Assembly: GCF_903970965.1 (NCBI RefSeq)
Contig: NZ_CAJCKW010000003.1
Location: 62,001 to 126,000 of the forward strand
Reading direction: 5' to 3'
Origin: Aureimonas sp. ME7
GTDB lineage: Bacteria; Pseudomonadota; Alphaproteobacteria; Rhizobiales; Rhizobiaceae
DNA: 64,000 nt
Position numbers and translations under genes: made by a program. The notes beneath the pieces are model-generated. The model did no database searches. It was not told where the DNA came from and saw nothing but the letters and a program-made list of their open reading frames with translations. The number at the start of each line of letters is the position of its first letter. Position 1 is the stretch's first letter. Below are positions 1-64,000 of the stretch, in pieces.

Positions 1-1
1 G

Positions 2-796
2 GCCGCTGATCTCGGCGCCCAGTTCGCCCAGCTGCCGCCCGAGCAGCGGCGCTTGGCGACCCTTGCCGCCCTCATCGACATCAAGGCGCTCGCCCAGAAG
101 GGCGAAGCGGAAAAGCTCGGCGACGATCCCGAGACCGCCCGGCGCATCGCCTTCCTGCGCGAGCGGGCCCTCCACAACGCCTATTTCGAGAAGACCGGCA
201 TCGCCGCGATTACCGACGACGAGCTGAAGGCGCGCTACGACGAGGAGGTCAAGGCGCTGAAACCCGTGGACGAGATCCACGCCAAGCACATCTTGGTGCC
301 GACCAAGGAAGAAGCGGACGCCGCGATCAAGGAACTCGACGCCGGCAAGGACTTCGACGCCGTCGCCGCCGAGAAGTCCACTGGCCCGACCGGCCCGCAA
401 GGGGGCGATCTCGGCTTCTTCGGCCCCGGCCAGATGGTGCCGGCCTTCGAGACGGCGGCCTTCGCCCTCCAGCCCGGCACCTACACCAAGGAGCCGATCC
501 AGACCCAGTTCGGCTGGCACGTGATCGAGGTCCTCGAAAAGCGCCCGCAGCAGCCGCCCGCCTTCGAGCAGGTCAAGGACCAGGTGCGCCAGGTCGTGAT
601 GCGCGAGAAGTATGTCGAGATCGTGCAAGGCGCACGCGACGAGGAGAAGGTCGAGTACCAGGATCCGGCGCTGAAGGCACAGGTCGAGACCCTGGAAAAG
701 GCGATGTCGGCCCCGCCGCAGGACCCGGAAGAGGCGAGCGACGAGGCCGCCGGCGAGGAAGCGGCCGGTGAGGCCGCCCCGGCGCCGACGCCCTGA
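2..796 (+). CDS. Parvulin-type peptidyl-prolyl cis-trans isomerase, 5' end outside window
   Basis: The frame is open from base 2, so the start (and presumably a signal peptide) lies upstream of the window. A PpiC/rotamase domain covers roughly fragment residues 90-180, with [24 protein letters not shown] and FGWHVIEV as typical parvulin landmarks. An alpha-helical SurA/PrsA-like region precedes it, and an acidic Ala/Glu/Pro-rich tail ends the protein. The family catalyses prolyl isomerisation and assists folding of exported proteins in the periplasm. Placement before argJ is as I recall it in other Hyphomicrobiales. An internal TTG at 53 is in frame but is unlikely to be the true start. A strong terminator follows. 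Confidence 0.9.
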
Positions 797-827
797 CACC
801 GGGCTCCCGCATCCCACCTGAGATCGA

Positions 828-856
828 GGCGCCGGCATCCCAGCCGGCGCCTTTTT
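828..856 (+). terminator. Rho-independent terminator after the PPIase gene
   Basis: A perfect 9-bp stem GGCGCCGGC / GCCGGCGCC (828-836 and 843-851) with loop ATCCCA is followed directly by five T. It separates the PPIase gene from argJ. Confidence 0.9.
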
Positions 857-936
857 CGTCCTGCCGCTTGCGGGCGGGGCGCTCCCTGATGCACAGGGGA
901 GACGAGATCCGAACGCCCTGCCCGGAGGACCGCCCC

Positions 937-2169
937 ATGTCCCATCCCGTTTCGCCGCTCGCGCCCAAGACCTACGCGGACATGCCGCCCGTGGCGGGCG
1001 TTTCCATCGCGACGGGCGAGGCCGGCATCAAGTATCGCGGCCGCACCGACCTTCTGGTGATGCGTTTCGCGGAAGGCACCAGCGTCGCGGGCGTCCTCAC
1101 CACCACCAAATGCCCCTCCGCGCCGGTGGACCATTGCCGCGCCGCCTTGAAGGGCGGGCGGGCGCGCGCGCTCGTGGTCAATTCCGGCAACGCCAACGCC
1201 TTCACCGGCGCCAAGGGGCTGGCGACGACGCAGGCGACGGCCAAAGCCGCGGCGGAAGCCGTCGGGTGTTCGGAGACGGACGTGTTCCTCGCCTCCACCG
1301 GCGTCATCGGCGAGCCGCTCGACGCGCAAAAGATCACGCCGCACCTCGCCGCGCTTTTTGCGGGCGAGGAAGGCGCGCGCTGGCGCGAGGCGGCGGACGC
1401 CATCATGACCACCGACACCTATCCCAAGGTCGCGACGCGCGAGGTCCGGCTCGGCGAGACGACGGTGCGGCTCAACGGGATCGCCAAGGGCGCCGGCATG
1501 ATCGCGCCCGACATGGCGACCATGCTCTCGTTTCTGGCGACCGACGCCGCGATCGAGCCTGCCGTGCTCCAGGCGCTTCTCACGGAGGCCGTCGGCCCGA
1601 GCTTCAACTCGGTGACGGTGGATTCCGACACCTCCACCTCCGACACGCTGCTTCTCTTCGCGACGGGGCAGGCCGGAAATGCACCAGTGACGAGCGAGGC
1701 GGACGAGCGGCTCGGCCCCTTCCGCGAGGCCCTGGGCGATCTTCTCCTCGACCTCGCGCGGCAGGTGGCGCGCGACGGCGAGGGCGCGCGCAAGGAGATC
1801 GTCGTTTCGGTGGAAGGCGCTGTGGACGATCGCTCCGCCAAGCGCGTCGCGCTGTCGATCGCCAATTCGCCGCTGGTCAAGACGGCGGTGGCGGGCGAGG
1901 ATGCCAACTGGGGGCGCGTCGTGATGGCGGTCGGCAAGGCGGGCGAGCCGGCCGAGCGCGATCGGCTGGCGATCTGGTTCGGCGCGGTGCGCGTCGCCGT
2001 CGACGGCGAGCGCGATCCGGCCTACCGCGAGGCGGATGCGAGTGCTGAGATGAAGCGCGACGAGATCCATATCCGCGTCGATCTGGGGCTGGGTGAGGGC
2101 GCCTGGACCGTCTATACCTGCGATCTCACCAAGGAATATGTCGCGATCAATGGCGATTACCGGAGCTGA
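937..2169 (+). CDS. argJ: Bifunctional ornithine acetyltransferase / N-acetylglutamate synthase ArgJ
   Basis: Transfers acetyl from N-acetylornithine to glutamate in the cyclic arginine pathway; many ArgJ enzymes also use acetyl-CoA. The 410-aa product has the usual length. The autocleavage motif [16 protein letters not shown] is intact, with Thr195 as the expected N-terminal nucleophile of the beta chain. [10 protein letters not shown] and the C-terminal [16 protein letters not shown] are also family signatures. ATG 937 was chosen because GGAGG lies at 924-928; an in-frame alternative at 868 would add 23 non-conserved residues. The gene abuts the GNAT gene and mutT, suggesting one transcript. 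Confidence 0.97.
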
Positions 2170-2173
2170 GCGC

Positions 2174-2938
2174 GTGCCGCGCCTGACGGTGGTGCGCCGG
2201 CTGGAAGCGGCCGGGTTTCGCGCCTGGCCGGCGAGCTCCACCTTCTACGACGGCACCTGGGCGGTGCGGCTCACCACGAGCTTTCCCGCCAAACGGCTGA
2301 ACTCGGTCAATCCGCTCGACCCGGCCGACGACGCCGATATCGAGGCGCGGATCGAGCGCGCCGGGGCGCGGTTCGCCGCCGCCGGCCGCCCGCTCCTGTT
2401 TCGCCAGTCGCCGCTCGCGCCCCCGCGCCTGATCCGCCATCTCGATACCGCGGGGTGGTCGAGCTTCGGGGAATCCATCGTCTTCACCGCCGAACTCGCC
2501 GCGCTCGACTTCTCCACCGCCATCGACCGCATTCCGCTCCAGGACGCGCGGCGCTATCTCGACGCCTCGCTTCTCGTCCATCATCGCCCGCCCGAACTGA
2601 GGGACGGTCTGGAAGAGGTGCTCGCCTCGATCCGCCCACCAGCCGCCTATTTCGTGCGCGAAACGGAAGAGGGCGGCCCGATCGCGGTGGCGCTCGCCAT
2701 CACCGACAACGACCTTGCCGGCATTCTCGACGTCGCGGTCGACCCGGCTTCGCGCCGCCAGGGCATCGGGATCGACCTCGTGGCGACCGCGCTCCGCCAC
2801 ACGCTCCACAAGGGCGCTCGTACCGGCTGGCTGCAGGTCGAGGCGGGCAACGCGGCGGGGCTTGCGCTCTACCGCCGGCTCGGCTTCGCGGAAGCCTATC
2901 GCTACGTCTACCGCGCCCCGCCGGGCCTGATCGTCTGA
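2174..2938 (+). CDS. GNAT family N-acetyltransferase
   Basis: A 254-aa protein whose C-terminal half carries the GNAT acetyl-CoA fold: DLAGILDVAVDPASRRQGIG is motif A with the R/QxxGxG/A loop, followed by LQVEAGNAAGLALYRRLGF (motif B). The acceptor is unknown. The start is uncertain. GTG 2174 lies 4 nt after the argJ stop with GGAG 8 nt upstream and is preferred; ATG 2150 would overlap argJ by 20 nt with poorer ribosome-binding spacing. The tight spacing between argJ and mutT suggests cotranscription. Confidence 0.85.
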   Translation: MPRLTVVRRLEAAGFRAWPASSTFYDGTWAVRLTTSFPAKRLNSVNPLDPADDADIEARIERAGARFAAAGRPLLFRQSPLAPPRLIRHLDTAGWSSFGESIVFTAELAALDFSTAIDRIPLQDARRYLDASLLVHHRPPELRDGLEEVLASIRPPAAYFVRETEEGGPIAVALAITDNDLAGILDVAVDPASRRQGIGIDLVATALRHTLHKGARTGWLQVEAGNAAGLALYRRLGFAEAYRYVYRAPPGLIV

Positions 2939-2957
2939 TCCCCTCACTGGAGCCGCC

Positions 2958-3365
2958 ATGCCGACGCCCCGTCTGCTTCTCGTCGTCGCCTGCGCGCTCG
3001 TGGACGCCGACAACCGCATTCTCCTGACGCAGCGCCCGCCCGGCAAGTCGCTGGCTGGGCTTTGGGAGTTTCCCGGCGGCAAGGTGGAGGCGGGCGAAAC
3101 GCCGGAAGAAACCCTGATCCGCGAGCTTCGCGAGGAGATCGGCGTCGAGACCAAAGCCGAATGTCTGGCGCCGCTGACCTTCGCCAGCCACGTCTACGAC
3201 GACTTCCACCTCCTGATGCCGCTTTATGTGTGCCGTCGCTACGAGGGCATCCCTCGCTCGCTGGAAGGACAGGCGCTGAAATGGGTGCGCGCCCGGGATC
3301 TGCGCGATTATCCGATGCCGCCAGCCGACCTGCCGCTGATCCCCTTCCTGACCGATCTTCTCTGA
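2958..3365 (+). CDS. mutT: 8-oxo-dGTP diphosphatase MutT (Nudix hydrolase)
   Basis: A 135-aa Nudix enzyme with a complete Nudix box at about residues 41-63 (GKVEAGE, 7 residues, RELREEIG). The GLWEFPGGK context and the short MutT-like length support sanitising 8-oxo-dGTP from the nucleotide pool. ATG 2958 follows GGAGCC. It is the last gene of a compact argJ-GNAT-mutT run. Substrate identity is inferred from family resemblance. Confidence 0.92.
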   Translation: MPTPRLLLVVACALVDADNRILLTQRPPGKSLAGLWEFPGGKVEAGETPEETLIRELREEIGVETKAECLAPLTFASHVYDDFHLLMPLYVCRRYEGIPRSLEGQALKWVRARDLRDYPMPPADLPLIPFLTDLL

Positions 3366-3388
3366 GGGTCGCGAGCGTGGGACGGCCC

Positions 3389-3787
3389 ATGACGAGGCTC
3401 ATTTCCACCGTTGCGGCCTTTCTGGCCGCCGTCGTCGCCGGTGCGCTTGCAGCTCTTGCGGGATTCTCGGCGCTCTTCGGCTGGATGGGGTGGGATTTCC
3501 TCTTCTTCGCCGCCCTCGGCATCCTCGTCCTGTCGCTGCCGATCGGCGTTCCCTGTCTCGTCTCTCGCCGTCGCTATCCGTCGACGCTCGCCCGAACGCT
3601 CCTGGTGAGCGTCCTCAACGGACTTCTCGCCTCCCTGCTCCTTGTCTCGGCCGCCGCCTATTTCAGCCCGCTCGTCATGCTCGGAGCCGGGGTCGTCGGG
3701 GGGCTCGTGTTCCATGCCGTCGAACATCTCATGGCCGAGTATTTCTCCGAGGGCTGGGATCGCGGCCAGGGGAACCCGCGCCGTTAA
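3389..3787 (+). CDS. Small multi-pass membrane protein of unknown function
   Basis: The 132-aa product is mostly hydrophobic, with about four membrane segments (residues ~5-28, ~35-55, ~70-92, ~97-115) and a charged C-terminus. The start is taken at the ATG of MTRLIST; longer upstream readings would run through mutT in another frame. No known domain was recognised. It begins 24 nt after mutT and could be cotranscribed. Confidence 0.7.
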   Translation: MTRLISTVAAFLAAVVAGALAALAGFSALFGWMGWDFLFFAALGILVLSLPIGVPCLVSRRRYPSTLARTLLVSVLNGLLASLLLVSAAAYFSPLVMLGAGVVGGLVFHAVEHLMAEYFSEGWDRGQGNPRR

Positions 3788-3872
3788 GCATGCCCCTTAA
3801 AGCCGCCTTTACGGCTGTCGTGGATCATCGTCCGGCGAACGCGTTCCGCGCGGCGTTTGGAAGGATCGACGG

Positions 3873-4175
3873 ATGGCCAGGGTCGGCAGAAAGCGCAAGA
3901 CATCCCCATGCCCGAGGCGCCCCGGTGTGGCGGGTGCGCTCGTGCGGGCGTTGCTCCTGTTCGGACCGCTGGCCGCCGCGCTCGCCTTCGGCGTCGCGCC
4001 CCGTTCCGGGGGCGACCGGCTCGTGGCCTCCAACGGGGCCGAGGGCATCGACACGATGAGCACCGGCTCGGTGTCGTCCTCGCGCTTCACCTTCGCGATC
4101 GGCTCGGCCCCCGTGATCGCACGGCCCGCCGGCTGCCTCTACTTCCCCGACGGGACGCAGAGGGGTGCATGCTGA
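3873..4175 (+). CDS. Hypothetical membrane-anchored protein upstream of Flp pilin
   Basis: A 100-aa protein with a basic N-terminus, one membrane segment (residues ~20-42) and a small exported-looking domain. ATG 3873 has the purine-rich GGAAGGATCGACGG upstream. The 3' end overlaps the Flp pilin start by 7 nt, so the two are probably translationally coupled. No family was recognised; the context suggests a pilus-associated role (inference). Confidence 0.6.
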   Translation: MARVGRKRKTSPCPRRPGVAGALVRALLLFGPLAAALAFGVAPRSGGDRLVASNGAEGIDTMSTGSVSSSRFTFAIGSAPVIARPAGCLYFPDGTQRGAC

Positions 4176-4369
4176 GCCGGCTGGCAGTTCCGGCGCGCGC
4201 GTGGCTTCGCGGCGAGGCGGGATCCACGGCCATCGAATACGCGCTGATCGCCTCGTTGATCGGCCTCGGAATCCTCGGCGGGCTGGCCGGCACCGGTAAC
4301 AGTGTCTCCTCCGCCTTCCAGAACCTGATGATCGCCGTTGGCGACGTTCTCGGGCGCGCCTCGGTCTGA
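4169..4369 (+). CDS. Flp family type IVb pilin
   Basis: A 66-aa protein with the Flp-type class IV prepilin signature: a short leader, then GSTAIEYALIASLIGLGILG, giving processing at Gly with the conserved Glu at +5 and Tyr at +6. Flp pilins form adhesive tight-adherence (Tad) fibrils. No tad/cpa assembly genes are in the window, so this is an orphan pilin here. It overlaps the preceding gene by 7 nt. Confidence 0.9.
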   Translation: MLSRLAVPARAWLRGEAGSTAIEYALIASLIGLGILGGLAGTGNSVSSAFQNLMIAVGDVLGRASV

Positions 4370-4370
4370 A

Positions 4371-5246
4371 TCAACTCCTCGGCTTCAGCGCTTCGGCCAG
4401 GCTGTGCGTCGCGCTGCCGGGCTTGAGCGGCTTCTGCTGGCTTTCGTGCGGCTTCCAGCCCGACAGGTAGACCACGTCGAACGTGGCGCGCAGGCGCCCG
4501 TCCGCGTCCGCGAAGCGCTCGGCGTAGATCTGTGCCGCCCGAAAGAACAGGGCGCGCGTCGCCGGCACGCGCGAGCGGGCGTGCAGCATGTTGCCCATGC
4601 CCATGTCGCGAAGGTCGCGCATCAGCTCGAACATCGAGCCGTAGCGCACGGTCAGCCGGTCCTGGTCGATCACCGGCAGGGCGAAGCCGGCGCGCTGAAG
4701 AAGGGCGCCCGCCTCGCGCAGGTCCGCGAACGGGGCGACGCGCGGGCTGGCGCCGCCGGCGATCTCCGCCTCCGCCTGGAGCAGCGAGGCGCGAAGCTCG
4801 TTCAGCGTCTCGCCGCCCAGCAGCGCCGCCAGAAACAGCCCGTCCCCCCGCAGCGCCCGGCGGATCTGGACGAGAACGCCCGGCGTGTCGTTGGTCAGAT
4901 GCAGCGAAAGAAGCGAGAGGACGAGATCGACGCTCTCGGCCCCAAGCGGCAACGCCTCCTCGTCCGCCACCACGGCCTCTTCGTCCGCGCCCAGAAGCCC
5001 GGCGTCGCGCTCGATGCGCACCAGATGCTCCACCTGCCCCCCGGCGCGCACCAGGGCTCCCAGCGCGCCCGTGTGGCCGGCGAGATCGACGCCGATGGCG
5101 AACCGGCGCTGAACCAGCGACAGGCGCTCGGCCAACTCGGCCGCGACGTGGCTCAGGAGGAAGTCGGCACCCTTTGTCCCGCGCTCGAGGGCGCGCAGGC
5201 GCCTCCGGTCGATCAGGGTGCGGTCGAAGGGGGCTGTGGCGGACAT
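4371..5246 (-). CDS. SAM-dependent methyltransferase (BioC / NDUFAF5-like)
   Basis: A 291-aa class I methyltransferase related in layout to BioC and the mitochondrial assembly factor NDUFAF5. FDRTLIDRRRLRA opens the protein; a degenerate SAM-binding motif I (FAIGVDLAGHTGALG), the motif LPLGAESVDLVLSLLSLHLTNDTP and LRGDGLFLAALLGGETLNEL follow. Human NDUFAF5 hydroxylates rather than methylates, so the activity is not certain. It ends convergently one base after the pilin stop codon. The start was placed at MSATAPFDRT. Confidence 0.85.
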   Translation of the reverse strand: MSATAPFDRTLIDRRRLRALERGTKGADFLLSHVAAELAERLSLVQRRFAIGVDLAGHTGALGALVRAGGQVEHLVRIERDAGLLGADEEAVVADEEALPLGAESVDLVLSLLSLHLTNDTPGVLVQIRRALRGDGLFLAALLGGETLNELRASLLQAEAEIAGGASPRVAPFADLREAGALLQRAGFALPVIDQDRLTVRYGSMFELMRDLRDMGMGNMLHARSRVPATRALFFRAAQIYAERFADADGRLRATFDVVYLSGWKPHESQQKPLKPGSATHSLAEALKPRS

Positions 5247-5369
5247 GGGCGGCGTTCCAGCTGCGAGGTTCAAGGAGCGCGAATGGTCGCGAGGGCTTGT
5301 GGGGCGTCGGAGGAGGGACGTATCGTCGGGAAGGGCGCGTGAAAAGCGTTTGTCGCTCGGGAGGCGGGA

Positions 5370-6119
5370 ATGCAGTTCGTCAGGCGGGGCCTGTCCCTGG
5401 TGGCAAGGCCGATCGGGCTGTTCCTGTATCCGCCGGTGTGCGCGGGTTGCGGAACGGCGCTGGCGCACGCGCCGGCCGTCTGCCCCGATTGCTGGCGCAC
5501 GCTTCGCTTCATCGAACGGCCCTTCTGCGAGGTGCTCGGACTTCCTTTCTCCTATGATCTCGGGCGCGGCTTCCTGTCAGCCGAAGCGATCGCCTCGCCG
5601 CCGGCCTTCGGGCGCCTGCGCGCCGCCCTCGTCTACCGCGATCTCGCTGCCAAGATGGTGGCGTCCCTCAAATACTCCGATCGCACCGATCTCGTTCCTT
5701 TGATGGCAGGATGGATGTGCCGAGGTGGGCGCGAGGTGCTGGAGGGCTGCGAGGTCCTTGTCCCCGTCCCGCTCCACCCGCGGCGCCTGTTTCGCCGCCG
5801 CTTCAACCAGTCGGCCGAGCTGGCGCGCGCGATCGCCCGGCGCGAGAACCTGCCCTATGCGCCGCTCTGCTTGAAGCGCGCGCGCGCGACGCACTCCCAG
5901 GTCGGGCTGGGCCCGAGCGAGCGCGAGGCCAACGTGCGCGGCGCCTTCGCAGTGCCCCCCGGCCGCGCGCACGAGATCCGGGGCAAGCGCGTGGTTCTCG
6001 TGGACGACGTTTATACGACCGGCGCCACGGTTTCGGCCGCCACGCGCGCCTTGAAACGGGCGGGTGCGGCGGAGGTGGACGTTCTCGTCTTCGCCAGGGT
6101 TGCGGCGGACGGCGCTTGA
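5370..6119 (+). CDS. comF: ComF family amidophosphoribosyltransferase-like protein
   Basis: A 249-aa ComF homologue. An N-terminal zinc-ribbon (Cys24, Cys27, Cys38, Cys41) is followed by a phosphoribosyltransferase fold with the PRPP-binding motif VVLVDDVYTTGATV at about residue 208 and the family motif FNQSAELARAIA. ComF proteins support DNA uptake and transformation in several bacteria, but are widespread without known competence. It is divergent from the methyltransferase gene, with 123 nt between starts. Confidence 0.92.
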   Translation: MQFVRRGLSLVARPIGLFLYPPVCAGCGTALAHAPAVCPDCWRTLRFIERPFCEVLGLPFSYDLGRGFLSAEAIASPPAFGRLRAALVYRDLAAKMVASLKYSDRTDLVPLMAGWMCRGGREVLEGCEVLVPVPLHPRRLFRRRFNQSAELARAIARRENLPYAPLCLKRARATHSQVGLGPSEREANVRGAFAVPPGRAHEIRGKRVVLVDDVYTTGATVSAATRALKRAGAAEVDVLVFARVAADGA

Positions 6120-6160
6120 TCGCATATCAGCGCATCGCCCGTTCCCCCAGAGGATCACCG

Positions 6161-6418
6161 ATGCCGAACGTCACCATCTACACCCGGCCCTTCTGCGGCT
6201 ACTGCTCGCGCGCCAAGGATCTGCTCCAGCGCAAGGGCGTTTCTTTCGACGAGAAGGACGCCGGCGTCGACCCTTCGTTCCGGCAGGAGATGATGGCACG
6301 CGCGCCCGGCAGCTCGACCTTCCCGCAGATCTTCATCGGCGAGCGCCATGTCGGCGGCTGCGACGATCTCTATGCCCTGGAGCGCGCCGGCGAACTCGAC
6401 CCGCTTCTGGCGGCTTAA
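6161..6418 (+). CDS. grxC: Glutaredoxin 3
   Basis: An 85-aa dithiol glutaredoxin with active site Cys12-Gly-Tyr-Cys15, the cis-proline loop STFPQIFI and the glutathione-binding GGCDDL. It reduces disulfides and glutathione mixed disulfides in the cytoplasm. It starts 41 nt after comF and is followed 16 nt later by the nitrilase-family gene, a gene order common in Hyphomicrobiales. Confidence 0.96.
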   Translation: MPNVTIYTRPFCGYCSRAKDLLQRKGVSFDEKDAGVDPSFRQEMMARAPGSSTFPQIFIGERHVGGCDDLYALERAGELDPLLAA

Positions 6419-6434
6419 CGAACGAGGCCGCGAG

Positions 6435-7289
6435 ATGACGACGTTTCGAGCCGCCGCCGTGCAGATGCGCTCCGGCGTGGAGCCCGCCCGCAACATCGAG
6501 GCGATGGAACAACTGGTCGACGAGGCCGCCTCGCGCGGCGCGACCTATGTCCAGACGCCCGAGATGACGGGCATGCTGTGCCGCGACCCCGCGCTGTTTC
6601 GCGCCCATCTTCGCTCGGCCGAGGAGGATCCCGTGGTGGCCGCCGCGCGCGCCTTGGCCCGCCGCCACGCGATCACCCTTCATCTCGGCTCCACTGCCAT
6701 TGCGGCGAACGGCGGCATGGCGGCCAACCGGGCCTTCCTGTTCGGGCCGGACGGCGAGGAGATCGCCACCTACGACAAGATCCACATGTTCGACGTCGAT
6801 CTCGACAACGGCGAAAGCTGGCGGGAATCGGCGACCTACCAGCCCGGCACGCGCTCCGGCCTTGCCGACGTCGCGCTCGGCGACGGCTCGGCCCGTTTCG
6901 GCCTTGCCGTGTGCTACGACATGCGCTTTCCCGAGCTCTTCCGGGCCCAGGCGCTGGCCGGGGCCGAGGTGCTGACCGCGCCCGCCGCCTTTACGCGCCA
7001 GACGGGCGAGGCGCATTGGCATGTGCTCCTGCGCGCGCGTGCCATCGAGAACAACGCCTTCATGGTGGCCGCCGCGCAAGGTGGGCGCCACGAAGACGGG
7101 CGCGAAACCTATGGGCATTCGATCATCGTCGACCCCTGGGGCCGGGTGCTGGCCGAGGTGAAGGGCGACGAGCCGGGCATGGCGATCGCCGAGATCGACA
7201 CGGAACTGGTCGCCACCGTGCGCGCCAAGATCCCGAACCTTCGCAACCGGCGGCCCTTCGAGGCGCCCGAGATCCGCCCCGCCGCATGA
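6435..7289 (+). CDS. Carbon-nitrogen hydrolase (nitrilase superfamily; Nit1/deaminated-glutathione amidase type)
   Basis: A 284-aa amidase with the full catalytic triad Glu43 (TPEMTG), Lys115 (TYDKIHMFD) and Cys160 (VCYDMRFPE). The DKIHMFDVD and RFPELFR context matches the Nit1-type subfamily, whose known activity is hydrolysis of deaminated glutathione. Placement directly after grxC fits a glutathione-repair role (inference). The stop overlaps the next start as ATGA. Confidence 0.9.
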   Translation: MTTFRAAAVQMRSGVEPARNIEAMEQLVDEAASRGATYVQTPEMTGMLCRDPALFRAHLRSAEEDPVVAAARALARRHAITLHLGSTAIAANGGMAANRAFLFGPDGEEIATYDKIHMFDVDLDNGESWRESATYQPGTRSGLADVALGDGSARFGLAVCYDMRFPELFRAQALAGAEVLTAPAAFTRQTGEAHWHVLLRARAIENNAFMVAAAQGGRHEDGRETYGHSIIVDPWGRVLAEVKGDEPGMAIAEIDTELVATVRAKIPNLRNRRPFEAPEIRPAA

Positions 7290-7726
7290 TCCGCTACGCG
7301 CTCAAGTGCGCTCCTTGCGGCCACGGGTTCGACGGATGGTTCCGATCGTCAGTCGACTTCGACGCGCAGGGAGCACGCGGCCTCCTCGAATGTCCCGTCT
7401 GCGGCAAGGCTGAAGTGCGAAAGGCTCTGATGAGCCCGGCCGTGTCGGCGTCGCAGGACGGCGAGGTGCCGGCCGCCCCGGTGATGAGCGCGCCGGGCGG
7501 CGAGGCGGCCGAGATCTATCGCCGACTGCAGGACATGGCGCGCGAGGTTCGCGCCAAGGCCGACTATGTCGGCGCTTCGTTCGCCGAGGAAGCACGGCGC
7601 ATCCACTACGGTGAAAGCGAGGGCCGCCAGATCTACGGCGAGGCGAGCCCCGGCCAGGTCCGCGGCCTCCTGGAGGAGGGGATCGGCGCCCTGCCGCTGC
7701 CCCCGCTGCCCGAAGACAAGAACTGA
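7286..7726 (+). CDS. DUF1178 family protein
   Basis: A 146-aa protein of unknown function with an N-terminal zinc-ribbon-like pair (Cys8/Cys11 and Cys36/Cys39). The start MIRYALKCAPCGHGFDGWFRS and the C-terminal motif EEARRIHYGESEGRQIYGEA are typical of DUF1178. It is coupled to the amidase by an ATGA overlap. Function is unknown. Confidence 0.88.
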   Translation: MIRYALKCAPCGHGFDGWFRSSVDFDAQGARGLLECPVCGKAEVRKALMSPAVSASQDGEVPAAPVMSAPGGEAAEIYRRLQDMAREVRAKADYVGASFAEEARRIHYGESEGRQIYGEASPGQVRGLLEEGIGALPLPPLPEDKN

Positions 7727-7731
7727 CGGGG

Positions 7732-8022
7732 ATGGCCAAGACCTTCGCCAAGGCGCCGAGCCCCTGCGTCTCGGTTTGCAAGTTCAGGATCGAAGGGCAG
7801 TGCATCGCCTGCCGGATGACCAAGCCCGAGAAGAAGCGCTTCAAGAAGCTGGACGGCAAGGGCGAGCGGAAGGCCTTCTTCGTTCTCCTCGGCGCTCGGC
7901 TCCGGGCGGCGGGGCGCTACGACTACTGGAGCCGCATGTATCGCCGGCGCTGCGAGCGCAAGGGACGGCCATGCCCACTCGACAGGCTGGAGGCTCTCGA
8001 CAAGAGGGAAGGGGCCGCCTAG
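7732..8022 (+). CDS. DUF1289-like small cysteine protein, copy 1
   Basis: A 96-aa protein with PSPCVSVCKF near residue 9 followed by GQCIACRMT, the CxxxC...CxxC pattern of DUF1289, plus a basic C-terminal region with two more cysteines. The cysteines could bind a metal or cluster (inference). It lies 5 nt after DUF1178 and is paralogous to the next gene. Confidence 0.8.
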   Translation: MAKTFAKAPSPCVSVCKFRIEGQCIACRMTKPEKKRFKKLDGKGERKAFFVLLGARLRAAGRYDYWSRMYRRRCERKGRPCPLDRLEALDKREGAA

Positions 8023-8059
8023 CTAGAAACCTTCCAAACTACCAAGCTGGGAATGGCCG

Positions 8060-8335
8060 ATGAGCGCCTCGCAGATCTGGGCCGATGCGCCGAGCCCTTG
8101 CGTCGATGTCTGCAAGTACAAGCGCGCCGGGCGCTGCGTCGGCTGCATGATGACCAAGATGGAGAAGGATTCCTTTCCCCATTCGGGCAGCGCCGACATG
8201 AAGAAGCGCTTCTTCGAGACCTTGCTCGCGCGGCTGGAAGAGGAGCACAAGAACCCGGCCTTCTGGGCGATCGCCTATCGCCGCAAGTGCGAGCGGGAGG
8301 GCGTGCCGTGCCCGTTGGACGAGGACGGGACTTAA
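8060..8335 (+). CDS. DUF1289-like small cysteine protein, copy 2
   Basis: A 91-aa paralogue of the preceding gene: PSPCVDVCKYKRAGRCVGCM aligns with its cysteine motif, and the C-terminal IAYRRKCEREGVPCPLD matches YRRRCERKGRPCPLD of copy 1. It therefore looks like a tandem duplication followed by divergence. It starts 37 nt after copy 1, with a weak ribosome-binding region. Role unknown. Confidence 0.8.
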   Translation: MSASQIWADAPSPCVDVCKYKRAGRCVGCMMTKMEKDSFPHSGSADMKKRFFETLLARLEEEHKNPAFWAIAYRRKCEREGVPCPLDEDGT

Positions 8336-8372
8336 TTTTGTTGGAAGAGTGGTTGCGTGCTAACTGCTCAGA

Positions 8373-9167
8373 TCAAAGATCCGGTCCGATAACGACCTCG
8401 TGCTTCGGGCCCCCGAATGACGCGAAAAGATGAACGATCACTGTATTTAGGTTGCCACGTTTCCGCATATAAAATTTGTGCAGGCCAAGCATAGGCAGTT
8501 TTTCATCGATCAAAATGCTACCGACAAAATTAAAAACGTCTGATCGGTGACCAAGTAGAAGGTCGCGAATCTCCGACGTGTCGAACATTTTCATTCCGTG
8601 TTCTGCTACGGCATAACAGTAGGCCATTTTGGCAACCACCATCTCGGTGCTGCCAAATCTCATCGGCAAAGCCGTTCTTACCCTATATGGCTCAATCCGA
8701 TTTTTTAGACCTAGATGCAGGAAGCCAACTTTGAGTCCTTCAATGCCGTCGGATCGATCCTCGCCAGTCAACTTTCCTGCGGGCGCATGGATGGCAAATG
8801 TATAGATCTGAGGATAGTTCTCTACGGCGAGGTGCTCCGTCATTTCTGTACGGGATGGATGAGTATCAACGTCGTAGCTGACTTTAGGAAGTTCCCGTGG
8901 CTTACTTTTGCTTCCACGCTTCTTGCGTCTAAGTTCCAAAATATGCCGTATGGGGGCTAAGTCCTCGTTTAAAGCCGTTTGCTCGTAGGCCTCATTGGCA
9001 AAATTATTGCAGGTGCGGCAAGTCCCCTTCTCCAAGACAAGCTGGCCAACACCGCTTAAGGCTTCAGGGATGATATGCTCATCCGTAAGGTTTTCGGTGG
9101 AGCCACAGAAGATACAACTTCCAAAAGTTTTGTAACGCTTGGGTTGGATTGCTTTGCTCCGCAACAT
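8373..9167 (-). CDS. HNH-endonuclease-like protein, probably acquired
   Basis: A 264-aa protein whose N-terminus shows CIFCGSTENLTDEHIIPEAL and then CRTCNNFANEAYE, the CxxC / DEHIIP / CxxCN layout of HNH nucleases. The rest is not recognised. The gene is clearly AT-richer than its neighbours, with many unpreferred codons, and sits alone between DUF1289 and dps. Recent horizontal transfer is inferred. No partner defence gene is adjacent. Confidence 0.7.
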   Translation of the reverse strand: MLRSKAIQPKRYKTFGSCIFCGSTENLTDEHIIPEALSGVGQLVLEKGTCRTCNNFANEAYEQTALNEDLAPIRHILELRRKKRGSKSKPRELPKVSYDVDTHPSRTEMTEHLAVENYPQIYTFAIHAPAGKLTGEDRSDGIEGLKVGFLHLGLKNRIEPYRVRTALPMRFGSTEMVVAKMAYCYAVAEHGMKMFDTSEIRDLLLGHRSDVFNFVGSILIDEKLPMLGLHKFYMRKRGNLNTVIVHLFASFGGPKHEVVIGPDL

Positions 9168-9231
9168 TATCCGTTCCTGCGCAGGAGGTTGCCAGCTATG
9201 CGAGAGGCCTCGGGATTGCGGAATGTATCAT

Positions 9232-9271
9232 AAGAAAGGGCCCGCCGGATCGCGCCGGCAGGCCCTTTCTT
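9232..9271. terminator. Bidirectional-type terminator between the HNH gene and dps
   Basis: A long inverted repeat (9232-9248 with 9255-9271, one mismatch, loop ATCGCG) has AAGAAAGGG and CCCTTTCTT at its outer edges, so each strand ends in a T-rich run. It lies just past the dps stop codon. Confidence 0.8.
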
Positions 9272-9291
9272 ATATCGAGCGGTATCGTCGC

Positions 9292-9774
9292 TCAGGCGGC
9301 GGTCGACTTCAGGTGGGCGCGCAGCATCCAGGCGAACTTGTCGTGCTTCTCGATGCGGTTGGTGGCCATGTCGTTGGTCGCCCAGTCGCCGTGCTGTTCG
9401 GCGACCTGCGCCAGCGACGAAAGCGTGGAGGAGAGGGTTTCCTGATCCTTCTGGAGGACCTCGATCATCGTCCGGGCGTCGGTGCGCCCGTCATGCTCCT
9501 CGACGGCGCTGCGCTCCAGATAGACCGAGAAGCGGCCTTCGGCATGGGCGTCGAACGCCTTGATGCGCTCGGCCAGGAAGTCCTGCGCCTCGAAGTGATC
9601 CTCGTAGATCTCCTGGAACAGCTCGTGCAGCGAGCCGAAGCTCATGCCCGTAACGTTCCAATGGAAGTTCTGCGCCTTCAGCGTCTCGATCGCGGTCTCG
9701 GCGAGAGCCTGCGTCAGGCCGTTGACGATCTCTTCCTTGGCGCTCGGCTCGATCTTGGCGGCTACCAGACCCAT
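9292..9774 (-). CDS. dps: Dps family DNA-binding ferritin-like protein
   Basis: A 160-aa Dps dodecamer subunit. The inter-subunit ferroxidase residues are present with canonical spacing: His38 (NFHWNVTG), His50, Asp65 and Glu69. Dps oxidises and stores iron using hydrogen peroxide and protects DNA. Two palindromes resembling iron-responsive operators lie upstream, suggesting iron control. ATG 9774 is preceded by AAGGAG on the coding strand. Confidence 0.96.
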   Translation of the reverse strand: MGLVAAKIEPSAKEEIVNGLTQALAETAIETLKAQNFHWNVTGMSFGSLHELFQEIYEDHFEAQDFLAERIKAFDAHAEGRFSVYLERSAVEEHDGRTDARTMIEVLQKDQETLSSTLSSLAQVAEQHGDWATNDMATNRIEKHDKFAWMLRAHLKSTAA

Positions 9775-9837
9775 GATGGTTCTCCTTGTTCTTGTCTCGT
9801 TCGATGATCGTCAGGCTTCGCAGGGATGCGAAGCGAA

Positions 9838-9852
9838 TTGGAATAATTCCAA
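9838..9852. promoter_or_regulatory. Perfect palindrome upstream of dps (Irr/Fur-type operator candidate)
   Basis: TTGGAATAATTCCAA is a perfect 15-bp palindrome 64 nt upstream of the dps start. It resembles the GAATnATTC core of iron-control elements bound by Irr in Rhizobiales. Assignment to Irr is inference. Confidence 0.55.
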
Positions 9853-9885
9853 ACTAACGATTCCGTAGACAGCTTTCAACCCTTG

Positions 9886-9902
9886 TTTTGAATCATTCTA
9901 AA
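9886..9902. promoter_or_regulatory. Second iron-box-like palindrome upstream of dps
   Basis: TTTTGAATCATTCTAAA is symmetric at 7 of 8 pairs around C9894 and is close to the published iron control element pattern TTTAGAA-N3-TTCTAAA. It lies about 34 bp from the first palindrome, so the pair may bind one regulator cooperatively. Confidence 0.55.
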
Positions 9903-10025
9903 CTGGCAGGCGGGCACTCCGATCCGTCCCTCGTTCGGCATTCGATGCAGAATGCGCCATCGAGCCGGAAGGTTCACGAAAAGCGTGTGGAGAAAGGGCT
10001 CGCCGACGCTCGCTCGGCTCGTGCG

Positions 10026-10499
10026 TCAGAGCGCGTCGAGCGCCCGAACCATGGCCGAGGACAGGAAGCGCATCCAGCGCCGGGCCGAGGGCTCCACGCG
10101 CCAGGACACGAGAGCACCGGCGGCCGTATCCTGGCCGGAGCGCCAGGCGGCGAGAAGGCGCAGGAGCCAGCATTCGTCGTCGCTGACGGCGGCCGCGCCC
10201 GGACGATAGATCACCATCTCGGACGAGGCGCGCTCGCGAAGGCCCCGGAAGAACACGGTGGCCAGGCGGTCGAGCGAGGCCGTGGGCTGGCCGGCGAGGA
10301 TGTAGCAGGCCTGTTCGAGATCGGAACGGGGCGCCAGCTGCGAGCGAAGGGCGAACCAGCGAAGGCGCTCCAACTCGGTGCGCTGCTCGGACGAAAGCAG
10401 ACGGCTCGCGGCCATGCGTTCGGCGGTCGGACATCGCGGAAAGGCGAGAACCCGGCTGTCGTGATCGGGAAGGGAAAGCCGCGTCGCGGATGCTGACAT
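10026..10499 (-). CDS. Hypothetical protein
   Basis: A 157-aa protein starting MSASATRLSLPDHD with AAGGAT just upstream. It is mostly helical and charged (SSEQRTELERLRWFALRSQL), with no membrane segment and no domain I recognise. The region DDECWLLRLLAAWRSGQ and the C-terminal WMRFLSSAMVRALDAL may be conserved in the order (recollection, not tested). It lies between dps and the serine hydrolase gene. Confidence 0.6.
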   Translation of the reverse strand: MSASATRLSLPDHDSRVLAFPRCPTAERMAASRLLSSEQRTELERLRWFALRSQLAPRSDLEQACYILAGQPTASLDRLATVFFRGLRERASSEMVIYRPGAAAVSDDECWLLRLLAAWRSGQDTAAGALVSWRVEPSARRWMRFLSSAMVRALDAL

Positions 10500-10575
10500 C
10501 GGGTATCCTTGGAGCCTGCCTCGCGTCGGGGACCCGCATCGGCGGATCGAAACCTGACTGCGCTTGGCAGCTTTC

Positions 10576-11517
10576 CTAACAGATCGCTTTCCGCGCGGAA
10601 AGGGGATGGTGACCTTTCGTTCGCTCAAGCGTTTCGAGCGCCTGACGGAGCACGGCGCCTTCGGCGTTCTCGCCTTCCGAAGCGTAGACGCCGATCGTCG
10701 CGCTTCGACCCGCCCGAGCGACGCGGAAGGTCGCCCCATGGCTGCCGTGGCCGCCGGCGCCATGTCCCGCCACCTCGAATTTTTGTCCGGGCGGCGCCGT
10801 CCATCGCCCGGTCATCAGGCCGAGCCCATAGGCCGGCGCATGCCAGTATGACGCGGCGAGGGAGGGATCCACGGGATGGGCTGCGCAAAGTTCCCCAAGG
10901 GCGTCGGCCGACAGGAAACCCGGCTCCAGCAATCGGTGCAGAAACAGCGCCGCCTCGCCGACGGGGCCGATCAGCGTGCCGTGGAACACCCAGCCGGGAT
11001 GATAGGGGTGGGGCGGAGCCAAGAGAAGCCCGGCCATGTCCGCCCTGGTCTCGGCCATTCGTGTTCGCGAAAGGCCGAGGGGCTCGAGGACGTGGGTGCG
11101 AAGCGCGTCGCCGAGCCCCATTCCCACATGCTCCTCGATTCGGCGCCGAGCCAGGAGATACCCGAGATTGGAGGTGCGCCAAGCCCGGCCGGGGGCGGGC
11201 TGCGACCGGCCATCCAGCAGCCGGGACAGAAGCTCCTCGTCGCTCCAGGGCGCTTCGTCCGCCGCCACCGCCGCCTGGTAGCTTGCCGACGCGCCGTAGT
11301 CCGGCAGGCCGGCCATGTGGTTGAGAAGGTGACGGAGCGAGTAGGGCGCGCCGGGCAACGAGCGGTCGAGTTCCAGCCGTCCGGCCTCGGCGAGGCGCAG
11401 GGCGAGCGCGGCGATCGCCGTCTTGGTCAGACTCCACCAGGCGATTTCGCCGTCGCCGCCCGATTGGATGGGAGTGCCGGCTTCGTCGACGATCGCCGTG
11501 ACGAAGCGCGGGCTCAC
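10576..11517 (-). CDS. Beta-lactamase-fold serine hydrolase (class C / PBP4* family)
   Basis: A 313-aa protein with the SxxK nucleophile motif Ser29-Leu-Thr-Lys32, then [25 protein letters not shown] and a C-terminal Gly/His-rich motif [11 protein letters not shown] where family members have HxG. No signal peptide is evident, so it is probably a cytoplasmic esterase or amidase; the substrate is unknown. The start is GTG 11517, which overlaps the ubiG stop as GTGA. This implies cotranscription with ubiG. Confidence 0.82.
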
Positions 11518-12266
11518 GGCCGGCGGGCGAGCACCATGTAGTTCACGTCCCGGTCGCGCGAGCGGCGCCATTCATCGGCGAGCGGGTGGTAGACGACGCC
11601 GGTCTCGTCGATCAGTCGCAGGCCCTCCGCCTGGACCGGCGCCTCGATCTCGTTCGGGCGCACCAGCTTGGAATATTGGTGCGTGCCCTTCGGCAACCAG
11701 CCGAGGACGTATTCGGCGCCGATGATGGCGAACGCCATCGCCTTCGCCGTCCGGTTGATGGTCGCCACGAACAGGAGGCCGCCGGGCTTCACCATGCGCG
11801 CGGCCGAGCGCAGGAAGAGATCGACGTCCGCCACGTGCTCGACGACCTCGAGCGCCAGCACCACGTCGAATCGCTCGCCCGCCGATTCCAGCGCCTCGGC
11901 CGTCTCGGCGCGGTAGTCGATGGACAAGCCGCTCTGCTCGGCATGGAGTCTCGCGACCTCGATGTTGGTGGCGGAGGCGTCCGCTCCCATGACCTCGGCG
12001 CCGAGCCGCGCCAAGGGCTCGGCGATCAGACCGCCGCCGCAGCCGATGTCCAGCATGCGAAGGCCTTGAAATGGGGTGAGAGACCGGAGGTCGGAGCCGA
12101 AGTTCAGCGCCACCTGCTCACGGATATAGGCGAGGCGCACCGGGTTGAACTTGTGCAGCGGCTTGAACTTGCCGGCGGGGTTCCACCATTCGGCGGCCAG
12201 CCGCGAGAACCGCTCCACCTCGCCGGCGTCGATCGTGCTTGCCCGTGCTGCCGTCATCACCGTCAT
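11514..12266 (-). CDS. ubiG: Ubiquinone biosynthesis O-methyltransferase UbiG
   Basis: A 250-aa SAM methyltransferase for the two O-methylations of ubiquinone synthesis. Landmarks are [24 protein letters not shown] motif [17 protein letters not shown] and [15 protein letters not shown]. It is divergent from aspartate kinase, a conserved arrangement in alphaproteobacteria. ATG 12266 was chosen; an in-frame ATG at 12257 and a longer upstream frame are possible. Confidence 0.95.
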
Positions 12267-12489
12267 CCGTTCTTCGCGTCGCTTGACCCTCGAGCCGGGA
12301 TGTTCCGCCCGGGCGGTCAAAGTCAAGCGCGGCGGATCGGCTTGCCTTGCACTCCCGCCCCGCTTCGGCTAACCGGGGCCGCCTGCCGACGAGGGGCCGA
12401 TGGGGCTCGGCGTTTCGCGCGGGCGATGTGTTCCTTCCAAGGCGGCGCCCGCGTGGCGTGTTTTCGCCTTCTCGCAGGCATCGATCGTC

Positions 12490-13743
12490 ATGGCACGTCT
12501 CGTTCTCAAGTTCGGCGGCACCTCCGTCGCCGATATCGGCCGGATCCGGAACGTCGCGCGCCATGTGAAACGCGAGGTGGACGCCGGCCATCAGGTGGCC
12601 GTGGTGGTCTCGGCGATGTCCGGCAAGACCAACGAGCTCGTCGGCTGGTGCACCGAAGCCTCCGCCATGTACGACGCGCGCGAATACGACGCGGTGGTGG
12701 CATCCGGCGAGCAGGTCACCGCCGGGCTGCTGGCGATCACCTTGCAGAACATGGGCGTCAACGCCCGCTCCTGGCAGGGCTGGCAGATCCCGATCCGCAC
12801 CGACGGCGCGCACGGCGCCGCGCGCATCCAGGAAATCGACGGCTCGGAGATCGTGCGCCGCTTCGGCGAGGGGCAGGTGGCCGTCATCGCCGGCTTCCAG
12901 GGGCTCGCGCCCGACAACCGGATCGCAACGCTCGGGCGCGGCGGCTCGGACACCTCGGCGGTCGCGATCGCGGCCGGTCTCAAGGCCGACCGCTGCGACA
13001 TCTACACCGATGTCGACGGCGTCTACACGACCGATCCGCGCATCGAGCCGAAGGCGCGGCGCCTTGCCCGCGTGAGCTTCGAGGAGATGCTCGAGATGGC
13101 CTCGCTCGGCGCCAAGGTGCTGCAGGTGCGCTCGGTCGAGCTCGCCATGGTCCACAAGGTGCGCACCTTCGTGCGTTCCTCCTTCGAGGACCCGGACGCA
13201 CCGGGCATGGGCGATCTTCTGAACCCTCCGGGGACCCTTATTTGCGACGAGGATGAAATCGTGGAACAGCAGGTCGTCACCGGCATCGCCTACGCCAAGG
13301 ACGAGGCGCAGATCTCCCTTCGCCGGGTGGAGGACCGCCCGGGCGTCGCGGCCGCCATCTTCGGCCCGTTGGCGGACGCCGGCGTCAACGTCGACATGAT
13401 CGTTCAGAACGTGTCGGAAGACGGCACGCGCACCGACATGACCTTCACCGTGCCCGCCGGCGATCTCGCCAAGGCGCAGAAGGTGATCGAGGACGCCAAG
13501 GGCGACATGCGCTTCGACGTCGTCCAGTCCGAGCGCGGCCTCACCAAGGTTTCGGTGATCGGCATCGGCATGCGCTCGCACACGGGCGTCGCGGCCACCG
13601 CCTTCAAGGCGCTCGCCGATCGCGGCATCAACATCCGCGCCATCACCACCTCGGAAATCAAGATCTCGATCCTCATCGACGGCGAGTATACCGAACTCGC
13701 GGTGCGGACCTTGCATTCCGTCTACGGTCTCGACAAAGCTTGA
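12490..13743 (+). CDS. lysC: Aspartate kinase
   Basis: The 417-aa monofunctional aspartokinase phosphorylates aspartate as the first step to lysine, threonine and methionine. The kinase domain (residues 1-~245) has KFGGTSVAD, the catalytic loop TLGRGGSDTSAVAIA and YTDVDGVYTTDPR. Two C-terminal ACT domains (~265-410) carry the allosteric amino-acid sites (VEDRPGVAAAIFGPLADAGV; SVIGIGMRSHTGVAATAF). ATG 12490 gives the MARLVLKFGGTS start. Confidence 0.96.
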   Translation: MARLVLKFGGTSVADIGRIRNVARHVKREVDAGHQVAVVVSAMSGKTNELVGWCTEASAMYDAREYDAVVASGEQVTAGLLAITLQNMGVNARSWQGWQIPIRTDGAHGAARIQEIDGSEIVRRFGEGQVAVIAGFQGLAPDNRIATLGRGGSDTSAVAIAAGLKADRCDIYTDVDGVYTTDPRIEPKARRLARVSFEEMLEMASLGAKVLQVRSVELAMVHKVRTFVRSSFEDPDAPGMGDLLNPPGTLICDEDEIVEQQVVTGIAYAKDEAQISLRRVEDRPGVAAAIFGPLADAGVNVDMIVQNVSEDGTRTDMTFTVPAGDLAKAQKVIEDAKGDMRFDVVQSERGLTKVSVIGIGMRSHTGVAATAFKALADRGINIRAITTSEIKISILIDGEYTELAVRTLHSVYGLDKA

Positions 13744-13834
13744 TTTCGACGCTCCGACGGGAGCCGAATCCTCGCCCCATCGTTCGGCATCCGCCGGGCG
13801 ACCATCGATCGCCGACTGCTGGAAGACGCCTCTG

Positions 13835-16102
13835 ATGCGAAGCGACTCCTCCGGACCGCGCATGCTCATGCGCCGGATCAGGGAACTGATGGCCGATCCG
13901 CTCGAGCCGCAGGCGCGGCTCGACGAGATCGTTCGCCAGATCGCCGCCAACATGGTGGCCGAGGTGTGCTCGCTCTACGTCTTGCGCGCCGACGGCGTGC
14001 TGGAGCTCTACGCCACCGAAGGCCTCAACCCCGGTTCGGTGCACCTGGCGCAGCTGCGCCTCGGCGAAGGTCTCGTCGGCACGATCGCGGCCACCGCCCG
14101 CGCGCTGAACCTCCAGGACGCGCAGAAGCACCCCGCCTTCACCTATCTCCCCGAAACGGGCGAGGAGATCTACTACTCGTTCATGGGCGTGCCGATCCTG
14201 CGCGCCGGCCGCACGCTCGGCGTTCTGGTGGTCCAGAACAAGGAAAAGCGCATCTACCGCGACGAGGAAACCGAGGCGCTGGAAACGGTCGCCATGGTGG
14301 TGGCCGAGATGATCGCGGCCGGCAGCCTCGAAGGCCTGTCGCGGCCCGGCGTCGTTCTCGACCTGTCGCGTCCCGTCCATTTCGAGGGCATCGCGCTCGC
14401 CGACGGCATCGGTCTCGGCCACGTCATCCTTCACGAACCGCGCGTCGTCGTCACCAACCTCTTCAACGAGGACGCCGAAGCCGAAATTTCGCGCCTGGAA
14501 ACCGCGCTGTCCTCGCTTCGCATCTCGATCGAGGACATGCTCCAGCGTCGCGACATGGCGGTGGAGGGCGAGCACCGCGCGGTCCTCGAAGCCTACCGCA
14601 TGTTCGCGCACGACCGGGGCTGGGTGCGCCGCTTGGAGGAGGCGGTGCGCAACGGCCTGACGGCGGAAGCCTCCGTCGAGAAGGTGCAGAACGACATGCG
14701 CGCGCGCATGATGCATGCGAGCGACCCGTTCCTGCGCGAGCGGCTGCACGATTTCGACGACCTCGCCAACCGCCTCCTGCGCGTCCTCATGGGGCAGGGG
14801 AGCCACCCGTTCGGCGACGGGGCGAGCGCGGACGCGATCATCGTCGCGCGCTCCATGGGCGCGGCCGAGCTTCTGGACTATCGCCGCGAGCAGATCCGCG
14901 GCCTCGTCCTGGAGGAAGGCGCGCCGACGAGCCACGTGGTGATCGTGGCGCGCGCGCTCGGCATTCCCGTGGTCGGCCAGGTCAAGGGCGCCGTGTCCAT
15001 GGCCGAGAAGGGCGACGCCATCATCGTCGACGGCGAGGAAGGGGGCGTGCACCTGCGCCCGCCCGCCGACGTCGAGAACGTCTTCGTCGAGCGCGTCCAG
15101 TTCCGCGCCAAGCGTCAGCAGCGCTATCAGGCGCTGCGCGACGTCGATGCCCGGACCCGCGACGGGCAGGACATCGCGCTCCTGATGAATGCCGGGCTGC
15201 TGGTCGACCTGCCGCAGGTGGAGGCGGCGGGCGCGGCCGGCATCGGCCTGTTCCGCACCGAGCTGCAGTTCATGATCGCCTCGGCCATGCCCAAGGTCAG
15301 CGATCAGGAGCGGCTTTACGCGGCGGTGCTGGATGCCGCCGAAGGCAAGCCCGTCACCTTCCGCACCCTCGACGTCGGCGGCGACAAGGTTCTGCCCTAC
15401 CTCCACCAGAGCCCGGAGGAGAACCCGGCCCTCGGCTACCGCGCGCTGCGTCTGGCGCTGGATCGGCCGGGGTTGATGCGCACCCAGCTGCGCGCGCTCC
15501 TGAAGGCGGCGGCGGGGCGCGAGCTTCGCGTCATGTTCCCGATGGTCACCGACCTCGAGGAGCTGCGTCAGGCGCGCGACCTGATCTCACGCGAGTTCAA
15601 GCACCTGACGCGCTTCGCCCATGTCATGCCGCGCCGCCTGAAGCTTGGCGCGATGATCGAGGTGCCCTCGCTTCTGTTCCAGCTCGACGAGCTGATGCAG
15701 CTCGTCGACTTCGTCTCGATCGGCTCCAACGACCTGTTCCAGTTCTTCTGCGCGGTGGATCGCGGCAACGCCCAGATCTCGGGCCGTTTCGACGACCTGT
15801 CGACGCCGTTCATGCGCGCGCTTCGCGGCATCCTGGACGCCGGGCAGCGCCATTCCGTCTCCGTCACGCTGTGCGGCGAGATGGCGGGGCGCCCGCTGTC
15901 GGCCATGGCGTTGATCGGTCTCGGCTTCCGCTCCATATCCATGACGTCCTCGGCGATCGGGCCGGTGAAGGCGATGCTGCTCGAGCTCGACGCCGCCGAT
16001 CTCCACCGCGCCATCACCGCGCATCTGGCCGAGCGCCACCCGCGCCAGACCTTCCGGCAGATGCTGGAAGACTACGCGCAGGCGAACGCCATCCCCCTTT
16101 GA
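13835..16102 (+). CDS. ptsP: Phosphoenolpyruvate--protein phosphotransferase PtsP (nitrogen PTS enzyme I)
   Basis: A 755-aa EI-Ntr. An N-terminal GAF domain (~25-165) precedes the PEP-utiliser N-terminal, swivelling His and PEP-binding domains. The phosphorylated histidine is His367 in [17 protein letters not shown]; the PEP-binding barrel contains [25 protein letters not shown] and VTLCGEMAG. It starts the phosphorelay to NPr and EIIA-Ntr, which links nitrogen status (GAF binds glutamine in homologues) to potassium and carbon regulation. It follows aspartate kinase by 91 nt. Confidence 0.96.
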
Positions 16103-16163
16103 CGACGCGCCGGGCGGGCGCATCCGAGTCCCGGCCGCCCGCGATCCGCTTGAGAGTTCCCGC

Positions 16164-17237
16164 ATGGCCATCCTTCCCGCCGACACGATGACCGAGATCC
16201 TTCGGCGCTCGGATCAGCTCGCGTCGGAAATGGCGTCCGGCCCCGATCACGAGATCTACTCCAAGCTCGCCGCCGAATATGCCGGTCTGGAAGACGTCGT
16301 CGCCGGCATCCGCGCCTATCGCGCAGCCGAGACCGAGCTTGCCGGCCTGCGCGAGCTGATGGCCGACCCCTCGGCCGACCGCGAGATGCGCGATCTGGCG
16401 GCCAGCGAGCTCGGCCCGGTCGAGGACCGGCTGGAAGCCTTGTCGAACGAGGTCCTGATCCTCCTCCTGCCCAAGGACGCGGCCGACGCCAAGGGCGCGA
16501 TCCTCGAAATCCGCGCCGGCACCGGCGGCTCGGAGGCCGGGCTCTTCGCCGGCGACCTGTTCCGCATGTACCAGCGCTATGCCGAAGGGCGCGGCTGGCG
16601 CGTCGAGGTGATGGAAGCCTCCGAGGGCGAGGCCGGCGGCTTTCGCGAGGTGATCGCGTCCGTGACCGGGGCCGGCGTCTTTTCGCGCCTCAAGTTCGAA
16701 TCGGGCGTCCACCGCGTCCAGCGCGTGCCCGCCACCGAATCGGCCGGGCGCATCCACACCTCGGCCGCCACCGTCGCCGTCCTCCCGGAGGTCGAGGAGG
16801 TCGACATCGCCATCCGAACCGAGGACATCCGCATCGACACGATGCGCTCCTCGGGCGCCGGCGGGCAGCACGTCAACACAACGGACTCTGCGGTTCGCAT
16901 CACCCATCTGCCGACCGGTATCGTCGTGACCTCCTCGGAAAAGTCGCAGCACCAGAACCGGGCGCGCGCCATGCAGGTTCTGCGCGCGCGCCTGTTCGAC
17001 CAGGAGCGCTCGCGCATCGACGCCGAGCGCTCGGCCGACCGCCGGGCGCAGGTCGGCTCGGGCGACCGGTCCGAGCGCATCCGCACCTACAACTTCCCGC
17101 AAGGCCGGGTGACCGACCACCGCATCAACCTGACGCTCTACAAGCTCGACCGGGTGATCGAGGGCGACATGGACGAACTGGTCGATGCGCTGGTGGCGGA
17201 CGACCGCGCCGCGCGCCTCGCCAGCGTCGGCAACTGA
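16164..17237 (+). CDS. prfA: Peptide chain release factor 1
   Basis: A 357-aa RF1 that recognises UAA and UAG stop codons and triggers peptide release. The catalytic GGQ is Gly233-Gly234-Gln235 in [20 protein letters not shown]; its glutamine is the target of PrmC encoded next door. The region [19 protein letters not shown] is RF1-typical. PrmC follows 8 nt later. Confidence 0.98.
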
Positions 17238-17245
17238 AGACCGTC

Positions 17246-18124
17246 GTGGAAGCGCCGACGATCTCAGCGCTTCTTCGCGAACTGCGGGATCGCTTTCGCG
17301 AGGCGGGGTCTGAGACCCCGGATCTCGATGCGCGCCTCCTGATGGAAGCAGCGCTGGAGCTCGACCGCGCGGGTTTCATCCTGCGCGGCGCCGAGCCGAT
17401 GGAGGAAGGCGCGTTGCACCGGATCCTCGCTTGGGCCGAGCGGCGCTGCGCCGGCGAGCCGGTCCACCGCATTCTGGGGCGACGCGCCTTTGCGAGCCAC
17501 GAATTCGCCCTGTCGCCGGAAACGCTGGAGCCGCGTCCCGATACCGAGACGCTGGTGGATCTGGCAAGCCTTGCGATGGCGGAGCGGGGGCGGGGTCCCG
17601 TCCTCTTCGCCGATATCGGAACCGGATCGGGAGCGATCGCGGTCAGCCTCCTCCATCGCTTCCCCGAGGCCACGTGCGTGGCCGTCGACCTGTCGCCCGG
17701 CGCGCTGGCGACGGCTTGCGAGAACGCCGCGAGCGCCGGCGTCGAGGCGCGTTTCTGGCCGCTCGCTTCGGATTATCTGGCGGCGCTGGGCGCGCGCCTC
17801 GATCTCGTCGTTTCCAACCCGCCCTATATTCCGACCGGCGAACTGGCGGGGCTCGACGTCGGCGTGCGCCGGTTCGACCCCACCCTGGCACTGGATGGCG
17901 GCGCGGACGGGCTCGTCGCCTATCGCCGGATCGTCGAGGAAGCCCGGGATCTCCTCGGCGAGGACGGCGACCTCCTGTTCGAGATCGGCCGGGGGCAGGA
18001 AGGGGACGTCGAAGCCTTGGCGCGATCCGGCGGCTTCCAGCTGCACCGCGCGGACCGCGATCTCGGCGGAATCGTCCGCGCCCTGTGGTTCCGGCGCGAC
18101 AATGCACCGGTTTTTTCCGCCTGA
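17246..18124 (+). CDS. prmC: Release factor N5-glutamine methyltransferase PrmC
   Basis: The 292-aa enzyme methylates the GGQ glutamine of release factors, which speeds termination. Asn191-Pro-Pro-Tyr194 is the glutamine-binding NPPY motif; IGTGSGAIAVSLL is the SAM motif; RRAFASHEFALSPETLEPRPDTE is the conserved linker. The start is GTG 17246. Coupling to prfA is functionally sensible. Confidence 0.97.
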   Translation: MEAPTISALLRELRDRFREAGSETPDLDARLLMEAALELDRAGFILRGAEPMEEGALHRILAWAERRCAGEPVHRILGRRAFASHEFALSPETLEPRPDTETLVDLASLAMAERGRGPVLFADIGTGSGAIAVSLLHRFPEATCVAVDLSPGALATACENAASAGVEARFWPLASDYLAALGARLDLVVSNPPYIPTGELAGLDVGVRRFDPTLALDGGADGLVAYRRIVEEARDLLGEDGDLLFEIGRGQEGDVEALARSGGFQLHRADRDLGGIVRALWFRRDNAPVFSA

Positions 18125-18465
18125 ACCAACTGATTTCCAAGGGTTTGCGCGATTTGCCCTTGTGAGGGGGAGGGGGAATCACTAATGTCTTTTCTCGTAA
18201 GGCGGAAAGAACGAGGGGGACGTCCCTCGAACGTGGAGTCGCTTCAGAACGCTCTCGCTCGGGACGCTCGAAGACATCCGCCCGTCCGGCAAGTCGGCGA
18301 GACGAGCGCCGCTGCGGACCGCACACTTCCAGGCAGGGCGTTGCAAGCCGGTTCTCCATCGGGTCCGGCCGCTAGGCTCACAACAAGGTTCCTGTGAGAC
18401 GGATCGACCCGTTCTCGCACCCAAGGGGCAAACCCGGCCGACTGCCGGACGATCCAGAAGACAGG
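18125..18465. other. Intergenic region before the DUF4167 gene
   Basis: There are 341 nt without a convincing gene. The first part is AT-richer (around 18120-18215), as expected for the promoter of the downstream gene, and AGACAGG precedes its ATG. No clear operator, terminator or RNA was recognised. Confidence 0.5.
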
Positions 18466-19731
18466 ATGAGCATGAGGCCAGGACAGCAGCAGCACCAGCA
18501 GCAGAACAAGCGCATGCGTGGGCGGGGTGGTCGCAAGGGACCCAATCCCATGTCGCGCAGCTTCGAGTCCAACGGTCCCGACGTCAAGATTCGCGGCACC
18601 GCCCAGCACATCGCCGACAAGTACACGACGCTGGCGCGCGACGCGTCGGCGGCCGGCGACCGCATCATGGCGGAAAACTACCTCCAGCACGCCGAGCATT
18701 ACGGGCGCATCGTCGCCGCGGCGCAGGGGCAGTTCCAGCCGACCCAGAGCGAGCGCGACTATTCCGACGACTACGAGGAAGACGGCGACGAGGCCGTCGG
18801 GCCCGAGGGTGGCTTCGCGCCCGGTGGCGCGCCCGATCGCCAGCAGCCGCAGGGCGGATACGGCGGTGGCGAGCGCCAGCCTTTCCGCGAAAACCGCGAC
18901 AACGGGCAGGGCGAGCGTCCACGCCGTGACAACGACCGCCGCGAGGGGCGCGGCGACCGACCGTTCGGGAACCGCGACGGTCAGGGACGTGATGGCCAAG
19001 GGCGCGAGGGGCAGGGCCGCGAAGACCGCCGCCCGTTCCCGAACCAGCCCGGCACCGGCCCGCAGCCCTATGCGCAGGGCGAAGGCGAGGGTGAATTTGC
19101 CGCGCCGCGCCAGGACGGCGGCCGGCCCGAGGGTGGGCGCCGCGAGAACCGCCGCGATCGCAACCGCTTCAACGAGCGCAGCGGCGAACGCCGTTTCGAG
19201 GAGCGCTTCGGTCGCCCGCGCGACGGGCAGGACGGCCGCGGCGAGGAAGCGTCCGCTTCCGATGCATCGCCCCAGCCGCATGCCGCCGAAGCCGTAAGCG
19301 AGCGCCAGCCCGAGGTGACGACGCCGGTTGCTGCTTCCCCGCAGGGCACCGAACCGGCGCGCGCACAGGAGGCCGTCCCGGTCGTCGCTGAAACGGCATC
19401 CGTGCCGGCTCAGCTCGAAGAGCCCCGAGCCCGCGCTCCGCGCCGGCGTCGCGAGGGTTCGGGCAGCGAGGGCGTTGCCGCAACGCCGGTGCCGAGCGAA
19501 GACGTGGGTCCGCCGTCCGTGGCTGCCGCCGAGCCGGCGGAGAAGCCGCCCGCAAAGCCGCGCCGCGCCGCCAAGGCCGCTCCGGCCACTGAAGCACCGA
19601 GCGAGCCGGATGCGGCCGATGGCGAACCCAAGCGCCGGGCGCCTCGTGCACGTCGCAAGAAGGACGATGCGGAAGGCGAGGCGGAGGGCAATGGAGATCT
19701 TCCCGCTTTCCTCCTGGCCTCCAACGGCTGA
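18466..19731 (+). CDS. DUF4167 domain protein, basic/disordered
   Basis: A 421-aa protein whose N-terminal ~75 residues match DUF4167: KRMRGRGGRKGPNPMSRSFESNGPDVKIRGTAQHI, then YTTLARDASAAGDRIMAENYLQHAEHYGRI. The rest is low-complexity, Arg/Gly/Asn/Glu-rich, then Pro/Ala-rich, and looks disordered. The RG-rich composition suggests nucleic-acid binding (inference). Its place after prfA-prmC is conserved in the order. ATG 18466 was chosen for its ribosome-binding site. Confidence 0.88.
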   Translation: MSMRPGQQQHQQQNKRMRGRGGRKGPNPMSRSFESNGPDVKIRGTAQHIADKYTTLARDASAAGDRIMAENYLQHAEHYGRIVAAAQGQFQPTQSERDYSDDYEEDGDEAVGPEGGFAPGGAPDRQQPQGGYGGGERQPFRENRDNGQGERPRRDNDRREGRGDRPFGNRDGQGRDGQGREGQGREDRRPFPNQPGTGPQPYAQGEGEGEFAAPRQDGGRPEGGRRENRRDRNRFNERSGERRFEERFGRPRDGQDGRGEEASASDASPQPHAAEAVSERQPEVTTPVAASPQGTEPARAQEAVPVVAETASVPAQLEEPRARAPRRRREGSGSEGVAATPVPSEDVGPPSVAAAEPAEKPPAKPRRAAKAAPATEAPSEPDAADGEPKRRAPRARRKKDDAEGEAEGNGDLPAFLLASNG

Positions 19732-19768
19732 ACCGACGCGCCGCCCGAAGCGTTTCGTTTCATGATCG

Positions 19769-19794
19769 AGCCCGGCCGCAAGGCCGGGCTTTTT
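19769..19794 (+). terminator. Rho-independent terminator after the DUF4167 gene
   Basis: AGCCCGGCC / GGCCGGGCT (19769-19777, 19782-19790) forms a perfect 9-bp stem with loop GCAA, followed by a T run. Confidence 0.92.
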
Positions 19795-19879
19795 CGTGGG
19801 AACTCTCGTTGAAGGGAGCGTTTCGTAAGCTCTGCGAACCCTTCGCGCCTATCGATCGATCTAAAACTTTTGATTGCAT

Positions 19880-19909
19880 CCTACAACTGATGCAACCTAA
19901 TGTTGTAGG
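19880..19909. promoter_or_regulatory. Inverted repeat before the small gene at 19927
   Basis: CCTACAAC (19880-19887) and GTTGTAGG (19902-19909) form an 8-bp inverted repeat around TGATGCAACCTAAT in an AT-rich leader, ending at the ribosome-binding region of the next gene. It could be an operator or a leader hairpin that hides the ribosome-binding site. A related TGCAACCTAA element occurs upstream of the RTX gene. Confidence 0.45.
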
Positions 19910-19926
19910 AGGTTGGGAGGATCGAG

Positions 19927-20235
19927 ATGCCGTCGATGTGTTGCGAAGCGAAGCGTGTGGAGGATGGGGCAGTGGCAGTCGAGAGCGCCCCGATCCCGCT
20001 TCCCAGTCGCCAACCGTCCGGCAACGCGGACGGCTCCTTCGCCTCGACGCATTCGGACGGGCGCGAAGGCGAGCCGAAGCAGGCCATCATTCCCCACGCC
20101 GACCGTCTCGACGAACGCACCGCCATCCAACTTCTGCTTTTGGCGAACCAGCTGTTGCGTCCGCGCCATGCTGCAATCGCGGGAATGATCGACTATGCGA
20201 TCGCCGAGATCGAAGACGCGGATTCGCCGGACTGA
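19927..20235 (+). CDS. Small hypothetical protein
   Basis: A 102-aa product preceded by AGGAGGTTGGGAGG, a strong ribosome-binding region. The N-terminal half is polar and low-complexity; the C-terminal half (RLDERTAIQLLLLANQLLRP) is predicted helical and acidic at the end. It is not a family I recognise. It stands alone between a terminator and a long spacer. Confidence 0.55.
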   Translation: MPSMCCEAKRVEDGAVAVESAPIPLPSRQPSGNADGSFASTHSDGREGEPKQAIIPHADRLDERTAIQLLLLANQLLRPRHAAIAGMIDYAIAEIEDADSPD

Positions 20236-20808
20236 TATCCTTCGAACAAAAGGCCGAGGGGCTCCCGTCCGAACGGGGCGGCAAGCAACGACACGTGCAA
20301 GGGGCGCGGCGTCCGGGTTGTCGAACGGGTTCGGTCAGCTTTCGTATCTCATATCCCATCTCTCCGACTCACCGCATCGACCGACGTTGAGTTGGCGATC
20401 GCCTGCATGTCGTGATGCGGCCGATCGTGGGCTCTCGCTGTGGCGAGAAGGGGAGCACGTGTTGTCAGAGCGGTGACTTGCAGGGCCGCAAGCAACGCGT
20501 CCCGTCGGCGTCATGAGTCCAGCCCCTACATCATACTGTTGATCGAGGCGTCCCATCGGAGAGGTTGCGTGGCGTTGGCAACGCTTCTCGGAAGTTCGAT
20601 CGCATGCGCATCGCGGACGGGGCGGTTCGCTCCGTCCAGTCTCCTCGAGCGCGGCTGGAATCTCGTCTCTTAAAGCGAATGCGCCCGCTCCCTTTGGGCA
20701 GGAGCGGGCGCGCAAGGCAGCTGGACCTAAGGCTTAAGGGGGCTCCCAGGAGGCCGCCTTGAGGAAACGGGCCACCTCGTTGGGCGGCCCGCTCGCTTTC
20801 ACATGTCC
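20236..20808. other. Long intergenic spacer with two stem-loops
   Basis: There are 573 nt without a credible gene. A perfect 11-bp stem GCGCCCGCTCC / GGAGCGGGCGC lies at 20681-20691 and 20701-20711. A second hairpin at 20769-20790 (GGGCCACC with GGCGGCCC, one wobble) sits just downstream of the RTX stop and probably ends that transcript on the minus strand. The rest shows nothing I can name. Confidence 0.5.
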
Positions 20809-23400
20809 TCAGACGATGCTGGCGGCGCCGAGATCGGTGACGCCGGCCAGGTGGATGGCCTGATCGACGGTTCCGTTCTGGTCTTCGTCCACGAACAGGT
20901 AGCCGTCCGAGCCGACCACCTGGAAGCTGTAGACCAGCGCCCCGTTCGCCGTGCCGAAAGCCAAGTTGGCGTTGGCCAACGCCACGTCGTAGGTGGACGC
21001 GGTTCCCGTGCCGAAGTTCGTCTCGGAACCGGCGGCAAGGCCGAAGCTGATCGTGTCTTCGTCGGCCGTGAAGTCGGTGATGACGTCGATGGTCCCGGCG
21101 GTGATCCCGCTCGAGCCTGACCCGAAAACGAACAGGTCTTCGCCTTCGCCACCGGTCAGGCTATCTGCGCCGGCGCCACCGATCAGCGTATCGTTGCCGG
21201 CACCACCGATCAGCGTGTCGTTCCCACCATTGCCGTACAGAAGGTCGTTCCCGGATCCGCCGATGATCCGGTCGTTTCCATCCTCCGGATCCACTGCGCC
21301 GAAGCCGCCGAAGACTGTAGCGTTGCCCGAGAAGCCGGAGAGATCGATGACGTCACTATCCTGCCCGCCATAGACTTGGATGTCGTGGCCGCCGCCGAAT
21401 ACCGAAATCGTATCGTTCCCGACGCCCCCGAAGATGGACGAGAGGCCAAGGCTGGAAGTCTCTTCGGTGAAGCGCAGGCTGATGGAATCATTGCCTCCGT
21501 TGCCGAAGATCACCGCGTTTCCACCCACCGCAGCTTCGATCGTATCGGCGCCATCCTGTGGGTCGACGCTTTCGTTACCACCGTAGATGGTCGCGTCACC
21601 TTCGGTCTGGACGAAGATGCTGTCTCGCCCGTTGCCACCGAGGATCAGCGTTTCACCGCCCTGGATGCCGCCGTTGACCGAGATGGCATCGTCGCCGAAG
21701 CCGCCATAAACCGAATTGTCGCCGGCTCCCGAAACGAGGATCAGGTCGTCGCCGCCATTGCCGTAGACGAGATTGTTGCCGTTGCCGATCACGGCGATGA
21801 TGTCGCCGCCATCCGATGTGTCGTTCGCGCCTGTGCCGCCGTAGACGGTATTGTTGCCGTTGCTGGCAACGGCGATCACATCGACGCCGGCGGTCAGATC
21901 AGGGCGCGCGGCCAACTCGTCAAAGAAGTCGTCGCCGAAGTACTCGAAGCCGACTGGAACGCCACTGTTGACCCCGTCCGGCAGAATGTTGCGGTAGGTG
22001 GAGGACTCGTTCTGCCCGCCGACGATCAGATTGGAGCCGTTGTTGACCGGTGCGAGCGGGCCGGGTTCGCCGCCTGCGAGGCCGTCCAATGTTCCGGCCA
22101 GCAGGATGTCGCCACCTGCGCCACCGTAGATCGTGTTATTGCCGGTGCCGTAGACGGCCACGAGATCGCTGCCGCCATTGGCGTAGACGAGGTTGTCGCC
22201 ATTGCCTTCGACGAGGATCACATCGCTGCCGTCGGCCACGTCGCTTTCACCGATGCCGCCGTAGATCGTGTTGCGGCCATTGCTTTCGACGAGGATCACG
22301 TCGTGGCCGTCGAACGCTTCGTTATCCTCGAAGCCATCGAAGTCTTCCGGCACGAAAGCTACGGAGATATCGATAGGCGGTTCGCCTGGAATGTTACCCG
22401 TGAAGAGCGAGAGCGCCGCCAGCGCGGCATCCGCCGACAATCCTTTCGCATCGTTCTGGCCGCCGTAGATCAGGTTGCTGCCGCTCGCGTCTTCGGCGCC
22501 GACAGCGATGAAATCGTTGCCGCTTCCGCCTTGGACGGTGTTGGAGCCCGTTCCATCGATGAAGATATTGTCGTCGCCGCCGTTGCCGTAGACGAGGTTG
22601 TTGCCGTTGCCGACGATGGTGATGACATCGTCGCCATCCAGCGGGTCGTTCGTGCCATTGCCGCCGTAGACCGTGTTGTTTCCATCGCCGGTAATCGTGA
22701 TGGTGTCGTCGCCACGGCCGCCATAGATCAGGTTGTCGCCATTGCCGGCCGTGATCGTGTCGTTGCCCTGACCGCCGTAGACGGTGTTGTCGCCATCACC
22801 CGCATCGATCAGATCGTTGCCCTGGTTGCCTTCGATGTAATCGTTGCCGTCGCCGCCATCGATCGTATCGTCTTCGCTGCCGCCGATCAGCGAGTCGTCG
22901 CCATCACCACCGATGATGGTGTCTTCGCCCGGACCGCCGATGATGGTGTCATCGCCGTCACCCCCGTTGATTGAGTCGTCGCCGTCACCCCCATTGATGG
23001 AGTCATCTCCATCGCCGCCGATGATGGTGTCGTTACCGGGACCGCCGATGATGGTATCATCGCCCGGACCGCCAATGATCGGATCATCCCCCGGGCCACC
23101 GATGATGGGGCCACCGCCGTTGGGGAAGAGGACAACCGTTCCATCCAACTGGATCAGGCCGTTGAGAGCGTTGATGTCGACGCCGACGAGCAGAATCTGC
23201 AGCCCGTTGTTCAACGTCAAGCGGACATCCGCTCCGACCTGAGCGATGCCAAGGATCGATGCATTCTCCAAGTCGATGTTAAGAATTTCGCCATCCGTTC
23301 CGAACCCGAGGATTCTGGCGATGCCATCGATCTCGACTAGATCCCGAACGCCTCCGACAACGGGTTCCAATACCCCGCCGAGGTCAATTGTTAGCGGCAT
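20809..23400 (-). CDS. Large RTX (hemolysin-type) calcium-binding protein
   Basis: An 863-aa protein. Residues ~1-95 form a non-repetitive hydrophobic N-domain (MPLTIDLGGVLEPVV). From ~95 the chain is built of GGxGxDxUx nonapeptides that form calcium-loaded beta-rolls, for example IIGGPGDDTIIGGPGNDTI. Five longer modules (TVYGGxGxxD...GNGNNLVYGNGGDD) interrupt the plain repeats. The end resembles the serralysin/RTX C-terminal region (EDLFVFGSGSSG, then DVITDFTADEDTISF), which carries the type I secretion signal. No catalytic domain is visible, so it is probably a surface or matrix protein. No type I exporter genes are adjacent. The ATG of MPLTIDLGG has GTGGGGGC upstream. Confidence 0.9.
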   Translation of the reverse strand: MPLTIDLGGVLEPVVGGVRDLVEIDGIARILGFGTDGEILNIDLENASILGIAQVGADVRLTLNNGLQILLVGVDINALNGLIQLDGTVVLFPNGGGPIIGGPGDDPIIGGPGDDTIIGGPGNDTIIGGDGDDSINGGDGDDSINGGDGDDTIIGGPGEDTIIGGDGDDSLIGGSEDDTIDGGDGNDYIEGNQGNDLIDAGDGDNTVYGGQGNDTITAGNGDNLIYGGRGDDTITITGDGNNTVYGGNGTNDPLDGDDVITIVGNGNNLVYGNGGDDNIFIDGTGSNTVQGGSGNDFIAVGAEDASGSNLIYGGQNDAKGLSADAALAALSLFTGNIPGEPPIDISVAFVPEDFDGFEDNEAFDGHDVILVESNGRNTIYGGIGESDVADGSDVILVEGNGDNLVYANGGSDLVAVYGTGNNTIYGGAGGDILLAGTLDGLAGGEPGPLAPVNNGSNLIVGGQNESSTYRNILPDGVNSGVPVGFEYFGDDFFDELAARPDLTAGVDVIAVASNGNNTVYGGTGANDTSDGGDIIAVIGNGNNLVYGNGGDDLILVSGAGDNSVYGGFGDDAISVNGGIQGGETLILGGNGRDSIFVQTEGDATIYGGNESVDPQDGADTIEAAVGGNAVIFGNGGNDSISLRFTEETSSLGLSSIFGGVGNDTISVFGGGHDIQVYGGQDSDVIDLSGFSGNATVFGGFGAVDPEDGNDRIIGGSGNDLLYGNGGNDTLIGGAGNDTLIGGAGADSLTGGEGEDLFVFGSGSSGITAGTIDVITDFTADEDTISFGLAAGSETNFGTGTASTYDVALANANLAFGTANGALVYSFQVVGSDGYLFVDEDQNGTVDQAIHLAGVTDLGAASIV

Positions 23401-23688
23401 GACGCCCCCACGTGATGCGCGCCCGGCCACACGGCATGCGAGCGCTTGTTGCGATTGATGAACCTACCTAAGGTTGCAATCGCAGCTAATGACGAGTTGT
23501 GGAGGGTTTGCAACCTAAAATTGCATTATTTACGAAGGGACGCAACCGAGTGGCAAGGTTGCAACGCGCGTGGGGCCGCGCTTCCGGTGACGAACCGAAC
23601 AAGGCGGCGGCCGGGTTCGGCGGTCGCGGAACGCAGAAGCTGGCGGCCGCGTTCAATGAACTGACACACGGAAAACCGGAGGAAACCC
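23401..23688. promoter_or_regulatory. AT-rich divergent control region of the RTX gene and DUF2188 gene
   Basis: A 288-nt spacer between divergent genes. The part at 23455-23550 is AT-rich and contains AACCT-ACCTA-AGGTT and TTTGCAACCTAAAATTGCA. The second shares TGCAACCTAAnnTTG with the leader of the gene at 19927. A common regulator is possible. No exact promoter boxes could be assigned. Confidence 0.4.
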
Positions 23689-23943
23689 ATGTCCGATATC
23701 CACTACCAGATCGTCGAACACGACGGCGGTTGGGCTTACAAGGTCGGCGACGTGTTCTCCGAGACCTACCCGAATCACGACGCGGCGCTGACGGCCGCGC
23801 GCGACGCATCGGCCCGCCAGGAACTGGCGGGTGATACGCAGGGCATCCGCTACCAGGATCGGGAAGGCGTTTGGCACGAAGAGATTTCGCGTGGCGACGA
23901 CCGGCCTCATGCCGACGTGGTGGACGGTGCGGACGCCCGCTGA
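23689..23943 (+). CDS. DUF2188 domain protein
   Basis: An 84-aa protein with the DUF2188 pattern of residues: HYQIVEHDGGWAYKVGDVFSETYPNHDAALTAARDAS, where the HDGGW and AALTAA positions are typical. Function is unknown; small DUF2188 proteins are common in Hyphomicrobiales. CGGAGG precedes the ATG. Confidence 0.8.
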   Translation: MSDIHYQIVEHDGGWAYKVGDVFSETYPNHDAALTAARDASARQELAGDTQGIRYQDREGVWHEEISRGDDRPHADVVDGADAR

Positions 23944-23973
23944 AGCGTCGGGGCGTTCGATCCACCGGCCTCG

Positions 23974-24621
23974 TCAACTCCGCTCGGCAGGCTCGCGGTG
24001 CGGGGTCTTTTCCCAGACATGGGGCGCGCGGAACAGCTGAATCAGCGCGCGGATCCCGGCATAGCTGACGATCAGCCAGTAGAACCAGAGCGACCAGAGC
24101 CTTCGCAGCAAGGGTCGCTCCGTATCGTTCGCCACCAGCCGGGCCGTTGCGATGAACACCGTGTAGGCGATCGCGATGTTGAAGAGATCGACAGCTGCGA
24201 GGATCCCGGCGGTGAGATAGGCCTCCCCGCGGACCGCATAGGCATAGCCCGCCGCCGCGAGGTGGAAGGCGAACATGACGTGCATCAGGCTCGCCGCGAT
24301 CATGCCGCCGAACAGGACCTGGAACGTGGCGAACGCGTTCCAGCCGAGCTGGCGCCGGGTGAGGCCTGGGTCGCGCATGTGGACCAGCCACGTTTGCAGC
24401 CATCCCTTGATCCAACGGGTACGCTGGTTGCGCCAGTCGAGGAACCGCGAGGGGGCGATTTCGGAGGTCGGGCAGTCAATTGTGCCGATCCGATAGCCGA
24501 GGCGCGACAGGCGGATGCCGAGATCGGCATCCTCGGCGACGTTGTGGCTGTCCCAGCCCCCGACCTCCACCAGCGCCGCGCGGCGGAAATGGTTGGATGT
24601 GCCGCCGAGCGGGAGGGGAAG
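23974..24621 (-). pseudogene. 3' part of family 2 glycosyltransferase gene, split by prophage
   Basis: The stretch encodes the C-terminal ~215 residues of a processive family 2 glycosyltransferase: GGTSNHFRRAALVEVGGWD, NVAEDADLGIRL (catalytic ED), NQRTRWIKGW (the Q-x-x-R-W signature), then three to four membrane helices. The reading frame continues past 24622 only into prophage DNA. Joined after removal of the element to the part at 44794-46097, it restores an uninterrupted 649-codon gene. Inactive in this strain unless the element excises precisely. Confidence 0.93.
24617..24621. repeat. 5-bp target-site duplication, right flank
   Basis: GGAAG directly precedes the TGTA end of the element and is repeated at 44794-44798 after its TACA end. 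Five bases is the duplication length made by Mu-type transposases. Confidence 0.9.
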
Positions 24622-24666
24622 TGTAGCGCGCAAAAACGAATGGCCTCGCGCGCAACTTCGGATGGC
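24622..24666. repeat. Right-end transposase-binding repeats (R1, R2)
   Basis: Two 18-bp copies in the same orientation: R1 CGCGCAAAAACGAATGGC (24627-24644) and R2 CGCGCAACTTCGGATGGC (24649-24666), 22 bp apart. They match the left-end copies in inverted orientation. Mu-type transposases bind such subterminal sites when assembling the transpososome. Confidence 0.85.
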
Positions 24667-24683
24667 AAGAGTTTCGCCGCACT

Positions 24684-25496
24684 TCAAACCCTTTTCGAAG
24701 GCCCTTCGATCAGCAGCTCGCCGACCTTCGAACTGGGGCCTTTCCCTATCGTGTAGGTCGTAGGTACGGGGGCCATTTCAAAAGCCTGAAAGATGGTCCG
24801 CACCTCCGGCCGGTCGTTGATCGACAGGAGGAAGCGGCCCTTCAATTCCGCCAGCCGTTCGGCCAACTCGGCGAACTGGTCACGGTCGAAGGCGTCGCGG
24901 CCGTAGTCACCTTCCGAGCCGTAGTAGGGTGGGTCGAGATAGAAAAGCATGCCGGGGCGGTCGTAACGGGTCAGGAACGTCTGCCATTCCATCCGCTCGA
25001 TGACGACGCCTGCAAGGCGCTCGTGAAGGGCTTCCAAGATCGGTGCCAGCTTGGTGACATTGAAACGGGCGCCCTGGCTTGTGTCGACACCGAAGTTGCG
25101 GCCCTCGACCTTCCCGCCGAAAGCCAGCCGCTGGAGATAGAGGAAGCGCGCGGCGCGCTCCAGGTCGGTGAGCGTGTCCGGATCGGTTGCCTTCAGACGC
25201 TCGAACTCGCGGCGGGTGGTGATCTGGAAGCGCAGCATCTCCATGAAGTGGGTGTAGTGCCTCTGGAGGATGCGGAAGAAGGTCGCCACGTCGCCGGAGC
25301 GGTCGTTGATGGCTTCGAACCGAGGCTGGCGCTTTCGGCGCAGGAAGACGCCGCCCATCCCGACGAAGGCCTCGGCGTAGCCGTCGTGCGGGATCTGGTC
25401 GATGCGGGCGGTCAGGCGTCCGGCGAGGTTGCGCTTGCCGCCGATGTAGCCGGCAGCGGGCGCGGCCGGGGAAACCGGCCGGTGGTCGTCGTTCAT
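24684..25496 (-). CDS. D12-class N6-adenine DNA methyltransferase (Dam-like)
   Basis: A 270-aa Dam-family enzyme. GYIGGKRNLAGRL is the N-terminal FxGxK-type SAM region, AEAFVGMGGVFLRR motif I, and FYLDPPYYGSEGDYG the catalytic DPPY motif. It methylates adenine, probably in phage DNA; the target is unknown. It is the last gene before the right end, the position where Mu carries its DNA-modification gene mom, so protection from host restriction is inferred. The start is MNDDHRP at 25496; an in-frame extension to 25553 is less likely. Confidence 0.9.
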   Translation of the reverse strand: MNDDHRPVSPAAPAAGYIGGKRNLAGRLTARIDQIPHDGYAEAFVGMGGVFLRRKRQPRFEAINDRSGDVATFFRILQRHYTHFMEMLRFQITTRREFERLKATDPDTLTDLERAARFLYLQRLAFGGKVEGRNFGVDTSQGARFNVTKLAPILEALHERLAGVVIERMEWQTFLTRYDRPGMLFYLDPPYYGSEGDYGRDAFDRDQFAELAERLAELKGRFLLSINDRPEVRTIFQAFEMAPVPTTYTIGKGPSSKVGELLIEGPSKRV

Positions 25497-25644
25497 TGAG
25501 GAAGCTTTCAGATGTTTCGGCCACCTTCGCCGTGCTGCCTTCCCCGGCAGCACAAAGGTGGGGCGACGTCATCTCTTCTGTGCGTCGTGCGGGGTCGGCC
25601 GCCAAGCAAGGCCCCGTAGTCGGTTCACGCCGGCCCCCGCCGCC

Positions 25645-26055
25645 TCACGGAGGTGCGTCTGCCATAAAAGCCTGAAGGTTCGATGCCGGCCCGGTCGGGA
25701 AGGGATATGCGTCGCCAGCGAAAACCGGAGTGATCCGGCCGAGAAGCGTTTCCGGCTGGAAGCGCGAGAGGAGGACGAACGGCTCTCCCCTTGCGGCGCG
25801 CTCGCTGTCGGAGACGAGGAAGCATCCAGGATGCTCCTCGATCTCCTCGTCTCGCTCCAACGTGCGGATGACCATCCACGCGCCGGGAGCATGGATCGCG
25901 GGCGAGAGGTCGTCCTCGGCCTCTCCCTGGGCCGCCTCGACAACTATGACGTCGACCGGCATCCAGGTGCGGCCGCCCTCGTCGAGCCAGCAGGGCGCGC
26001 CGTCGCCAGTCGGGCGATCCGCCTTCGTTCCGAACATGAGGACATGATCGATCAT
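25645..26055 (-). CDS. Phage hypothetical protein
   Basis: A 136-aa protein starting MIDHVLMFGTKADRPTGDG, coupled to the preceding gene by an ATGA overlap at 26052-26055. The region MPVDVIVVEAAQGEAEDDLSPAI and the Pro-rich C-terminus are not recognised. Its place after the fibre-like gene suggests a virion accessory or assembly role (inference). Confidence 0.6.
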   Translation of the reverse strand: MIDHVLMFGTKADRPTGDGAPCWLDEGGRTWMPVDVIVVEAAQGEAEDDLSPAIHAPGAWMVIRTLERDEEIEEHPGCFLVSDSERAARGEPFVLLSRFQPETLLGRITPVFAGDAYPFPTGPASNLQAFMADAPP

Positions 26056-27047
26056 CGGCGAACCCCCGAGAGTTTCGCGATCACGGCGCGGTTGAGATTG
26101 GTCGGGATCGCGTAGCTTCCGGAGACGTTCTGGACCGTCTGCGTCGAGGCATCGTCGAAGGTGAAGGTCAGGTCATGAGCGCCGGACGGGAGCGTCAAAG
26201 CAACCTGATCGGCAGCGCGGGTTGCGGCGCTGCCGATCGGCGTTGCGACGAACGATGCAGGAGCGGGCTCCATCGAGAGCATAGGGAACCCGATGCGAGC
26301 GACGATGTCGATCGGTGTACCGTTGGCGACATTGAAGCCAACCCGAGAATTTAGTCCGGTGCTGTTCTGTTGAAGCGTGAATGTGTGCGCTCGAAGCGTC
26401 GAGAGACCGCTATCCGGATTGAACCCAGCGCTGCTTGGAAACTCGGTCTGCGCTCCTCCGCCGGCTCGGCCGCCGATATTGGCGCTGGAGAAACCTGTCT
26501 TCTGTGCCGGCATTGAAACGTAAGCCGAGTGCGTCCACGTCTGACTGATCGCGCAAGCGACGCCAACGACTATATCGACGGTCAAGCCGACATTCGTTCC
26601 GCCTGGATGCTGGTATCTGAACTCCGAGTAGCGAATGCCGTTCTCGGACGATGGTGGCGCGTAGGTTATCGAGCCGCCGCCCGATACATTGAAAGTCCAG
26701 TTGGTCGGCTTGTTGCTAGCGTCGACGCCGGCGATGTCCGCATTGCGGATATGGTTCGTGCGCGCCGGCTCCACATAGAGCCCTCCGCCCTTCCGGTAGC
26801 GGAGGAGGTTAGCCGCAATGTCGGTCCACGCTGCGCCGTCGAATGCCTTGCCCGACGAGGCGCGAACGCATGAGGCGATCGCAGTGATCGGAACGACGAT
26901 CCCGCCCCGATGGGCTCGATCGTTGACGAAATCGACCTCGAAGGACTTCGTCGGATCAGCCCAGTCTGGGTATGCAATTCTCGCGAGCGAACGACGCCTG
27001 AACGGCGCGTTCATAATGCCCCGACTCGAGAAGGGCGCCTGAAACAT
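26052..27047 (-). CDS. Phage tail/spike-like receptor-binding protein candidate
   Basis: A 331-aa protein rich in beta-strand and Gly/Ser/Thr/Asn, with GGGLYVEPARTNHIRNADIAGV, a motif seen in phage spike-fibre proteins with jelly-roll carbohydrate-binding folds. DLTFTFDDASTQTVQ near the C-terminus also fits a beta-sandwich. It lies among the late tail genes. Receptor binding is inferred. An in-frame ATG at 27014 is an alternative start. Confidence 0.65.
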   Translation of the reverse strand: MFQAPFSSRGIMNAPFRRRSLARIAYPDWADPTKSFEVDFVNDRAHRGGIVVPITAIASCVRASSGKAFDGAAWTDIAANLLRYRKGGGLYVEPARTNHIRNADIAGVDASNKPTNWTFNVSGGGSITYAPPSSENGIRYSEFRYQHPGGTNVGLTVDIVVGVACAISQTWTHSAYVSMPAQKTGFSSANIGGRAGGGAQTEFPSSAGFNPDSGLSTLRAHTFTLQQNSTGLNSRVGFNVANGTPIDIVARIGFPMLSMEPAPASFVATPIGSAATRAADQVALTLPSGAHDLTFTFDDASTQTVQNVSGSYAIPTNLNRAVIAKLSGVRR

Positions 27048-27048
27048 G

Positions 27049-27396
27049 TCAGGCCCGGTAGAATGAAAGCGTGATCGTCGTTGCCGCCGGCGCGACTAAG
27101 GAAATGCGATCGTCGCCTTGGCGGATCTCTCGCGCACCAGGGTTGAGTTCGCTGGCGGCGCCATCGGAGATGTCCCCACTCGGAACAGAGGCGGCCACCG
27201 TACCAGTGCCGAACTTCGCGTAGAAATCCCCTGTTGATGCGAATAGGACGTAGGCCGCCTCCGAGGGAATGCTCACCGTTTTGGCAACCCCGGCTGCGAG
27301 AACTCGTGCCTGTATAAGGTTTGAGGATGGAGGGGCGAGCCCAGCCCGCTCGCTAGACCGGTTCTGGTGATTGTTCAGAAAACGCGTTAGCGCCAT
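27049..27396 (-). CDS. Phage hypothetical protein
   Basis: A 115-aa protein with a basic N-terminus and a beta-rich body (SEAAYVLFASTGDFYAKFG; TTITLSFYRA). It follows gene D and precedes the spike-like gene, so it may be a small tail decoration or fibre partner. No known family was recognised. Confidence 0.6.
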   Translation of the reverse strand: MALTRFLNNHQNRSSERAGLAPPSSNLIQARVLAAGVAKTVSIPSEAAYVLFASTGDFYAKFGTGTVAASVPSGDISDGAASELNPGAREIRQGDDRISLVAPAATTITLSFYRA

Positions 27397-27417
27397 GGGA
27401 TCATCCTCCTGTCTGCG

Positions 27418-28440
27418 TCATTCGGCATTGCGGGTCTCGATCGTGGTCACCCAGCCGGCACCCTCGGGCTCGATGTCGTGGACGACGGACACGGCTTCCC
27501 AGTCGACGTTGTCGATATCCGGCCCGAAACCCTGCGGCTCCACCGGCGAGCCGGCGACGGCGTAGGGCTGGCCGGCGCTCTGAAAGAGGCCGCTGGCGGT
27601 TTCGGCATCGAGGCGCTGGGCGGCGGCGGCCGACATGGCGGTGGCGAGCTGCTCGGAGCCGACGATGTGGGGCATGGCGAAGCGCGCGGCGCCCCGGCCG
27701 AGCGCCTTCAGCGTGTCGAAGGGGCGGCCGGCGGCCGGGTCGAACCAAGGCGTCGTCACCTCGGCGAAGCCGTAGCGCGGCGTGATATCGACCTGGAAGA
27801 AGTAGTTCGGGTCGCGCGGGATCGTGATCGTCTGGAGCTGCTGGCCGGTCGGCGTCTGGAACGAGCCGCGCCGGCGCACGGTGAGCGAGCCGGCCTGCGG
27901 CTTGATGATCGCGCCCAGCTCCTCTGCAATGTCGGTGACGAAGCCGATGGAAGATTGCTTCCAGCGCAGGAGGTAGCCGCCGGCCAGCGGGATCTTGGCG
28001 ATCTCCGGGTCGATCGAGGCGTCGAGGCCGACGCGCTCCGCCATGGTGCGGATCACGTCGCCATAGGTTTTGTGGCCGGTTTCCTCGTCGAAGTGCTCGC
28101 TATCCACGCGCTTCAAACTGTCGTTGAAGTCCGCAGCCTCGCAGACGAGGACCGTCTCCTCGCCCTCCTGCGGCGAGCCGGAATGGAGCACCTGCATGAA
28201 CTTGTAGGTGCCGGTCATCACGGCGCCCTGTTCGTCCCAGCCGACATGGATCTGGAAGACGGTGCCGACCGGCGGTGCGGCCCGATAGGGCTTGGTGCGG
28301 CGCAGGCGGATCATCGCCCGGTCGATCTCGCCCTCCATGAGGTCGGTGATCTGGACGCCGACGAGGTCGCGGCCGAGGCGCTGGCCGATATCGGTGCCAT
28401 CCTGGCCCGAAATGCGAAGGTAGGGTTTGCGAAACGCCAT
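27418..28440 (-). CDS. Phage late control / baseplate hub protein (P2 gpD family)
   Basis: A 340-aa homologue of gpD. Landmarks are GTVFQIHVGWDEQGAVMTGTYKF (tail-hub barrel), DSEHFDEETGHKTYGDVIRTMAERVG, LRWKQSSIGFVTDIAEELGA and VTTPWFDPAAGRPFDTLKAL. In P2, gpD lies at the end of the tail operon after U and X, as here. The protein forms part of the hub under the spike. Its partner spike gene gpV is not present in the element. Confidence 0.88.
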   Translation of the reverse strand: MAFRKPYLRISGQDGTDIGQRLGRDLVGVQITDLMEGEIDRAMIRLRRTKPYRAAPPVGTVFQIHVGWDEQGAVMTGTYKFMQVLHSGSPQEGEETVLVCEAADFNDSLKRVDSEHFDEETGHKTYGDVIRTMAERVGLDASIDPEIAKIPLAGGYLLRWKQSSIGFVTDIAEELGAIIKPQAGSLTVRRRGSFQTPTGQQLQTITIPRDPNYFFQVDITPRYGFAEVTTPWFDPAAGRPFDTLKALGRGAARFAMPHIVGSEQLATAMSAAAAQRLDAETASGLFQSAGQPYAVAGSPVEPQGFGPDIDNVDWEAVSVVHDIEPEGAGWVTTIETRNAE

Positions 28441-28443
28441 CGG

Positions 28444-28656
28444 TCAGATCCACGGCCGGACGGCTTCGTCGCCGGCCTGGACAACGTCGGGAACGGTCAG
28501 TCGCAGACCGACTGGCACCGCGTCGACCACGTCGGCAAGGCCCGGATTGGCGTCGAGCAGGGCTTCCACCGTGCCGCCCCCTTCCGTGCCGTAGGCTTCG
28601 CGGGCGATCCGATCGATCCGGTCGGACTTCTCGACGAGAAAGGACGTCGTCGCCAT
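28444..28656 (-). CDS. Phage tail protein X (LysM-like)
   Basis: A 70-aa protein with RIDRIAREAYGTEGGGTVEALLDANPGL and PVGLRLTVPDV, the LysM-like layout of P2 gpX. It overlaps gene U by 1 nt (TGATG) and is followed 3 nt later by gene D. It probably binds the tape measure or hub during tail assembly. Confidence 0.88.
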   Translation of the reverse strand: MATTSFLVEKSDRIDRIAREAYGTEGGGTVEALLDANPGLADVVDAVPVGLRLTVPDVVQAGDEAVRPWI

Positions 28657-29060
28657 CAGCGGTCTCCGAGATCCACGAGGTCGAGCTCGACCGACAGGAT
28701 GCGACCGACGCCGTCGCGCGGGTGCTGTTTGGTTTCCTCGTGGAAGAGGTTGCGGATGCCGACGCGCGCGATCCGCTTGGCGGCGTAGTTCGCCCCCATC
28801 CGCAGATACTCGACGGGCTCCAGCGCCTCGTGGTGCTTGATCAGCCATTCCAGGGCGTCGATCCCGCCGAAGACGTGCGGCAGGGTGCGCGCCTCGATCA
28901 GGAAGCGGCGCTCGCCGCGCCCGGTCCCTTGGTAGTCCATGCCGTTCCAGGCGGGCGCGCCGGGGAAGCGCGCCTCGCTTTCGGTCGCCAGCCGCTGCGG
29001 ATTGAGACCGACGACGCGCAGCTGCGCCTTCCCGATCTGGGCGAGGACGTCCATGCTCAT
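28656..29060 (-). CDS. Phage tail protein U
   Basis: A 134-aa P2 gpU-like protein (MSMDVLAQIGKAQLRV; GTGRGERRFLIEARTLPHVFGG; LEWLIKHHEALEPVEY). It is a tail completion and terminator-type factor. It is coupled to the tape measure by an ATGA overlap. A second in-frame ATG is at 29054. Confidence 0.86.
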   Translation of the reverse strand: MSMDVLAQIGKAQLRVVGLNPQRLATESEARFPGAPAWNGMDYQGTGRGERRFLIEARTLPHVFGGIDALEWLIKHHEALEPVEYLRMGANYAAKRIARVGIRNLFHEETKQHPRDGVGRILSVELDLVDLGDR

Positions 29061-32000
29061 GCCGGCTGCACCATCGTGTCGTGCATCGCGCCCGACTCCG
29101 CGAGGCGGATGGCGCGGTGCTGCTCGCGGCGCGACCGCTCGGCCGCAAGTCGAGCGTCAAACCCGCCGCGGATGTTCTGGGTCAGATGCAGCGTGGGAGC
29201 GCCGCGCCCGCCACCCGCCGATGCCATGGTTGGCATGGGCTCGTCCTGCGGAGCGGAGCTGGGACGGCGGGTCGGCTTGGGCACGGGACCGGAAGGAACG
29301 GCGCCCTTGATCCCTGCGATGGCATCCGCATCAGGCCGCACACCGGTCCACTCGAAGTGCATCGCGTCCTTTGTGCGCTTCCAGTCTCCGCCCCATGACA
29401 GACCATGCTTGGCCGCGATGTCCGAGACGTTGGCGGGCATGTCGGTCACGAGCCGCGAGCCCATCGGGTTGCGGCCAGGGTTGATGTCGATCGCGTTGCC
29501 GTAGGCGTGTTGGGAAAGCCCGCCGCCGCCCCGCTTGTTGCGGTAGTTGAAGCCGCCCGACGTCTTGGGATCGATCGCGTAGCCCCCGGCTTCGAGTTCG
29601 TTGACGAAGCCTTGGAAACTGGATGCCGCCGCTTCGTGGACCTGGAACTTCGCCCCGCCCGGAGCCTGGATCGTCACGAGGTTGGAGCCGGGCGGCCCAT
29701 ACTGGCCGTGCATCAAGTTCGCGGATCCGCGCTTGCCGCCGAGCGCGGCGGATCCCCCGGTTTCCTTGGCCCCGAACTCGCCTGCGAACCGCTGGGCGTT
29801 GGCCAAGCGGGTGCCGGCGCTGTCATCGCCGAAGCGAACGTAATCCTTCAGAGCGGCCGAGGCTTCCGGGATGGTCGTTGCCGCGCGGAAACGGGCCGAG
29901 CGCCGCTTCTCGTAGGGGTCGTTGCGCATTTCGTGCGCAACGAAGGCCGCCTGGACCTTCCGGTCCTGCCAGCTCATGCCGCGATCGGCCGCGAAGCGTT
30001 TCAGGTTCTCCAGCCTGTTGTCCCGCCACTGCAGGATGCCGCCGGCCCCTTCCTTCGCATTGAAGGACTTCGGGTCGAACGAGGACTCCTGCTCCATGTG
30101 GCCGAGGAGCGCCAGCGACTGCGCGTCGTTGAAGTCGGCCGACAGGATATCATAGACCTCACCAGCCGCGCCGCCGGGGTTGGTCGTGGTGGATACGCTG
30201 CCGCGCGGTCCGCCCACGCCCATCGCCGCGCCAGCGCCGGGGCGCACGTTGGCCATCCCGTCCATGACGGGGGCCGAGCCGGAATAAGCGCTGCGGAAGC
30301 CGCCGCCCGAACCGCCGCGCCCGCCCAGCGAAGCCTGCTGAAAGAACGCATCGCCGCCGCCCCGGAAGGCGACGGGGTCCACCCCGCCGTCCATCGACTG
30401 GAGCGTCCGGTTGATGTCGTCGAGCTTCTTCTCCAGCTGCTCCAGCTGGCGCTTGGTGTCGCCGTAGCCCTGCTGTTCGGGGGAGAGGATTCCGAGCGTC
30501 ACCTTGGCGTCGTCGATCTGGCGCTGGATATCGCCTTGGGCGCGCTGGGCGAGGATGCGCCCGGCAGCGCGCTTCTGCTCGGCCTCGTCGTCCATCATCC
30601 GCAGGTCGCGGTTTTCGTCGATCCGCTGCTCGCCACGCCGGGCGCGCTGGACGTCGAAGACGCGCCCGTCCACCTGTCCCTTCAGGCGCGGGTCGGCGTC
30701 CAGCTCGGCCTTGTCGTCGTCGGTGAGAGCCTTGCCATCCAGCACCTGGTCGGACAGCTCGCCCGCGCGCCGCGATCGGCGGATCCCGTCCGCCCAGCCG
30801 CCGGCGAGATCCGCGACCAGCGTCGCCACGGTGCGGATCGCGGGCAAGAGTTCCTTGCCGATCTCGGAGCCCAGATCGGCGAGCGCGCCCGTCGCCCGCT
30901 TCCAGTCCTGCGCCGTCTGGCGATCGAAGATCTCGAAGGTACGCTCCACCGATCCCGAGCGCTTGGGATCGTCGAGCCGCTCCATGGTCTCGATCAGCTT
31001 CTCGATCTGGCCGGCGAGTGCGGCGAAGTCGTCGCCGAACTCCTCGCCGCCGAGCCCCTTCAGGACTTCCAGGCGGCGCTCCTGCGGCAGGTCGTTCACC
31101 CGGCCGAGGATGTCCACGATCGTGCCGGCGCCATCCTTGTAGAAATCGTCCTTTACGCCCCGGCCGCTGAGGCCCAGCCGCCCGAGCGACTTGCGGAAGC
31201 CCTGGTCGCTGCGCGCGCGCGTGTCGGCGGTGCCGAGGCGCTGGATCAGGGCGTTCATCGCCGTGCCGGCGACCTCGGACGGGGTGCCGAGCGAGTCGAA
31301 CACGGTGCCGAAAGCGGCCATCTGGTTGGCCGAAATGGAGGCGATGCGCCCGCCGGCGGCCGACCGGCGCATGAAGTCGACGATGTTGCGTTCCTTCGCC
31401 GCGTCGTTGTCGGCGAGGTAGTTCACCGTGTCGGCGTTGTCGCGAAGGCCCTTCAGGTCGAGCCCGTAGTTGTTGCGCAGCTTGGCGAGCGCCTCGCCCG
31501 CCTCGCCGTTGTTCATGTCGGCGGCCAGCGCGAACTTGGAGCCGAAGTCGGCGAAGGGGAGAAGATCCTCCGTGGCCGTGCCGCCCTTGGCCGCTTCGGT
31601 GATGAAGTTGAAATATTCCGACTTGGAGATGCCGTTTCGCCGGGACAGGGCTGCGACCCCGGTCTCGATCTTGCGGAGCTGGGCGGGCGACGGGTCGTTC
31701 ATCGCCCGTTCGACGTCGGCCATCGAGCTTTCGACGCCCATGGCGAGCCGCGCCGAGGACGCGCCGAGCGCGCCGACCCCGAGGGCGGCGCCGCCGGCCG
31801 CGAAGCCCGCCATGCCGCCGACCGACAGGCCGAGCGGCATGAAGCTCGTCCCGCCGACACGCTCGTAGCCCTGGCGCCAGAACTCCCCGCGTCCCCCACC
31901 ATACCCATGACCGCGAGCGTCCCGCGCCTGCCGGCCGAAGCGCTCGGCCGCGCGCGTCGCCTCGTTGAGGTCGCGGGTGATGGCGTCGACGCCGTGGGCG

Positions 32001-32440
32001 CGGCCGAGCGTTTCGACGGCCTGGGTGACCTGCCGGATCTCGGAGCCGGCACGCCGGGCGCCGGCCGAAACCTTGTCGACGTCGGCGGCCAGATGCTCCG
32101 CGCCGCGCGCGACGCCCAGCCGGTCGGTTTCGCGCCGGACGGCCTGGATCTCGGCGGCCCCCCGATCGCCGGCGCGCGCCACCTCCAGGAGGTCGCGCTC
32201 CAGCGATTTCGCGCCGCTACCGGCCTTGAGCTTGGCTTCCTCCTGCGCGACGCCGGCGACGGCTTCCTTAGCCTTGCGCGCCTCGTCGGCCGTCGCCTTC
32301 ATCGCGTTCGGCATGGCGCGGCCGCCGGTGGCGCCGAGCTGCTCGCCGGCCTTGCGCAGCTCGTCCATGTCCCGTTGCCCTTCGGCGAAGCCGGAGCGTT
32401 CGAGACGGATGCGAAGGGCGACGTCGAGCGGGGTGGACAT
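29057..32440 (-). CDS. Phage tail tape measure protein with two C-terminal wall-hydrolase domains
   Basis: A 1127-aa protein. Residues 1-~190 are coiled-coil. A TP901-type tape measure core follows (SVGGMAGFAAGGAALGVGALG; KSEYFNFITEAAKGG; LGRLGLSGRGVKDDFYKDG). At ~755-860 is a phage tail lysozyme-like domain (SLALLGHMEQESSFDPKSFN with a candidate catalytic Glu). At ~950-1035 is an M15/VanY-type peptidase domain (SQHAYGNAIDINP, then DAMHFEW, candidate zinc ligands). The tape measure sets tail length; the hydrolases would open the cell wall during injection. ATG 32440 overlaps the E' stop as TGATG. Confidence 0.9.
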   Translation of the reverse strand: MSTPLDVALRIRLERSGFAEGQRDMDELRKAGEQLGATGGRAMPNAMKATADEARKAKEAVAGVAQEEAKLKAGSGAKSLERDLLEVARAGDRGAAEIQAVRRETDRLGVARGAEHLAADVDKVSAGARRAGSEIRQVTQAVETLGRAHGVDAITRDLNEATRAAERFGRQARDARGHGYGGGRGEFWRQGYERVGGTSFMPLGLSVGGMAGFAAGGAALGVGALGASSARLAMGVESSMADVERAMNDPSPAQLRKIETGVAALSRRNGISKSEYFNFITEAAKGGTATEDLLPFADFGSKFALAADMNNGEAGEALAKLRNNYGLDLKGLRDNADTVNYLADNDAAKERNIVDFMRRSAAGGRIASISANQMAAFGTVFDSLGTPSEVAGTAMNALIQRLGTADTRARSDQGFRKSLGRLGLSGRGVKDDFYKDGAGTIVDILGRVNDLPQERRLEVLKGLGGEEFGDDFAALAGQIEKLIETMERLDDPKRSGSVERTFEIFDRQTAQDWKRATGALADLGSEIGKELLPAIRTVATLVADLAGGWADGIRRSRRAGELSDQVLDGKALTDDDKAELDADPRLKGQVDGRVFDVQRARRGEQRIDENRDLRMMDDEAEQKRAAGRILAQRAQGDIQRQIDDAKVTLGILSPEQQGYGDTKRQLEQLEKKLDDINRTLQSMDGGVDPVAFRGGGDAFFQQASLGGRGGSGGGFRSAYSGSAPVMDGMANVRPGAGAAMGVGGPRGSVSTTTNPGGAAGEVYDILSADFNDAQSLALLGHMEQESSFDPKSFNAKEGAGGILQWRDNRLENLKRFAADRGMSWQDRKVQAAFVAHEMRNDPYEKRRSARFRAATTIPEASAALKDYVRFGDDSAGTRLANAQRFAGEFGAKETGGSAALGGKRGSANLMHGQYGPPGSNLVTIQAPGGAKFQVHEAAASSFQGFVNELEAGGYAIDPKTSGGFNYRNKRGGGGLSQHAYGNAIDINPGRNPMGSRLVTDMPANVSDIAAKHGLSWGGDWKRTKDAMHFEWTGVRPDADAIAGIKGAVPSGPVPKPTRRPSSAPQDEPMPTMASAGGGRGAPTLHLTQNIRGGFDARLAAERSRREQHRAIRLAESGAMHDTMVQPA

Positions 32441-32619
32441 CAATCCTCACCGAGAAGGCCGGCTTCCTCGCACCAATGGAGGAAGTCGGGCCAGGGGCGG
32501 TCCAGAAACCAGGGCAGCGGGGTCATGGTCGCGCGCGCGGCCAGGATGGCGAGCGAGCGCCAGGAGGCGGGCGCCGCCTTCAGTCGCCGCCCGCCCTTTT
32601 CATGAAACGGGGCAAAAAA
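32440..32619 (-). CDS. Tail assembly chaperone extension E', made by -1 frameshift
   Basis: In the -1 frame relative to gene E, translation continues from the slippery site at 32613-32619 through WRSLAILAARATMTPLPWFL and a conserved-looking DRPWPDFLHWCEEAGLLGED end. The stop overlaps the tape measure ATG. This matches the E + E' arrangement of P2, where the shifted product is needed for tail assembly. No good independent start was found, so it should be read as the end of a longer E-E' fusion from 33038. Confidence 0.8.
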   Translation of the reverse strand, partial: FFAPFHEKGGRRLKAAPASWRSLAILAARATMTPLPWFLDRPWPDFLHWCEEAGLLGED

Positions 32620-33038
32620 GCGTAGCCCGCCGAGGTCACGCGCTCGCCGTCGCGCCCGGGCAGCGCCCGGATCACCTCGGCCGGCAGGCCCGTCATCTCG
32701 GCGTAGAAGTCGAACACGGTCAGGTTCTCGTCGCCGATCGCGCCGACCACGGCACCGGTTTCCTCGACCGACAGGGCGCGAACGGAGATCTCGCGGATCT
32801 CGCGATCCTCCCAGGCGAAGGGATAGTCGAGCGCCACGGTCTCGATCGGGGCGCCGCCGAGGAAGCGCAGCGTCGCGGCCTTGCGTTCGACCGGCTTCGC
32901 CGCTGCGGGCTTCTGTGCCTCCGGAGCGCTGCCGGCCGGATCGTTCATCAGCTCGGCCTCCAGTTCCGCCGGCGGCAGCGGGAAGTCGGTGCCGGGGTTC
33001 ACGCGCAGGCCGGGGGACAGGTCGTCGCCTTGGGTCAT
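32580..33038 (-). CDS. Phage tail assembly chaperone E
   Basis: A 152-aa protein upstream of the tape measure. The C-terminal ~95 residues (LDYPFAWEDREIREISVRAL; DFYAEMTGLPAEVIRAL) match the P2 gpE-type tail assembly family; the N-terminal ~55 residues are acidic and disordered. ATG 33038 was chosen as the start of MTQGDDLSPG. A slippery heptamer 11 codons before the stop allows synthesis of E-E'. Confidence 0.82.
   Translation of the reverse strand: MTQGDDLSPGLRVNPGTDFPLPPAELEAELMNDPAGSAPEAQKPAAAKPVERKAATLRFLGGAPIETVALDYPFAWEDREIREISVRALSVEETGAVVGAIGDENLTVFDFYAEMTGLPAEVIRALPGRDGERVTSAGYAFLPRFMKRAGGD
32613..32619 (-). promoter_or_regulatory. Programmed -1 ribosomal frameshift site (T TTT TTG)
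   Basis: On the coding strand GCT TTT TTG is read A-F-L in frame 0; the last T of GCT plus TTTTTG gives the heptamer T TTT TTG in the correct phase for a -1 slip. The same heptamer is used at P2 E/E'. The -1 frame stays open to the E' stop. Confidence 0.85.
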
Positions 33039-33132
33039 CGGTCTCGTTCTCTCGTTGGAAGCAGATCGGGCGGCCGCCGGGAGGAGACGGCCGCCCGGCA
33101 CGGGGCTCGATGGAGGAGGTTGCGAGCCCCGA

Positions 33133-33645
33133 TCAGTTGATGCGCAGGATGTCGTTGCCGGTGGCCGAGATCTCGACGCCGTCCGCGACCAGGATGTTGC
33201 GGCGGAAGTCGAAGCGGTGGATGACCTTGCCGTCCTGGATGTCGATGTATTTCCAGACCGAGCCGCCGGCGTATCGCGTCACGCCCGGACGGCGCCCGAC
33301 GATGCGGGGGTTGGCGATGCCGTTCACGAGCCCGGTGATCGACACGACGCGCGAGAAGTTCTTGTTGGTGTCGAGATCCTTGGTGCGCTCGTAGTAGGTG
33401 AACGTCGTCCAGTCGCCGGGCTCCCGACCGAACCGACCCCGCACCGCCTCGTGCGCGCCCTGGAGCGCGATTTCGAAGCCGAGCGCCGAGACTTCGGTGG
33501 GCGAGTCGAACGTGAAGTAGCCGCCGGACATGACGAACTGCTCGGTGTTCATCCGGAGATCCGGCAGGCCGCATTCGGCGATGCGGTGCGCCTGGTTGAT
33601 CTCCTGGATGTACCAGTTGCCGCCGAGGATAACGCGATCGGTCAT
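33133..33645 (-). CDS. Phage major tail tube protein (P2 FII family)
   Basis: A 170-aa protein with P2 FII features: NWYIQEINQAHRIAECGLPDLR near the N-terminus, FDSPTEVSALGFEI, and a C-terminal RRNILVADGVEISATGNDI. It polymerises as the inner tube of the contractile tail. It follows the sheath gene by 24 nt. Confidence 0.9.
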   Translation of the reverse strand: MTDRVILGGNWYIQEINQAHRIAECGLPDLRMNTEQFVMSGGYFTFDSPTEVSALGFEIALQGAHEAVRGRFGREPGDWTTFTYYERTKDLDTNKNFSRVVSITGLVNGIANPRIVGRRPGVTRYAGGSVWKYIDIQDGKVIHRFDFRRNILVADGVEISATGNDILRIN

Positions 33646-33669
33646 GGAAGAGCCTTTGGGCTTGGCGCG

Positions 33670-34923
33670 TCAGGCGGCCAGGAAGCGGAGGGAGGAGTTG
33701 CCGAGGCCCTCGATCGCGGTGCGGATCTGGCCGGTCAGGACGTCGTAGGCCTCGGGCTGCGGCTCGGTGTAGAGGCCAAGGTCCACCAGCTCCGGCGTCT
33801 CCTCGAACCGCAGCTTCAGCTTCAGCGCGCCCTTCTTCAGGGCGGAGCCGGTGTTGAGCGAGGCGTCGTAGATGACCTCGGAGCCCTTGATCAGCGCGCC
33901 GGCAGCGATCGGCGCGTCCAGCGCGTCGTCGAGCGTGCGGAACATCACGGTGACGAGGTGTGGCCCGAGATCCTGGGCGGCGTAGGCCCGCATCGAGCGC
34001 AGGAAGCTCTTCTCGATCGCGCGGCGGGTGCGGATGCGCTTGATCGAGCGGTAGCCGACCGTGGTCGGGTCGGTTGCCGTGGTGAAGGGCGCCCACAGGA
34101 GATTGTTCTCGATGAAGGTGCCGACGCCCCGGAAGTTCAGGTAGTTCGCATCACCCTCGACGCGCCCGTCGTGATAGGACACCTTCTGCGAGGTGCCGCC
34201 GAGCGCGAGGCTCCCCCGGTTCCAGGCGGCCTTGTAGGGATTGCCGACTTCCTTGTCCCTCCGCACGGTCATGGCGGCGAGGATCGACGAGGCCGGCCGG
34301 GTGACGACGGACCCGTCGAGGTTCACCAGCGCCTTCGGATACATCGCCACGATGTTGCGCACCGCCGCGAAGTCCAACGCCCAGGCGGCGGCGGCCTCGC
34401 GGCTGGTGTCGGGCGTGTCGGCCATGCCGATGCAGTCGATGATGATGTCGGCGACCGCCGTCATCGCCTGGACGATCGGGTTCTTGGCGTTGCCGGGACG
34501 CGCGGCCGTGTAGCCGGGCGACAGGAGGATGCCGGGCTCGATCCCGAGCGCCGACTTGGCGTTCAGGAGGCCATACATGCCGGTGCCGAGGTTGGCGTCG
34601 CCGGCGATGGCGCCGATCTGCTCCTCCGGGTCGGCCTTGGTGGCCGCGCGCACGAAGGGGATGTCGGTGACGATCCCTTCCATCCGCATGACGCGGATCG
34701 CGTCGTAGACGGCGCCGGGGCCGAGCTTGGCGAGCTGGACGGGATCGTCCATGGCGATGCGCACCGGCTCCCCGATCGGGAACGCCGCCTCGTTCGCGGC
34801 CTGGATGTTCGGGAGCGGCGCCGAGATGCCGATGATAGTGCTATCGCGCACATCGATCGTGGCGGCCGTGTCGGACAGGTTGGAGAAGACGCGGACGCCG
34901 ACGTGATCGGTGGTGAGGGACAT
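33670..34923 (-). CDS. Phage tail sheath protein (P2 FI family)
   Basis: A 417-aa contractile sheath subunit. It begins VRVFSNLSDTAATIDVRDSTIIGISAPLP, and has the conserved SPGYTA, NIVAMYPKALV, PASSILAAMTVRRD, NPYKAAWNRGSLALGG and RTRRAIEKSFL stretches. It appears complete. Together with the tube and tape measure it would give a contractile tail, but the baseplate genes are missing. Confidence 0.92.
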   Translation of the reverse strand: MSLTTDHVGVRVFSNLSDTAATIDVRDSTIIGISAPLPNIQAANEAAFPIGEPVRIAMDDPVQLAKLGPGAVYDAIRVMRMEGIVTDIPFVRAATKADPEEQIGAIAGDANLGTGMYGLLNAKSALGIEPGILLSPGYTAARPGNAKNPIVQAMTAVADIIIDCIGMADTPDTSREAAAAWALDFAAVRNIVAMYPKALVNLDGSVVTRPASSILAAMTVRRDKEVGNPYKAAWNRGSLALGGTSQKVSYHDGRVEGDANYLNFRGVGTFIENNLLWAPFTTATDPTTVGYRSIKRIRTRRAIEKSFLRSMRAYAAQDLGPHLVTVMFRTLDDALDAPIAAGALIKGSEVIYDASLNTGSALKKGALKLKLRFEETPELVDLGLYTEPQPEAYDVLTGQIRTAIEGLGNSSLRFLAA

Positions 34924-35072
34924 GCGGGGACGGCTCCGGCAACCTGAAGGTTCCCTAAGCTATCGAGGCAACGGCGCTGCCAGCGACTGACACTTGTCAG
35001 CGCCGGCAATCATCATGGGTGGGTCAGGGAGACGGGTGCCATCGTGCCCTTTTCAGGCCGATCCGTCCATCG

Positions 35073-35360
35073 TCAAAGCGGCTTCGAAGAGCCTTTGAGG
35101 CGCTCGGCCGAGCGGCGCTTCATCGCCGCGCGGATCCAGAACGGCAGTCCGAAGAGCGTCGTGCCGATCGCCATAGCTGGGGCGTTCACGAGGCTCCACA
35201 GGTCACCGAATGCGGCGACGCAGGTGCCGAGGTCCATGTTGGAGGCGAGCCACCGGAGAAGCGAGCCGCCGAGCGCGTAGGCATCATCGTGAGGCTTGCA
35301 GCACGCCTCGCCCCACACACCCTCGAACCAGCCGGTGCAGTGATCTACCGGACCGGCCAT
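35073..35360 (-). CDS. Small phage protein with phospholipase A2-like CCxxHD motif
   Basis: A 95-aa protein with Cys20-Cys21-Lys-Pro-His24-Asp25-Asp-Ala-Tyr28 in GVWGEACCKPHDDAYALGG, matching the CCxxHD active-site pattern of secreted phospholipase A2. A hydrophobic segment at ~45-80 could insert into a membrane. It overlaps the previous gene by 16 nt. A membrane-acting role in entry or lysis is speculative, and the protein is shorter than known enzymes. Confidence 0.6.
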   Translation of the reverse strand: MAGPVDHCTGWFEGVWGEACCKPHDDAYALGGSLLRWLASNMDLGTCVAAFGDLWSLVNAPAMAIGTTLFGLPFWIRAAMKRRSAERLKGSSKPL

Positions 35361-35842
35361 GTCGCGAACACCTGATCGGCCTGGGCTTGCGTGATGTGGC
35401 CGAGCGCCACCATCGCGGCGAGCCCTTGGGTGGTGGACGGGTGGTCACGCTTGATCTCGCTGTAGAAGCGGTCGAGCGCCCACCAGAAGTCCGCCATCAG
35501 TGCATCGTCGCTCGCAGCGCGGACCTGCGAGATCGTCGCACCGGTCGACAGGACGAGGTCAAGGAACTCGCCCTTGCCGAGCGACATGGGCACAGGCTCC
35601 ACCATGGGAGGCTGGGGCAGCGGCGGCCGATCGACCATGACCCAGGCTTCCGCCTCGGCGTCCCATTCCGCTGTCTGCGCGTCCGTGTCGTCCGGCTTGG
35701 GCGGGGCGAGCACATACCCGAGTTCGACGAGGCTGGCGGGCTGGTTGGCGAGATCGGTGCGCGCGGCCCCGTCCGCCGTGTAGGCGATTGCCGGAAGCTC
35801 CTCCGGCGGGCCGCCGTTGAGGCGATAAAGGTCGATCGTCAT
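35345..35842 (-). CDS. Phage tail fibre assembly-like protein
   Basis: A 165-aa protein starting MTIDLYRLNGGPPEELPAIA, acidic in the middle, with a C-terminal helical region. The place directly after the fibre end (ATGA overlap at 35839-35842) is where contractile-tailed phages carry fibre assembly chaperones. The sequence itself was not matched to a family. Confidence 0.6.
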   Translation of the reverse strand: MTIDLYRLNGGPPEELPAIAYTADGAARTDLANQPASLVELGYVLAPPKPDDTDAQTAEWDAEAEAWVMVDRPPLPQPPMVEPVPMSLGKGEFLDLVLSTGATISQVRAASDDALMADFWWALDRFYSEIKRDHPSTTQGLAAMVALGHITQAQADQVFATWPVR

Positions 35843-37182
35843 GCTGCCACCTTCACGTAGGGCCTGGCGGGACGCCGCGCGAGCGGGACGCGGATCGCGG
35901 GGGCTTCGAGATAGATGCCGTACCGCCAAGGGGTGATGGTATTGCCGGCGGCCCAGCTTCCTGCGGTGAAGATCGCACCGCCATGGCCGAGCGCGCACCC
36001 GCCGACGCCGCCCGAAGTGTCGACCGGGTCGACGGCCTTCCAGCTTTTCCCATCCGTTGAGTAGCTGACGCCTCGGGATTGGTTGCCTGCAATGAACAAG
36101 CCACCGAAGTAGTCGGCGGCATTGCAGACGCCAACGATATCCCCGGTAGCTGCGAACCACGTCACCCCTTGGTCCTCGGACCAACATGGCCGCAGCGTCG
36201 CCGAGTTTGGAAAGCCGACCAAGAGCGATCCGTCGCACACAAGTGCCAAGGGTTGCCCGGTTCCAGTCGGATAGGCGGCGGTTGCGCCGACCGCCGTCCA
36301 GTTGATCCCGTCCGCCGTGCGATGGAGGCTCGACGAATTGTTCAGACGGATCACGAAATAATCCGGCGTCCGCGCGAAACCGACTATCGCACTACTGGCG
36401 ACCGGCATGGACCGGGCCGTCCAGGTTACGAGATCGGGCGACGTGTAATAGGTCGAGGTCGTCCCGTTCGAGCATGCGATGTAGAGCCCGCCGATATAGG
36501 CAAGAACCCGCATCACGAAACTAGAATTCCCCGTCGCAGGAGGGGGAACATCAGTCCAGTTCACGCCATCCGTTGAGCGTTGAATGTAGCCCGTCGCCGA
36601 CGACAAGAAGAACTGTCCGTTGACGAACGTAAGGTTTCGAGCGTTGCCTTTGTTGCTCTGATCGGTCGACCACGTCACCCCGTCTAGGGAAACGGTGACG
36701 CCGCCGTTCGTCGCATGCATCGTCCCGACGTAACGACCGTTGCCGTAGACGACATCCAGGCCGACGCCATAGCCGAGCTTCGCCCCGGTTTGCTCCAGAA
36801 GAAGCGGGAGGGCGGGGAGCTTGGCCTCATTGCCGGCATAGGCCAGACGCGACCCAGACAGGAGCCACCGCGAACCCGGATCGCGATCGAAGAAACGGAT
36901 ATCGCCAAGCTTGTAGCCGAGATACAGGACGTCCATCCCGCCGGCGTTCTTGCGCGCGCCAGCCGTCAGCACGGCGTCCGCGCCGATCCCCCAGGTCGCG
37001 CCGACGCGCCGGCTCTTGTCGGTCACCACGAGCTGGCTGGCGGCCGTCGCCTTCAGAAGCTCCTGCTGATAGGGCAACAGGACGTGCGGCAGCTGCTCGG
37101 AGCCCTGCAATACTTCGGGCAGCTCGTTCAGCATCAGCCGGCGATGGTCCGCCCATTGGGCTTCCGTGACGGGCGCGGTCAT
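35839..37182 (-). CDS. In-frame fusion: terminase N-terminus joined to Asp-box tail fibre/spike C-terminus
   Basis: A 447-aa chimera. Residues 1-~90 are the start of a Mu gp28-type large terminase (LLPYQQELLKATAASQLVV, then DKSRRVGATWGIG with a Walker A-like loop at ~56-66, ending GGMDVLYLGY). After that the sequence changes to a beta-propeller-like region with at least six Asp-box-type repeats (SLDGVTWS, STDGVNWT, SPDLVTWT, TADGINWT, SEDQGVTWF, STDGKSWK). The ATPase lacks Walker B and the nuclease domain, so it cannot package DNA. The junction is near 36913. It sits after gp27, where terminase belongs, and before the fibre assembly-like gene, where a fibre belongs. Confidence 0.8.
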   Translation of the reverse strand: MTAPVTEAQWADHRRLMLNELPEVLQGSEQLPHVLLPYQQELLKATAASQLVVTDKSRRVGATWGIGADAVLTAGARKNAGGMDVLYLGYKLGDIRFFDRDPGSRWLLSGSRLAYAGNEAKLPALPLLLEQTGAKLGYGVGLDVVYGNGRYVGTMHATNGGVTVSLDGVTWSTDQSNKGNARNLTFVNGQFFLSSATGYIQRSTDGVNWTDVPPPATGNSSFVMRVLAYIGGLYIACSNGTTSTYYTSPDLVTWTARSMPVASSAIVGFARTPDYFVIRLNNSSSLHRTADGINWTAVGATAAYPTGTGQPLALVCDGSLLVGFPNSATLRPCWSEDQGVTWFAATGDIVGVCNAADYFGGLFIAGNQSRGVSYSTDGKSWKAVDPVDTSGGVGGCALGHGGAIFTAGSWAAGNTITPWRYGIYLEAPAIRVPLARRPARPYVKVAA

Positions 37183-37742
37183 TTCGACACGCCCAGGATG
37201 CCGCCCTTGATCGCCTCGATCACGTCAGTGGAAAGGCCGCGCTCGGCACCGACCTTCTTCACGGCGTCTTCGACCTTCGCCGCCATCTCGATTTCGATCT
37301 TGCGTCGGCGTTCGGACGAGACGTGCTGCGCCGCCACGGCCGCGCGGATCGCCTCGGCCATTTCCTTGGCCTGCTTCGGCGTGGTGGTTTCGCCGTCGCT
37401 TTCCTGCAGCATCTCGAACACGAGCGTCTTGATCATCTCGGCCACGGCGATCGTCAGGTCGTCGGTCTGGCCGGGCTCCAGGCGCTCCGTCAGGACGGCA
37501 GCGATGTCGCGGGTGGACTCGATCCGGCGCGCGATCGCGGCGAGCTTCATGGAATGCCGGTTGAAGGCGGAGGACGAGATGGGCGCGATGCCGCGATCGG
37601 CGAGGCGGCCGTTGAACTCCTCCAGGATCTTGTTCTGCGGCTTGTCGCGCTCGCGCAGCGCGCCCATCGCCCAGATGATGTCCGGCTCGGCTTCCTCGGG
37701 CAGAAGCTCGATCGAGTTCAGCCGGCCGCGTCCCTCGCGCAT
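37179..37742 (-). CDS. DUF3486 family protein (Mu gp27, small terminase-like)
   Basis: A 187-aa protein matching Mu gp27: REGRGRLNSIELLPEEAEPDIIWA, NKILEEFNGRLADRGIAPIS, SSAFNRHSMKLAAIARRI. In Mu-like phages this lies just before the large terminase and probably recognises phage DNA. It overlaps the chimeric gene by 4 nt. Confidence 0.9.
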   Translation of the reverse strand: MREGRGRLNSIELLPEEAEPDIIWAMGALRERDKPQNKILEEFNGRLADRGIAPISSSAFNRHSMKLAAIARRIESTRDIAAVLTERLEPGQTDDLTIAVAEMIKTLVFEMLQESDGETTTPKQAKEMAEAIRAAVAAQHVSSERRRKIEIEMAAKVEDAVKKVGAERGLSTDVIEAIKGGILGVSK

Positions 37743-37753
37743 GGCCTATCCCC

Positions 37754-38059
37754 TCAGCGCCGCGACGGGCGCGCGATACCCTCGATCGTGGTCACGCGCT
37801 CGACATGGTTGGCACCGGCCTGGGTGATTTCGGCAACGAGGAAGTCGCCGGCCGGGTGCAGGCGGATCGCACCGAGGTCGGCCATCACGCGCAGCTCGGT
37901 GCGCACGAAGTCCTTCGTCTTGCGGTAGCCGAACGCCTTCAGGTGCTCCAGGAGGAGCGTCTCGTTCAACGTGTCGTCCGACTGCTCGTGAAGGGCACGG
38001 AGCATCACGAGGCGGGCGTCACGTCGCTGAAATTCCGGATAGTCGGAGAACACGTTCAT
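37754..38059 (-). CDS. Mu gp26-like phage protein with winged-helix character
   Basis: A 101-aa protein: LVMLRALHEQSDDTLNETLL, then RTELRVMADLGAIRLHPAGDF, and LVAEITQAGANHVERVT. The pattern of a small winged-helix protein and the position between gp25- and gp27-like genes are typical of Mu-like phages. It overlaps gp25 by 4 nt (ATGA). Role unknown. Confidence 0.8.
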   Translation of the reverse strand: MNVFSDYPEFQRRDARLVMLRALHEQSDDTLNETLLLEHLKAFGYRKTKDFVRTELRVMADLGAIRLHPAGDFLVAEITQAGANHVERVTTIEGIARPSRR

Positions 38060-38538
38060 TCCTCGTTCCTAGCTTGGTCAATGGCCGCCTGCTCGCGGGC
38101 AGCCTGTTCGCGAGCCATCTGTGCCCGGATGCGAGCCGCCTGCGACTGGACCCCGTATTCGAACATGTACGTTTCGATCCGCTCCACCGCGCTGTTGGTG
38201 GCCTTGCCGATCTGCTCGATCACCGCCATCCGACCCTCATGGCGGGCCAGCGCGATCTTGATCTCGTGGACCTCCTCGCGGGTCGCGCGCTGCTCGATGT
38301 CGCGCTCGACGGCAGACACGCGCCGGGCGACGGTCTCGATCTTCTCGTCGATCTTATCGACGGTGGACTGCACCGCCGTCAGCTTCTCGTCGTCGACCAG
38401 CGTCTTCCGATCGCCGAACACGGCGCTGACGCCGGCCTTCTTCAGGCCGAAGATCAGGACGAGGAGGACGATCCCGATGCCGGCGGCGATCGGGCCGCCG
38501 GTCGCGATCAGTTCGCCGATGTATTTCTCGAAACCCAT
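38056..38538 (-). CDS. DUF2730-like phage protein (Mu gp25 position)
   Basis: A 160-aa protein with one N-terminal membrane helix (GGPIAAGIGIVLLVLIFGL) and a long coiled-coil (VDKIDEKIETVARRVSAVERD). This is the DUF2730 layout, seen just before gp26/gp27 in Mu-like phages, possibly a spanin-like or holin-associated factor. ATG 38538 was preferred to an upstream TTG. Confidence 0.75.
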   Translation of the reverse strand: MGFEKYIGELIATGGPIAAGIGIVLLVLIFGLKKAGVSAVFGDRKTLVDDEKLTAVQSTVDKIDEKIETVARRVSAVERDIEQRATREEVHEIKIALARHEGRMAVIEQIGKATNSAVERIETYMFEYGVQSQAARIRAQMAREQAAREQAAIDQARNEE

Positions 38539-38930
38539 CCGAGCCAAATCCCCGCCAGCGTGGTGACCAGGGCCAGCATCGAATAGACGCCGGCGCCCGT
38601 GCTAAGCGTCGCGGCCCGCCAGAAGTTCAGGGCGACGATGGTCCAGGTCCCGGCCGCGAGCGCCATGGCTACGAACCGGAGGAAACCGCTGGCGCGAACG
38701 TCCGGCAGCATCGCCCAGATCTGGACGAGGACGATCGCCGCCATCAGCACCGACCACCAGATGGCCGGCAGGGCGTCGAAAGCCGAGAACGTGTCGCGCA
38801 GGAGAGCTTCCGGGACGTTCAGAAGGAAGATCGCCCAACTGGCCAGCGCGGCCGCCGAGAAGACCTCAAGCGGCCGGACCGGGTCGGAGAAGAGGAAGGC
38901 GAAGGCCTTCATGACGATCCTCTTGAACAT
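38508..38930 (-). CDS. Phage multi-pass membrane protein (holin-type candidate)
   Basis: A 140-aa protein with about four membrane helices and a basic amphipathic N-terminus (MFKRIVMKAFAFLF). It lies between the transposase and gp25, the lysis area of Mu-like phages. No endolysin gene was seen nearby. It overlaps the next gene by 31 nt. A holin role is inferred from position and topology. Confidence 0.6.
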   Translation of the reverse strand: MFKRIVMKAFAFLFSDPVRPLEVFSAAALASWAIFLLNVPEALLRDTFSAFDALPAIWWSVLMAAIVLVQIWAMLPDVRASGFLRFVAMALAAGTWTIVALNFWRAATLSTGAGVYSMLALVTTLAGIWLGWVSRNTSAN

Positions 38931-38995
38931 CGCATCACCTACGGAAGAGCGGACCGCCCTGCACAGACGATCCGCAGGTCTGACGGGCTGGGCGG

Positions 38996-40594
38996 TTAGA
39001 CGAGGCCGAGATCCGTATCGTCCATGCGGACCAGGACGTTGGTTCCCGGCAGGATCGCGGGCGTCATGTAGTGGCGGCCGTCGACACGGATGCCGTGCTT
39101 GGTGACGGTGCGCGTCGCGCCGCCGGCCACCGGCAGGAGGAGGATATCGAGCGCCCGCTCGTCCACGGTGCGAACCCGCTCGCGCGACTGCGCGCCGACG
39201 ATCGATGGCGTCTTCCGGGCAAGTCCCTCGTGGGGGCGGTGGTGGTAGACGAACTCGACCCAGCGGTCGACGGCGTCCTGTAGCTCGACCCCGGACAGGC
39301 TGACGCCGAACGCTTCCGCCTCGCTCTCGCCCAGCCGGGCCGCGAACGACTTCCGCGCTTCGATCGCCTTTCGGTCGGCGACCGAATGGCCGACGAAACC
39401 GGGCAGCGTGGTGGCGCAGTCGTGCTGGAAGGTGCGGATGACGCGCTCGACGTGCCCCTTTTCTTGCGGGGAATAGGCGTTCGAGCGGATCGGCTCGATA
39501 TCGAGATGCGCGAAGAGACGGTTGACCTCCTTCGCCACGAAGTCCGAGCCGTTGTCCGTCTTGATCGCGGTCGGCACGCCGAAGGCCAGAATGCCCTTCC
39601 GGATCATCAGCGCGACGGCCGAGGCACGAGGCGTCTTCGATACGTGCAGCACGATGCGCCGCGTCGCGATGTCGATGCAGACGTAGATCGAATGGCGCCC
39701 ATCGGTGCATTGCGCATCGACCGGCGAGGCGTCGATCATCCAGAGCTGGTTCGCGGCCGTGATGTCCGCGAGCGCGCCGCGCCCGGTCGGCGCCATGGTG
39801 GAGCGGAACAGGTCCGGGTTCTGGATCTTCGTCAGCACCACCTTCTCGCTGCTTCGAAGGGTCTTCAAAGCGTGCTGGAAGGTGCGAACCGGCGGCATCT
39901 CGACCGACCGTCCGGAGACGATCAGCGTCTCCCCGAACTCCGAGCGGCAAAGCTGGCGGATGTGGTGGGCGGACAGATGCTGGTTGTCGGCCAGGAGCGC
40001 CAACACGAAGACGCGGACCTGCCCGTCGTTGGCGAGGTCGAAGACGCCCTTGCCCTTGCGATTGGCCGCCTTGTCGACAGCGAGCCGGCTCGTGTCGGCC
40101 TTCGCCTCGTCCTTCCAGCGCGCCAGCGAGCGAACCGAGATCGCGGCGACATGCTCGCGCACCCAGGGTTCGACCGCGAGATAGCCCGCGTTGTAGCGCT
40201 TCACGAACAGGTCGCGGGTCGCTCCCTTGTTCACACGCTGCCCCTTGGCGAAAGCGTCGAAGGCGCGAAGGATCGCGAGCCGGGCGTCCCGCTCGATCGC
40301 GGCTCGGGCCGAAAGGTTGCTGCGCACGAGTGAGGACGGGGCGTCGTTCGCGGCCGCCGGCATCGCCAACGAGCCCACACGAAGGAAGCGGCGCTTGTAG
40401 TCGACCTGGGCGAGCGTCGGCAGCGCGCCGACATGGTACTCCATGCCGCCGCCACGCCCGGCCCGCTTGCGGCTGCGGATCTCGTCCGTGTTCCAGCCGT
40501 CGCGCTCGGCAAGGTCGAGAACGCCCTTCACGGTCGTCGGGATCTGCGGAAGGTTCGCGTCGGCGATCTCGCGCGCGGTCAGCCATTCCTTCAT
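38996..40594 (-). CDS. Mu-type DDE transposase, apparently shortened at the C-terminus
   Basis: A 532-aa transposase. An N-terminal Mu-type DNA-binding domain (MKEWLTAREIADANLPQIPT) is followed by the catalytic core with Asp288 (WMIDASP), Asp347 (KTDNGSD) and Glu383 (KGHVERV), a D,D35E arrangement. A C-terminal barrel begins (ILPGTNVLVRMDDTDLGLV) and stops at once. Full-length MuA homologues are longer and continue through the barrel to a MuB-binding tail. The 3' end may therefore be lost with a downstream deletion. It would cut and join at the repeats seen at both ends. Confidence 0.92.
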   Translation of the reverse strand: MKEWLTAREIADANLPQIPTTVKGVLDLAERDGWNTDEIRSRKRAGRGGGMEYHVGALPTLAQVDYKRRFLRVGSLAMPAAANDAPSSLVRSNLSARAAIERDARLAILRAFDAFAKGQRVNKGATRDLFVKRYNAGYLAVEPWVREHVAAISVRSLARWKDEAKADTSRLAVDKAANRKGKGVFDLANDGQVRVFVLALLADNQHLSAHHIRQLCRSEFGETLIVSGRSVEMPPVRTFQHALKTLRSSEKVVLTKIQNPDLFRSTMAPTGRGALADITAANQLWMIDASPVDAQCTDGRHSIYVCIDIATRRIVLHVSKTPRASAVALMIRKGILAFGVPTAIKTDNGSDFVAKEVNRLFAHLDIEPIRSNAYSPQEKGHVERVIRTFQHDCATTLPGFVGHSVADRKAIEARKSFAARLGESEAEAFGVSLSGVELQDAVDRWVEFVYHHRPHEGLARKTPSIVGAQSRERVRTVDERALDILLLPVAGGATRTVTKHGIRVDGRHYMTPAILPGTNVLVRMDDTDLGLV

Positions 40595-40827
40595 GACTGC
40601 GCTCCCGTCGCGGACGCGACCTTCGCCTTGATGGCGGCCTCGTTCTTCGCCAGCCATTCCAGGGTCTGCATCGCCGCGCGAAGACGCTGGACGTGCAACT
40701 GGCCCACGGCCTCGCGCATCGCCCCCCGCTGCACGGCTCGGGTGATTTCGGTCTCGCGCAGCTTGAAGGCGATCTCGGCCTCCTGGATCTGCTGCTCGAT
40801 GCGGATCATCTGCCGGCCGCCGCTCAT
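40591..40827 (-). CDS. Phage early hypothetical protein
   Basis: A 78-aa helical protein (MIRIEQQIQEAEIAFKLRET; MQTLEWLAKNEAAIKAKVAS) with heptad-like spacing. It overlaps both neighbours by 4 nt, so it is translated in the early operon just ahead of the transposase. No family was recognised. Confidence 0.7.
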   Translation of the reverse strand: MSGGRQMIRIEQQIQEAEIAFKLRETEITRAVQRGAMREAVGQLHVQRLRAAMQTLEWLAKNEAAIKAKVASATGAQS

Positions 40828-41288
40828 CGACGCCCCCGCACCTTCTGGAGGAGGGCGGATTTCAGGTCGGCGACCTCGCGCTCGTGCTCTTCGATTTCGT
40901 GGAGTTCGATCAGGTCGACGTAGTGGTCCGCGACCACGGCACATTCGAACAGGCCGGGGATGAACCCGAGCAGCCGCCGCTCGCCGGTCACGTGGATCAG
41001 CGCGATGAAGGCGTCGAGGTCGATGCGACGATCGTCGGCAGCCGCGCTCGTCCATTTGTCGATCGTCGGCTTCGTGATCTTCCGGCCGAGGAACTCGGTC
41101 ATCCGGCGCGCCACGTCGTTCCGGCAGACGCCGCGTTCCTTCGCGTCGGTCAGGGCATGGGAAACGAGGCGGGCGATCTGGCTGGACAGGTCGCCGCGAC
41201 CCGTCACCTCGGCGCTGAAGCCGAGGCGAACGGACTGCGCCTCCCAGGCGAGCAGATCCTTGGCGTGAGGGTCGCGGCGAAGGGGCAT
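40824..41288 (-). CDS. Phage early protein, possible DNA-binding
   Basis: A 154-aa protein with a helix-turn-helix-like stretch RNDVARRMTEFLGRKITKPTI and a C-terminal charged helical region. It follows the ParB-like gene and shares overlap codons with both neighbours. Mu carries an ATPase (B) after A; this is not an ATPase. Function unknown. Confidence 0.65.
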   Translation of the reverse strand: MPLRRDPHAKDLLAWEAQSVRLGFSAEVTGRGDLSSQIARLVSHALTDAKERGVCRNDVARRMTEFLGRKITKPTIDKWTSAAADDRRIDLDAFIALIHVTGERRLLGFIPGLFECAVVADHYVDLIELHEIEEHEREVADLKSALLQKVRGRR

Positions 41289-42136
41289 CAGGCGGCCTTC
41301 GAACGCTTGGTGTTGGCGCGCTCCGCGAGCCAGATCTCGATATCCGGTGCGTTGAGTTCGAAGAAGGCGACCTTCTCCGCCGGCTTCAGCGTCGAGAACT
41401 TCTCGTGGATGCGCTCGTAGGCAGCGAGCTTCGCCACCGAAGGCGTGGTCCCGAGCAACATCAGCGCTTCGGTGACGCTGGTCGCGCGGACCGGCTCGGA
41501 CACCAGCATGTCGACGATGGCCGCTTGCCGCGCCTCGCTTTGGCTGGCCAGCGTCAGCAGCTCGCTCTGCTTCCCGGCAACGGGGTGGAGCGCGATCTGC
41601 GTCGTCAGCTCCGGGGCGATCGAAGCCACTTGGAGGGCGAGGTAGATGGAGCGTTGCGACAGGCCGAGGGCGGCTTTCGCGGCGTCCGTGAAATTGTTTG
41701 CAAAGTTTGCAATCAATTCGTCGGTGGTCTCGGTCGGCGCCGTCGCCGGCTTGCGTCCGCGCTTCGGGGGGACATGGACGGTCTCGTAGACCTCGCGCCA
41801 TGCTGCGATGTAGCGAGCCCGGTCGAGAACCGTCAGCTCGCCGCGCATCATGTCGGCCTTGATCTCGGCAAGGGTCGCTGAAGCGTCGTCCGCCAACGCG
41901 CTGGCGGGCTTCACCTTCGCCTCGATCTCGGCCCAGCCGAGGAGACCGGCTGCCGCCAGACGGCGCGCACCGGAAACGAGCCGGAAGCGATCGCCACGCT
42001 CGACGATGTGGATGGGCTCCTGCTGGCCCTCTACGGCCATGTCGTCGGCAATGGTGCGAACCCAGGCTGGATCGAGGACGCGCAGGCGGTTGCCGGCGTC
42101 GATGGTCGCGATCGAAATCATACGCGATGCGGACAT
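41288..42136 (-). CDS. ParB/Srx-fold DNA-binding phage protein
   Basis: A 282-aa protein with the ParB N-terminal motif series: VLDPAWVRTIADDMAVEGQQ, EPIHIVERGDRFRLVSGARRLAAAG (the GxRR box that binds CTP in ParB), then a helix-turn-helix region with LGLSQRSIYLALQVASI. ParB-like proteins occur before the transposase in alphaproteobacterial Mu-like phages. An in-frame ATG at 42121 gives an ATGA overlap and is an alternative start. Confidence 0.82.
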   Translation of the reverse strand: MSASRMISIATIDAGNRLRVLDPAWVRTIADDMAVEGQQEPIHIVERGDRFRLVSGARRLAAAGLLGWAEIEAKVKPASALADDASATLAEIKADMMRGELTVLDRARYIAAWREVYETVHVPPKRGRKPATAPTETTDELIANFANNFTDAAKAALGLSQRSIYLALQVASIAPELTTQIALHPVAGKQSELLTLASQSEARQAAIVDMLVSEPVRATSVTEALMLLGTTPSVAKLAAYERIHEKFSTLKPAEKVAFFELNAPDIEIWLAERANTKRSKAA

Positions 42137-42384
42137 GCGGTCTGGCTTTCTGGCTTGTCGGTGAAGGTGAAGAGGTCGGGGATCGCGGCCGGGGCAGGTT
42201 TCAGCGCCAGCCGCGCGGTGGTGAACATGCGCGCCCTGGCCCGCTCGCGGGTCCGGCGCAGATGATGGGCAGGCGCCCTCGGATCGACGGCCAGCTCCGG
42301 CTCCGGCATATCCAGCACCGCCGCCGGATGAAGGCGGGCGAACCGGGCGCAACGGGTCAGGAACTCGTCGATCGTCGGGCTCAT
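42118..42384 (-). CDS. Phage early hypothetical protein
   Basis: An 88-aa protein (MSPTIDEFLTRCARFARLHP) rich in Arg, Ala and Pro. It is coupled by ATGA to the previous gene and overlaps the ParB-like gene. No family recognised. Confidence 0.6.
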   Translation of the reverse strand: MSPTIDEFLTRCARFARLHPAAVLDMPEPELAVDPRAPAHHLRRTRERARARMFTTARLALKPAPAAIPDLFTFTDKPESQTACPHRV

Positions 42385-42599
42385 CGGTCGGACTGCCGCT
42401 CCGACTTGCGCGCTAGATCGTCGAGCTTCCAGATGTGGAAGTGCTCGTTGTAGGCGGCGCGAACTTCGGGTGGGATCGCTTCGGAGCCCGCGTGTTTGCG
42501 AATATGGGAGTGCTGATTGGCTGCTTGCCGAAGCAGGCATCCTTTCGAACGCTCGTCGCAGTCCGGCAGCGGACAACGGAAGCAGGCGCTATCCGTCAT
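42381..42599 (-). CDS. Small cysteine-rich phage early protein
   Basis: A 72-aa protein with four cysteines near the N-terminus (CFRCPLPDCDERSKGCLL), possibly a zinc knuckle, and a His-rich middle. It has 4-nt overlaps with both neighbours. Unknown role. Confidence 0.65.
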   Translation of the reverse strand: MTDSACFRCPLPDCDERSKGCLLRQAANQHSHIRKHAGSEAIPPEVRAAYNEHFHIWKLDDLARKSERQSDR

Positions 42600-42919
42600 G
42601 CGCCGCGTCTCCGCTCGCGCATGACCATGATCCAGGCGTCCTGCATCCGCTGAACGACCTCGGGCGTAAGCCCCAAGGCGGTCGCCAACTGCTCGCGCGT
42701 CGCCTTGCCTTCCGTGGCGAGGCCGACCACAGCGACATGCGCGTCGAGGTCGGCGTCGGGCGTGCCCTTCATGCGCGAGGCATAGGCGGCGTCGAACAGG
42801 AACCCCACCATGGTGGAGACAGGCGCGTCGGCATCCTTCGCCAGACGCTCGAGGTTCTCGTAGACCTTCTCCGAGACCTTGATGTTGATCTGCCGCATCG
42901 GCTTCGGCGCGTGGGCCAT
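42596..42919 (-). CDS. Ribbon-helix-helix-like phage early protein
   Basis: A 107-aa protein whose N-terminus (MRQINIKVSEKVYENLERLA, then DADAPVSTMVGFLFDAA) resembles a ribbon-helix-helix DNA-binding fold. The C-terminal half ends in a basic helix. It may be an early regulator. It overlaps neighbours by a few bases. Confidence 0.68.
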   Translation of the reverse strand: MAHAPKPMRQINIKVSEKVYENLERLAKDADAPVSTMVGFLFDAAYASRMKGTPDADLDAHVAVVGLATEGKATREQLATALGLTPEVVQRMQDAWIMVMRERRRGA

Positions 42920-43032
42920 TAGGCGCTCCTACGGGTGAGCAGCACCGCCAGCAGCGCAAGGCCAATAGCCAGCGTCAGCACGGCGGCGGGGCCGCTGGCA
43001 GCGATCATGGTTAAGATTTCCAGCGCGCTCAT
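42919..43032 (-). CDS. Tiny single-pass membrane protein
   Basis: A 37-aa product, MSALEILTMIAASGPAAVLT followed by a hydrophobic stretch and LLTRRSA. It is one transmembrane helix with a basic C-terminus. The ATG overlaps the stop of the Ner-like gene (ATGA) and its stop shares a base with the next ATG, so it is embedded in the early operon. Probably real because of this tight coupling; the function is unknown. Confidence 0.65.
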   Translation of the reverse strand: MSALEILTMIAASGPAAVLTLAIGLALLAVLLTRRSA

Positions 43033-43349
43033 GCCGTGGCCCTCGCGTCGTCAGCGCGGACACTGCGCTTTGAGCGGGACTCCGAAGGCGCGTTTGCGAT
43101 AGGCTTCCGAAGGCTTGAACGGCTCTGGATGAAACCGGTCGGGAACAGCGTGTCGAAGGGGATGCCGAGCGCGTCAGCGATGGCGTCCGCACCCTTCCGG
43201 CTCAGACCCTTCAGGGCGCGGCGCACCGCATGCTCCGGGAGGTCCGACCGGCGCGCGATCTCGGCCATCGTGAGGTTCTGACGGCGGATTTCCGCCTTGA
43301 TGCCCTCCGCGTCCCATTCGGTGGGTGGCTTTGTTGCCGCCATAGTCAT
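43029..43349 (-). CDS. Ner/Nlp-like helix-turn-helix regulator
   Basis: A 106-aa protein with a Ner-type domain: EWDAEGIKAEIRRQNLTMAE, IARRSDLPEHAVRRALKG, and DAIADALGIPFDTLFP, followed by a basic tail. In Mu, Ner limits early transcription from a promoter divergent to the repressor, which is the arrangement here. GGAG lies upstream. Confidence 0.88.
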   Translation of the reverse strand: MTMAATKPPTEWDAEGIKAEIRRQNLTMAEIARRSDLPEHAVRRALKGLSRKGADAIADALGIPFDTLFPTGFIQSRSSLRKPIANAPSESRSKRSVRADDARATA

Positions 43350-43394
43350 TCAGCTCTCCGGAGGCTGGCCCGCACGCCAGCTTTTTTCGGGGGT

Positions 43395-43438
43395 GGTGTT
43401 CGGTTTGGTGGTCCAAACGGTGTTCCGTTTGGTGGTCC
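43395..43438. promoter_or_regulatory. Operator candidates between repressor and Ner-like gene
   Basis: Two 20-bp direct repeats, GGTGTTCGGTTTGGTGGTCC (43395-43414) and GGTGTTCCGTTTGGTGGTCC (43419-43438), with one mismatch and a 24-bp period. The first contains the palindrome GTTTGG-TGGT-CCAAAC (43403-43418). The 43350-43610 spacer is the divergent control region of the prophage, so these are likely sites for the S24 repressor or Ner. The rest of the spacer is AT-richer and should hold both promoters. Confidence 0.65.
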
Positions 43439-43610
43439 GAAGTTAGCGTCTAGGTGTTAATCGATCAAGCGCCAAAGTGTTAAAAAGGGGCTTCAAACTT
43501 CCGCTGTGGGCTTAATCCTGTTAGCGGTAAAGCAAGTCACTGTTTTCGCTGGTACTTTTGGCAAATGACGATGCATCACCACGATCGGGCGCCGACTTCA
43601 CAGTTCGGGA

Positions 43611-44336
43611 ATGGTGATGGCGGAGTTCAAGGATCGCCTGCAGCTCTTAGTTGGCGAGCACAAAAGCGCTAACTCGTTCGCCAAAGAGGTCGGTCTTGGT
43701 CAGAGCTTGCTTCGGCAGTATCTGGACGGCGCCATGCCGCGCCTGGACAAGCTGGTGCAGATCGCGGCGGCGACGGGCGTCCACATAAATTGGCTCGCAA
43801 CCGGGCAGGGTCCCCGTGACTCTTTCTCCCCGGTGCGCCAGTTAGGTGTAGGAACACAACCAGAACAGACCGGAGGACTTGCCGTGATCCACACCGACCC
43901 GTCCGACCTCGCCGACGACGCTATGGTGTTGCTCCCGCTCCTGGATGTGCAGCCTTCTGCCGGTTCCGGCACCATCGTCGAGGCCGAGCCCGTGATCGGC
44001 CGAGTCGCCTTTGATGCCGCTTGGTTGCGGGCGCGCAGCATTACGCCTCACGCGGCGAAGGTGCTGACCGCGCGAGGTGACTCGATGGAGCCGACGATCC
44101 GGAGCGGCGACACGCTGATCGTCGACACGGCCATCGACCAAGCCGTCGATAACGGGATCTACGTTCTCGTCTATGGCGACGCCCTGCTGGTGAAGCGCCT
44201 GCGCATCAAGCTCGACAGCTCCGTCGTCATCACCAGCGACAACCAGTCGGCCGGTTTCGACGAAACGGTGACGCCCGATCAGATCGAGCTGCTGCGCATC
44301 GCCGGCCGCGTCATGTGGTACGGCCGGATGATCTGA
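43611..44336 (+). CDS. Prophage S24/LexA-type repressor
   Basis: A 241-aa repressor. N-terminal XRE helix-turn-helix (SANSFAKEVGLGQSLLRQYL; MPRLDKLVQIAAATGVHINW), a linker, and a C-terminal S24 peptidase-like domain with Ser158 (GDSMEPTIRSGD) and Lys195 (LLVKRLRI) as the catalytic dyad. Self-cleavage after DNA damage is possible (inference). It is divergent from the Ner-like gene. A second in-frame ATG at 43617 may be the true start. Confidence 0.92.
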   Translation: MVMAEFKDRLQLLVGEHKSANSFAKEVGLGQSLLRQYLDGAMPRLDKLVQIAAATGVHINWLATGQGPRDSFSPVRQLGVGTQPEQTGGLAVIHTDPSDLADDAMVLLPLLDVQPSAGSGTIVEAEPVIGRVAFDAAWLRARSITPHAAKVLTARGDSMEPTIRSGDTLIVDTAIDQAVDNGIYVLVYGDALLVKRLRIKLDSSVVITSDNQSAGFDETVTPDQIELLRIAGRVMWYGRMI

Positions 44337-44338
44337 CG

Positions 44339-44605
44339 ATGCCTCTTGATGGCGGAGTGCTTCTGTCCGAGCGGGAAAGCCCGAAGCTGCGGCTGTTCTG
44401 CCGCAAGTGCGGGCTCCGCCGGCAATACGACAACGAGGCTTTGATCGCACGCTTCGGCGACGCCCAGGTCCCAAGGCTGATTTCGGAGCTTGCGCGCCTG
44501 AACGGCTGCCAGCGAGCCCATAAGGGAGACATCAACGACTTCTGCGGCCTCCGGGGCCGAACGACCGACGATCCCGAATGGATCGCTTCACGCCCCGCGC
44601 CGTAA
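44339..44605 (+). CDS. Hypothetical zinc-ribbon-like protein at the left end
   Basis: An 88-aa protein with CRKC near residue 20 and further cysteines later (NGC, FCGL), suggesting a small metal-binding fold. It starts 2 nt after the repressor stop and ends 5 nt before the first left-end repeat. It is probably cotranscribed with the repressor and expressed in the lysogen. No family recognised. Confidence 0.6.
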   Translation: MPLDGGVLLSERESPKLRLFCRKCGLRRQYDNEALIARFGDAQVPRLISELARLNGCQRAHKGDINDFCGLRGRTTDDPEWIASRPAP

Positions 44606-44610
44606 TCGAG

Positions 44611-44793
44611 GCCATCCGTTCTTGCGCGCGCTTCTCTCAATCGCGCCGTTTTTGCCATCCGTTCTTGCGCGGCGCTTTTCGCTGGAATGGCCCTCAATGG
44701 CTCTTCAAAACCCGCTAGATCAGGGCTTCCACCACCATTTCCCGGTCAATCCCGCCTAATCCCGCTCCGTGCCACCCGTTCTTGCGCGTTACA
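44611..44793. repeat. Left-end transposase-binding repeats (L1, L2, L3) and terminus
   Basis: Three 18-bp copies of GCCATCCGTTCTTGCGCG: L3 at 44611-44628, L2 at 44654-44671 and L1, with one change, at 44771-44788 followed by TTACA at the tip. They are inverted relative to R1/R2. The spacing (43 and 117 bp) differs from the right end, as in Mu. Confidence 0.85.
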
Positions 44794-46097
44794 GGAAGCG
44801 AACGTTTCGCCAGCCAGGGCAGGACCGCCCGGAACAGAACGGCGTATTCCAGCGCAAAAAGGGTCTCCAGCCAGCCGTTCCCGGCGTTGCGGATGACGAG
44901 CGGCGCCTGGACGCAGGCGAGCTCCGGCGGATGGGTGCGAAACGCCTCGTGCGCGGCGCGCAACTGCTGGGGATGAGGGCGATCCTCCGCGTCGAACAGA
45001 ACGAGATATTCGCCGCGCGCGAGCGGCAGGGCGAAGTTGAGGGCCTTCGGCTTGGTGGTCGGATAGGTCCGGGGCGTCGCGATCACGGAGAAGTTCGGCT
45101 GGTGTTCGATGGCCCGCTCCACGGCGGCGATGGTGGCGGGGTCGTTCGCTTCGCAGACGAAGAACACTTCCAGGCGTGATCGCGGCCAGTCGAGTTCGGC
45201 CATCGCCTTGGCCAGCGGCGCGGCCATGTCCGCCTCCCGGTGCAGGGCTACGAGGACGGAATAAAGCGGGGCCGCCGTGTCGGGTGCGGCGGGGGGCGGG
45301 GGACGCGAGGGCGCGCGGGAGCGCTCTCGAACCGTCCCGACGAGGACGCGCAGCCGAAACAGCGTGAGACCGAGGGCGGCCGAACTTGCCGTCGCATGGA
45401 GCGCGAACCAGAACCACTGCGGGGATGCGTACCAGCCATGGGCCAGGAGCATCAGGAGAACCACCAGAAGCGCGGCCTGGAGCGGGGTCAGGACATCGCG
45501 CGCCGACCATCGGTTGTGATCGGCCGCAAGGCTGAGACGCGCGCGGTTGGAGCGTTCGGTCTTGTCTGCTGCCTCGCGAAGCGCGGCGATGTCGGCCAGC
45601 GTGGTGATGCGCAGGCTGCGGGCCAGTCCGGGTGTTCGCCGAAGGCCGGCGATCAGGGTGTCCAGCCGTTCCAGCTTGGGGGCAAGGTAGAGCCGGGCCC
45701 TCAGGGCGCCGTCACAGGTCTTGGCGTGTCGCTCGCTGGCTGCCAGCGCGCCGCGCCCGTCGCGCAGGAGCGTTGCGTTTGGATCGATGTCTTCTTGGAC
45801 GAGACCGAGCGCTTCGGCCGTGGCGCTTGCAAGCTCGCGGGCGCTCACGACAGTCCCCGCCATCAGTTCCTCGTCCACGCTCGACCCATGCAGGCGGGCT
45901 GCCAGTAGGGCGTTCTGGAACTCGGTCTGCGTAATCCCGCAGGTTTCCAGAATGCGATGGAGGACCTCGACGGCCGACGCCGCGCAACCCAGCGCATCCC
46001 GTTGCGCGCCCGCTATTTCGGCTGCAACCTGTGCGGCACCAAGAAGCGTTCCTCTGGCCTCCACGTCGGTATGGGAATATTCCGTCAGACGCAGCAA
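44794..46097 (-). pseudogene. 5' part of family 2 glycosyltransferase gene, split by prophage
   Basis: Encodes the first ~434 residues: an N-terminal helical region resembling the GspE/MshE N-terminal fold (weak), two membrane helices (QAALLVVLLMLLAHGWY; FWFALHATASSAALGL), then the GT2 domain with LYSVLVALHREADM, VFFVCEANDP and FDAED (DxD-type metal site). It breaks at AKRSLP, within the duplicated CTTCC. The other 214 codons are at 23974-24616. The start at TTG 46097 is uncertain; a GTG at 46067 is an alternative. Confidence 0.9.
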
Positions 46098-46168
46098 CGA
46101 GCTTGAACCCTTCTCGGTGGGATCGAGTGCACATCCTGCGATGGTGGGCCTGGGAGAAGAAGAAACCT

Positions 46169-47023
46169 ATGCGTGTTTTTGCTGCGATCTTGACACGATG
46201 TCTGCTTCTACAGGTTGTGATTTCTACGCTTTCAGGTGGTGCGCTGGCGCAAGGGGTGCCGACCCCGAACTTCTGGGATCAGGGGCAGCGAATCGCCGAA
46301 CCCGATCTGTCCGATCGAACGCGCATCCGGTTTCTCACCTCCGTGGACTTCGCCCCGTTCAACTTCCTGGACCAGCGCGGGCGCCTCGCCGGGCTGCATG
46401 TCGATCTGGCGCGCGCCATCTGCGAGGAACTCGACGCGGTCTCGCGTTGCCAGATCGAGGCGCGTCCCTTCGCCGAACTGGGGTCCGCTTTGGCGGGCGG
46501 CGACGGCGAGGCGGTGATCGCGGGGCTGGCGATCGACGCCGACAACCGGTCGCGCTTCGCTTTCAGCCAAGCCTTCTTCCGCTATCCCGCGCGTTTCGTG
46601 ACGCTGCGTGACGCGCCGCTCGACAAGGACCTCGAGATTGGCCTTCAGGGAACGCGCATCGGCACGGTGGCGGGGAGCGCGCACGAAGCAATGCTCCGCG
46701 CGTTCTTTCCGCGCGCGGAGGTGGCGACCTTCCCCAATCGCGAGGAAGCCCTGAACGCCCTACGTGCCGAGCGGGTTCGCGCCGTGTTCGGGGACGGGGT
46801 CGGCCTGTCCTTCTGGCTGTCCAGCGAGGACGCCAAGGATTGCTGCGCCTTCGGCGGCGGGCCCTACCTGTCCGACCACTTCATGGGAGAAGGTCTCGCC
46901 ATCGCGGTGAAGCCGGAGGACGAGGATCTGGCCGCCGCCTTCGATTACGCGATCGGCCGCATCGTGGCGAGCGGGCGCATGTCGGAGCTTCTCCTGCGCT
47001 ATTTTCCCGTCAGCGCCTTTTGA
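46169..47023 (+). CDS. Periplasmic amino-acid-type solute-binding protein
   Basis: A 284-aa protein with a signal peptide (MRVFAAILTRCLLLQVVIST, cleavage likely after ALA) and a type II periplasmic binding fold: IRFLTSVDFAPFNFLDQRGRLAGLHVDLARAICEEL, IGTVAGSAHEAML, AVFGDGVGLSFWL. It would bind a small polar solute for an ABC importer, but no permease is adjacent. It is divergent from the broken glycosyltransferase gene, so the two may share a control region. Confidence 0.88.
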   Translation: MRVFAAILTRCLLLQVVISTLSGGALAQGVPTPNFWDQGQRIAEPDLSDRTRIRFLTSVDFAPFNFLDQRGRLAGLHVDLARAICEELDAVSRCQIEARPFAELGSALAGGDGEAVIAGLAIDADNRSRFAFSQAFFRYPARFVTLRDAPLDKDLEIGLQGTRIGTVAGSAHEAMLRAFFPRAEVATFPNREEALNALRAERVRAVFGDGVGLSFWLSSEDAKDCCAFGGGPYLSDHFMGEGLAIAVKPEDEDLAAAFDYAIGRIVASGRMSELLLRYFPVSAF

Positions 47024-47132
47024 CGGCACCGCCCGTTGACGGGCCGCATGCGGAGAATCCATAGACCGAGGCTCCAACGCGCGGAGCCGTCTCGGCGGCG
47101 ATGCCGGGACGCTGAGGAAAGACGAAGATCCC

Positions 47133-48797
47133 ATGGCCGAAAACAGCGACGCGGCTTCGAACGCGCCTTCCAGCAGCCTTCGGGACGAAGCCATGGCGTC
47201 GGCCGCCTGGCCCTTCGAGGAAGCGCGCAAGATCGTCCAGCGCTTGGAGCGCACGGGCAAGCGCGAAGCCCTGTTCGAGACCGGCTACGGCCCGTCCGGC
47301 CTGCCCCATATCGGCACGTTCGGCGAGGTGGCGCGCACCACGATGGTTCGCAACGCCTTCCGCATCCTGACGAACGACGAGATCCCGACGCGGCTGATCT
47401 GCTTTTCCGACGACATGGACGGGATGCGCAAGATCCCCGACAACGTACCCGACCGGGCGGCGCTGGAGCCCTATCTCCAGAAGCCGCTGACGGACGTGCC
47501 GAACCCGTTCGGCGGCGAGTACGAGAGCTTTGCGGCCCACAACAACGCCATGCTGTGCCGGTTTCTCGACACGTTCGGCTTCGAATACGAGTTCGCGAGC
47601 GCGACCGAGTATTACCGGGCCGGCCGCTTCGACGAGGTGCTGCTGCGCGCCGCCGAGCGATACGACGACATCATGGCCGTGATGCTGCCGACGCTCGGGC
47701 CCGAGCGGCAGGCGACCTACAGCCCGTTCCTGCCGATCTCGCCGAAGTCGGGCCGTGTCCTCTACGTGCCCATGAAGCATGTGGACGCCAAGGCCGGCAC
47801 CGTGACCTTCCTCGACGAGGACGGGACGGAAACGACGCTTCCCGTCACCGGCGGGGCAGTGAAGCTCCAGTGGAAGCCGGATTTCGGCATGCGCTGGGCC
47901 GCGCTCGGCGTCGACTTCGAGATGTTCGGCAAGGATCACCAGACCAACGCCGCGGTCTACGACCGGATCTGCGAAATCCTCGGCGGCGAAGCGCCCGAGC
48001 ACTTCGTCTACGAACTCTTCCTCGACGCGGAAGGCGCCAAGATCTCGAAGTCCAAAGGCAACGGCCTGTCGATCGAGGAGTGGCTGACCTACGCCTCGCC
48101 CGAAAGCCTCGGCCTTTACATGTTCAACAAGCCGAGGGCGGCCAAGCGCCTGCATTTCGACGTGATCCCGAAGGCGGTGGAGGACTACTACGCCTTCGCC
48201 TCCGCCTTCGATCGGCAGGACGCGAAGTCGCGCCTCCAGAATCCGGTGTTCCACATCCACAACGGCGAGCCGCCGGTGAAGGGCATCGCGGTTCCCTTCG
48301 CGCTGCTCCTCAACCTCGTGTCCGCATCCAACGCGTCGGACGCCCGGACGCTCTGGGGCTTCATCTCGCGCTACGCGCCGGGCGTGACGGCGGAAACCGA
48401 TCCCGAGCTCGATCGGCTCGTCGCCTACGCGCTGCGCTATTTCGAGGACTTCGTGCGCCCGACCAAGCGGTTCCGCGCGCCCGACGAAATCGAGCGCGGC
48501 GCCTTGGAGGCGCTGGAGGCGAAGCTCGGCTCGCTTCCGCCGGGGGTGGATGCCGGCGCCATCCAAGATGCGGTTCTCGACGTCGCGCGGCCCCTGCCGC
48601 GCTATCAGGACGCCAAGAAGAAGGGACCGGACGGCGGCCCCGGCGTGTCGGTCGAATGGTTCTCCGCGCTATACCAGGTGCTGATCGGGCAGGAGCGGGG
48701 CCCGCGCTTCGGCTCCTTCGTGGCGCTCTACGGCGTGGACGAGACGCGCCGCTTGATCCGCGAAGCGCTGGACGGAAAGCTCGGCTCAGCCGCCTGA
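47133..48797 (+). CDS. lysK: Lysyl-tRNA synthetase, class I
   Basis: A 554-aa class I LysRS, the form found in archaea and many alphaproteobacteria. The HIGH-type motif is [15 protein letters not shown] and the KMSKS-type motif [33 protein letters not shown] is class I LysRS-specific. It charges tRNA-Lys. ATG 47133 has GGAAAGACGAAGA upstream. The 3' end overlaps the convergent nuclease-like gene by 12 nt. Confidence 0.95.
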
Positions 48798-49625
48798 GCG
48801 AGTAGCCTCGTTCGATATGTCGTAGGCCCAGATACCACGCCGCGCCTCGCGCGCGGCGCGCTCGGCATCCTCGTAGGCACTGCCGGGCTCGGCATGCGCC
48901 CAGCCGTTCGTGACCAGCCACCTGGCCACGTCCTCTTGCCCCAAGCGGCAGGGCACGGTGATGTCGCGCGCTTCCTCCTCGCCGGAGGGTACGCGGCACT
49001 CGACCGAGCGCCCGCGCAGCCAGCCTCGCAGCGCGGTTCTCGCGCGCGTCGCGCAGGGCCAGGCCTGCGCCCCGTCGACGCAGCGCACGTCCGGCGCGAT
49101 GGGCTCGACACCCGCCACGCGCAGCGTCATGTCGCCGGCCTTCAAGGTGCGCGCGTCCACCGCGATCGGCCGGGAGAAGAGGCGCAAGGCCGGATCGGCG
49201 GGTTCCGGCGGCGTGGCCGTCGCGCTGACGATGGGAAGCTCGGGCGGCGGGGGAGCGGCCTCGGCCGTGTCGCCCGTCCCGTCCGGCTCGACCGCGACGG
49301 GCGGCGTTGCCGCGCCGCTGGAAACGGGAGGCAGGCGGGTGAGCCGCGTCGGCCCGCCGGGCGCGGGAATGATGGTGCGCACGGGAGCAGACGGCGCCTC
49401 CTCCGACATATCGGGGGAGAAGGGCACGTCCTCGATCCCGATTGCCGCCACGCTCGTTTCGTTAGGCTGCGATCCGGAACCCGCCAAGAGCGTCGGCTCG
49501 GCGGGAAGAACGAGAAAGAACACGGCGACGAGGCCGAGAAGACCGAGGGCGATCCGCAGCGCTTGCAAGAGAACGATCCCCTTCTTCGATCCCGAACCGG
49601 GGCGCATTCCCGGCGGGTGTCGCAT
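48786..49625 (-). CDS. Membrane-anchored thermonuclease (SNase)-like protein
   Basis: A 279-aa protein. One N-terminal membrane helix ([20 protein letters not shown]), a Pro/Ala/Thr-rich linker to ~145, then an SNase-like OB-fold domain: [72 protein letters not shown]. The active-site arginines of staphylococcal nuclease are not clearly conserved, so it may not be a nuclease. An in-frame ATG at 49607 is an alternative start. Confidence 0.8.
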
Positions 49626-49666
49626 GGACTCTAGCGCGCGAGACCCGATTCGGAAGTCTTGGCGTT

Positions 49667-50311
49667 CTACTGGCTCGCCCAGAGAATGCGCGCGATCCAT
49701 TCGATGTCGCCGGGCGCGAACTGCCGATCGGGGAAGTCCGGGTTGACGGAGGCGAGTTCCACCGTGCGCGCCGTCTGGCGCTGCAGGATCTTGACCATCA
49801 CCTCGCCACCTTTGGTGCGCACCACCACCCGGTCGCCCCGTCGCACGGGCGCGCCGGGCTTCACGACCACGATGTCGCCGTCGCGATAGAGCGGCATCAT
49901 CGACTGGCCCGAAACCTCCAGCGCATAGAGCGAATCGTCGGCACCCGGCAGGTCGATCTCGTCCCAGCCCTGACCAACGGGAAAGCCGGCATCGTCGAAG
50001 AAGCCTCCGCCGCCCGCTTCCGCGCAGCCGAGCAGCGGCACCCCCTGGCGGGGCGAAGGCAGCGGACGCAGCGACAGGACGCCCGTTTCGGGCCGCGCGA
50101 AGAAGCTTTCCGACGTCGTTCCCGTCGCCTCCAGGACCTTGGCGATCGACTCGGTGGACGGCCAGCGCGGGCGCCCGTCGACGGCCATGCGCTTGGACTT
50201 GTTGAAGGTCGTCGGATCGAGCCCGGCCTTGCGCGCCAATCCGGACGGCGACATCTTCAGCCGCTCGGCCAGATCGTCGATCGCGTTCCAGATGTGGTCG
50301 TGGGACAGCAT
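49667..50311 (-). CDS. XRE-S24 (LexA-like) transcriptional regulator
   Basis: A 214-aa regulator with an N-terminal helix-turn-helix (PSGLARKAGLDPTTFNKSKR) and a C-terminal S24 domain with Ser137 (SGQSMMPLYRDGD) and Lys174 (VMVKIL). Similar proteins in Hyphomicrobiales are chromosomal single genes. Its target is unknown. It is divergent from the BrkB gene across a 315-nt spacer. Confidence 0.88.
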   Translation of the reverse strand: MLSHDHIWNAIDDLAERLKMSPSGLARKAGLDPTTFNKSKRMAVDGRPRWPSTESIAKVLEATGTTSESFFARPETGVLSLRPLPSPRQGVPLLGCAEAGGGGFFDDAGFPVGQGWDEIDLPGADDSLYALEVSGQSMMPLYRDGDIVVVKPGAPVRRGDRVVVRTKGGEVMVKILQRQTARTVELASVNPDFPDRQFAPGDIEWIARILWASQ

Positions 50312-50626
50312 GAAACAAACCTTCGCAGCAGACCGCGAGTCGCGCCCGTGGCGAAAGATCGCGATGCCCGAGGAATATAGTCCTTGGACGTTCCATGTCT
50401 AAGTCGTGGCCGCGCGACTGTCGATAAGTTCGCCCACCGAGCGGAGTGTTGTTCGAACCAAGCGCCCGGTTTTCCAGACGTTTGTCGGGGCGAGGCCAGG
50501 GGAGGCGCCTCGATCTTTCCCGCGGGTTGGAGGGAACCCTCGGGCGGAATGTGGCATTTCTGGGAAAGTTTATGAATTCGCCCGCAGTGCGTTCGATTCG
50601 TCCCGAGTGTTTGGGAAAGGGCATCC
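50312..50626. other. Divergent spacer between the S24 regulator and BrkB genes
   Basis: This 315-nt region has AT-richer stretches near 50370-50400 and 50550-50600 that may hold promoters for both genes. No clear operator, repeat or small gene was found. Confidence 0.4.
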
Positions 50627-51655
50627 ATGAGTTCGGCCGGCTTCCGCTTCGCGCCCAATACCACCGAGGAAACGCGCCGCCGCGCCAGCGAGCCCGGGCG
50701 CGGGCGCGACGCGTCCGGGCCCTTCGACATCCCCTGGCGCGGCTGGAAGGACATTGCCTGGCGCCTGTACTATTCGTTCTTCGAAGACCGGGTGATGCTG
50801 ATCGCGGCGGGCGCGACGTTCTACCTGCTTCTGGCGCTGTTTCCGGCCTTCGCCGTCTTCGTGTCCTTCTACGGCATCGTCGCAGATCCGAATACGATCG
50901 CCGACCACATCGCCTTCATCGGCCAGTTCCTGCCGCAGGCGGGAACCGACATTCTGACCTCGCAGCTCGAACAGCTCGTGTCGCGCGATCCGGCCTCGCT
51001 TTCCCTGAGCTTCGTCACCGGCCTTCTGTTCTCGCTCTGGAGTGCCAACAACGGCATCAAGACGCTGTTCGAGGCGATGAACGTCGCCTATGGCGAGCAG
51101 GAGCAGCGCTCCTTCCTGAAGCTCAACGCCGTCGCCTTCTGCTTCACCATCGGCGCCTTCTTCATCGCCACGATCCTGTTCGTGTCGGTCGGCGTCGTGC
51201 CGGTGGTGATGAGCGTCGTGGGGGCGCAGAGCTACACGGACGAGCTGATCGCGGCGGCGCGCTGGCCGGTCGTCTTCGTCGTCATCATCTGCGCGATCAG
51301 CATGGTCTACCGCTACGGCCCGAGCCGCAACCGGGCGCGTTGGTCCTGGGTGTTCTTCGGCGCCGTTCTGACCGCCGCGATCTGGCTGGCCGCCTCGATC
51401 GGCTTTTCCTGGTATCTCCGGTCCTTCGCCAACTACAGCGTGACCTACGGCTCGCTCGGCGCGGTGATCGGCTTCATGATGTGGGTCTGGATCTCGTCCA
51501 TCATCTTCATCATCGGCGCCGAGGTGAATGCCGAGATGGAACACCAGACCGCGATGGACACGACCGACGTGCCGGACAAGCCGCTCGGCGAGCGCGGAGC
51601 GCGCGTCGCCGACACGATCGGGCGCAGCCTGTCGAAGGAAAAGCAGGCGCGGTGA
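50627..51655 (+). CDS. YihY/BrkB family inner-membrane protein
   Basis: A 342-aa protein with about six membrane helices. The family landmarks are DRVMLIAAGATFYLLLALFPAFAVFVSFYG, LSFVTGLLFSLWSANNGIKTLFEAMNVAYGE, and YGSLGAVIGFMMWVWISSIIFIIGAEVNAE. It was once thought to be an RNase (rbn), now regarded as a membrane protein of uncertain transport role. The stop lies inside a terminator hairpin. Confidence 0.92.
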   Translation: MSSAGFRFAPNTTEETRRRASEPGRGRDASGPFDIPWRGWKDIAWRLYYSFFEDRVMLIAAGATFYLLLALFPAFAVFVSFYGIVADPNTIADHIAFIGQFLPQAGTDILTSQLEQLVSRDPASLSLSFVTGLLFSLWSANNGIKTLFEAMNVAYGEQEQRSFLKLNAVAFCFTIGAFFIATILFVSVGVVPVVMSVVGAQSYTDELIAAARWPVVFVVIICAISMVYRYGPSRNRARWSWVFFGAVLTAAIWLAASIGFSWYLRSFANYSVTYGSLGAVIGFMMWVWISSIIFIIGAEVNAEMEHQTAMDTTDVPDKPLGERGARVADTIGRSLSKEKQAR

Positions 51656-51676
51656 GGGCTCCGGGGAGCCCTCACC
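51651..51676. terminator. Hairpin between convergent brkB-like and fadB/J-like genes
   Basis: GGTGAGGGCT / AGCCCTCACC (51651-51660, 51667-51676) is a perfect 10-bp stem with loop CCGGGG. It lies between convergent genes; no strong T run follows on either side. Confidence 0.65.
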
Positions 51677-51683
51677 GGATTCT

Positions 51684-53882
51684 TCAGGCAGCCGCAGCCG
51701 GCGCGAAACGCCCGTAGAAGCTTTCGCCCCGCTCGGCCATCTCGCGCAGGAGCGGCGTCGGCGCGAAGCGTTCGCCGTGCTTTTCGGCCAAGCGTTCGCA
51801 TAGGGCGACGAAGGCCTTCACGCCCATCCCGTCGATATAGCTGATCGTTCCGCCGGTGTAGGGCGCGTAGCCGAAGCCGAGGATCGAGCCGACATCGGCC
51901 TCGCGCGGGTCCGTGACGACGCCTTCTTCGACCGTGCGCGCCGCCTCCAGCGCCATGGTCACCAGGAAACGCTGCTTCAGTTCAGTGAAATCGACGTCCT
52001 CCGCCTTCTGCTGCGGGAAACGCTCCTTGAGGCCCGGCCAGAGATGCTTCTTCGCAGGCTTGGCGGGATAGTCGTAGAAGCCCTTGCCGGCCTTGCGGCC
52101 GAGCCGGCCTTCGCCGTCCACCATGTCGTTGACGAGCGCGAGATGGCGCGGGTCGATCGCCCCTTCGCCGACGTCGCGGATCGTCGCGCGCATGATCCGC
52201 TGGCTGAGATCGACCGCCGTCTCGTCGTTGAGCGCGAGCGGCCCGACCGGCATGCCGGCGAACTTCGCCGCGTTCTCGATCATCACTGGGGGCACGCCCT
52301 CGACCAGCATGTCGTAGGCTTCCGTCATGTAGCGAAGCACGCAGCGGTTGGCGAAGAAGCCACGCGTGTCGTTGACGACGATGGGCGTCTTCTTGATGGC
52401 GCGCACGAAGTCCAATGCCACGGCGAGCGCCCGGTCGCCCGTCCGCTGGCCGAGGATCACCTCGGTCAGCATCATCCGGTCCACCGGCGAGAAGAAGTGG
52501 ATGCCGATGAAACGCGCCGGATCGGGGAAGGCCTCCGCCAGACCCGTGATCGGCAGGGTCGAGGTGTTGGACGCGTAGATCGCCTCCGGCTTCAGGACTT
52601 CCGCGACGCGCCGCGTCACCTCCGCCTTCACCTCGCGGTCCTCGAATACCGCCTCGATCACGAGGTCGGCGTCGGCGAGCGCCGCGTAGTCCGGTGTCGC
52701 GTGGATCAGGGCGAGCGTGGCCTCGCCCTCATCGGCCTTGGCGCGGCCTTTCTTGACGAGGGCTTCCAGAAGGCCAGCGGAATGGGCCTTGCCCTTGTCG
52801 GCGGCGGCCTGATCCCGGTCCACTAGCGCGACGGAGATGCCGGCGCGCGCGGCGACGAAGGCGATGCCGGCGCCCATGAAGCCGGCGCCGACGACGCCGA
52901 TCTTGGCGATCCGCGTTTCGGGCACGCCCGCCGGTCGCCGGGCGCCCTTGTTGAGCGCCTGCATGGAGACGAACAGCGAGCGGATCATCATCGCCGCTTC
53001 CGTGGTCTGCAGAACCTCCGTGAAATAGCGCTGCTCGACACGGAGCGCCGCGTCGATCGGCAGGAGCAGGCCCTCGTAGACGCATTTCACGATGGCGCGC
53101 GCGCCGGGATAGTTGTCGGCCGTTTCCTTGCGGTAGAGCGAGGCGACGGCGGGCCAGACCTGGGCGCCGGCCGGCGAATAGACCGGGCCGGACGGGAGCT
53201 TGAAGCCCTTCTCGTCCCAGGCCTTCACCGGCTTCAGGCCGGCGCGCAGCATGTCCTTGGCGCGCGCGACGAGTTCCTCGTCCGGCACCACCTCGTCGAT
53301 CAGCTTCATGCCCTTGGCCTTGGCGGCCGACAGCGTCTCGCCCTTCAACAGCATCTGGAGCGCGCTTTGCGTGTCCGCGAGGCGCGGCACGCGCTGCGTG
53401 CCGCCGGCGCCGGGAAAGATGCCGACCTTGACCTCCGGCAGGCCCATCTTGGCGCTCTGAGCCGCGATCCGCCCGTGGCAAGCCAGCGCCAGCTCGAAGC
53501 CGCCGCCCATGCAGGTGCCGTTGATCGCCGCGACATAGGGCTTGCCGGAGGTTTCCAGCTTGCGCCAGATCCGGCCCATCTCGCCGCAGCGGGCGAAAAG
53601 CTCGGCCACCGCGCCCTCGCGATCCGTCGCCTTTCTCGCCTGGAAAGCCTCGAACATGGCGCTCAGCATCTTCAGATCGGCGCCGCCGGTGAACGAGCCC
53701 GCCTTGCCGGACGTGATGACGACGCCCTTCACCGCCTCGTCGCTTGCGAAAGCATCGACGAAGCGTTCGATCTCGCCGAGAACTTCCTCGGTGAAGACGT
53801 TCATCGAGCGATCGGGCATGTCCCAGGTCACGAGTGCCAGACCATCCGCGTCGATATCGATGGTGAAATTGCGAAGATCCAT
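51684..53882 (-). CDS. fadJ: Fatty acid oxidation multifunctional protein (FadB/FadJ-like)
   Basis: A 732-aa enzyme that joins enoyl-CoA hydratase/isomerase (residues 1-~300; AAINGTCMGGGFELALACHG, GIFPGAGGTQRVPRL) with 3-hydroxyacyl-CoA dehydrogenase (~315-700; VGAGFMGAGIAFVAARAGI, NTSTLPITGLAEA, FIGIHFFSPVDRM). It catalyses two successive steps of beta-oxidation. The thiolase and acyl-CoA dehydrogenase genes lie upstream on the same strand, with the EAL gene between. The start MDLRNFTID was chosen over an upstream ATG. The symbol is by similarity; fadB versus fadJ is not settled. Confidence 0.93.
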   Translation of the reverse strand: MDLRNFTIDIDADGLALVTWDMPDRSMNVFTEEVLGEIERFVDAFASDEAVKGVVITSGKAGSFTGGADLKMLSAMFEAFQARKATDREGAVAELFARCGEMGRIWRKLETSGKPYVAAINGTCMGGGFELALACHGRIAAQSAKMGLPEVKVGIFPGAGGTQRVPRLADTQSALQMLLKGETLSAAKAKGMKLIDEVVPDEELVARAKDMLRAGLKPVKAWDEKGFKLPSGPVYSPAGAQVWPAVASLYRKETADNYPGARAIVKCVYEGLLLPIDAALRVEQRYFTEVLQTTEAAMMIRSLFVSMQALNKGARRPAGVPETRIAKIGVVGAGFMGAGIAFVAARAGISVALVDRDQAAADKGKAHSAGLLEALVKKGRAKADEGEATLALIHATPDYAALADADLVIEAVFEDREVKAEVTRRVAEVLKPEAIYASNTSTLPITGLAEAFPDPARFIGIHFFSPVDRMMLTEVILGQRTGDRALAVALDFVRAIKKTPIVVNDTRGFFANRCVLRYMTEAYDMLVEGVPPVMIENAAKFAGMPVGPLALNDETAVDLSQRIMRATIRDVGEGAIDPRHLALVNDMVDGEGRLGRKAGKGFYDYPAKPAKKHLWPGLKERFPQQKAEDVDFTELKQRFLVTMALEAARTVEEGVVTDPREADVGSILGFGYAPYTGGTISYIDGMGVKAFVALCERLAEKHGERFAPTPLLREMAERGESFYGRFAPAAAA

Positions 53883-54027
53883 GCGGTTCTCTCCCGAAAG
53901 ATGGGCCGTCATTTGATGAAGGCGGATGTTTGCTTGGCTAAGGAAGTGCTGGCGAAGTCACCTTCAGGATTTCCCAAGATCTGAAGGCTATTGTCGATTC
54001 GAAAATCGGAAGGGCGGAGCGCCGGGA

Positions 54028-54813
54028 ATGACCATGGATTGCGAAGGATGCCGATCGGGCGAGAAGCTCGACTTCGACTTCTCCATGGCGTTCCAGCCGA
54101 TCTTCGACCTTCGCCAAAGCCGCGTCTGGGGCTACGAGGCGCTGATCCGGGGCCTGAACGGCGAAGGGGCCTACAGCATCTTGTCGCGCGTCTCGCCCGA
54201 GCAGAAGTACCGGTTCGATCAGGCCTGCCGCGTCAAGGCGATCGAGCTCGCCGCCCGCCTGTTTCCGCGCGGGGAAGGCCTGCGCCTGTCGATCAACTTC
54301 CTGCCGAACGCCGTCTACGAGCCGGCCGCCTGCCTGCGCGCGACGCTTGCTGCCGCGCGCCGCCACGACTTTCCGCTCGAAGCGATGATGTTCGAGTTCA
54401 CGGAGAACGAGGAGATCGTCGACACCGGCCATCTCCACAACATCCTCGCCGAATACCGCCGGCAGGGCTTCATCACCGCGCTTGACGACTTCGGTGCCGG
54501 CTATGCCGGGCTGACGCTGCTCGCCGACTTCCAGCCCGACCTCATCAAGCTCGATATGAAGCTCATCCGCGGCATCGAGACGAGCCGCCCGCGGCAGGTG
54601 ATCGTCGCCTCCATCGCGGCGGCCGCGCGCGCGCTCGACATCGAGGTGCTGGCGGAAGGTATCGAGACCGAGGACGAGTTCACCGTCCTGAAAGCGGCCG
54701 GCATCGCGCTTTTCCAAGGATACTGGTTCGCCCGGCCCGCCTTCGAAGCCCTGCCGACGATCGGCAGCCAAGTTCGCGCCACGCACCGTTTCGACCAAGC
54801 CCTGATCGCCTGA
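54028..54813 (+). CDS. EAL-domain cyclic di-GMP phosphodiesterase
   Basis: A 261-aa stand-alone EAL domain. The catalytic set is intact: YEALIRG, FEFTENEE, ALDDFGAGYAGL, LIKLDMKL, LAEGIETEDE and QGYWFARP. It should hydrolyse c-di-GMP to pGpG. A short Cys-containing N-terminus (MTMDCEGCRSGEKLD) precedes it; a fuller sensor domain is absent. It is on the opposite strand to the surrounding beta-oxidation genes, and its 3' end lies 8 nt from the thiolase stop. Confidence 0.92.
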   Translation: MTMDCEGCRSGEKLDFDFSMAFQPIFDLRQSRVWGYEALIRGLNGEGAYSILSRVSPEQKYRFDQACRVKAIELAARLFPRGEGLRLSINFLPNAVYEPAACLRATLAAARRHDFPLEAMMFEFTENEEIVDTGHLHNILAEYRRQGFITALDDFGAGYAGLTLLADFQPDLIKLDMKLIRGIETSRPRQVIVASIAAAARALDIEVLAEGIETEDEFTVLKAAGIALFQGYWFARPAFEALPTIGSQVRATHRFDQALIA

Positions 54814-54821
54814 GGCGGGCA

Positions 54822-56030
<1,209 letters not shown>

Positions 56031-56050
56031 CGGTCGAAACTCCCGGGATC

Positions 56051-57847
56051 TTAGAAGGCGTCGGCGTCGAGCGCCATCATCGTGTCGGCGCCCGTCGAAA
56101 TGCGGGCGAGGTGGGCTGATGTTTCCGGCATCAGCCGCTCCATGAAGAAGCGCGCGGTGACGAGCTTGTTCTCAAGGAACGATGTATCGCCGTTCGCGCC
56201 CGCCGCCAGCTTCGCTTGCGCGATCTTCGCCATGCGACCCCACATGTAGCCGAGCGCGACGAGGCCGAAGAGATGCATGTAGTCGTTGGAGGCGGCGCCC
56301 GCGTTGTCGGGCTTGCCCATCGCGTTGCCCATCAGCCAGAGCGTTGCGGCCTGAAGATCGTTCAGCCCCTTCTTCAGCGTCTTGGTGAAGGGCGCCATGG
56401 CTTCGTCGGCGCGGTGCTCCTCGCAGAAGGCGCCCACCTCCTTGAAGAAGGCCTGGATCGCGCGGCCGTTGTTGAGCGCCAGCTTGCGGCCGACGAGATC
56501 CAGCGCCTGGATGCCGTTGGCGCCCTCGTAGATCTGCGCGATGCGCGCATCGCGAACGAACTGCTCCATGCCCCATTCGGCGACATAGCCGTGGCCGCCA
56601 TAGACCTGCTGGGCGAGGACCGCGTTCTCGAAACCCTTGTCGGTGAGGACGCCCTTGATGACGGGGGTGAGGAGACCCATCCAGTCGTCGCCGCCCTCGC
56701 GCGCCTTGTCGTCGGGCGAGCGGTGGGACAGATCGCCCTGGAGCGCAGTCCAAAGGATCAGGGCGCGGCCCGCCTCGTTGATCGCGCGGATCGTCATCAG
56801 CATGCGGCGCACGTCCGGGTGGACGATGATCGGGTCGGCGGCCTTGGTGCCGTGCTTGGTGCCCGAGAGCGCCCGGCCCTGCAACCGGTCGCGCGCATAG
56901 GCGACGGCGTTCTGATAGGCGATCTCGGAGATCGCCAGCCCCTGGACGCCGACGCCGAGCCGCGCCTCGTTCATCATCGTGAACATGGCGCGAAGACCCT
57001 TGTCGGCCTCGCCGATCAGCCAGCCGGTCGCCCCGTCGTAGTTCATCACGCAAGTTGCGTTGCCGTGGATGCCCATCTTTTCTTCGAGCGAGCCGCAGGA
57101 CACGGCGTTGCGCGCGCCTGCGTTCCCCGCCGCATCAGGCACGAACTTCGGCACGATGAAGAGCGAGATGCCCTTCACGCCCTCCGGCGCGCCCTCAATG
57201 CGGGCGAGCACGAGGTGGACGATGTTCTCCGACAGGTCGTGCTCGCCGGCCGAGATGAAGATCTTCTGGCCGGTGATGGCATAGGTGCCGTCGCCTTGCG
57301 GCACGGCCTTGGTGCGTAGGAGGCCGAGGTCGGTGCCGGCGTGGGGCTCGGTGAGGTTCATCGTGCCGGTCCAGACGCCGTCCACCATCTTGGGCAGATA
57401 GAGCGCCTTCTGCTCGGGCGAGCCGTGGCTTTCGATCGCTGCGATCGCGCCGCGCGTCAGGCCGGGATACATGGCGAAGGCCATGTTGGCTGAGGACAGG
57501 AACTCGTTCACCGCCGCCGCCAGCGTGTGCGGCAGGCCCTGGCCGCCATAGGCGGAGTCGGCCGACAGCGAGCCCCAGCCGGCCTCGCGGAACCGCCCGT
57601 AGGCCTCCCGAAAGCCGGTGGGCGTCGCGACCGACCCATCCTCGGCACGTCGGCAGCCTTCGCGGTCGCCGACCTGGTTGAGCGGCAGGAAGACGTCCGA
57701 GGCGAAACGACCGGCCTCGTTGAGGATCGCCTCCACCACATCGGGTGCGGCGTCGGAAAAGCCGGAAAGGTTGTCGTGCCGCTGCCACCCGAGAACGTCG
57801 TTGAGGACGAAGAGCGTGTCTTGAACGGGGGCTTGGTAGACCGGCAT
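56051..57847 (-). CDS. Acyl-CoA dehydrogenase with C-terminal extension
   Basis: A 598-aa flavoenzyme for the first step of beta-oxidation. Motifs include MNLTEPHAGTDLGLLRTKA, GTYAITGQKIFISAGEHDL, KMGIHGNATCVMNYDGATGWLIGE, and QVYGGHGYVAEWGMEQFVRDARI. The length and start (MPVYQAPVQDTLFVLNDVL) fit the long acyl-CoA dehydrogenase group of alphaproteobacteria. A palindromic operator candidate is just upstream, so the thiolase and this gene are likely controlled together. Confidence 0.93.
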   Translation of the reverse strand: MPVYQAPVQDTLFVLNDVLGWQRHDNLSGFSDAAPDVVEAILNEAGRFASDVFLPLNQVGDREGCRRAEDGSVATPTGFREAYGRFREAGWGSLSADSAYGGQGLPHTLAAAVNEFLSSANMAFAMYPGLTRGAIAAIESHGSPEQKALYLPKMVDGVWTGTMNLTEPHAGTDLGLLRTKAVPQGDGTYAITGQKIFISAGEHDLSENIVHLVLARIEGAPEGVKGISLFIVPKFVPDAAGNAGARNAVSCGSLEEKMGIHGNATCVMNYDGATGWLIGEADKGLRAMFTMMNEARLGVGVQGLAISEIAYQNAVAYARDRLQGRALSGTKHGTKAADPIIVHPDVRRMLMTIRAINEAGRALILWTALQGDLSHRSPDDKAREGGDDWMGLLTPVIKGVLTDKGFENAVLAQQVYGGHGYVAEWGMEQFVRDARIAQIYEGANGIQALDLVGRKLALNNGRAIQAFFKEVGAFCEEHRADEAMAPFTKTLKKGLNDLQAATLWLMGNAMGKPDNAGAASNDYMHLFGLVALGYMWGRMAKIAQAKLAAGANGDTSFLENKLVTARFFMERLMPETSAHLARISTGADTMMALDADAF

Positions 57848-57875
57848 GGAACCCTCCCGGGACGATCCAAAATTT

Positions 57876-57895
57876 TGACGTTTGCGTAAACGTCA
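57876..57895. promoter_or_regulatory. Operator-like palindrome upstream of acyl-CoA dehydrogenase
   Basis: TGACGTTTGCGTAAACGTCA is a 20-bp inverted repeat with nine of ten pairs matched. It lies 29 nt before the acyl-CoA dehydrogenase start. It resembles the TTTACGTnnACGTAAA-type sites of LiuR-like MerR regulators of branched-chain and fatty acid breakdown in proteobacteria (assignment inferred). Confidence 0.6.
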
Positions 57896-58044
57896 CTTGT
57901 TGGAGATATACGCCTGGATCGTGACCGGATCAAGAAGGAGCGCGGGCCAGGGACGAGAAGTTCCGCGTCATCCAATTCCGCCCTTGAGATCGCCGTTGGA
58001 GCCTGAAACAGAGGATGGAACATTCAAGCGAAGGGTTCCCTCCC

Positions 58045-59871
58045 ATGTTCCAGAGCTTCGACGAAACCTCCGAATCCGGCGAAAGCGCCTCGCGCGTCGA
58101 GCGGCTCCGGGCGAGCCTGGCGGAGGTCGGGGTCGACGGGTTCCTGATCCCGCGCGCCGACGAGCACCAGGGCGAGTATATCGCGCCTTCGGCCGCGCGC
58201 CTTGCCTGGGCGACGGGCTTCACCGGGTCGGCGGGGATGGCCTTGGTGCTGCCGACGAGCGCCGCGATCTTCGTGGACGGGCGCTACACCGTGCAGGTGC
58301 GAGCGCAGGTCGACGGCGGCGTCTTCTCCTATGAGAGTTCGGTGGATACCCCGATCGGCACCTATCTGCGCGAGCATGCGAAGGGCCTTCGGATCGGCAT
58401 CGACCCCTGGCTTCACACGCTCGCCGAGGTGGCATCGCTGCGCGAGGCGATGCGCGACGCCGGGGGCGAACTGGTATCCTTGAAGGCCAATCCGCTCGAT
58501 CGCGTCTGGCAGGACAGGCCCCTGCCGCCCAAGGGCGCGGTGTCGGCACACCCGTTGGAATATGTCGGCCGCTCGGGCGCCGAGAAGCTCGCCGACATCC
58601 GGGCCGCCTTGACGAAGGCGAAGGCGGACGCCGTGGTTCTCACCGATCCGTCCTCGATCGCCTGGGTCTTCAACATCCGCGGGTCGGACGTGCCGCACAC
58701 GCCCTTGCCGCTCTCCTTCGCGCTGATCCCGGCGGAGGGGCGCGCAAGCCTCTTCATCGACGCCGAGAAGCTAGGAGAGGATGCACGGGGCGCCTTGCGC
58801 GAACTCGCCGACATCGCGCCGCCGGACGCGCTGGAAGGCGCGCTCGCCAAGCTTTCGGACGGTGCCCGCATCATGCTCGATCCTGCGCTCGCCGCCGAGC
58901 GGCTGCACGAGGTCGTGGACGGGGCGGGCGGCACGGTCGTCGAGAAGCCCGATCCCGCCCGCCTGCCGCGCGCCCGCAAGAACGCGGTGGAGATCGAAGG
59001 CTCGCGGCGCGCGCACATCCGCGACGGCGCCGCCGTCACGGCCTTCCTCGCCTGGCTCGACGCGCAGGCACCCGGCACGGTGGACGAGATCGGCGCGGCC
59101 GAGGCTCTGGAAGGTTTCCGTATCCGCTTCGGCGAGGCGGACGGGATGCCGGTGCGCGACCTTTCCTTCGATTCCATCTCCGCCGCCGGCCCGCACGCGG
59201 CGCTGCCGCACTACCGCGTCAATCGGCAGTCGAACCGGGTGCTCGGAGAGGGCGAGGTGTACCTCATCGATTCCGGCGCCCAGTTCTCCGACGGCACCAC
59301 CGACATCACCCGCACGGTGGCGATCGGCGACGTGCCGGATGAGGTGAAGCACAAGTTCACGCTGGTGCTGAAGGGAATGATCGCGATCACCCTTGCCCGC
59401 TTCCCCGTCGGAACGAGAGGCGTCGATCTCGACCCCCTCGCGCGCGGCGCGCTTTGGCAGGCGGGCTGCGACTACGCGCACGGTACGGGCCACGGGATCG
59501 GCTCCTATCTTGCCGTCCACGAGGGGCCGCAGTCGATCTCCAAGCGCGGCATGGCCGTTCTGGAGGAGGGGATGATCGTGTCCGACGAGCCCGGCTACTA
59601 CCGGGAAGGCGCCTTCGGCATCCGCATCGAGAACCTGATCCTGGTGCGTCCCGCCGAGCCGATCCCGGGCGGCGATCTGCCCATGCACGGGTTTGAAACG
59701 CTGACCTTCGCACCGATCGACCGGCGACTGATCCTAGCCGATCTCATGAGCCCCGAGGAGCGTCGGTGGCTCGACGCCTATCATGCCGAGGTGCGCGAGA
59801 AGATCGGGCCGCGTTTGTCCGCCGAGGACCGGTCCTGGCTGGAAGCCGCGACCCGGCCGCTCGGCGCCTAG
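58045..59871 (+). CDS. pepP: Xaa-Pro aminopeptidase (aminopeptidase P, M24 family)
   Basis: A 608-aa three-domain aminopeptidase P like those of eukaryotes: two creatinase-like N-terminal domains and a C-terminal pita-bread domain. Metal ligands lie in LIDSGAQFSDGTTDITRT (two Asp), GTGHGIGSYLAVHEGP (His), SDEPGYYREG (Glu) and GIRIEN (Glu). It removes N-terminal residues before proline. ATG 58045 with GAAGGG upstream was chosen; ATG 58015 would add ten residues. The end overlaps the convergent BA14K gene at CTAG. Confidence 0.92.
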   Translation: MFQSFDETSESGESASRVERLRASLAEVGVDGFLIPRADEHQGEYIAPSAARLAWATGFTGSAGMALVLPTSAAIFVDGRYTVQVRAQVDGGVFSYESSVDTPIGTYLREHAKGLRIGIDPWLHTLAEVASLREAMRDAGGELVSLKANPLDRVWQDRPLPPKGAVSAHPLEYVGRSGAEKLADIRAALTKAKADAVVLTDPSSIAWVFNIRGSDVPHTPLPLSFALIPAEGRASLFIDAEKLGEDARGALRELADIAPPDALEGALAKLSDGARIMLDPALAAERLHEVVDGAGGTVVEKPDPARLPRARKNAVEIEGSRRAHIRDGAAVTAFLAWLDAQAPGTVDEIGAAEALEGFRIRFGEADGMPVRDLSFDSISAAGPHAALPHYRVNRQSNRVLGEGEVYLIDSGAQFSDGTTDITRTVAIGDVPDEVKHKFTLVLKGMIAITLARFPVGTRGVDLDPLARGALWQAGCDYAHGTGHGIGSYLAVHEGPQSISKRGMAVLEEGMIVSDEPGYYREGAFGIRIENLILVRPAEPIPGGDLPMHGFETLTFAPIDRRLILADLMSPEERRWLDAYHAEVREKIGPRLSAEDRSWLEAATRPLGA

Positions 59872-60350
59872 CGGCAGAGCCGGCGGGGGCCGCCGGCGGG
59901 CTGGAACGTGCCGGTGTCGCGATCGAAGGAGCGATAGCGCTCCTCGCAGTAGCGGTACCATTCGCCGGTGAAGGGCGCCGGGCGCCCATCATGCCGGTAG
60001 GAAGGCGAGGGGGCCTCGGCGCTAGCGAGCGCGGCGTCGAGATCGTAGGCGAGGATCGCGCCGGCGGTCAGCGCCGGGTCGTCCCGGTAGAAGCCGGGGG
60101 CGGGCGGCGCCGGTTCGGCGTAGTAGAGGGGGCCGGCGACCTGCGGGCCGCCGAACGTGCCGGGATTGCGCTTGTAGACCGGAGGCGCCACCGCGAGCGG
60201 CACGGTCGGGATCGGGCCGGCGGGCGCGTAGACCGGGCGATTGTAGGGGTCGAGGCCGACGAATTCGCCCGCGCCGGCCGGTATCGAAGACCCGATCGCG
60301 ATGGCGACCCCCGCCGCGCAAAGGATCCAAGCTCGGTTCACAAGACGCAT
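59868..60350 (-). CDS. BA14K family protein, copy 1
   Basis: A 160-aa exported protein with a signal peptide (MRLVNRAWILCAAGVAIAIG), a Pro/Tyr-rich middle, and the BA14K C-terminal domain: WYRYCEERYRSFDRDTGTFQ ending PRRLCR. The Brucella BA14K protein is an immunoreactive lectin-like membrane protein; the exact role is unclear. The next gene encodes a related protein. Confidence 0.88.
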   Translation of the reverse strand: MRLVNRAWILCAAGVAIAIGSSIPAGAGEFVGLDPYNRPVYAPAGPIPTVPLAVAPPVYKRNPGTFGGPQVAGPLYYAEPAPPAPGFYRDDPALTAGAILAYDLDAALASAEAPSPSYRHDGRPAPFTGEWYRYCEERYRSFDRDTGTFQPAGGPRRLCR

Positions 60351-60437
60351 GGGGACCTCGCTTCTCCAGCCGTTCGTCGGATCATGGCGAGAAAGTGGCC
60401 GAGGGCGGGATCGGTTCCCGCCCTCGTCGATCATAGG

Positions 60438-60917
60438 TCAGCGGCAGAACTGCCGGGGGCCGTTATAGGGCTGGAACGTGCCCGAGCCGGGATCGAACGA
60501 CCGGTAGCGGGCCGCGCAGTAGCGGTACCACTCGCGGCTCCACGGTTCGGCCCGATAGGCCGGCGCGGCATAGCGGCGAACCGGACGCTCGACGTATCGC
60601 GGCTGCGCCGCGCTGGCGATCGCCGCGCCGACGCCGAGGCCCACGATCGCGCCCGCGACGGCGGCGCCTCCGCTGTGGCCGCGATGGCGATAATAGCCGC
60701 GGTTGCCGTAGTAGCCGCGACCGCCATAGTAGCCTCGGTTGCCATAGTATCGCGGGCCGCCCCAACCGGGACCGCCGCGATGATGGCGATAGAACGGGTC
60801 GGCCTTGGCCGCTGTCACGCCGACGAGGGGCGTTGCCGACGGCAGGGCCGCCGGCACCATGGTGAAGGCGAGAACCGCCGCCAGAACGCGGCCTCCCCAG
60901 AGTTTCGAGATGCGCAT
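60438..60917 (-). CDS. BA14K family protein, copy 2
   Basis: A 159-aa paralogue with a signal peptide, a Tyr/Gly/Arg-rich repeat zone (RGYYGGRGYYGNRGYY), a hydrophobic glycine segment (GAAVAGAIVGLGVGAAIASA), and the C-terminal domain WYRYCAARYRSFDPGSGTFQ ending PRQFCR. GGAGGTCATCCG precedes ATG 60917. Confidence 0.88.
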   Translation of the reverse strand: MRISKLWGGRVLAAVLAFTMVPAALPSATPLVGVTAAKADPFYRHHRGGPGWGGPRYYGNRGYYGGRGYYGNRGYYRHRGHSGGAAVAGAIVGLGVGAAIASAAQPRYVERPVRRYAAPAYRAEPWSREWYRYCAARYRSFDPGSGTFQPYNGPRQFCR

Positions 60918-61158
60918 CGGATGACCTCCGCTGAAACAAGTCTGTCTTACGATCTCAACAATCCTTCGCCTGAACGGTTCCTGAACGGGCACGGGCCTTG
61001 CATCCCATGCACGAAGACGTGCGCGATGCGAAGCGGCTGTGGCGAAGCGGTGTCGCCGGGGAAAAATTGATTAATATTTCGTAAACCGTGTTGCGTCAGG
61101 TGGAGAACGCCTGCAAGACCTAGTGCTTAGAGGCGCGCCCCGACCGGAGTCGACGAGG

Positions 61159-62661
61159 ATGAGTTCACCGCTGTCGTTCTTCTTCCGCCGGGACGGCCAG
61201 CGACCGGAGGAGCCGCGCTCCGAGCGCCTGGACTTTTCGGGAACCCTGATCGAGCCTGCGCCTCCCCGCGCACCCAATCCGCCGCCAGCATCTCAGCCCT
61301 CCACCTTCGTGCCGCCGCTCGACAATATCGGCCAGCGCAACGAGATCCTGAAGGTGCGCATCGGCGAGATGGCCGAGCGCCTCGGCGATCTGCGCACTCT
61401 GACGGACGATTTCTCGCAGCTGATCCACCCGATCGAGGCGATCGCCGAGGAACTGCCGAAATCCAAGGGGCGGGTTCTGGAACTCGAGGCGCTTCTCGCC
61501 CAGGAGATGGAAAGCGGGCAGGCGCTGCGCCGCGAGGTCGATCAGCTTCTGGGCCGCTATTCTACCGCCTCCAGCGACCTGTCCAGCGCGGTGGCGCGTG
61601 CCAGCCGGCTGGAGAACGCTCTGCGTGACCAGGAAACCGCCTTCGACGAGCAGCGCCTGACGCTGCGCGAGAAAACGACGCACGCCAACGCCTTGGAGCG
61701 CCAGCTCCTCGCCGAGGTCGAGCAGAACCAGTCGCTGCTCCTCGAAGTGAAGACGCTGCGGGCCGAATCGCAGAACGCCGACCAGTCGCTCGGCGACGCC
61801 GAGCGTATGCTGTCGGAGGTGAGCGAGCGGCGCCATATCCTGGAGCAGGAGAACCGGCGCCTCCAGAGCCTCGCCGAGGAGCAGGCCGTGGAACTCGTCA
61901 ATGCCGGCGAGCGGGGCGACGAGCTGGAAGCGCAGGTCGAGGCCCATCTCCAGACCATCGCGCTTCAGGAAACGCAGATCGCCTCCGAACAGGCGACCCG
62001 GCAAAAGGCCATCGGCCAGCTCGAGGCGGAACTGTCCGCCATCAAGACCGAGCGTTCGAGCTCCAACATGAAGATCGAGGCCCTGTCGGCAAGGCTGATG
62101 GCGACCGACCAGATCCTCGCCCAGGTGCGCGGCCAGCTGCGCGAGCGCGAGGAAGCCATGCGCGCGGCCGAGCGGGCCAACAAGGAAGCCGTCGCCGAGC
62201 GTTCGACCTTCGACCGGCGCCTGGAAGGGGCGAAGGGCGAGGCCGGCCGGCTTCTGGCGCAGCTCCAGGAGGCGCAGAAGGGCCGCGCCGACCTCGAAGC
62301 GCGCTGCGACATGCTGGTCAAGGCGCTGGCCGCCAAGGACGCCTCGCTGGAAGGCGCCACGACGCGCGCCGGCAACCTGTCGGACCGCGTGGAGGCGCTG
62401 ACGCTTCGTTTCGAGCAGGACCGGCAGACGCTGGAAGCGGCCAACCGCCGCCTGATCGAGGAGCTGCAGAACGAGAAGGCCGAGCGCACGCTCGCGCAAG
62501 GCGCGCTCGACATCGCGCGCGAGAACCGCTCGGCGCTGCAGCGCCAGAACGAAAGCCTCAAGCGCGCCACGCGCTCGCGCCACGCGGACGCCGGCGACGA
62601 GGCGGGGGGCGAGCCGGCATCCAACGTGCGGCCCTTCACGATCCCCGAAAAGGGAGACTGA
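61159..62661 (+). CDS. Long coiled-coil protein of unknown function
   Basis: A 500-aa protein with a short Pro-rich head (residues ~1-65), a coiled-coil from ~70 to ~480 with clear heptads (LRREVDQLLGRYSTASSDLS; IEALSARLMATDQILAQVRG), and a disordered tail (NVRPFTIPEKGD). The head-rod-tail shape resembles bacterial filament formers such as crescentin, but the sequence is not specific enough to claim this. GACGAGG precedes the ATG. Two smaller coiled-coil genes follow. Confidence 0.75.
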   Translation: MSSPLSFFFRRDGQRPEEPRSERLDFSGTLIEPAPPRAPNPPPASQPSTFVPPLDNIGQRNEILKVRIGEMAERLGDLRTLTDDFSQLIHPIEAIAEELPKSKGRVLELEALLAQEMESGQALRREVDQLLGRYSTASSDLSSAVARASRLENALRDQETAFDEQRLTLREKTTHANALERQLLAEVEQNQSLLLEVKTLRAESQNADQSLGDAERMLSEVSERRHILEQENRRLQSLAEEQAVELVNAGERGDELEAQVEAHLQTIALQETQIASEQATRQKAIGQLEAELSAIKTERSSSNMKIEALSARLMATDQILAQVRGQLREREEAMRAAERANKEAVAERSTFDRRLEGAKGEAGRLLAQLQEAQKGRADLEARCDMLVKALAAKDASLEGATTRAGNLSDRVEALTLRFEQDRQTLEAANRRLIEELQNEKAERTLAQGALDIARENRSALQRQNESLKRATRSRHADAGDEAGGEPASNVRPFTIPEKGD

Positions 62662-62830
62662 AACGGGCGCCGCGCTTCAAGCGTTGCCCGAAGCGGTGGG
62701 GTGGGAGCGCGGCCGATGGCCGGCCATGCGAAAAGCGCTCCAACCTATTGAATCGACGCATCGAAACATCGGAAGATCGGGTTCGGCTGATGAGCCGAAA
62801 CGGGAATAGCGGCGGCGAAGGATCGGCAAG

Positions 62831-63298
62831 ATGGCGAATGGTGCGAGCGAGGACATCGGTTTGAGCCTGCGGCAGAGCGTGGCGGACCACACGGGTGCGC
62901 CGGTGCGCGGCGAGGCTGGCTTCGTCCTGGTGTCCAACAACGAGAAGCCGGCGCGCGACTGGTCGGCGGCGCTCGATCTCGTGCGCGAGGCGAGCGAGGC
63001 CATTCGGATCCGCGACGAGCGCGCGACCGAGATGGAGATCGAGCATCGCCTGGATGCCGAGCGCGCGAGCGACGAGATCCGCACGCTTCAGGAGCAACTC
63101 GACGAAACCGAGCTCAAGCTCGCCGAGACGGAAGCGCGTGCGCGTCTGGCCGAGGCGCGGGCCGGCGAGGCCGAAGCCTGGCTCGCCAAGATGCACGACG
63201 CGATCGTCGGCAGCTTCGGGCGGGTGCTGGCGGGCGAGGACGCGGCCGAGGCCGAGCTTCGCGCGGCGCTGGCGAGCGGCCGCTTCGGAGAGGAATGA
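62831..63298 (+). CDS. Coiled-coil protein
   Basis: A 155-aa protein. After ~40 polar residues, a heptad region runs from ~55 to ~125 (EIRTLQEQLDETELKLAETE), followed by a short tail. It overlaps the next gene by 4 nt (ATGA). Function unknown; it may act with the neighbouring coiled-coil proteins. Confidence 0.7.
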   Translation: MANGASEDIGLSLRQSVADHTGAPVRGEAGFVLVSNNEKPARDWSAALDLVREASEAIRIRDERATEMEIEHRLDAERASDEIRTLQEQLDETELKLAETEARARLAEARAGEAEAWLAKMHDAIVGSFGRVLAGEDAAEAELRAALASGRFGEE

Positions 63299-63801
63299 TG
63301 AGCGCGGTGAGGGAGGCCGTGATCTTCGAGGACGGCGAGGCGGTCGGACCGGGGAGCGACAAGTCCGTCTCGTCCCGGACGGGAGAGGCCGTCCCCGCCC
63401 AACTGGCGATCGCGCTCGCCGTCGGGCAGTTGACGATCGATGCGGGCCCCGCGGACTGGACCAAAACACTGACCCTCGTCGAGCGCGCGGCCGCCACGAT
63501 CCGCGCCTACGAGAAGCGCTTTCTCCAGCTGGAAAAGCAGTCCAAGGCGCTGGCCGACCGGGCGGCTGAGGACCAGCACCGCCTTCATAACCACATTCAG
63601 GCGATGGAAGAGCGTCTCAAGCAGACGGAAGAGCGGGTGATCGCGGCCGAAGCGGCCACGCGCGACGCTGAATACCACGAGTGGGAAGCGGACATGCGCG
63701 TCAAGCGCGCCGAGCAGCGCGCCGTCGAGGCGGAAGCCAAGGCGCAGCAGACGGAAGCCTATCTGCGCCGCGTCCACGAGCTTCTGTCCGGCGTTTCCTG
63801 A
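63295..63801 (+). CDS. Coiled-coil protein
   Basis: A 168-aa protein. The first ~60 residues are globular-looking; ~75-160 form a coiled-coil (LEKQSKALADRAAEDQHRLH; AEAKAQQTEAYLRRVHELLS). It is coupled to the previous gene and resembles it in layout, suggesting duplication. After it, 199 nt to the window end hold no clear gene. Confidence 0.7.
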   Translation: MMSAVREAVIFEDGEAVGPGSDKSVSSRTGEAVPAQLAIALAVGQLTIDAGPADWTKTLTLVERAAATIRAYEKRFLQLEKQSKALADRAAEDQHRLHNHIQAMEERLKQTEERVIAAEAATRDAEYHEWEADMRVKRAEQRAVEAEAKAQQTEAYLRRVHELLSGVS

Positions 63802-64000
63802 GGCGGGTCGAGGACGGACCCTCGCGTTCGCGATGCCGCGTTGTCGGATGGTCCGGCGACGGGATCGACGTTTCCGGTTCGCGGTGTCGCCAGAAGCGCG
63901 ATCTCCTCTTGGTGAGGGATGGATCGCCGATCTTGGGCGTTCGCCTCGCCGTTGCAAACCGTTTTTCCGCACGGACCGGATCGGGGGAAGACACAAAGCG

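Follow-up and report, generated by a model that had tools for sequence, protein, structure and literature searches.

Mu-like phages and the element in Aureimonas

It is commonplace for a defective Mu-type prophage to inactivate a gene of its host, and the closest described systems with which such a relic can be compared are Escherichia phage Mu and the Mu-like Rhodovulum phage RS1 and Rhodobacter phage RC1. The element described here, from Aureimonas sp. ME7, has a MuA related to that of RS1 and RC1 (39% identity), and shares with RS1 a divergent repressor together with a related TerS and a related start of TerL. It differs from them in size, the records of RS1 and RC1 being ~40 kb, and from RS1 in that the latter has a 705-aa transposase with a transposition protein behind it and no ParB-like gene named among 40 of its 56 features. 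The element lies in a window of 64,000 nt (contig NZ_CAJCKW010000003.1, positions 62,001 to 126,000), the whole stretch of DNA that was analysed and to which the coordinates below refer. Our main reading, with a probability of roughly 0.87, is that a Mu-type phage or a shortened form of one inserted in a GT2 glycosyltransferase gene, the function of which would thereby be lost, and that two internal deletions have left the phage defective. A search of open-licence papers, covering titles and the starts of abstracts, gave no description of such a case.

Ends of the element

24622..44793, no strand: Mu-type element (prophage relic), TGTA...TACA, 20,172 bp
24617..24621, +: target-site duplication copy 1, GGAAG (read directly; TGTA from 24622)
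44794..44798, +: target-site duplication copy 2, GGAAG (read directly; TACA up to 44793)
24627-24644 and 24649-24666, +: two end repeats, putative transposase sites (repeat scan)
44611-44628, 44654-44671 and 44771-44788, -: three end repeats, putative transposase sites (repeat scan)

Direct reading of the sequence bears out the original prediction of TGTA/TACA termini with GGAAG on both sides; the junction given then was right, whereas the span of 24617-44798 takes in both GGAAG copies and has to be narrowed to 24622-44793 for the element proper. Repeats of the form CGCGCAAGAACGGATGGC are found just within both ends: a scan of the window allowing <=3 mismatches gave six matches against 0.27 expected, five of them at the ends of the element (24627+, 24649+, 44611-, 44654-, 44771-) and a single one elsewhere, at 14721-. 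MuA would be expected to bind these end repeats. The TGTA/TACA ends, the repeats resembling transposase sites and the 5-bp target duplication together point to a Mu-type ancestor, in support of the Mu-type insertion that had been proposed, and a related prophage in another genome of the genus (G008) also carries a 5-bp duplication. The ends of the two are closely alike, with one differing position in the first 55 bp on the 24622 side and identity over the first 24 bp on the 44793 side.

Gene content

24684..25496, -: D12-class adenine methyltransferase, 82% identical to the same-end G008 methyltransferase
25645..27396, -: three ORFs without family matches, a variable region (profile scans, G008 comparison)
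27418..29060, -: three tail proteins (phrog_76; tail protein X; phrog_52; family matches)
29057..32440, -: tape measure with tail-lysozyme and M15 peptidase domains (domain matches)
32580..33038, -: tail assembly chaperone-like (Pfam just under cut-off; phrog_166 tail protein)
33133..33645, -: tail tube (FII) (family match)
33670..34923, -: tail sheath (family match)
35839..37182, -: fusion ORF, TerL residues 1 to ~91 and then a fibre-like protein (fibre suggested by weak matches)
36905..36915, no strand: deletion junction J2, approximate (residue-level comparison with G008)
37179..37742, -: Mu gp27-like terminase small subunit, TerS (family match)
37754..38059, -: phrog_436 protein upstream of the terminase genes (phrog match)
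38056..38930, -: two small genes, one DUF2730-like below cut-off, one phrog_16843 (no counterpart in G008)
38990..39005, no strand: deletion junction J1, approximate (residue-level comparison with G008)
38996..40594, -: MuA-type transposase, cut at residue 532 (Pfam, phrog_310, length comparison)
40824..41288, -: early regulator, phrog_2345 (phrog match)
41288..42121, -: ParB-like protein of the early region (family match, genus search)
42596..42919, -: small RHH-like protein (Pfam match under curated cut-off)
43029..43343, -: Ner-like HTH, HTH_35 (Pfam match)
43611..44336, +: CI-type repressor with HTH and S24 domains (family matches)

The repressor stands beside one end and is divergent, all other called genes of the element being on the minus strand. 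The transposase is of the DDE type, with matches to Pfam rve, HTH_Tnp_Mu_1 and Mu-transpos_C as well as phrog_310 up to its end at residue 532; elsewhere in the same genome a weak MuA-like match is present at G000:C2:136-423 (34%). For the fibre part of the fusion ORF a single match was found, a distant one at 28%. A defence island was considered and set aside, two proteins of the element having been scanned with PADLOC: the methyltransferase matched PD-Lambda-5_B as well as models for type II and orphan methyltransferases, and the 331-aa ORF had no match. The gene set is not that of a functional phage, MuB being absent among the scanned proteins of the element and TerL cut near residue 91.

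Two internal deletions

The original prediction had not recognised the prophage as a derivative with two internal deletions, which becomes apparent when it is set beside the Mu-type prophage of G008 (C34:222190-269320, 47,131 bp, with a 5-bp duplication of its own, CGAGA), complete-looking as judged by size, ends and gene content only. The element has 43% of the length of this prophage, with ~27 kb net missing. The smaller gap, of ~10 kb, covers MuA from residue ~531, MuB, which was found among the three proteins of this G008 stretch that were scanned, and the genes behind MuB. The larger, of ~19 kb, covers most of TerL, the portal, MuF, the protease and the baseplate; the corresponding G008 stretch holds Portal_Mu, MuF, Mu protease, Phage_tail_S, Gp37-like, Baseplate_J, phrog_877 and fibre matches, together with a GpV Apex match below cut-off. 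At J2 TerL is fused in frame with the fibre-like protein. The transposase, at 532 aa, is short against the 733 aa of its G008 counterpart, to which it is 63% identical, and against the 704-737 aa of the 11 relatives measured out of 12 found. Neither the genes at 38056-38930 nor the fibre part of 35839-37182 has a G008 counterpart, so that the element descends from a mosaic relative and the sizes given for the gaps are approximate.

The interrupted glycosyltransferase gene

44794..46097, -: GT2 gene 5' part, residues 1-435, with DAEDRP (Pfam GT2, rejoining, relatives)
23974..24616, -: GT2 gene 3' part, with EDAD and QRTRW (Pfam GT2, rejoining, relatives)

When 46097-44794 is joined to 24616-23974 the result is 1947 nt, or 648 residues and a stop, without internal stops, from a putative TTG start at 46097; the flanks thus rejoin to the 649 codons predicted, with AKRSLPLPLGG at the seam, and are two parts of one GT2 gene. 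The product is a candidate membrane glycosyltransferase, perhaps of the processive type: Pfam GT2 matches both parts, the PDB matches of the protein are a GT2 and cellulose synthase, and its acidic motifs and QxxRW can be located. The seam at residue 435 leaves DAEDRP (369) on one side and EDAD (463) and QRTRW (499) on the other, and since these, which we take to be the catalytic motifs, fall on opposite sides of the insert, GT2 function and with it the enzyme activity would be lost, as had been proposed from the sequence. The surface polymer of the strain may consequently be altered. There is little sign of decay in the two parts, which contain no stops and only seven private changes at 267 columns that are invariant in the other seven sequences, the same count in six uninterrupted relatives being 0 to 47; the insertion is apparently recent.

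Comparison with the uninterrupted locus in related genomes bears out that a single gene was interrupted. A single GT2 gene continuous over the seam is present in 12 of 20 congeneric genomes, and the seam is crossed in one tblastn segment by all seven relatives that were fetched, one of which (L003, from G002) ends at residue 474 owing to an insertion of its own. The gene neighbours are the same around the intact gene in all three congeners checked. Neither separate halves without an element nor an intact gene stopping at the predicted seam was seen among 21 genus genomes; in G006 the GT2 match falls into two pieces, both within one open frame. At the level of the family a homologue (E<=1e-40) occurs in 167 of 199 genomes. 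The original prediction had also missed that 5 of the 20 congeners are without the gene, and in all five the same neighbouring genes stand there with the gene cleanly missing from between them, so that it is apparently dispensable.

A second insertion in the same gene

Also missed was a second Mu-type insertion, in G002, where the GT2 gene is split 40 codons further on (~120 bp, the distance being by alignment) by another Mu-type element. This element (contig C2, L049:1656-18837, 17,182 bp, CCTCG duplication) likewise has two internal deletions, with ParB::MuA and MuB::tape-measure fusions, and the halves of the gene are again without decay. Strong matches to the ParB-like early gene were found in only four genus genomes, and two of these four elements are inside the GT gene; in IMG/VR a search with ParB turned up a single locus, which is on a contig of 47 kb.

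History and present state

Very probably a transposable phage of the Mu type, full-size or shortened beforehand, inserted into the GT2 gene by MuA catalysis with duplication of GGAAG; one internal deletion took the MuA C-terminus, MuB and the genes behind MuB, and the other took the head and baseplate block along with the greater part of TerL. Left over are both ends, the repressor, the early regulators, the truncated transposase, TerS, a partial tail module and the adenine methyltransferase. Phage production would no longer be possible and autonomous transposition would most likely be lost; the prophage is very probably dead, with repressor immunity against phages of the same type perhaps persisting. 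Some C-terminal truncations of MuA retain partial activity in vitro; the protein encoded here is presumably inactive, judging by where its frame ends.

A tentative but possible explanation for two insertions in one gene is that its disruption is selected recurrently, loss of the glycosyltransferase being favoured, for example if the polymer is a phage receptor, with Mu-type insertions kept and deletions taming the resident later. The independence of the G002 insertion, with its different duplication and ends, argues for this, as do the clean absences and the share of ParB-bearing elements in the gene, since the chance of any two of four randomly inserted elements sharing a gene is by rough estimate 0.15%. 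However, there are two events only, noticed post hoc, and the genus may hold further Mu-type elements, MuA matches at E<=0.001 occurring in 13 of 21 genomes (weak or fragmentary in the 11 other than the window genome and G008); with 10 or 20 elements the estimate becomes 1.1% or 4.6%. Nothing in the evidence links the enzyme to phage adsorption, and the family-wide presence of the homologue argues for long-term usefulness. Insertion hotspots are also described for a transposable phage, Ab30, in PMC5977238. With this precedent, a rather doubtful proposal is that the local DNA of the GT gene draws Mu-type transposition without involvement of selection, and the closeness of the two insertions fits it, as does the pattern SGARR, which is common to GGAAG, CGAGA and CGAGG (CCTCG in reverse) if either orientation is allowed. 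Such a 5-bp pattern is nevertheless far too common to single out one gene, the differing ends of the two elements suggest different transposase binding, and the gene stands uninterrupted in most congeners.

The deletions may instead have come first, a short element with intact ends being moved in trans by a helper MuA/MuB as a natural mini-Mu, perhaps packaged with extra host DNA. The retention of both ends despite the net loss, their near-identity to those of a full-size genus element though MuA is only 63% identical, the undecayed gene halves in both genomes and the same design in G002 are all consistent with this, as are intact ends beside a transposase whose truncation suggests inactivity. 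It is unlikely all the same, as the same deleted form was not found at a further site, the left 1 kb being single-copy in the genome and the J2 peptide junction pattern having no match in IMG/VR viral_contigs. Queries with G008 MuF and MuB, run without a positive control, had no match in the window genome, from which Portal_Mu is also absent (present in 1 of 21 genus genomes, G008, and in none of 14 named control genomes), and rapid inactivation of resident prophages accounts for the same facts. Fresh gene halves beside the loss of about half of the phage do fit slightly awkwardly with slow decay in place. That the GT gene is in this genus a repeated target of double-deleted mini-Mu knock-outs reduced to ends, repressor and remnants, moved by helpers in trans and kept because polymer loss protects from phage, is very unlikely.

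It is highly improbable that the relic is a domesticated tail-like particle (tailocin): sheath, tube, chaperone-like protein, tape measure and tail proteins are still open frames and the head genes are gone, but the Baseplate J-like and Gp37-like genes belong to the deleted block and none was found among the scanned proteins of the element, so that a complete contractile tail with baseplate is lacking and the candidate was rejected. Equally improbable is an assembly artefact uniting prophage pieces, for although the assembly is a draft in 60 contigs, the element is within a 460-kb contig and no match to MuB, MuF or the portal turned up in other parts of the assembled sequence. Under the preferred reading, that of an inserted Mu-type phage with two internal deletions, excised or circular forms are unlikely to be found because the prophage is a double deletion derivative; Mu-type elements are not known to circularise or to excise precisely as a rule.

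Comparison with known systems

With Escherichia phage Mu the element has in common a match to the N-terminal DNA-binding domain of MuA (1tns) and a Mu gp27, and the Mu portal and MuF families are present in its G008 cousin; it differs from Mu in having no MuB and a truncated MuA. The G008 prophage is alike in its ends, in having a 5-bp duplication, in the order of its genes, in its early region, TerS and tail module and in its same-end D12 methyltransferase, and differs in retaining MuB, a full-length MuA, TerL, portal, head and baseplate. The G002 relic has the same target gene, a related repressor, Ner, RHH and ParB and two internal deletions, but other end sequences, another tape measure, and TIR-like and PLD-like genes near its ends. 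What is slightly distinctive is that one gene has been entered in two species by two different Mu-type elements. Both insertions are apparently recent, both elements have already lost two stretches, and a third species carries a full-size cousin against which the relics can be measured. This raises the testable questions of whether the glycosyltransferase gene is repeatedly lost through phage, and whether Mu elements in shortened form move about in nature in the way that mini-Mu does in laboratory work.

The insertion and its site

The Mu-like insertion of the original prediction is confirmed, with GGAAG/TGTA at 24617-24625 and TACA/GGAAG at 44790-44798. End repeats, CGCGCAAGAACGGATGGC, lie inside both termini, where five of the six matches in the window are found (at most 3 mismatches), 0.27 matches being expected in the whole window. 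As had also been claimed, the flanks rejoin to 1947 nt, that is 648 residues and a stop.

Pfam GT2 domains are present in both parts of the split glycosyltransferase (GT) gene. The seam falls at residue 435, with DAEDRP (369) on one side and EDAD (463) and QRTRW (499) on the other, which we take to be the catalytic motifs of GT2 synthases; by sequence, its solved relatives are a GT2 (6yv7) and cellulose synthase catalytic subunits. A large RTX-type repeat protein (HemolysinCabind, 20809-23430) is encoded beside the interrupted gene and is poorly conserved compared with its neighbours in three congener loci.

The proposed comparison with the uninterrupted locus bears the prediction out: when the intact GT of congener G016 was searched in 21 genus genomes (20 congeners and the strain's own), 12 of the 20 congeners had a single unbroken frame over nearly the whole protein. 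The G006 match is in two pieces, both within one open frame, and the G007 homologue (C1:2777828-2779669) has one in-frame TGA, possibly another loss of the gene. Five congeners (G005, G012, G014, G015 and G018) match only weakly (best E 4e-12 to 2e-9). All three neighbourhoods checked (G016, G008 and G010) share an 84-aa gene, the GT, a solute-binding protein and a lysyl-tRNA synthetase, presumably class I-type from its sequence; in all five genomes without the GT, ~120 bp separate the 84-aa gene from the one for the solute-binding protein. At family level (109 genera in the family) 167 of 199 sampled genomes match at E<=1e-40, and because of this, and of the five congeners without it, the gene is regarded as common, probably old and apparently dispensable. 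The strain's lysyl-tRNA synthetase gene shares 79% DNA identity with a MAG labelled Mesorhizobium; this and the 109 genera of the sampled family point to a probable alphaproteobacterial host from the rhizobial group.

Gene content

Read from the 44.8-kb end, family searches of the element proteins give the following order:

24622-44793: Mu-type element proper, 20,172 bp
43611-44336, + strand: repressor, first gene from the 44.8-kb end
minus strand, after the repressor, in order: Ner-like, RHH-like, ParB-like, regulator, MuA
minus strand, after MuA, in order: two small genes, phrog_436, TerS, TerL/fibre-like fusion
minus strand, after the fusion, in order: sheath, tube, chaperone-like, tape measure
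minus strand, after the tape measure: three tail proteins, three ORFs without assigned function, D12 methyltransferase

MuA has 532 aa, its C-terminus falling within Mu-transpos_C (Pfam/PHROG family searches), against 733 aa in G008 and 704-737 aa in 11 of 12 other loci, a count that omits the twelfth, L035, where the match starts within the protein. The tape measure (29057-32440) carries tail-lysozyme and M15 peptidase domains in one protein.

Two gaps relative to a complete-looking prophage

The congener G008 carries a complete-looking relative (C34:222190-269320, 47,131 bp), whose ends are also TGTA/TACA and whose target duplication is CGAGA. At one end it has a single difference from the window element in the first 55 bp and at the other the first 24 bp are identical, yet the two MuA proteins are only 63% identical. 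When the window proteins are mapped onto it, two gaps appear, and the N-terminal 656 residues of the window tape measure have no match in G008. The smaller gap (~10 kb) starts at MuA residue ~531 and reaches the genes upstream of TerS. Three G008 proteins were scanned there: MuB (phrog_296), the transcriptional regulator phrog_2030 and phrog_2045, a family of no known function. The larger (~19 kb) starts at TerL residue ~91 and extends as far as the gene preceding the sheath; in G008 it holds portal, MuF, protease, Phage_tail_S, Gp37-like, Baseplate_J, phrog_877 and fibre, with a GpV Apex match below cut-off. G008 MuF and MuB, as queries without a positive control, found no match in the window strain genome; Portal_Mu was found in one of the 21 genus genomes, that of G008. 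In the strain's own genome, close to a contig edge, a weak MuA-like match (34%; G000:C2:136-423) is perhaps another transposase.

Related elements

In congener G002 the GT is split by a different Mu-type element of 17,182 bp (contig C2; L049:1656-18837) with TGTA/TACA ends and the duplication CCTCG. The break follows residue 471 of the G002 protein, which is residue 475 in window numbering and lies 40 codons past the window seam. Identity to the window element is 88% for the repressor (S24 part), 78% for Ner, 53% for RHH and 73% for the start of ParB. One ORF fuses ParB to a MuA C-terminus corresponding to residues 615-727 of the G008 protein and another fuses MuB to a tape measure, therefore this element also has two internal deletions. 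Long in-frame fusion ORFs occur at three of the four deletion junctions of both elements, which could be chance:

window 35839-37182
L049:4859-5668
L049:5748-9020

The G002 element may carry defence cargo: a TIR-like gene lies near one of its termini, and near the opposite terminus is a PLD-like gene (PADLOC PDC-S05).

Congener G010 holds a third Mu-type relic (C12 ~352.9-357.2 kb; L041:10869-15153) of which one end, the repressor and MuA scraps are left. On one side of it is a phage portal gene and on the other are tail genes of GTA type (GTA_TIM, NlpC/P60); its insertion may have disrupted a gene transfer agent cluster. Its repressor (L041 13515-14303) and that of the window are 91% identical in the S24 part and differ in the HTH part (75% overall), which resembles the outcome of an exchange of immunity specificity.

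Age and recurrence

Neither interrupted GT contains a stop, and at otherwise invariant columns of eight aligned sequences private changes number 7 of 267 in the window and 0 of 260 in G002, within the range of six uninterrupted relatives (0 to 47). For these reasons a Mu-type phage, or an already shortened form, most likely inserted recently, and deletions after or before insertion would have removed phage functions.

Strong matches to the ParB-like early gene occur in four genus genomes (omitting G004, a fifth with a weak match), in two of which it lies in the GT. A rough, post hoc estimate, assuming random insertion and using the lengths of the window's 41 called host genes, puts the chance of any two of four elements sharing a gene at 0.15%, rising to 1.1% with ten elements and 4.6% with twenty; these larger numbers have grounds because some MuA match (E<=0.001), mostly weak, is found in 13 of the 21 genomes. 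The figure does not tell selection apart from a hotspot, and insertion hotspots are recorded for a Pseudomonas transposable phage (PMC5977238).

The original interpretation was correct in its core and incomplete, and the parallel insertion into the GT is the part worth following. The case itself is of a known kind, a defective Mu-type prophage with an insertional knock-out.
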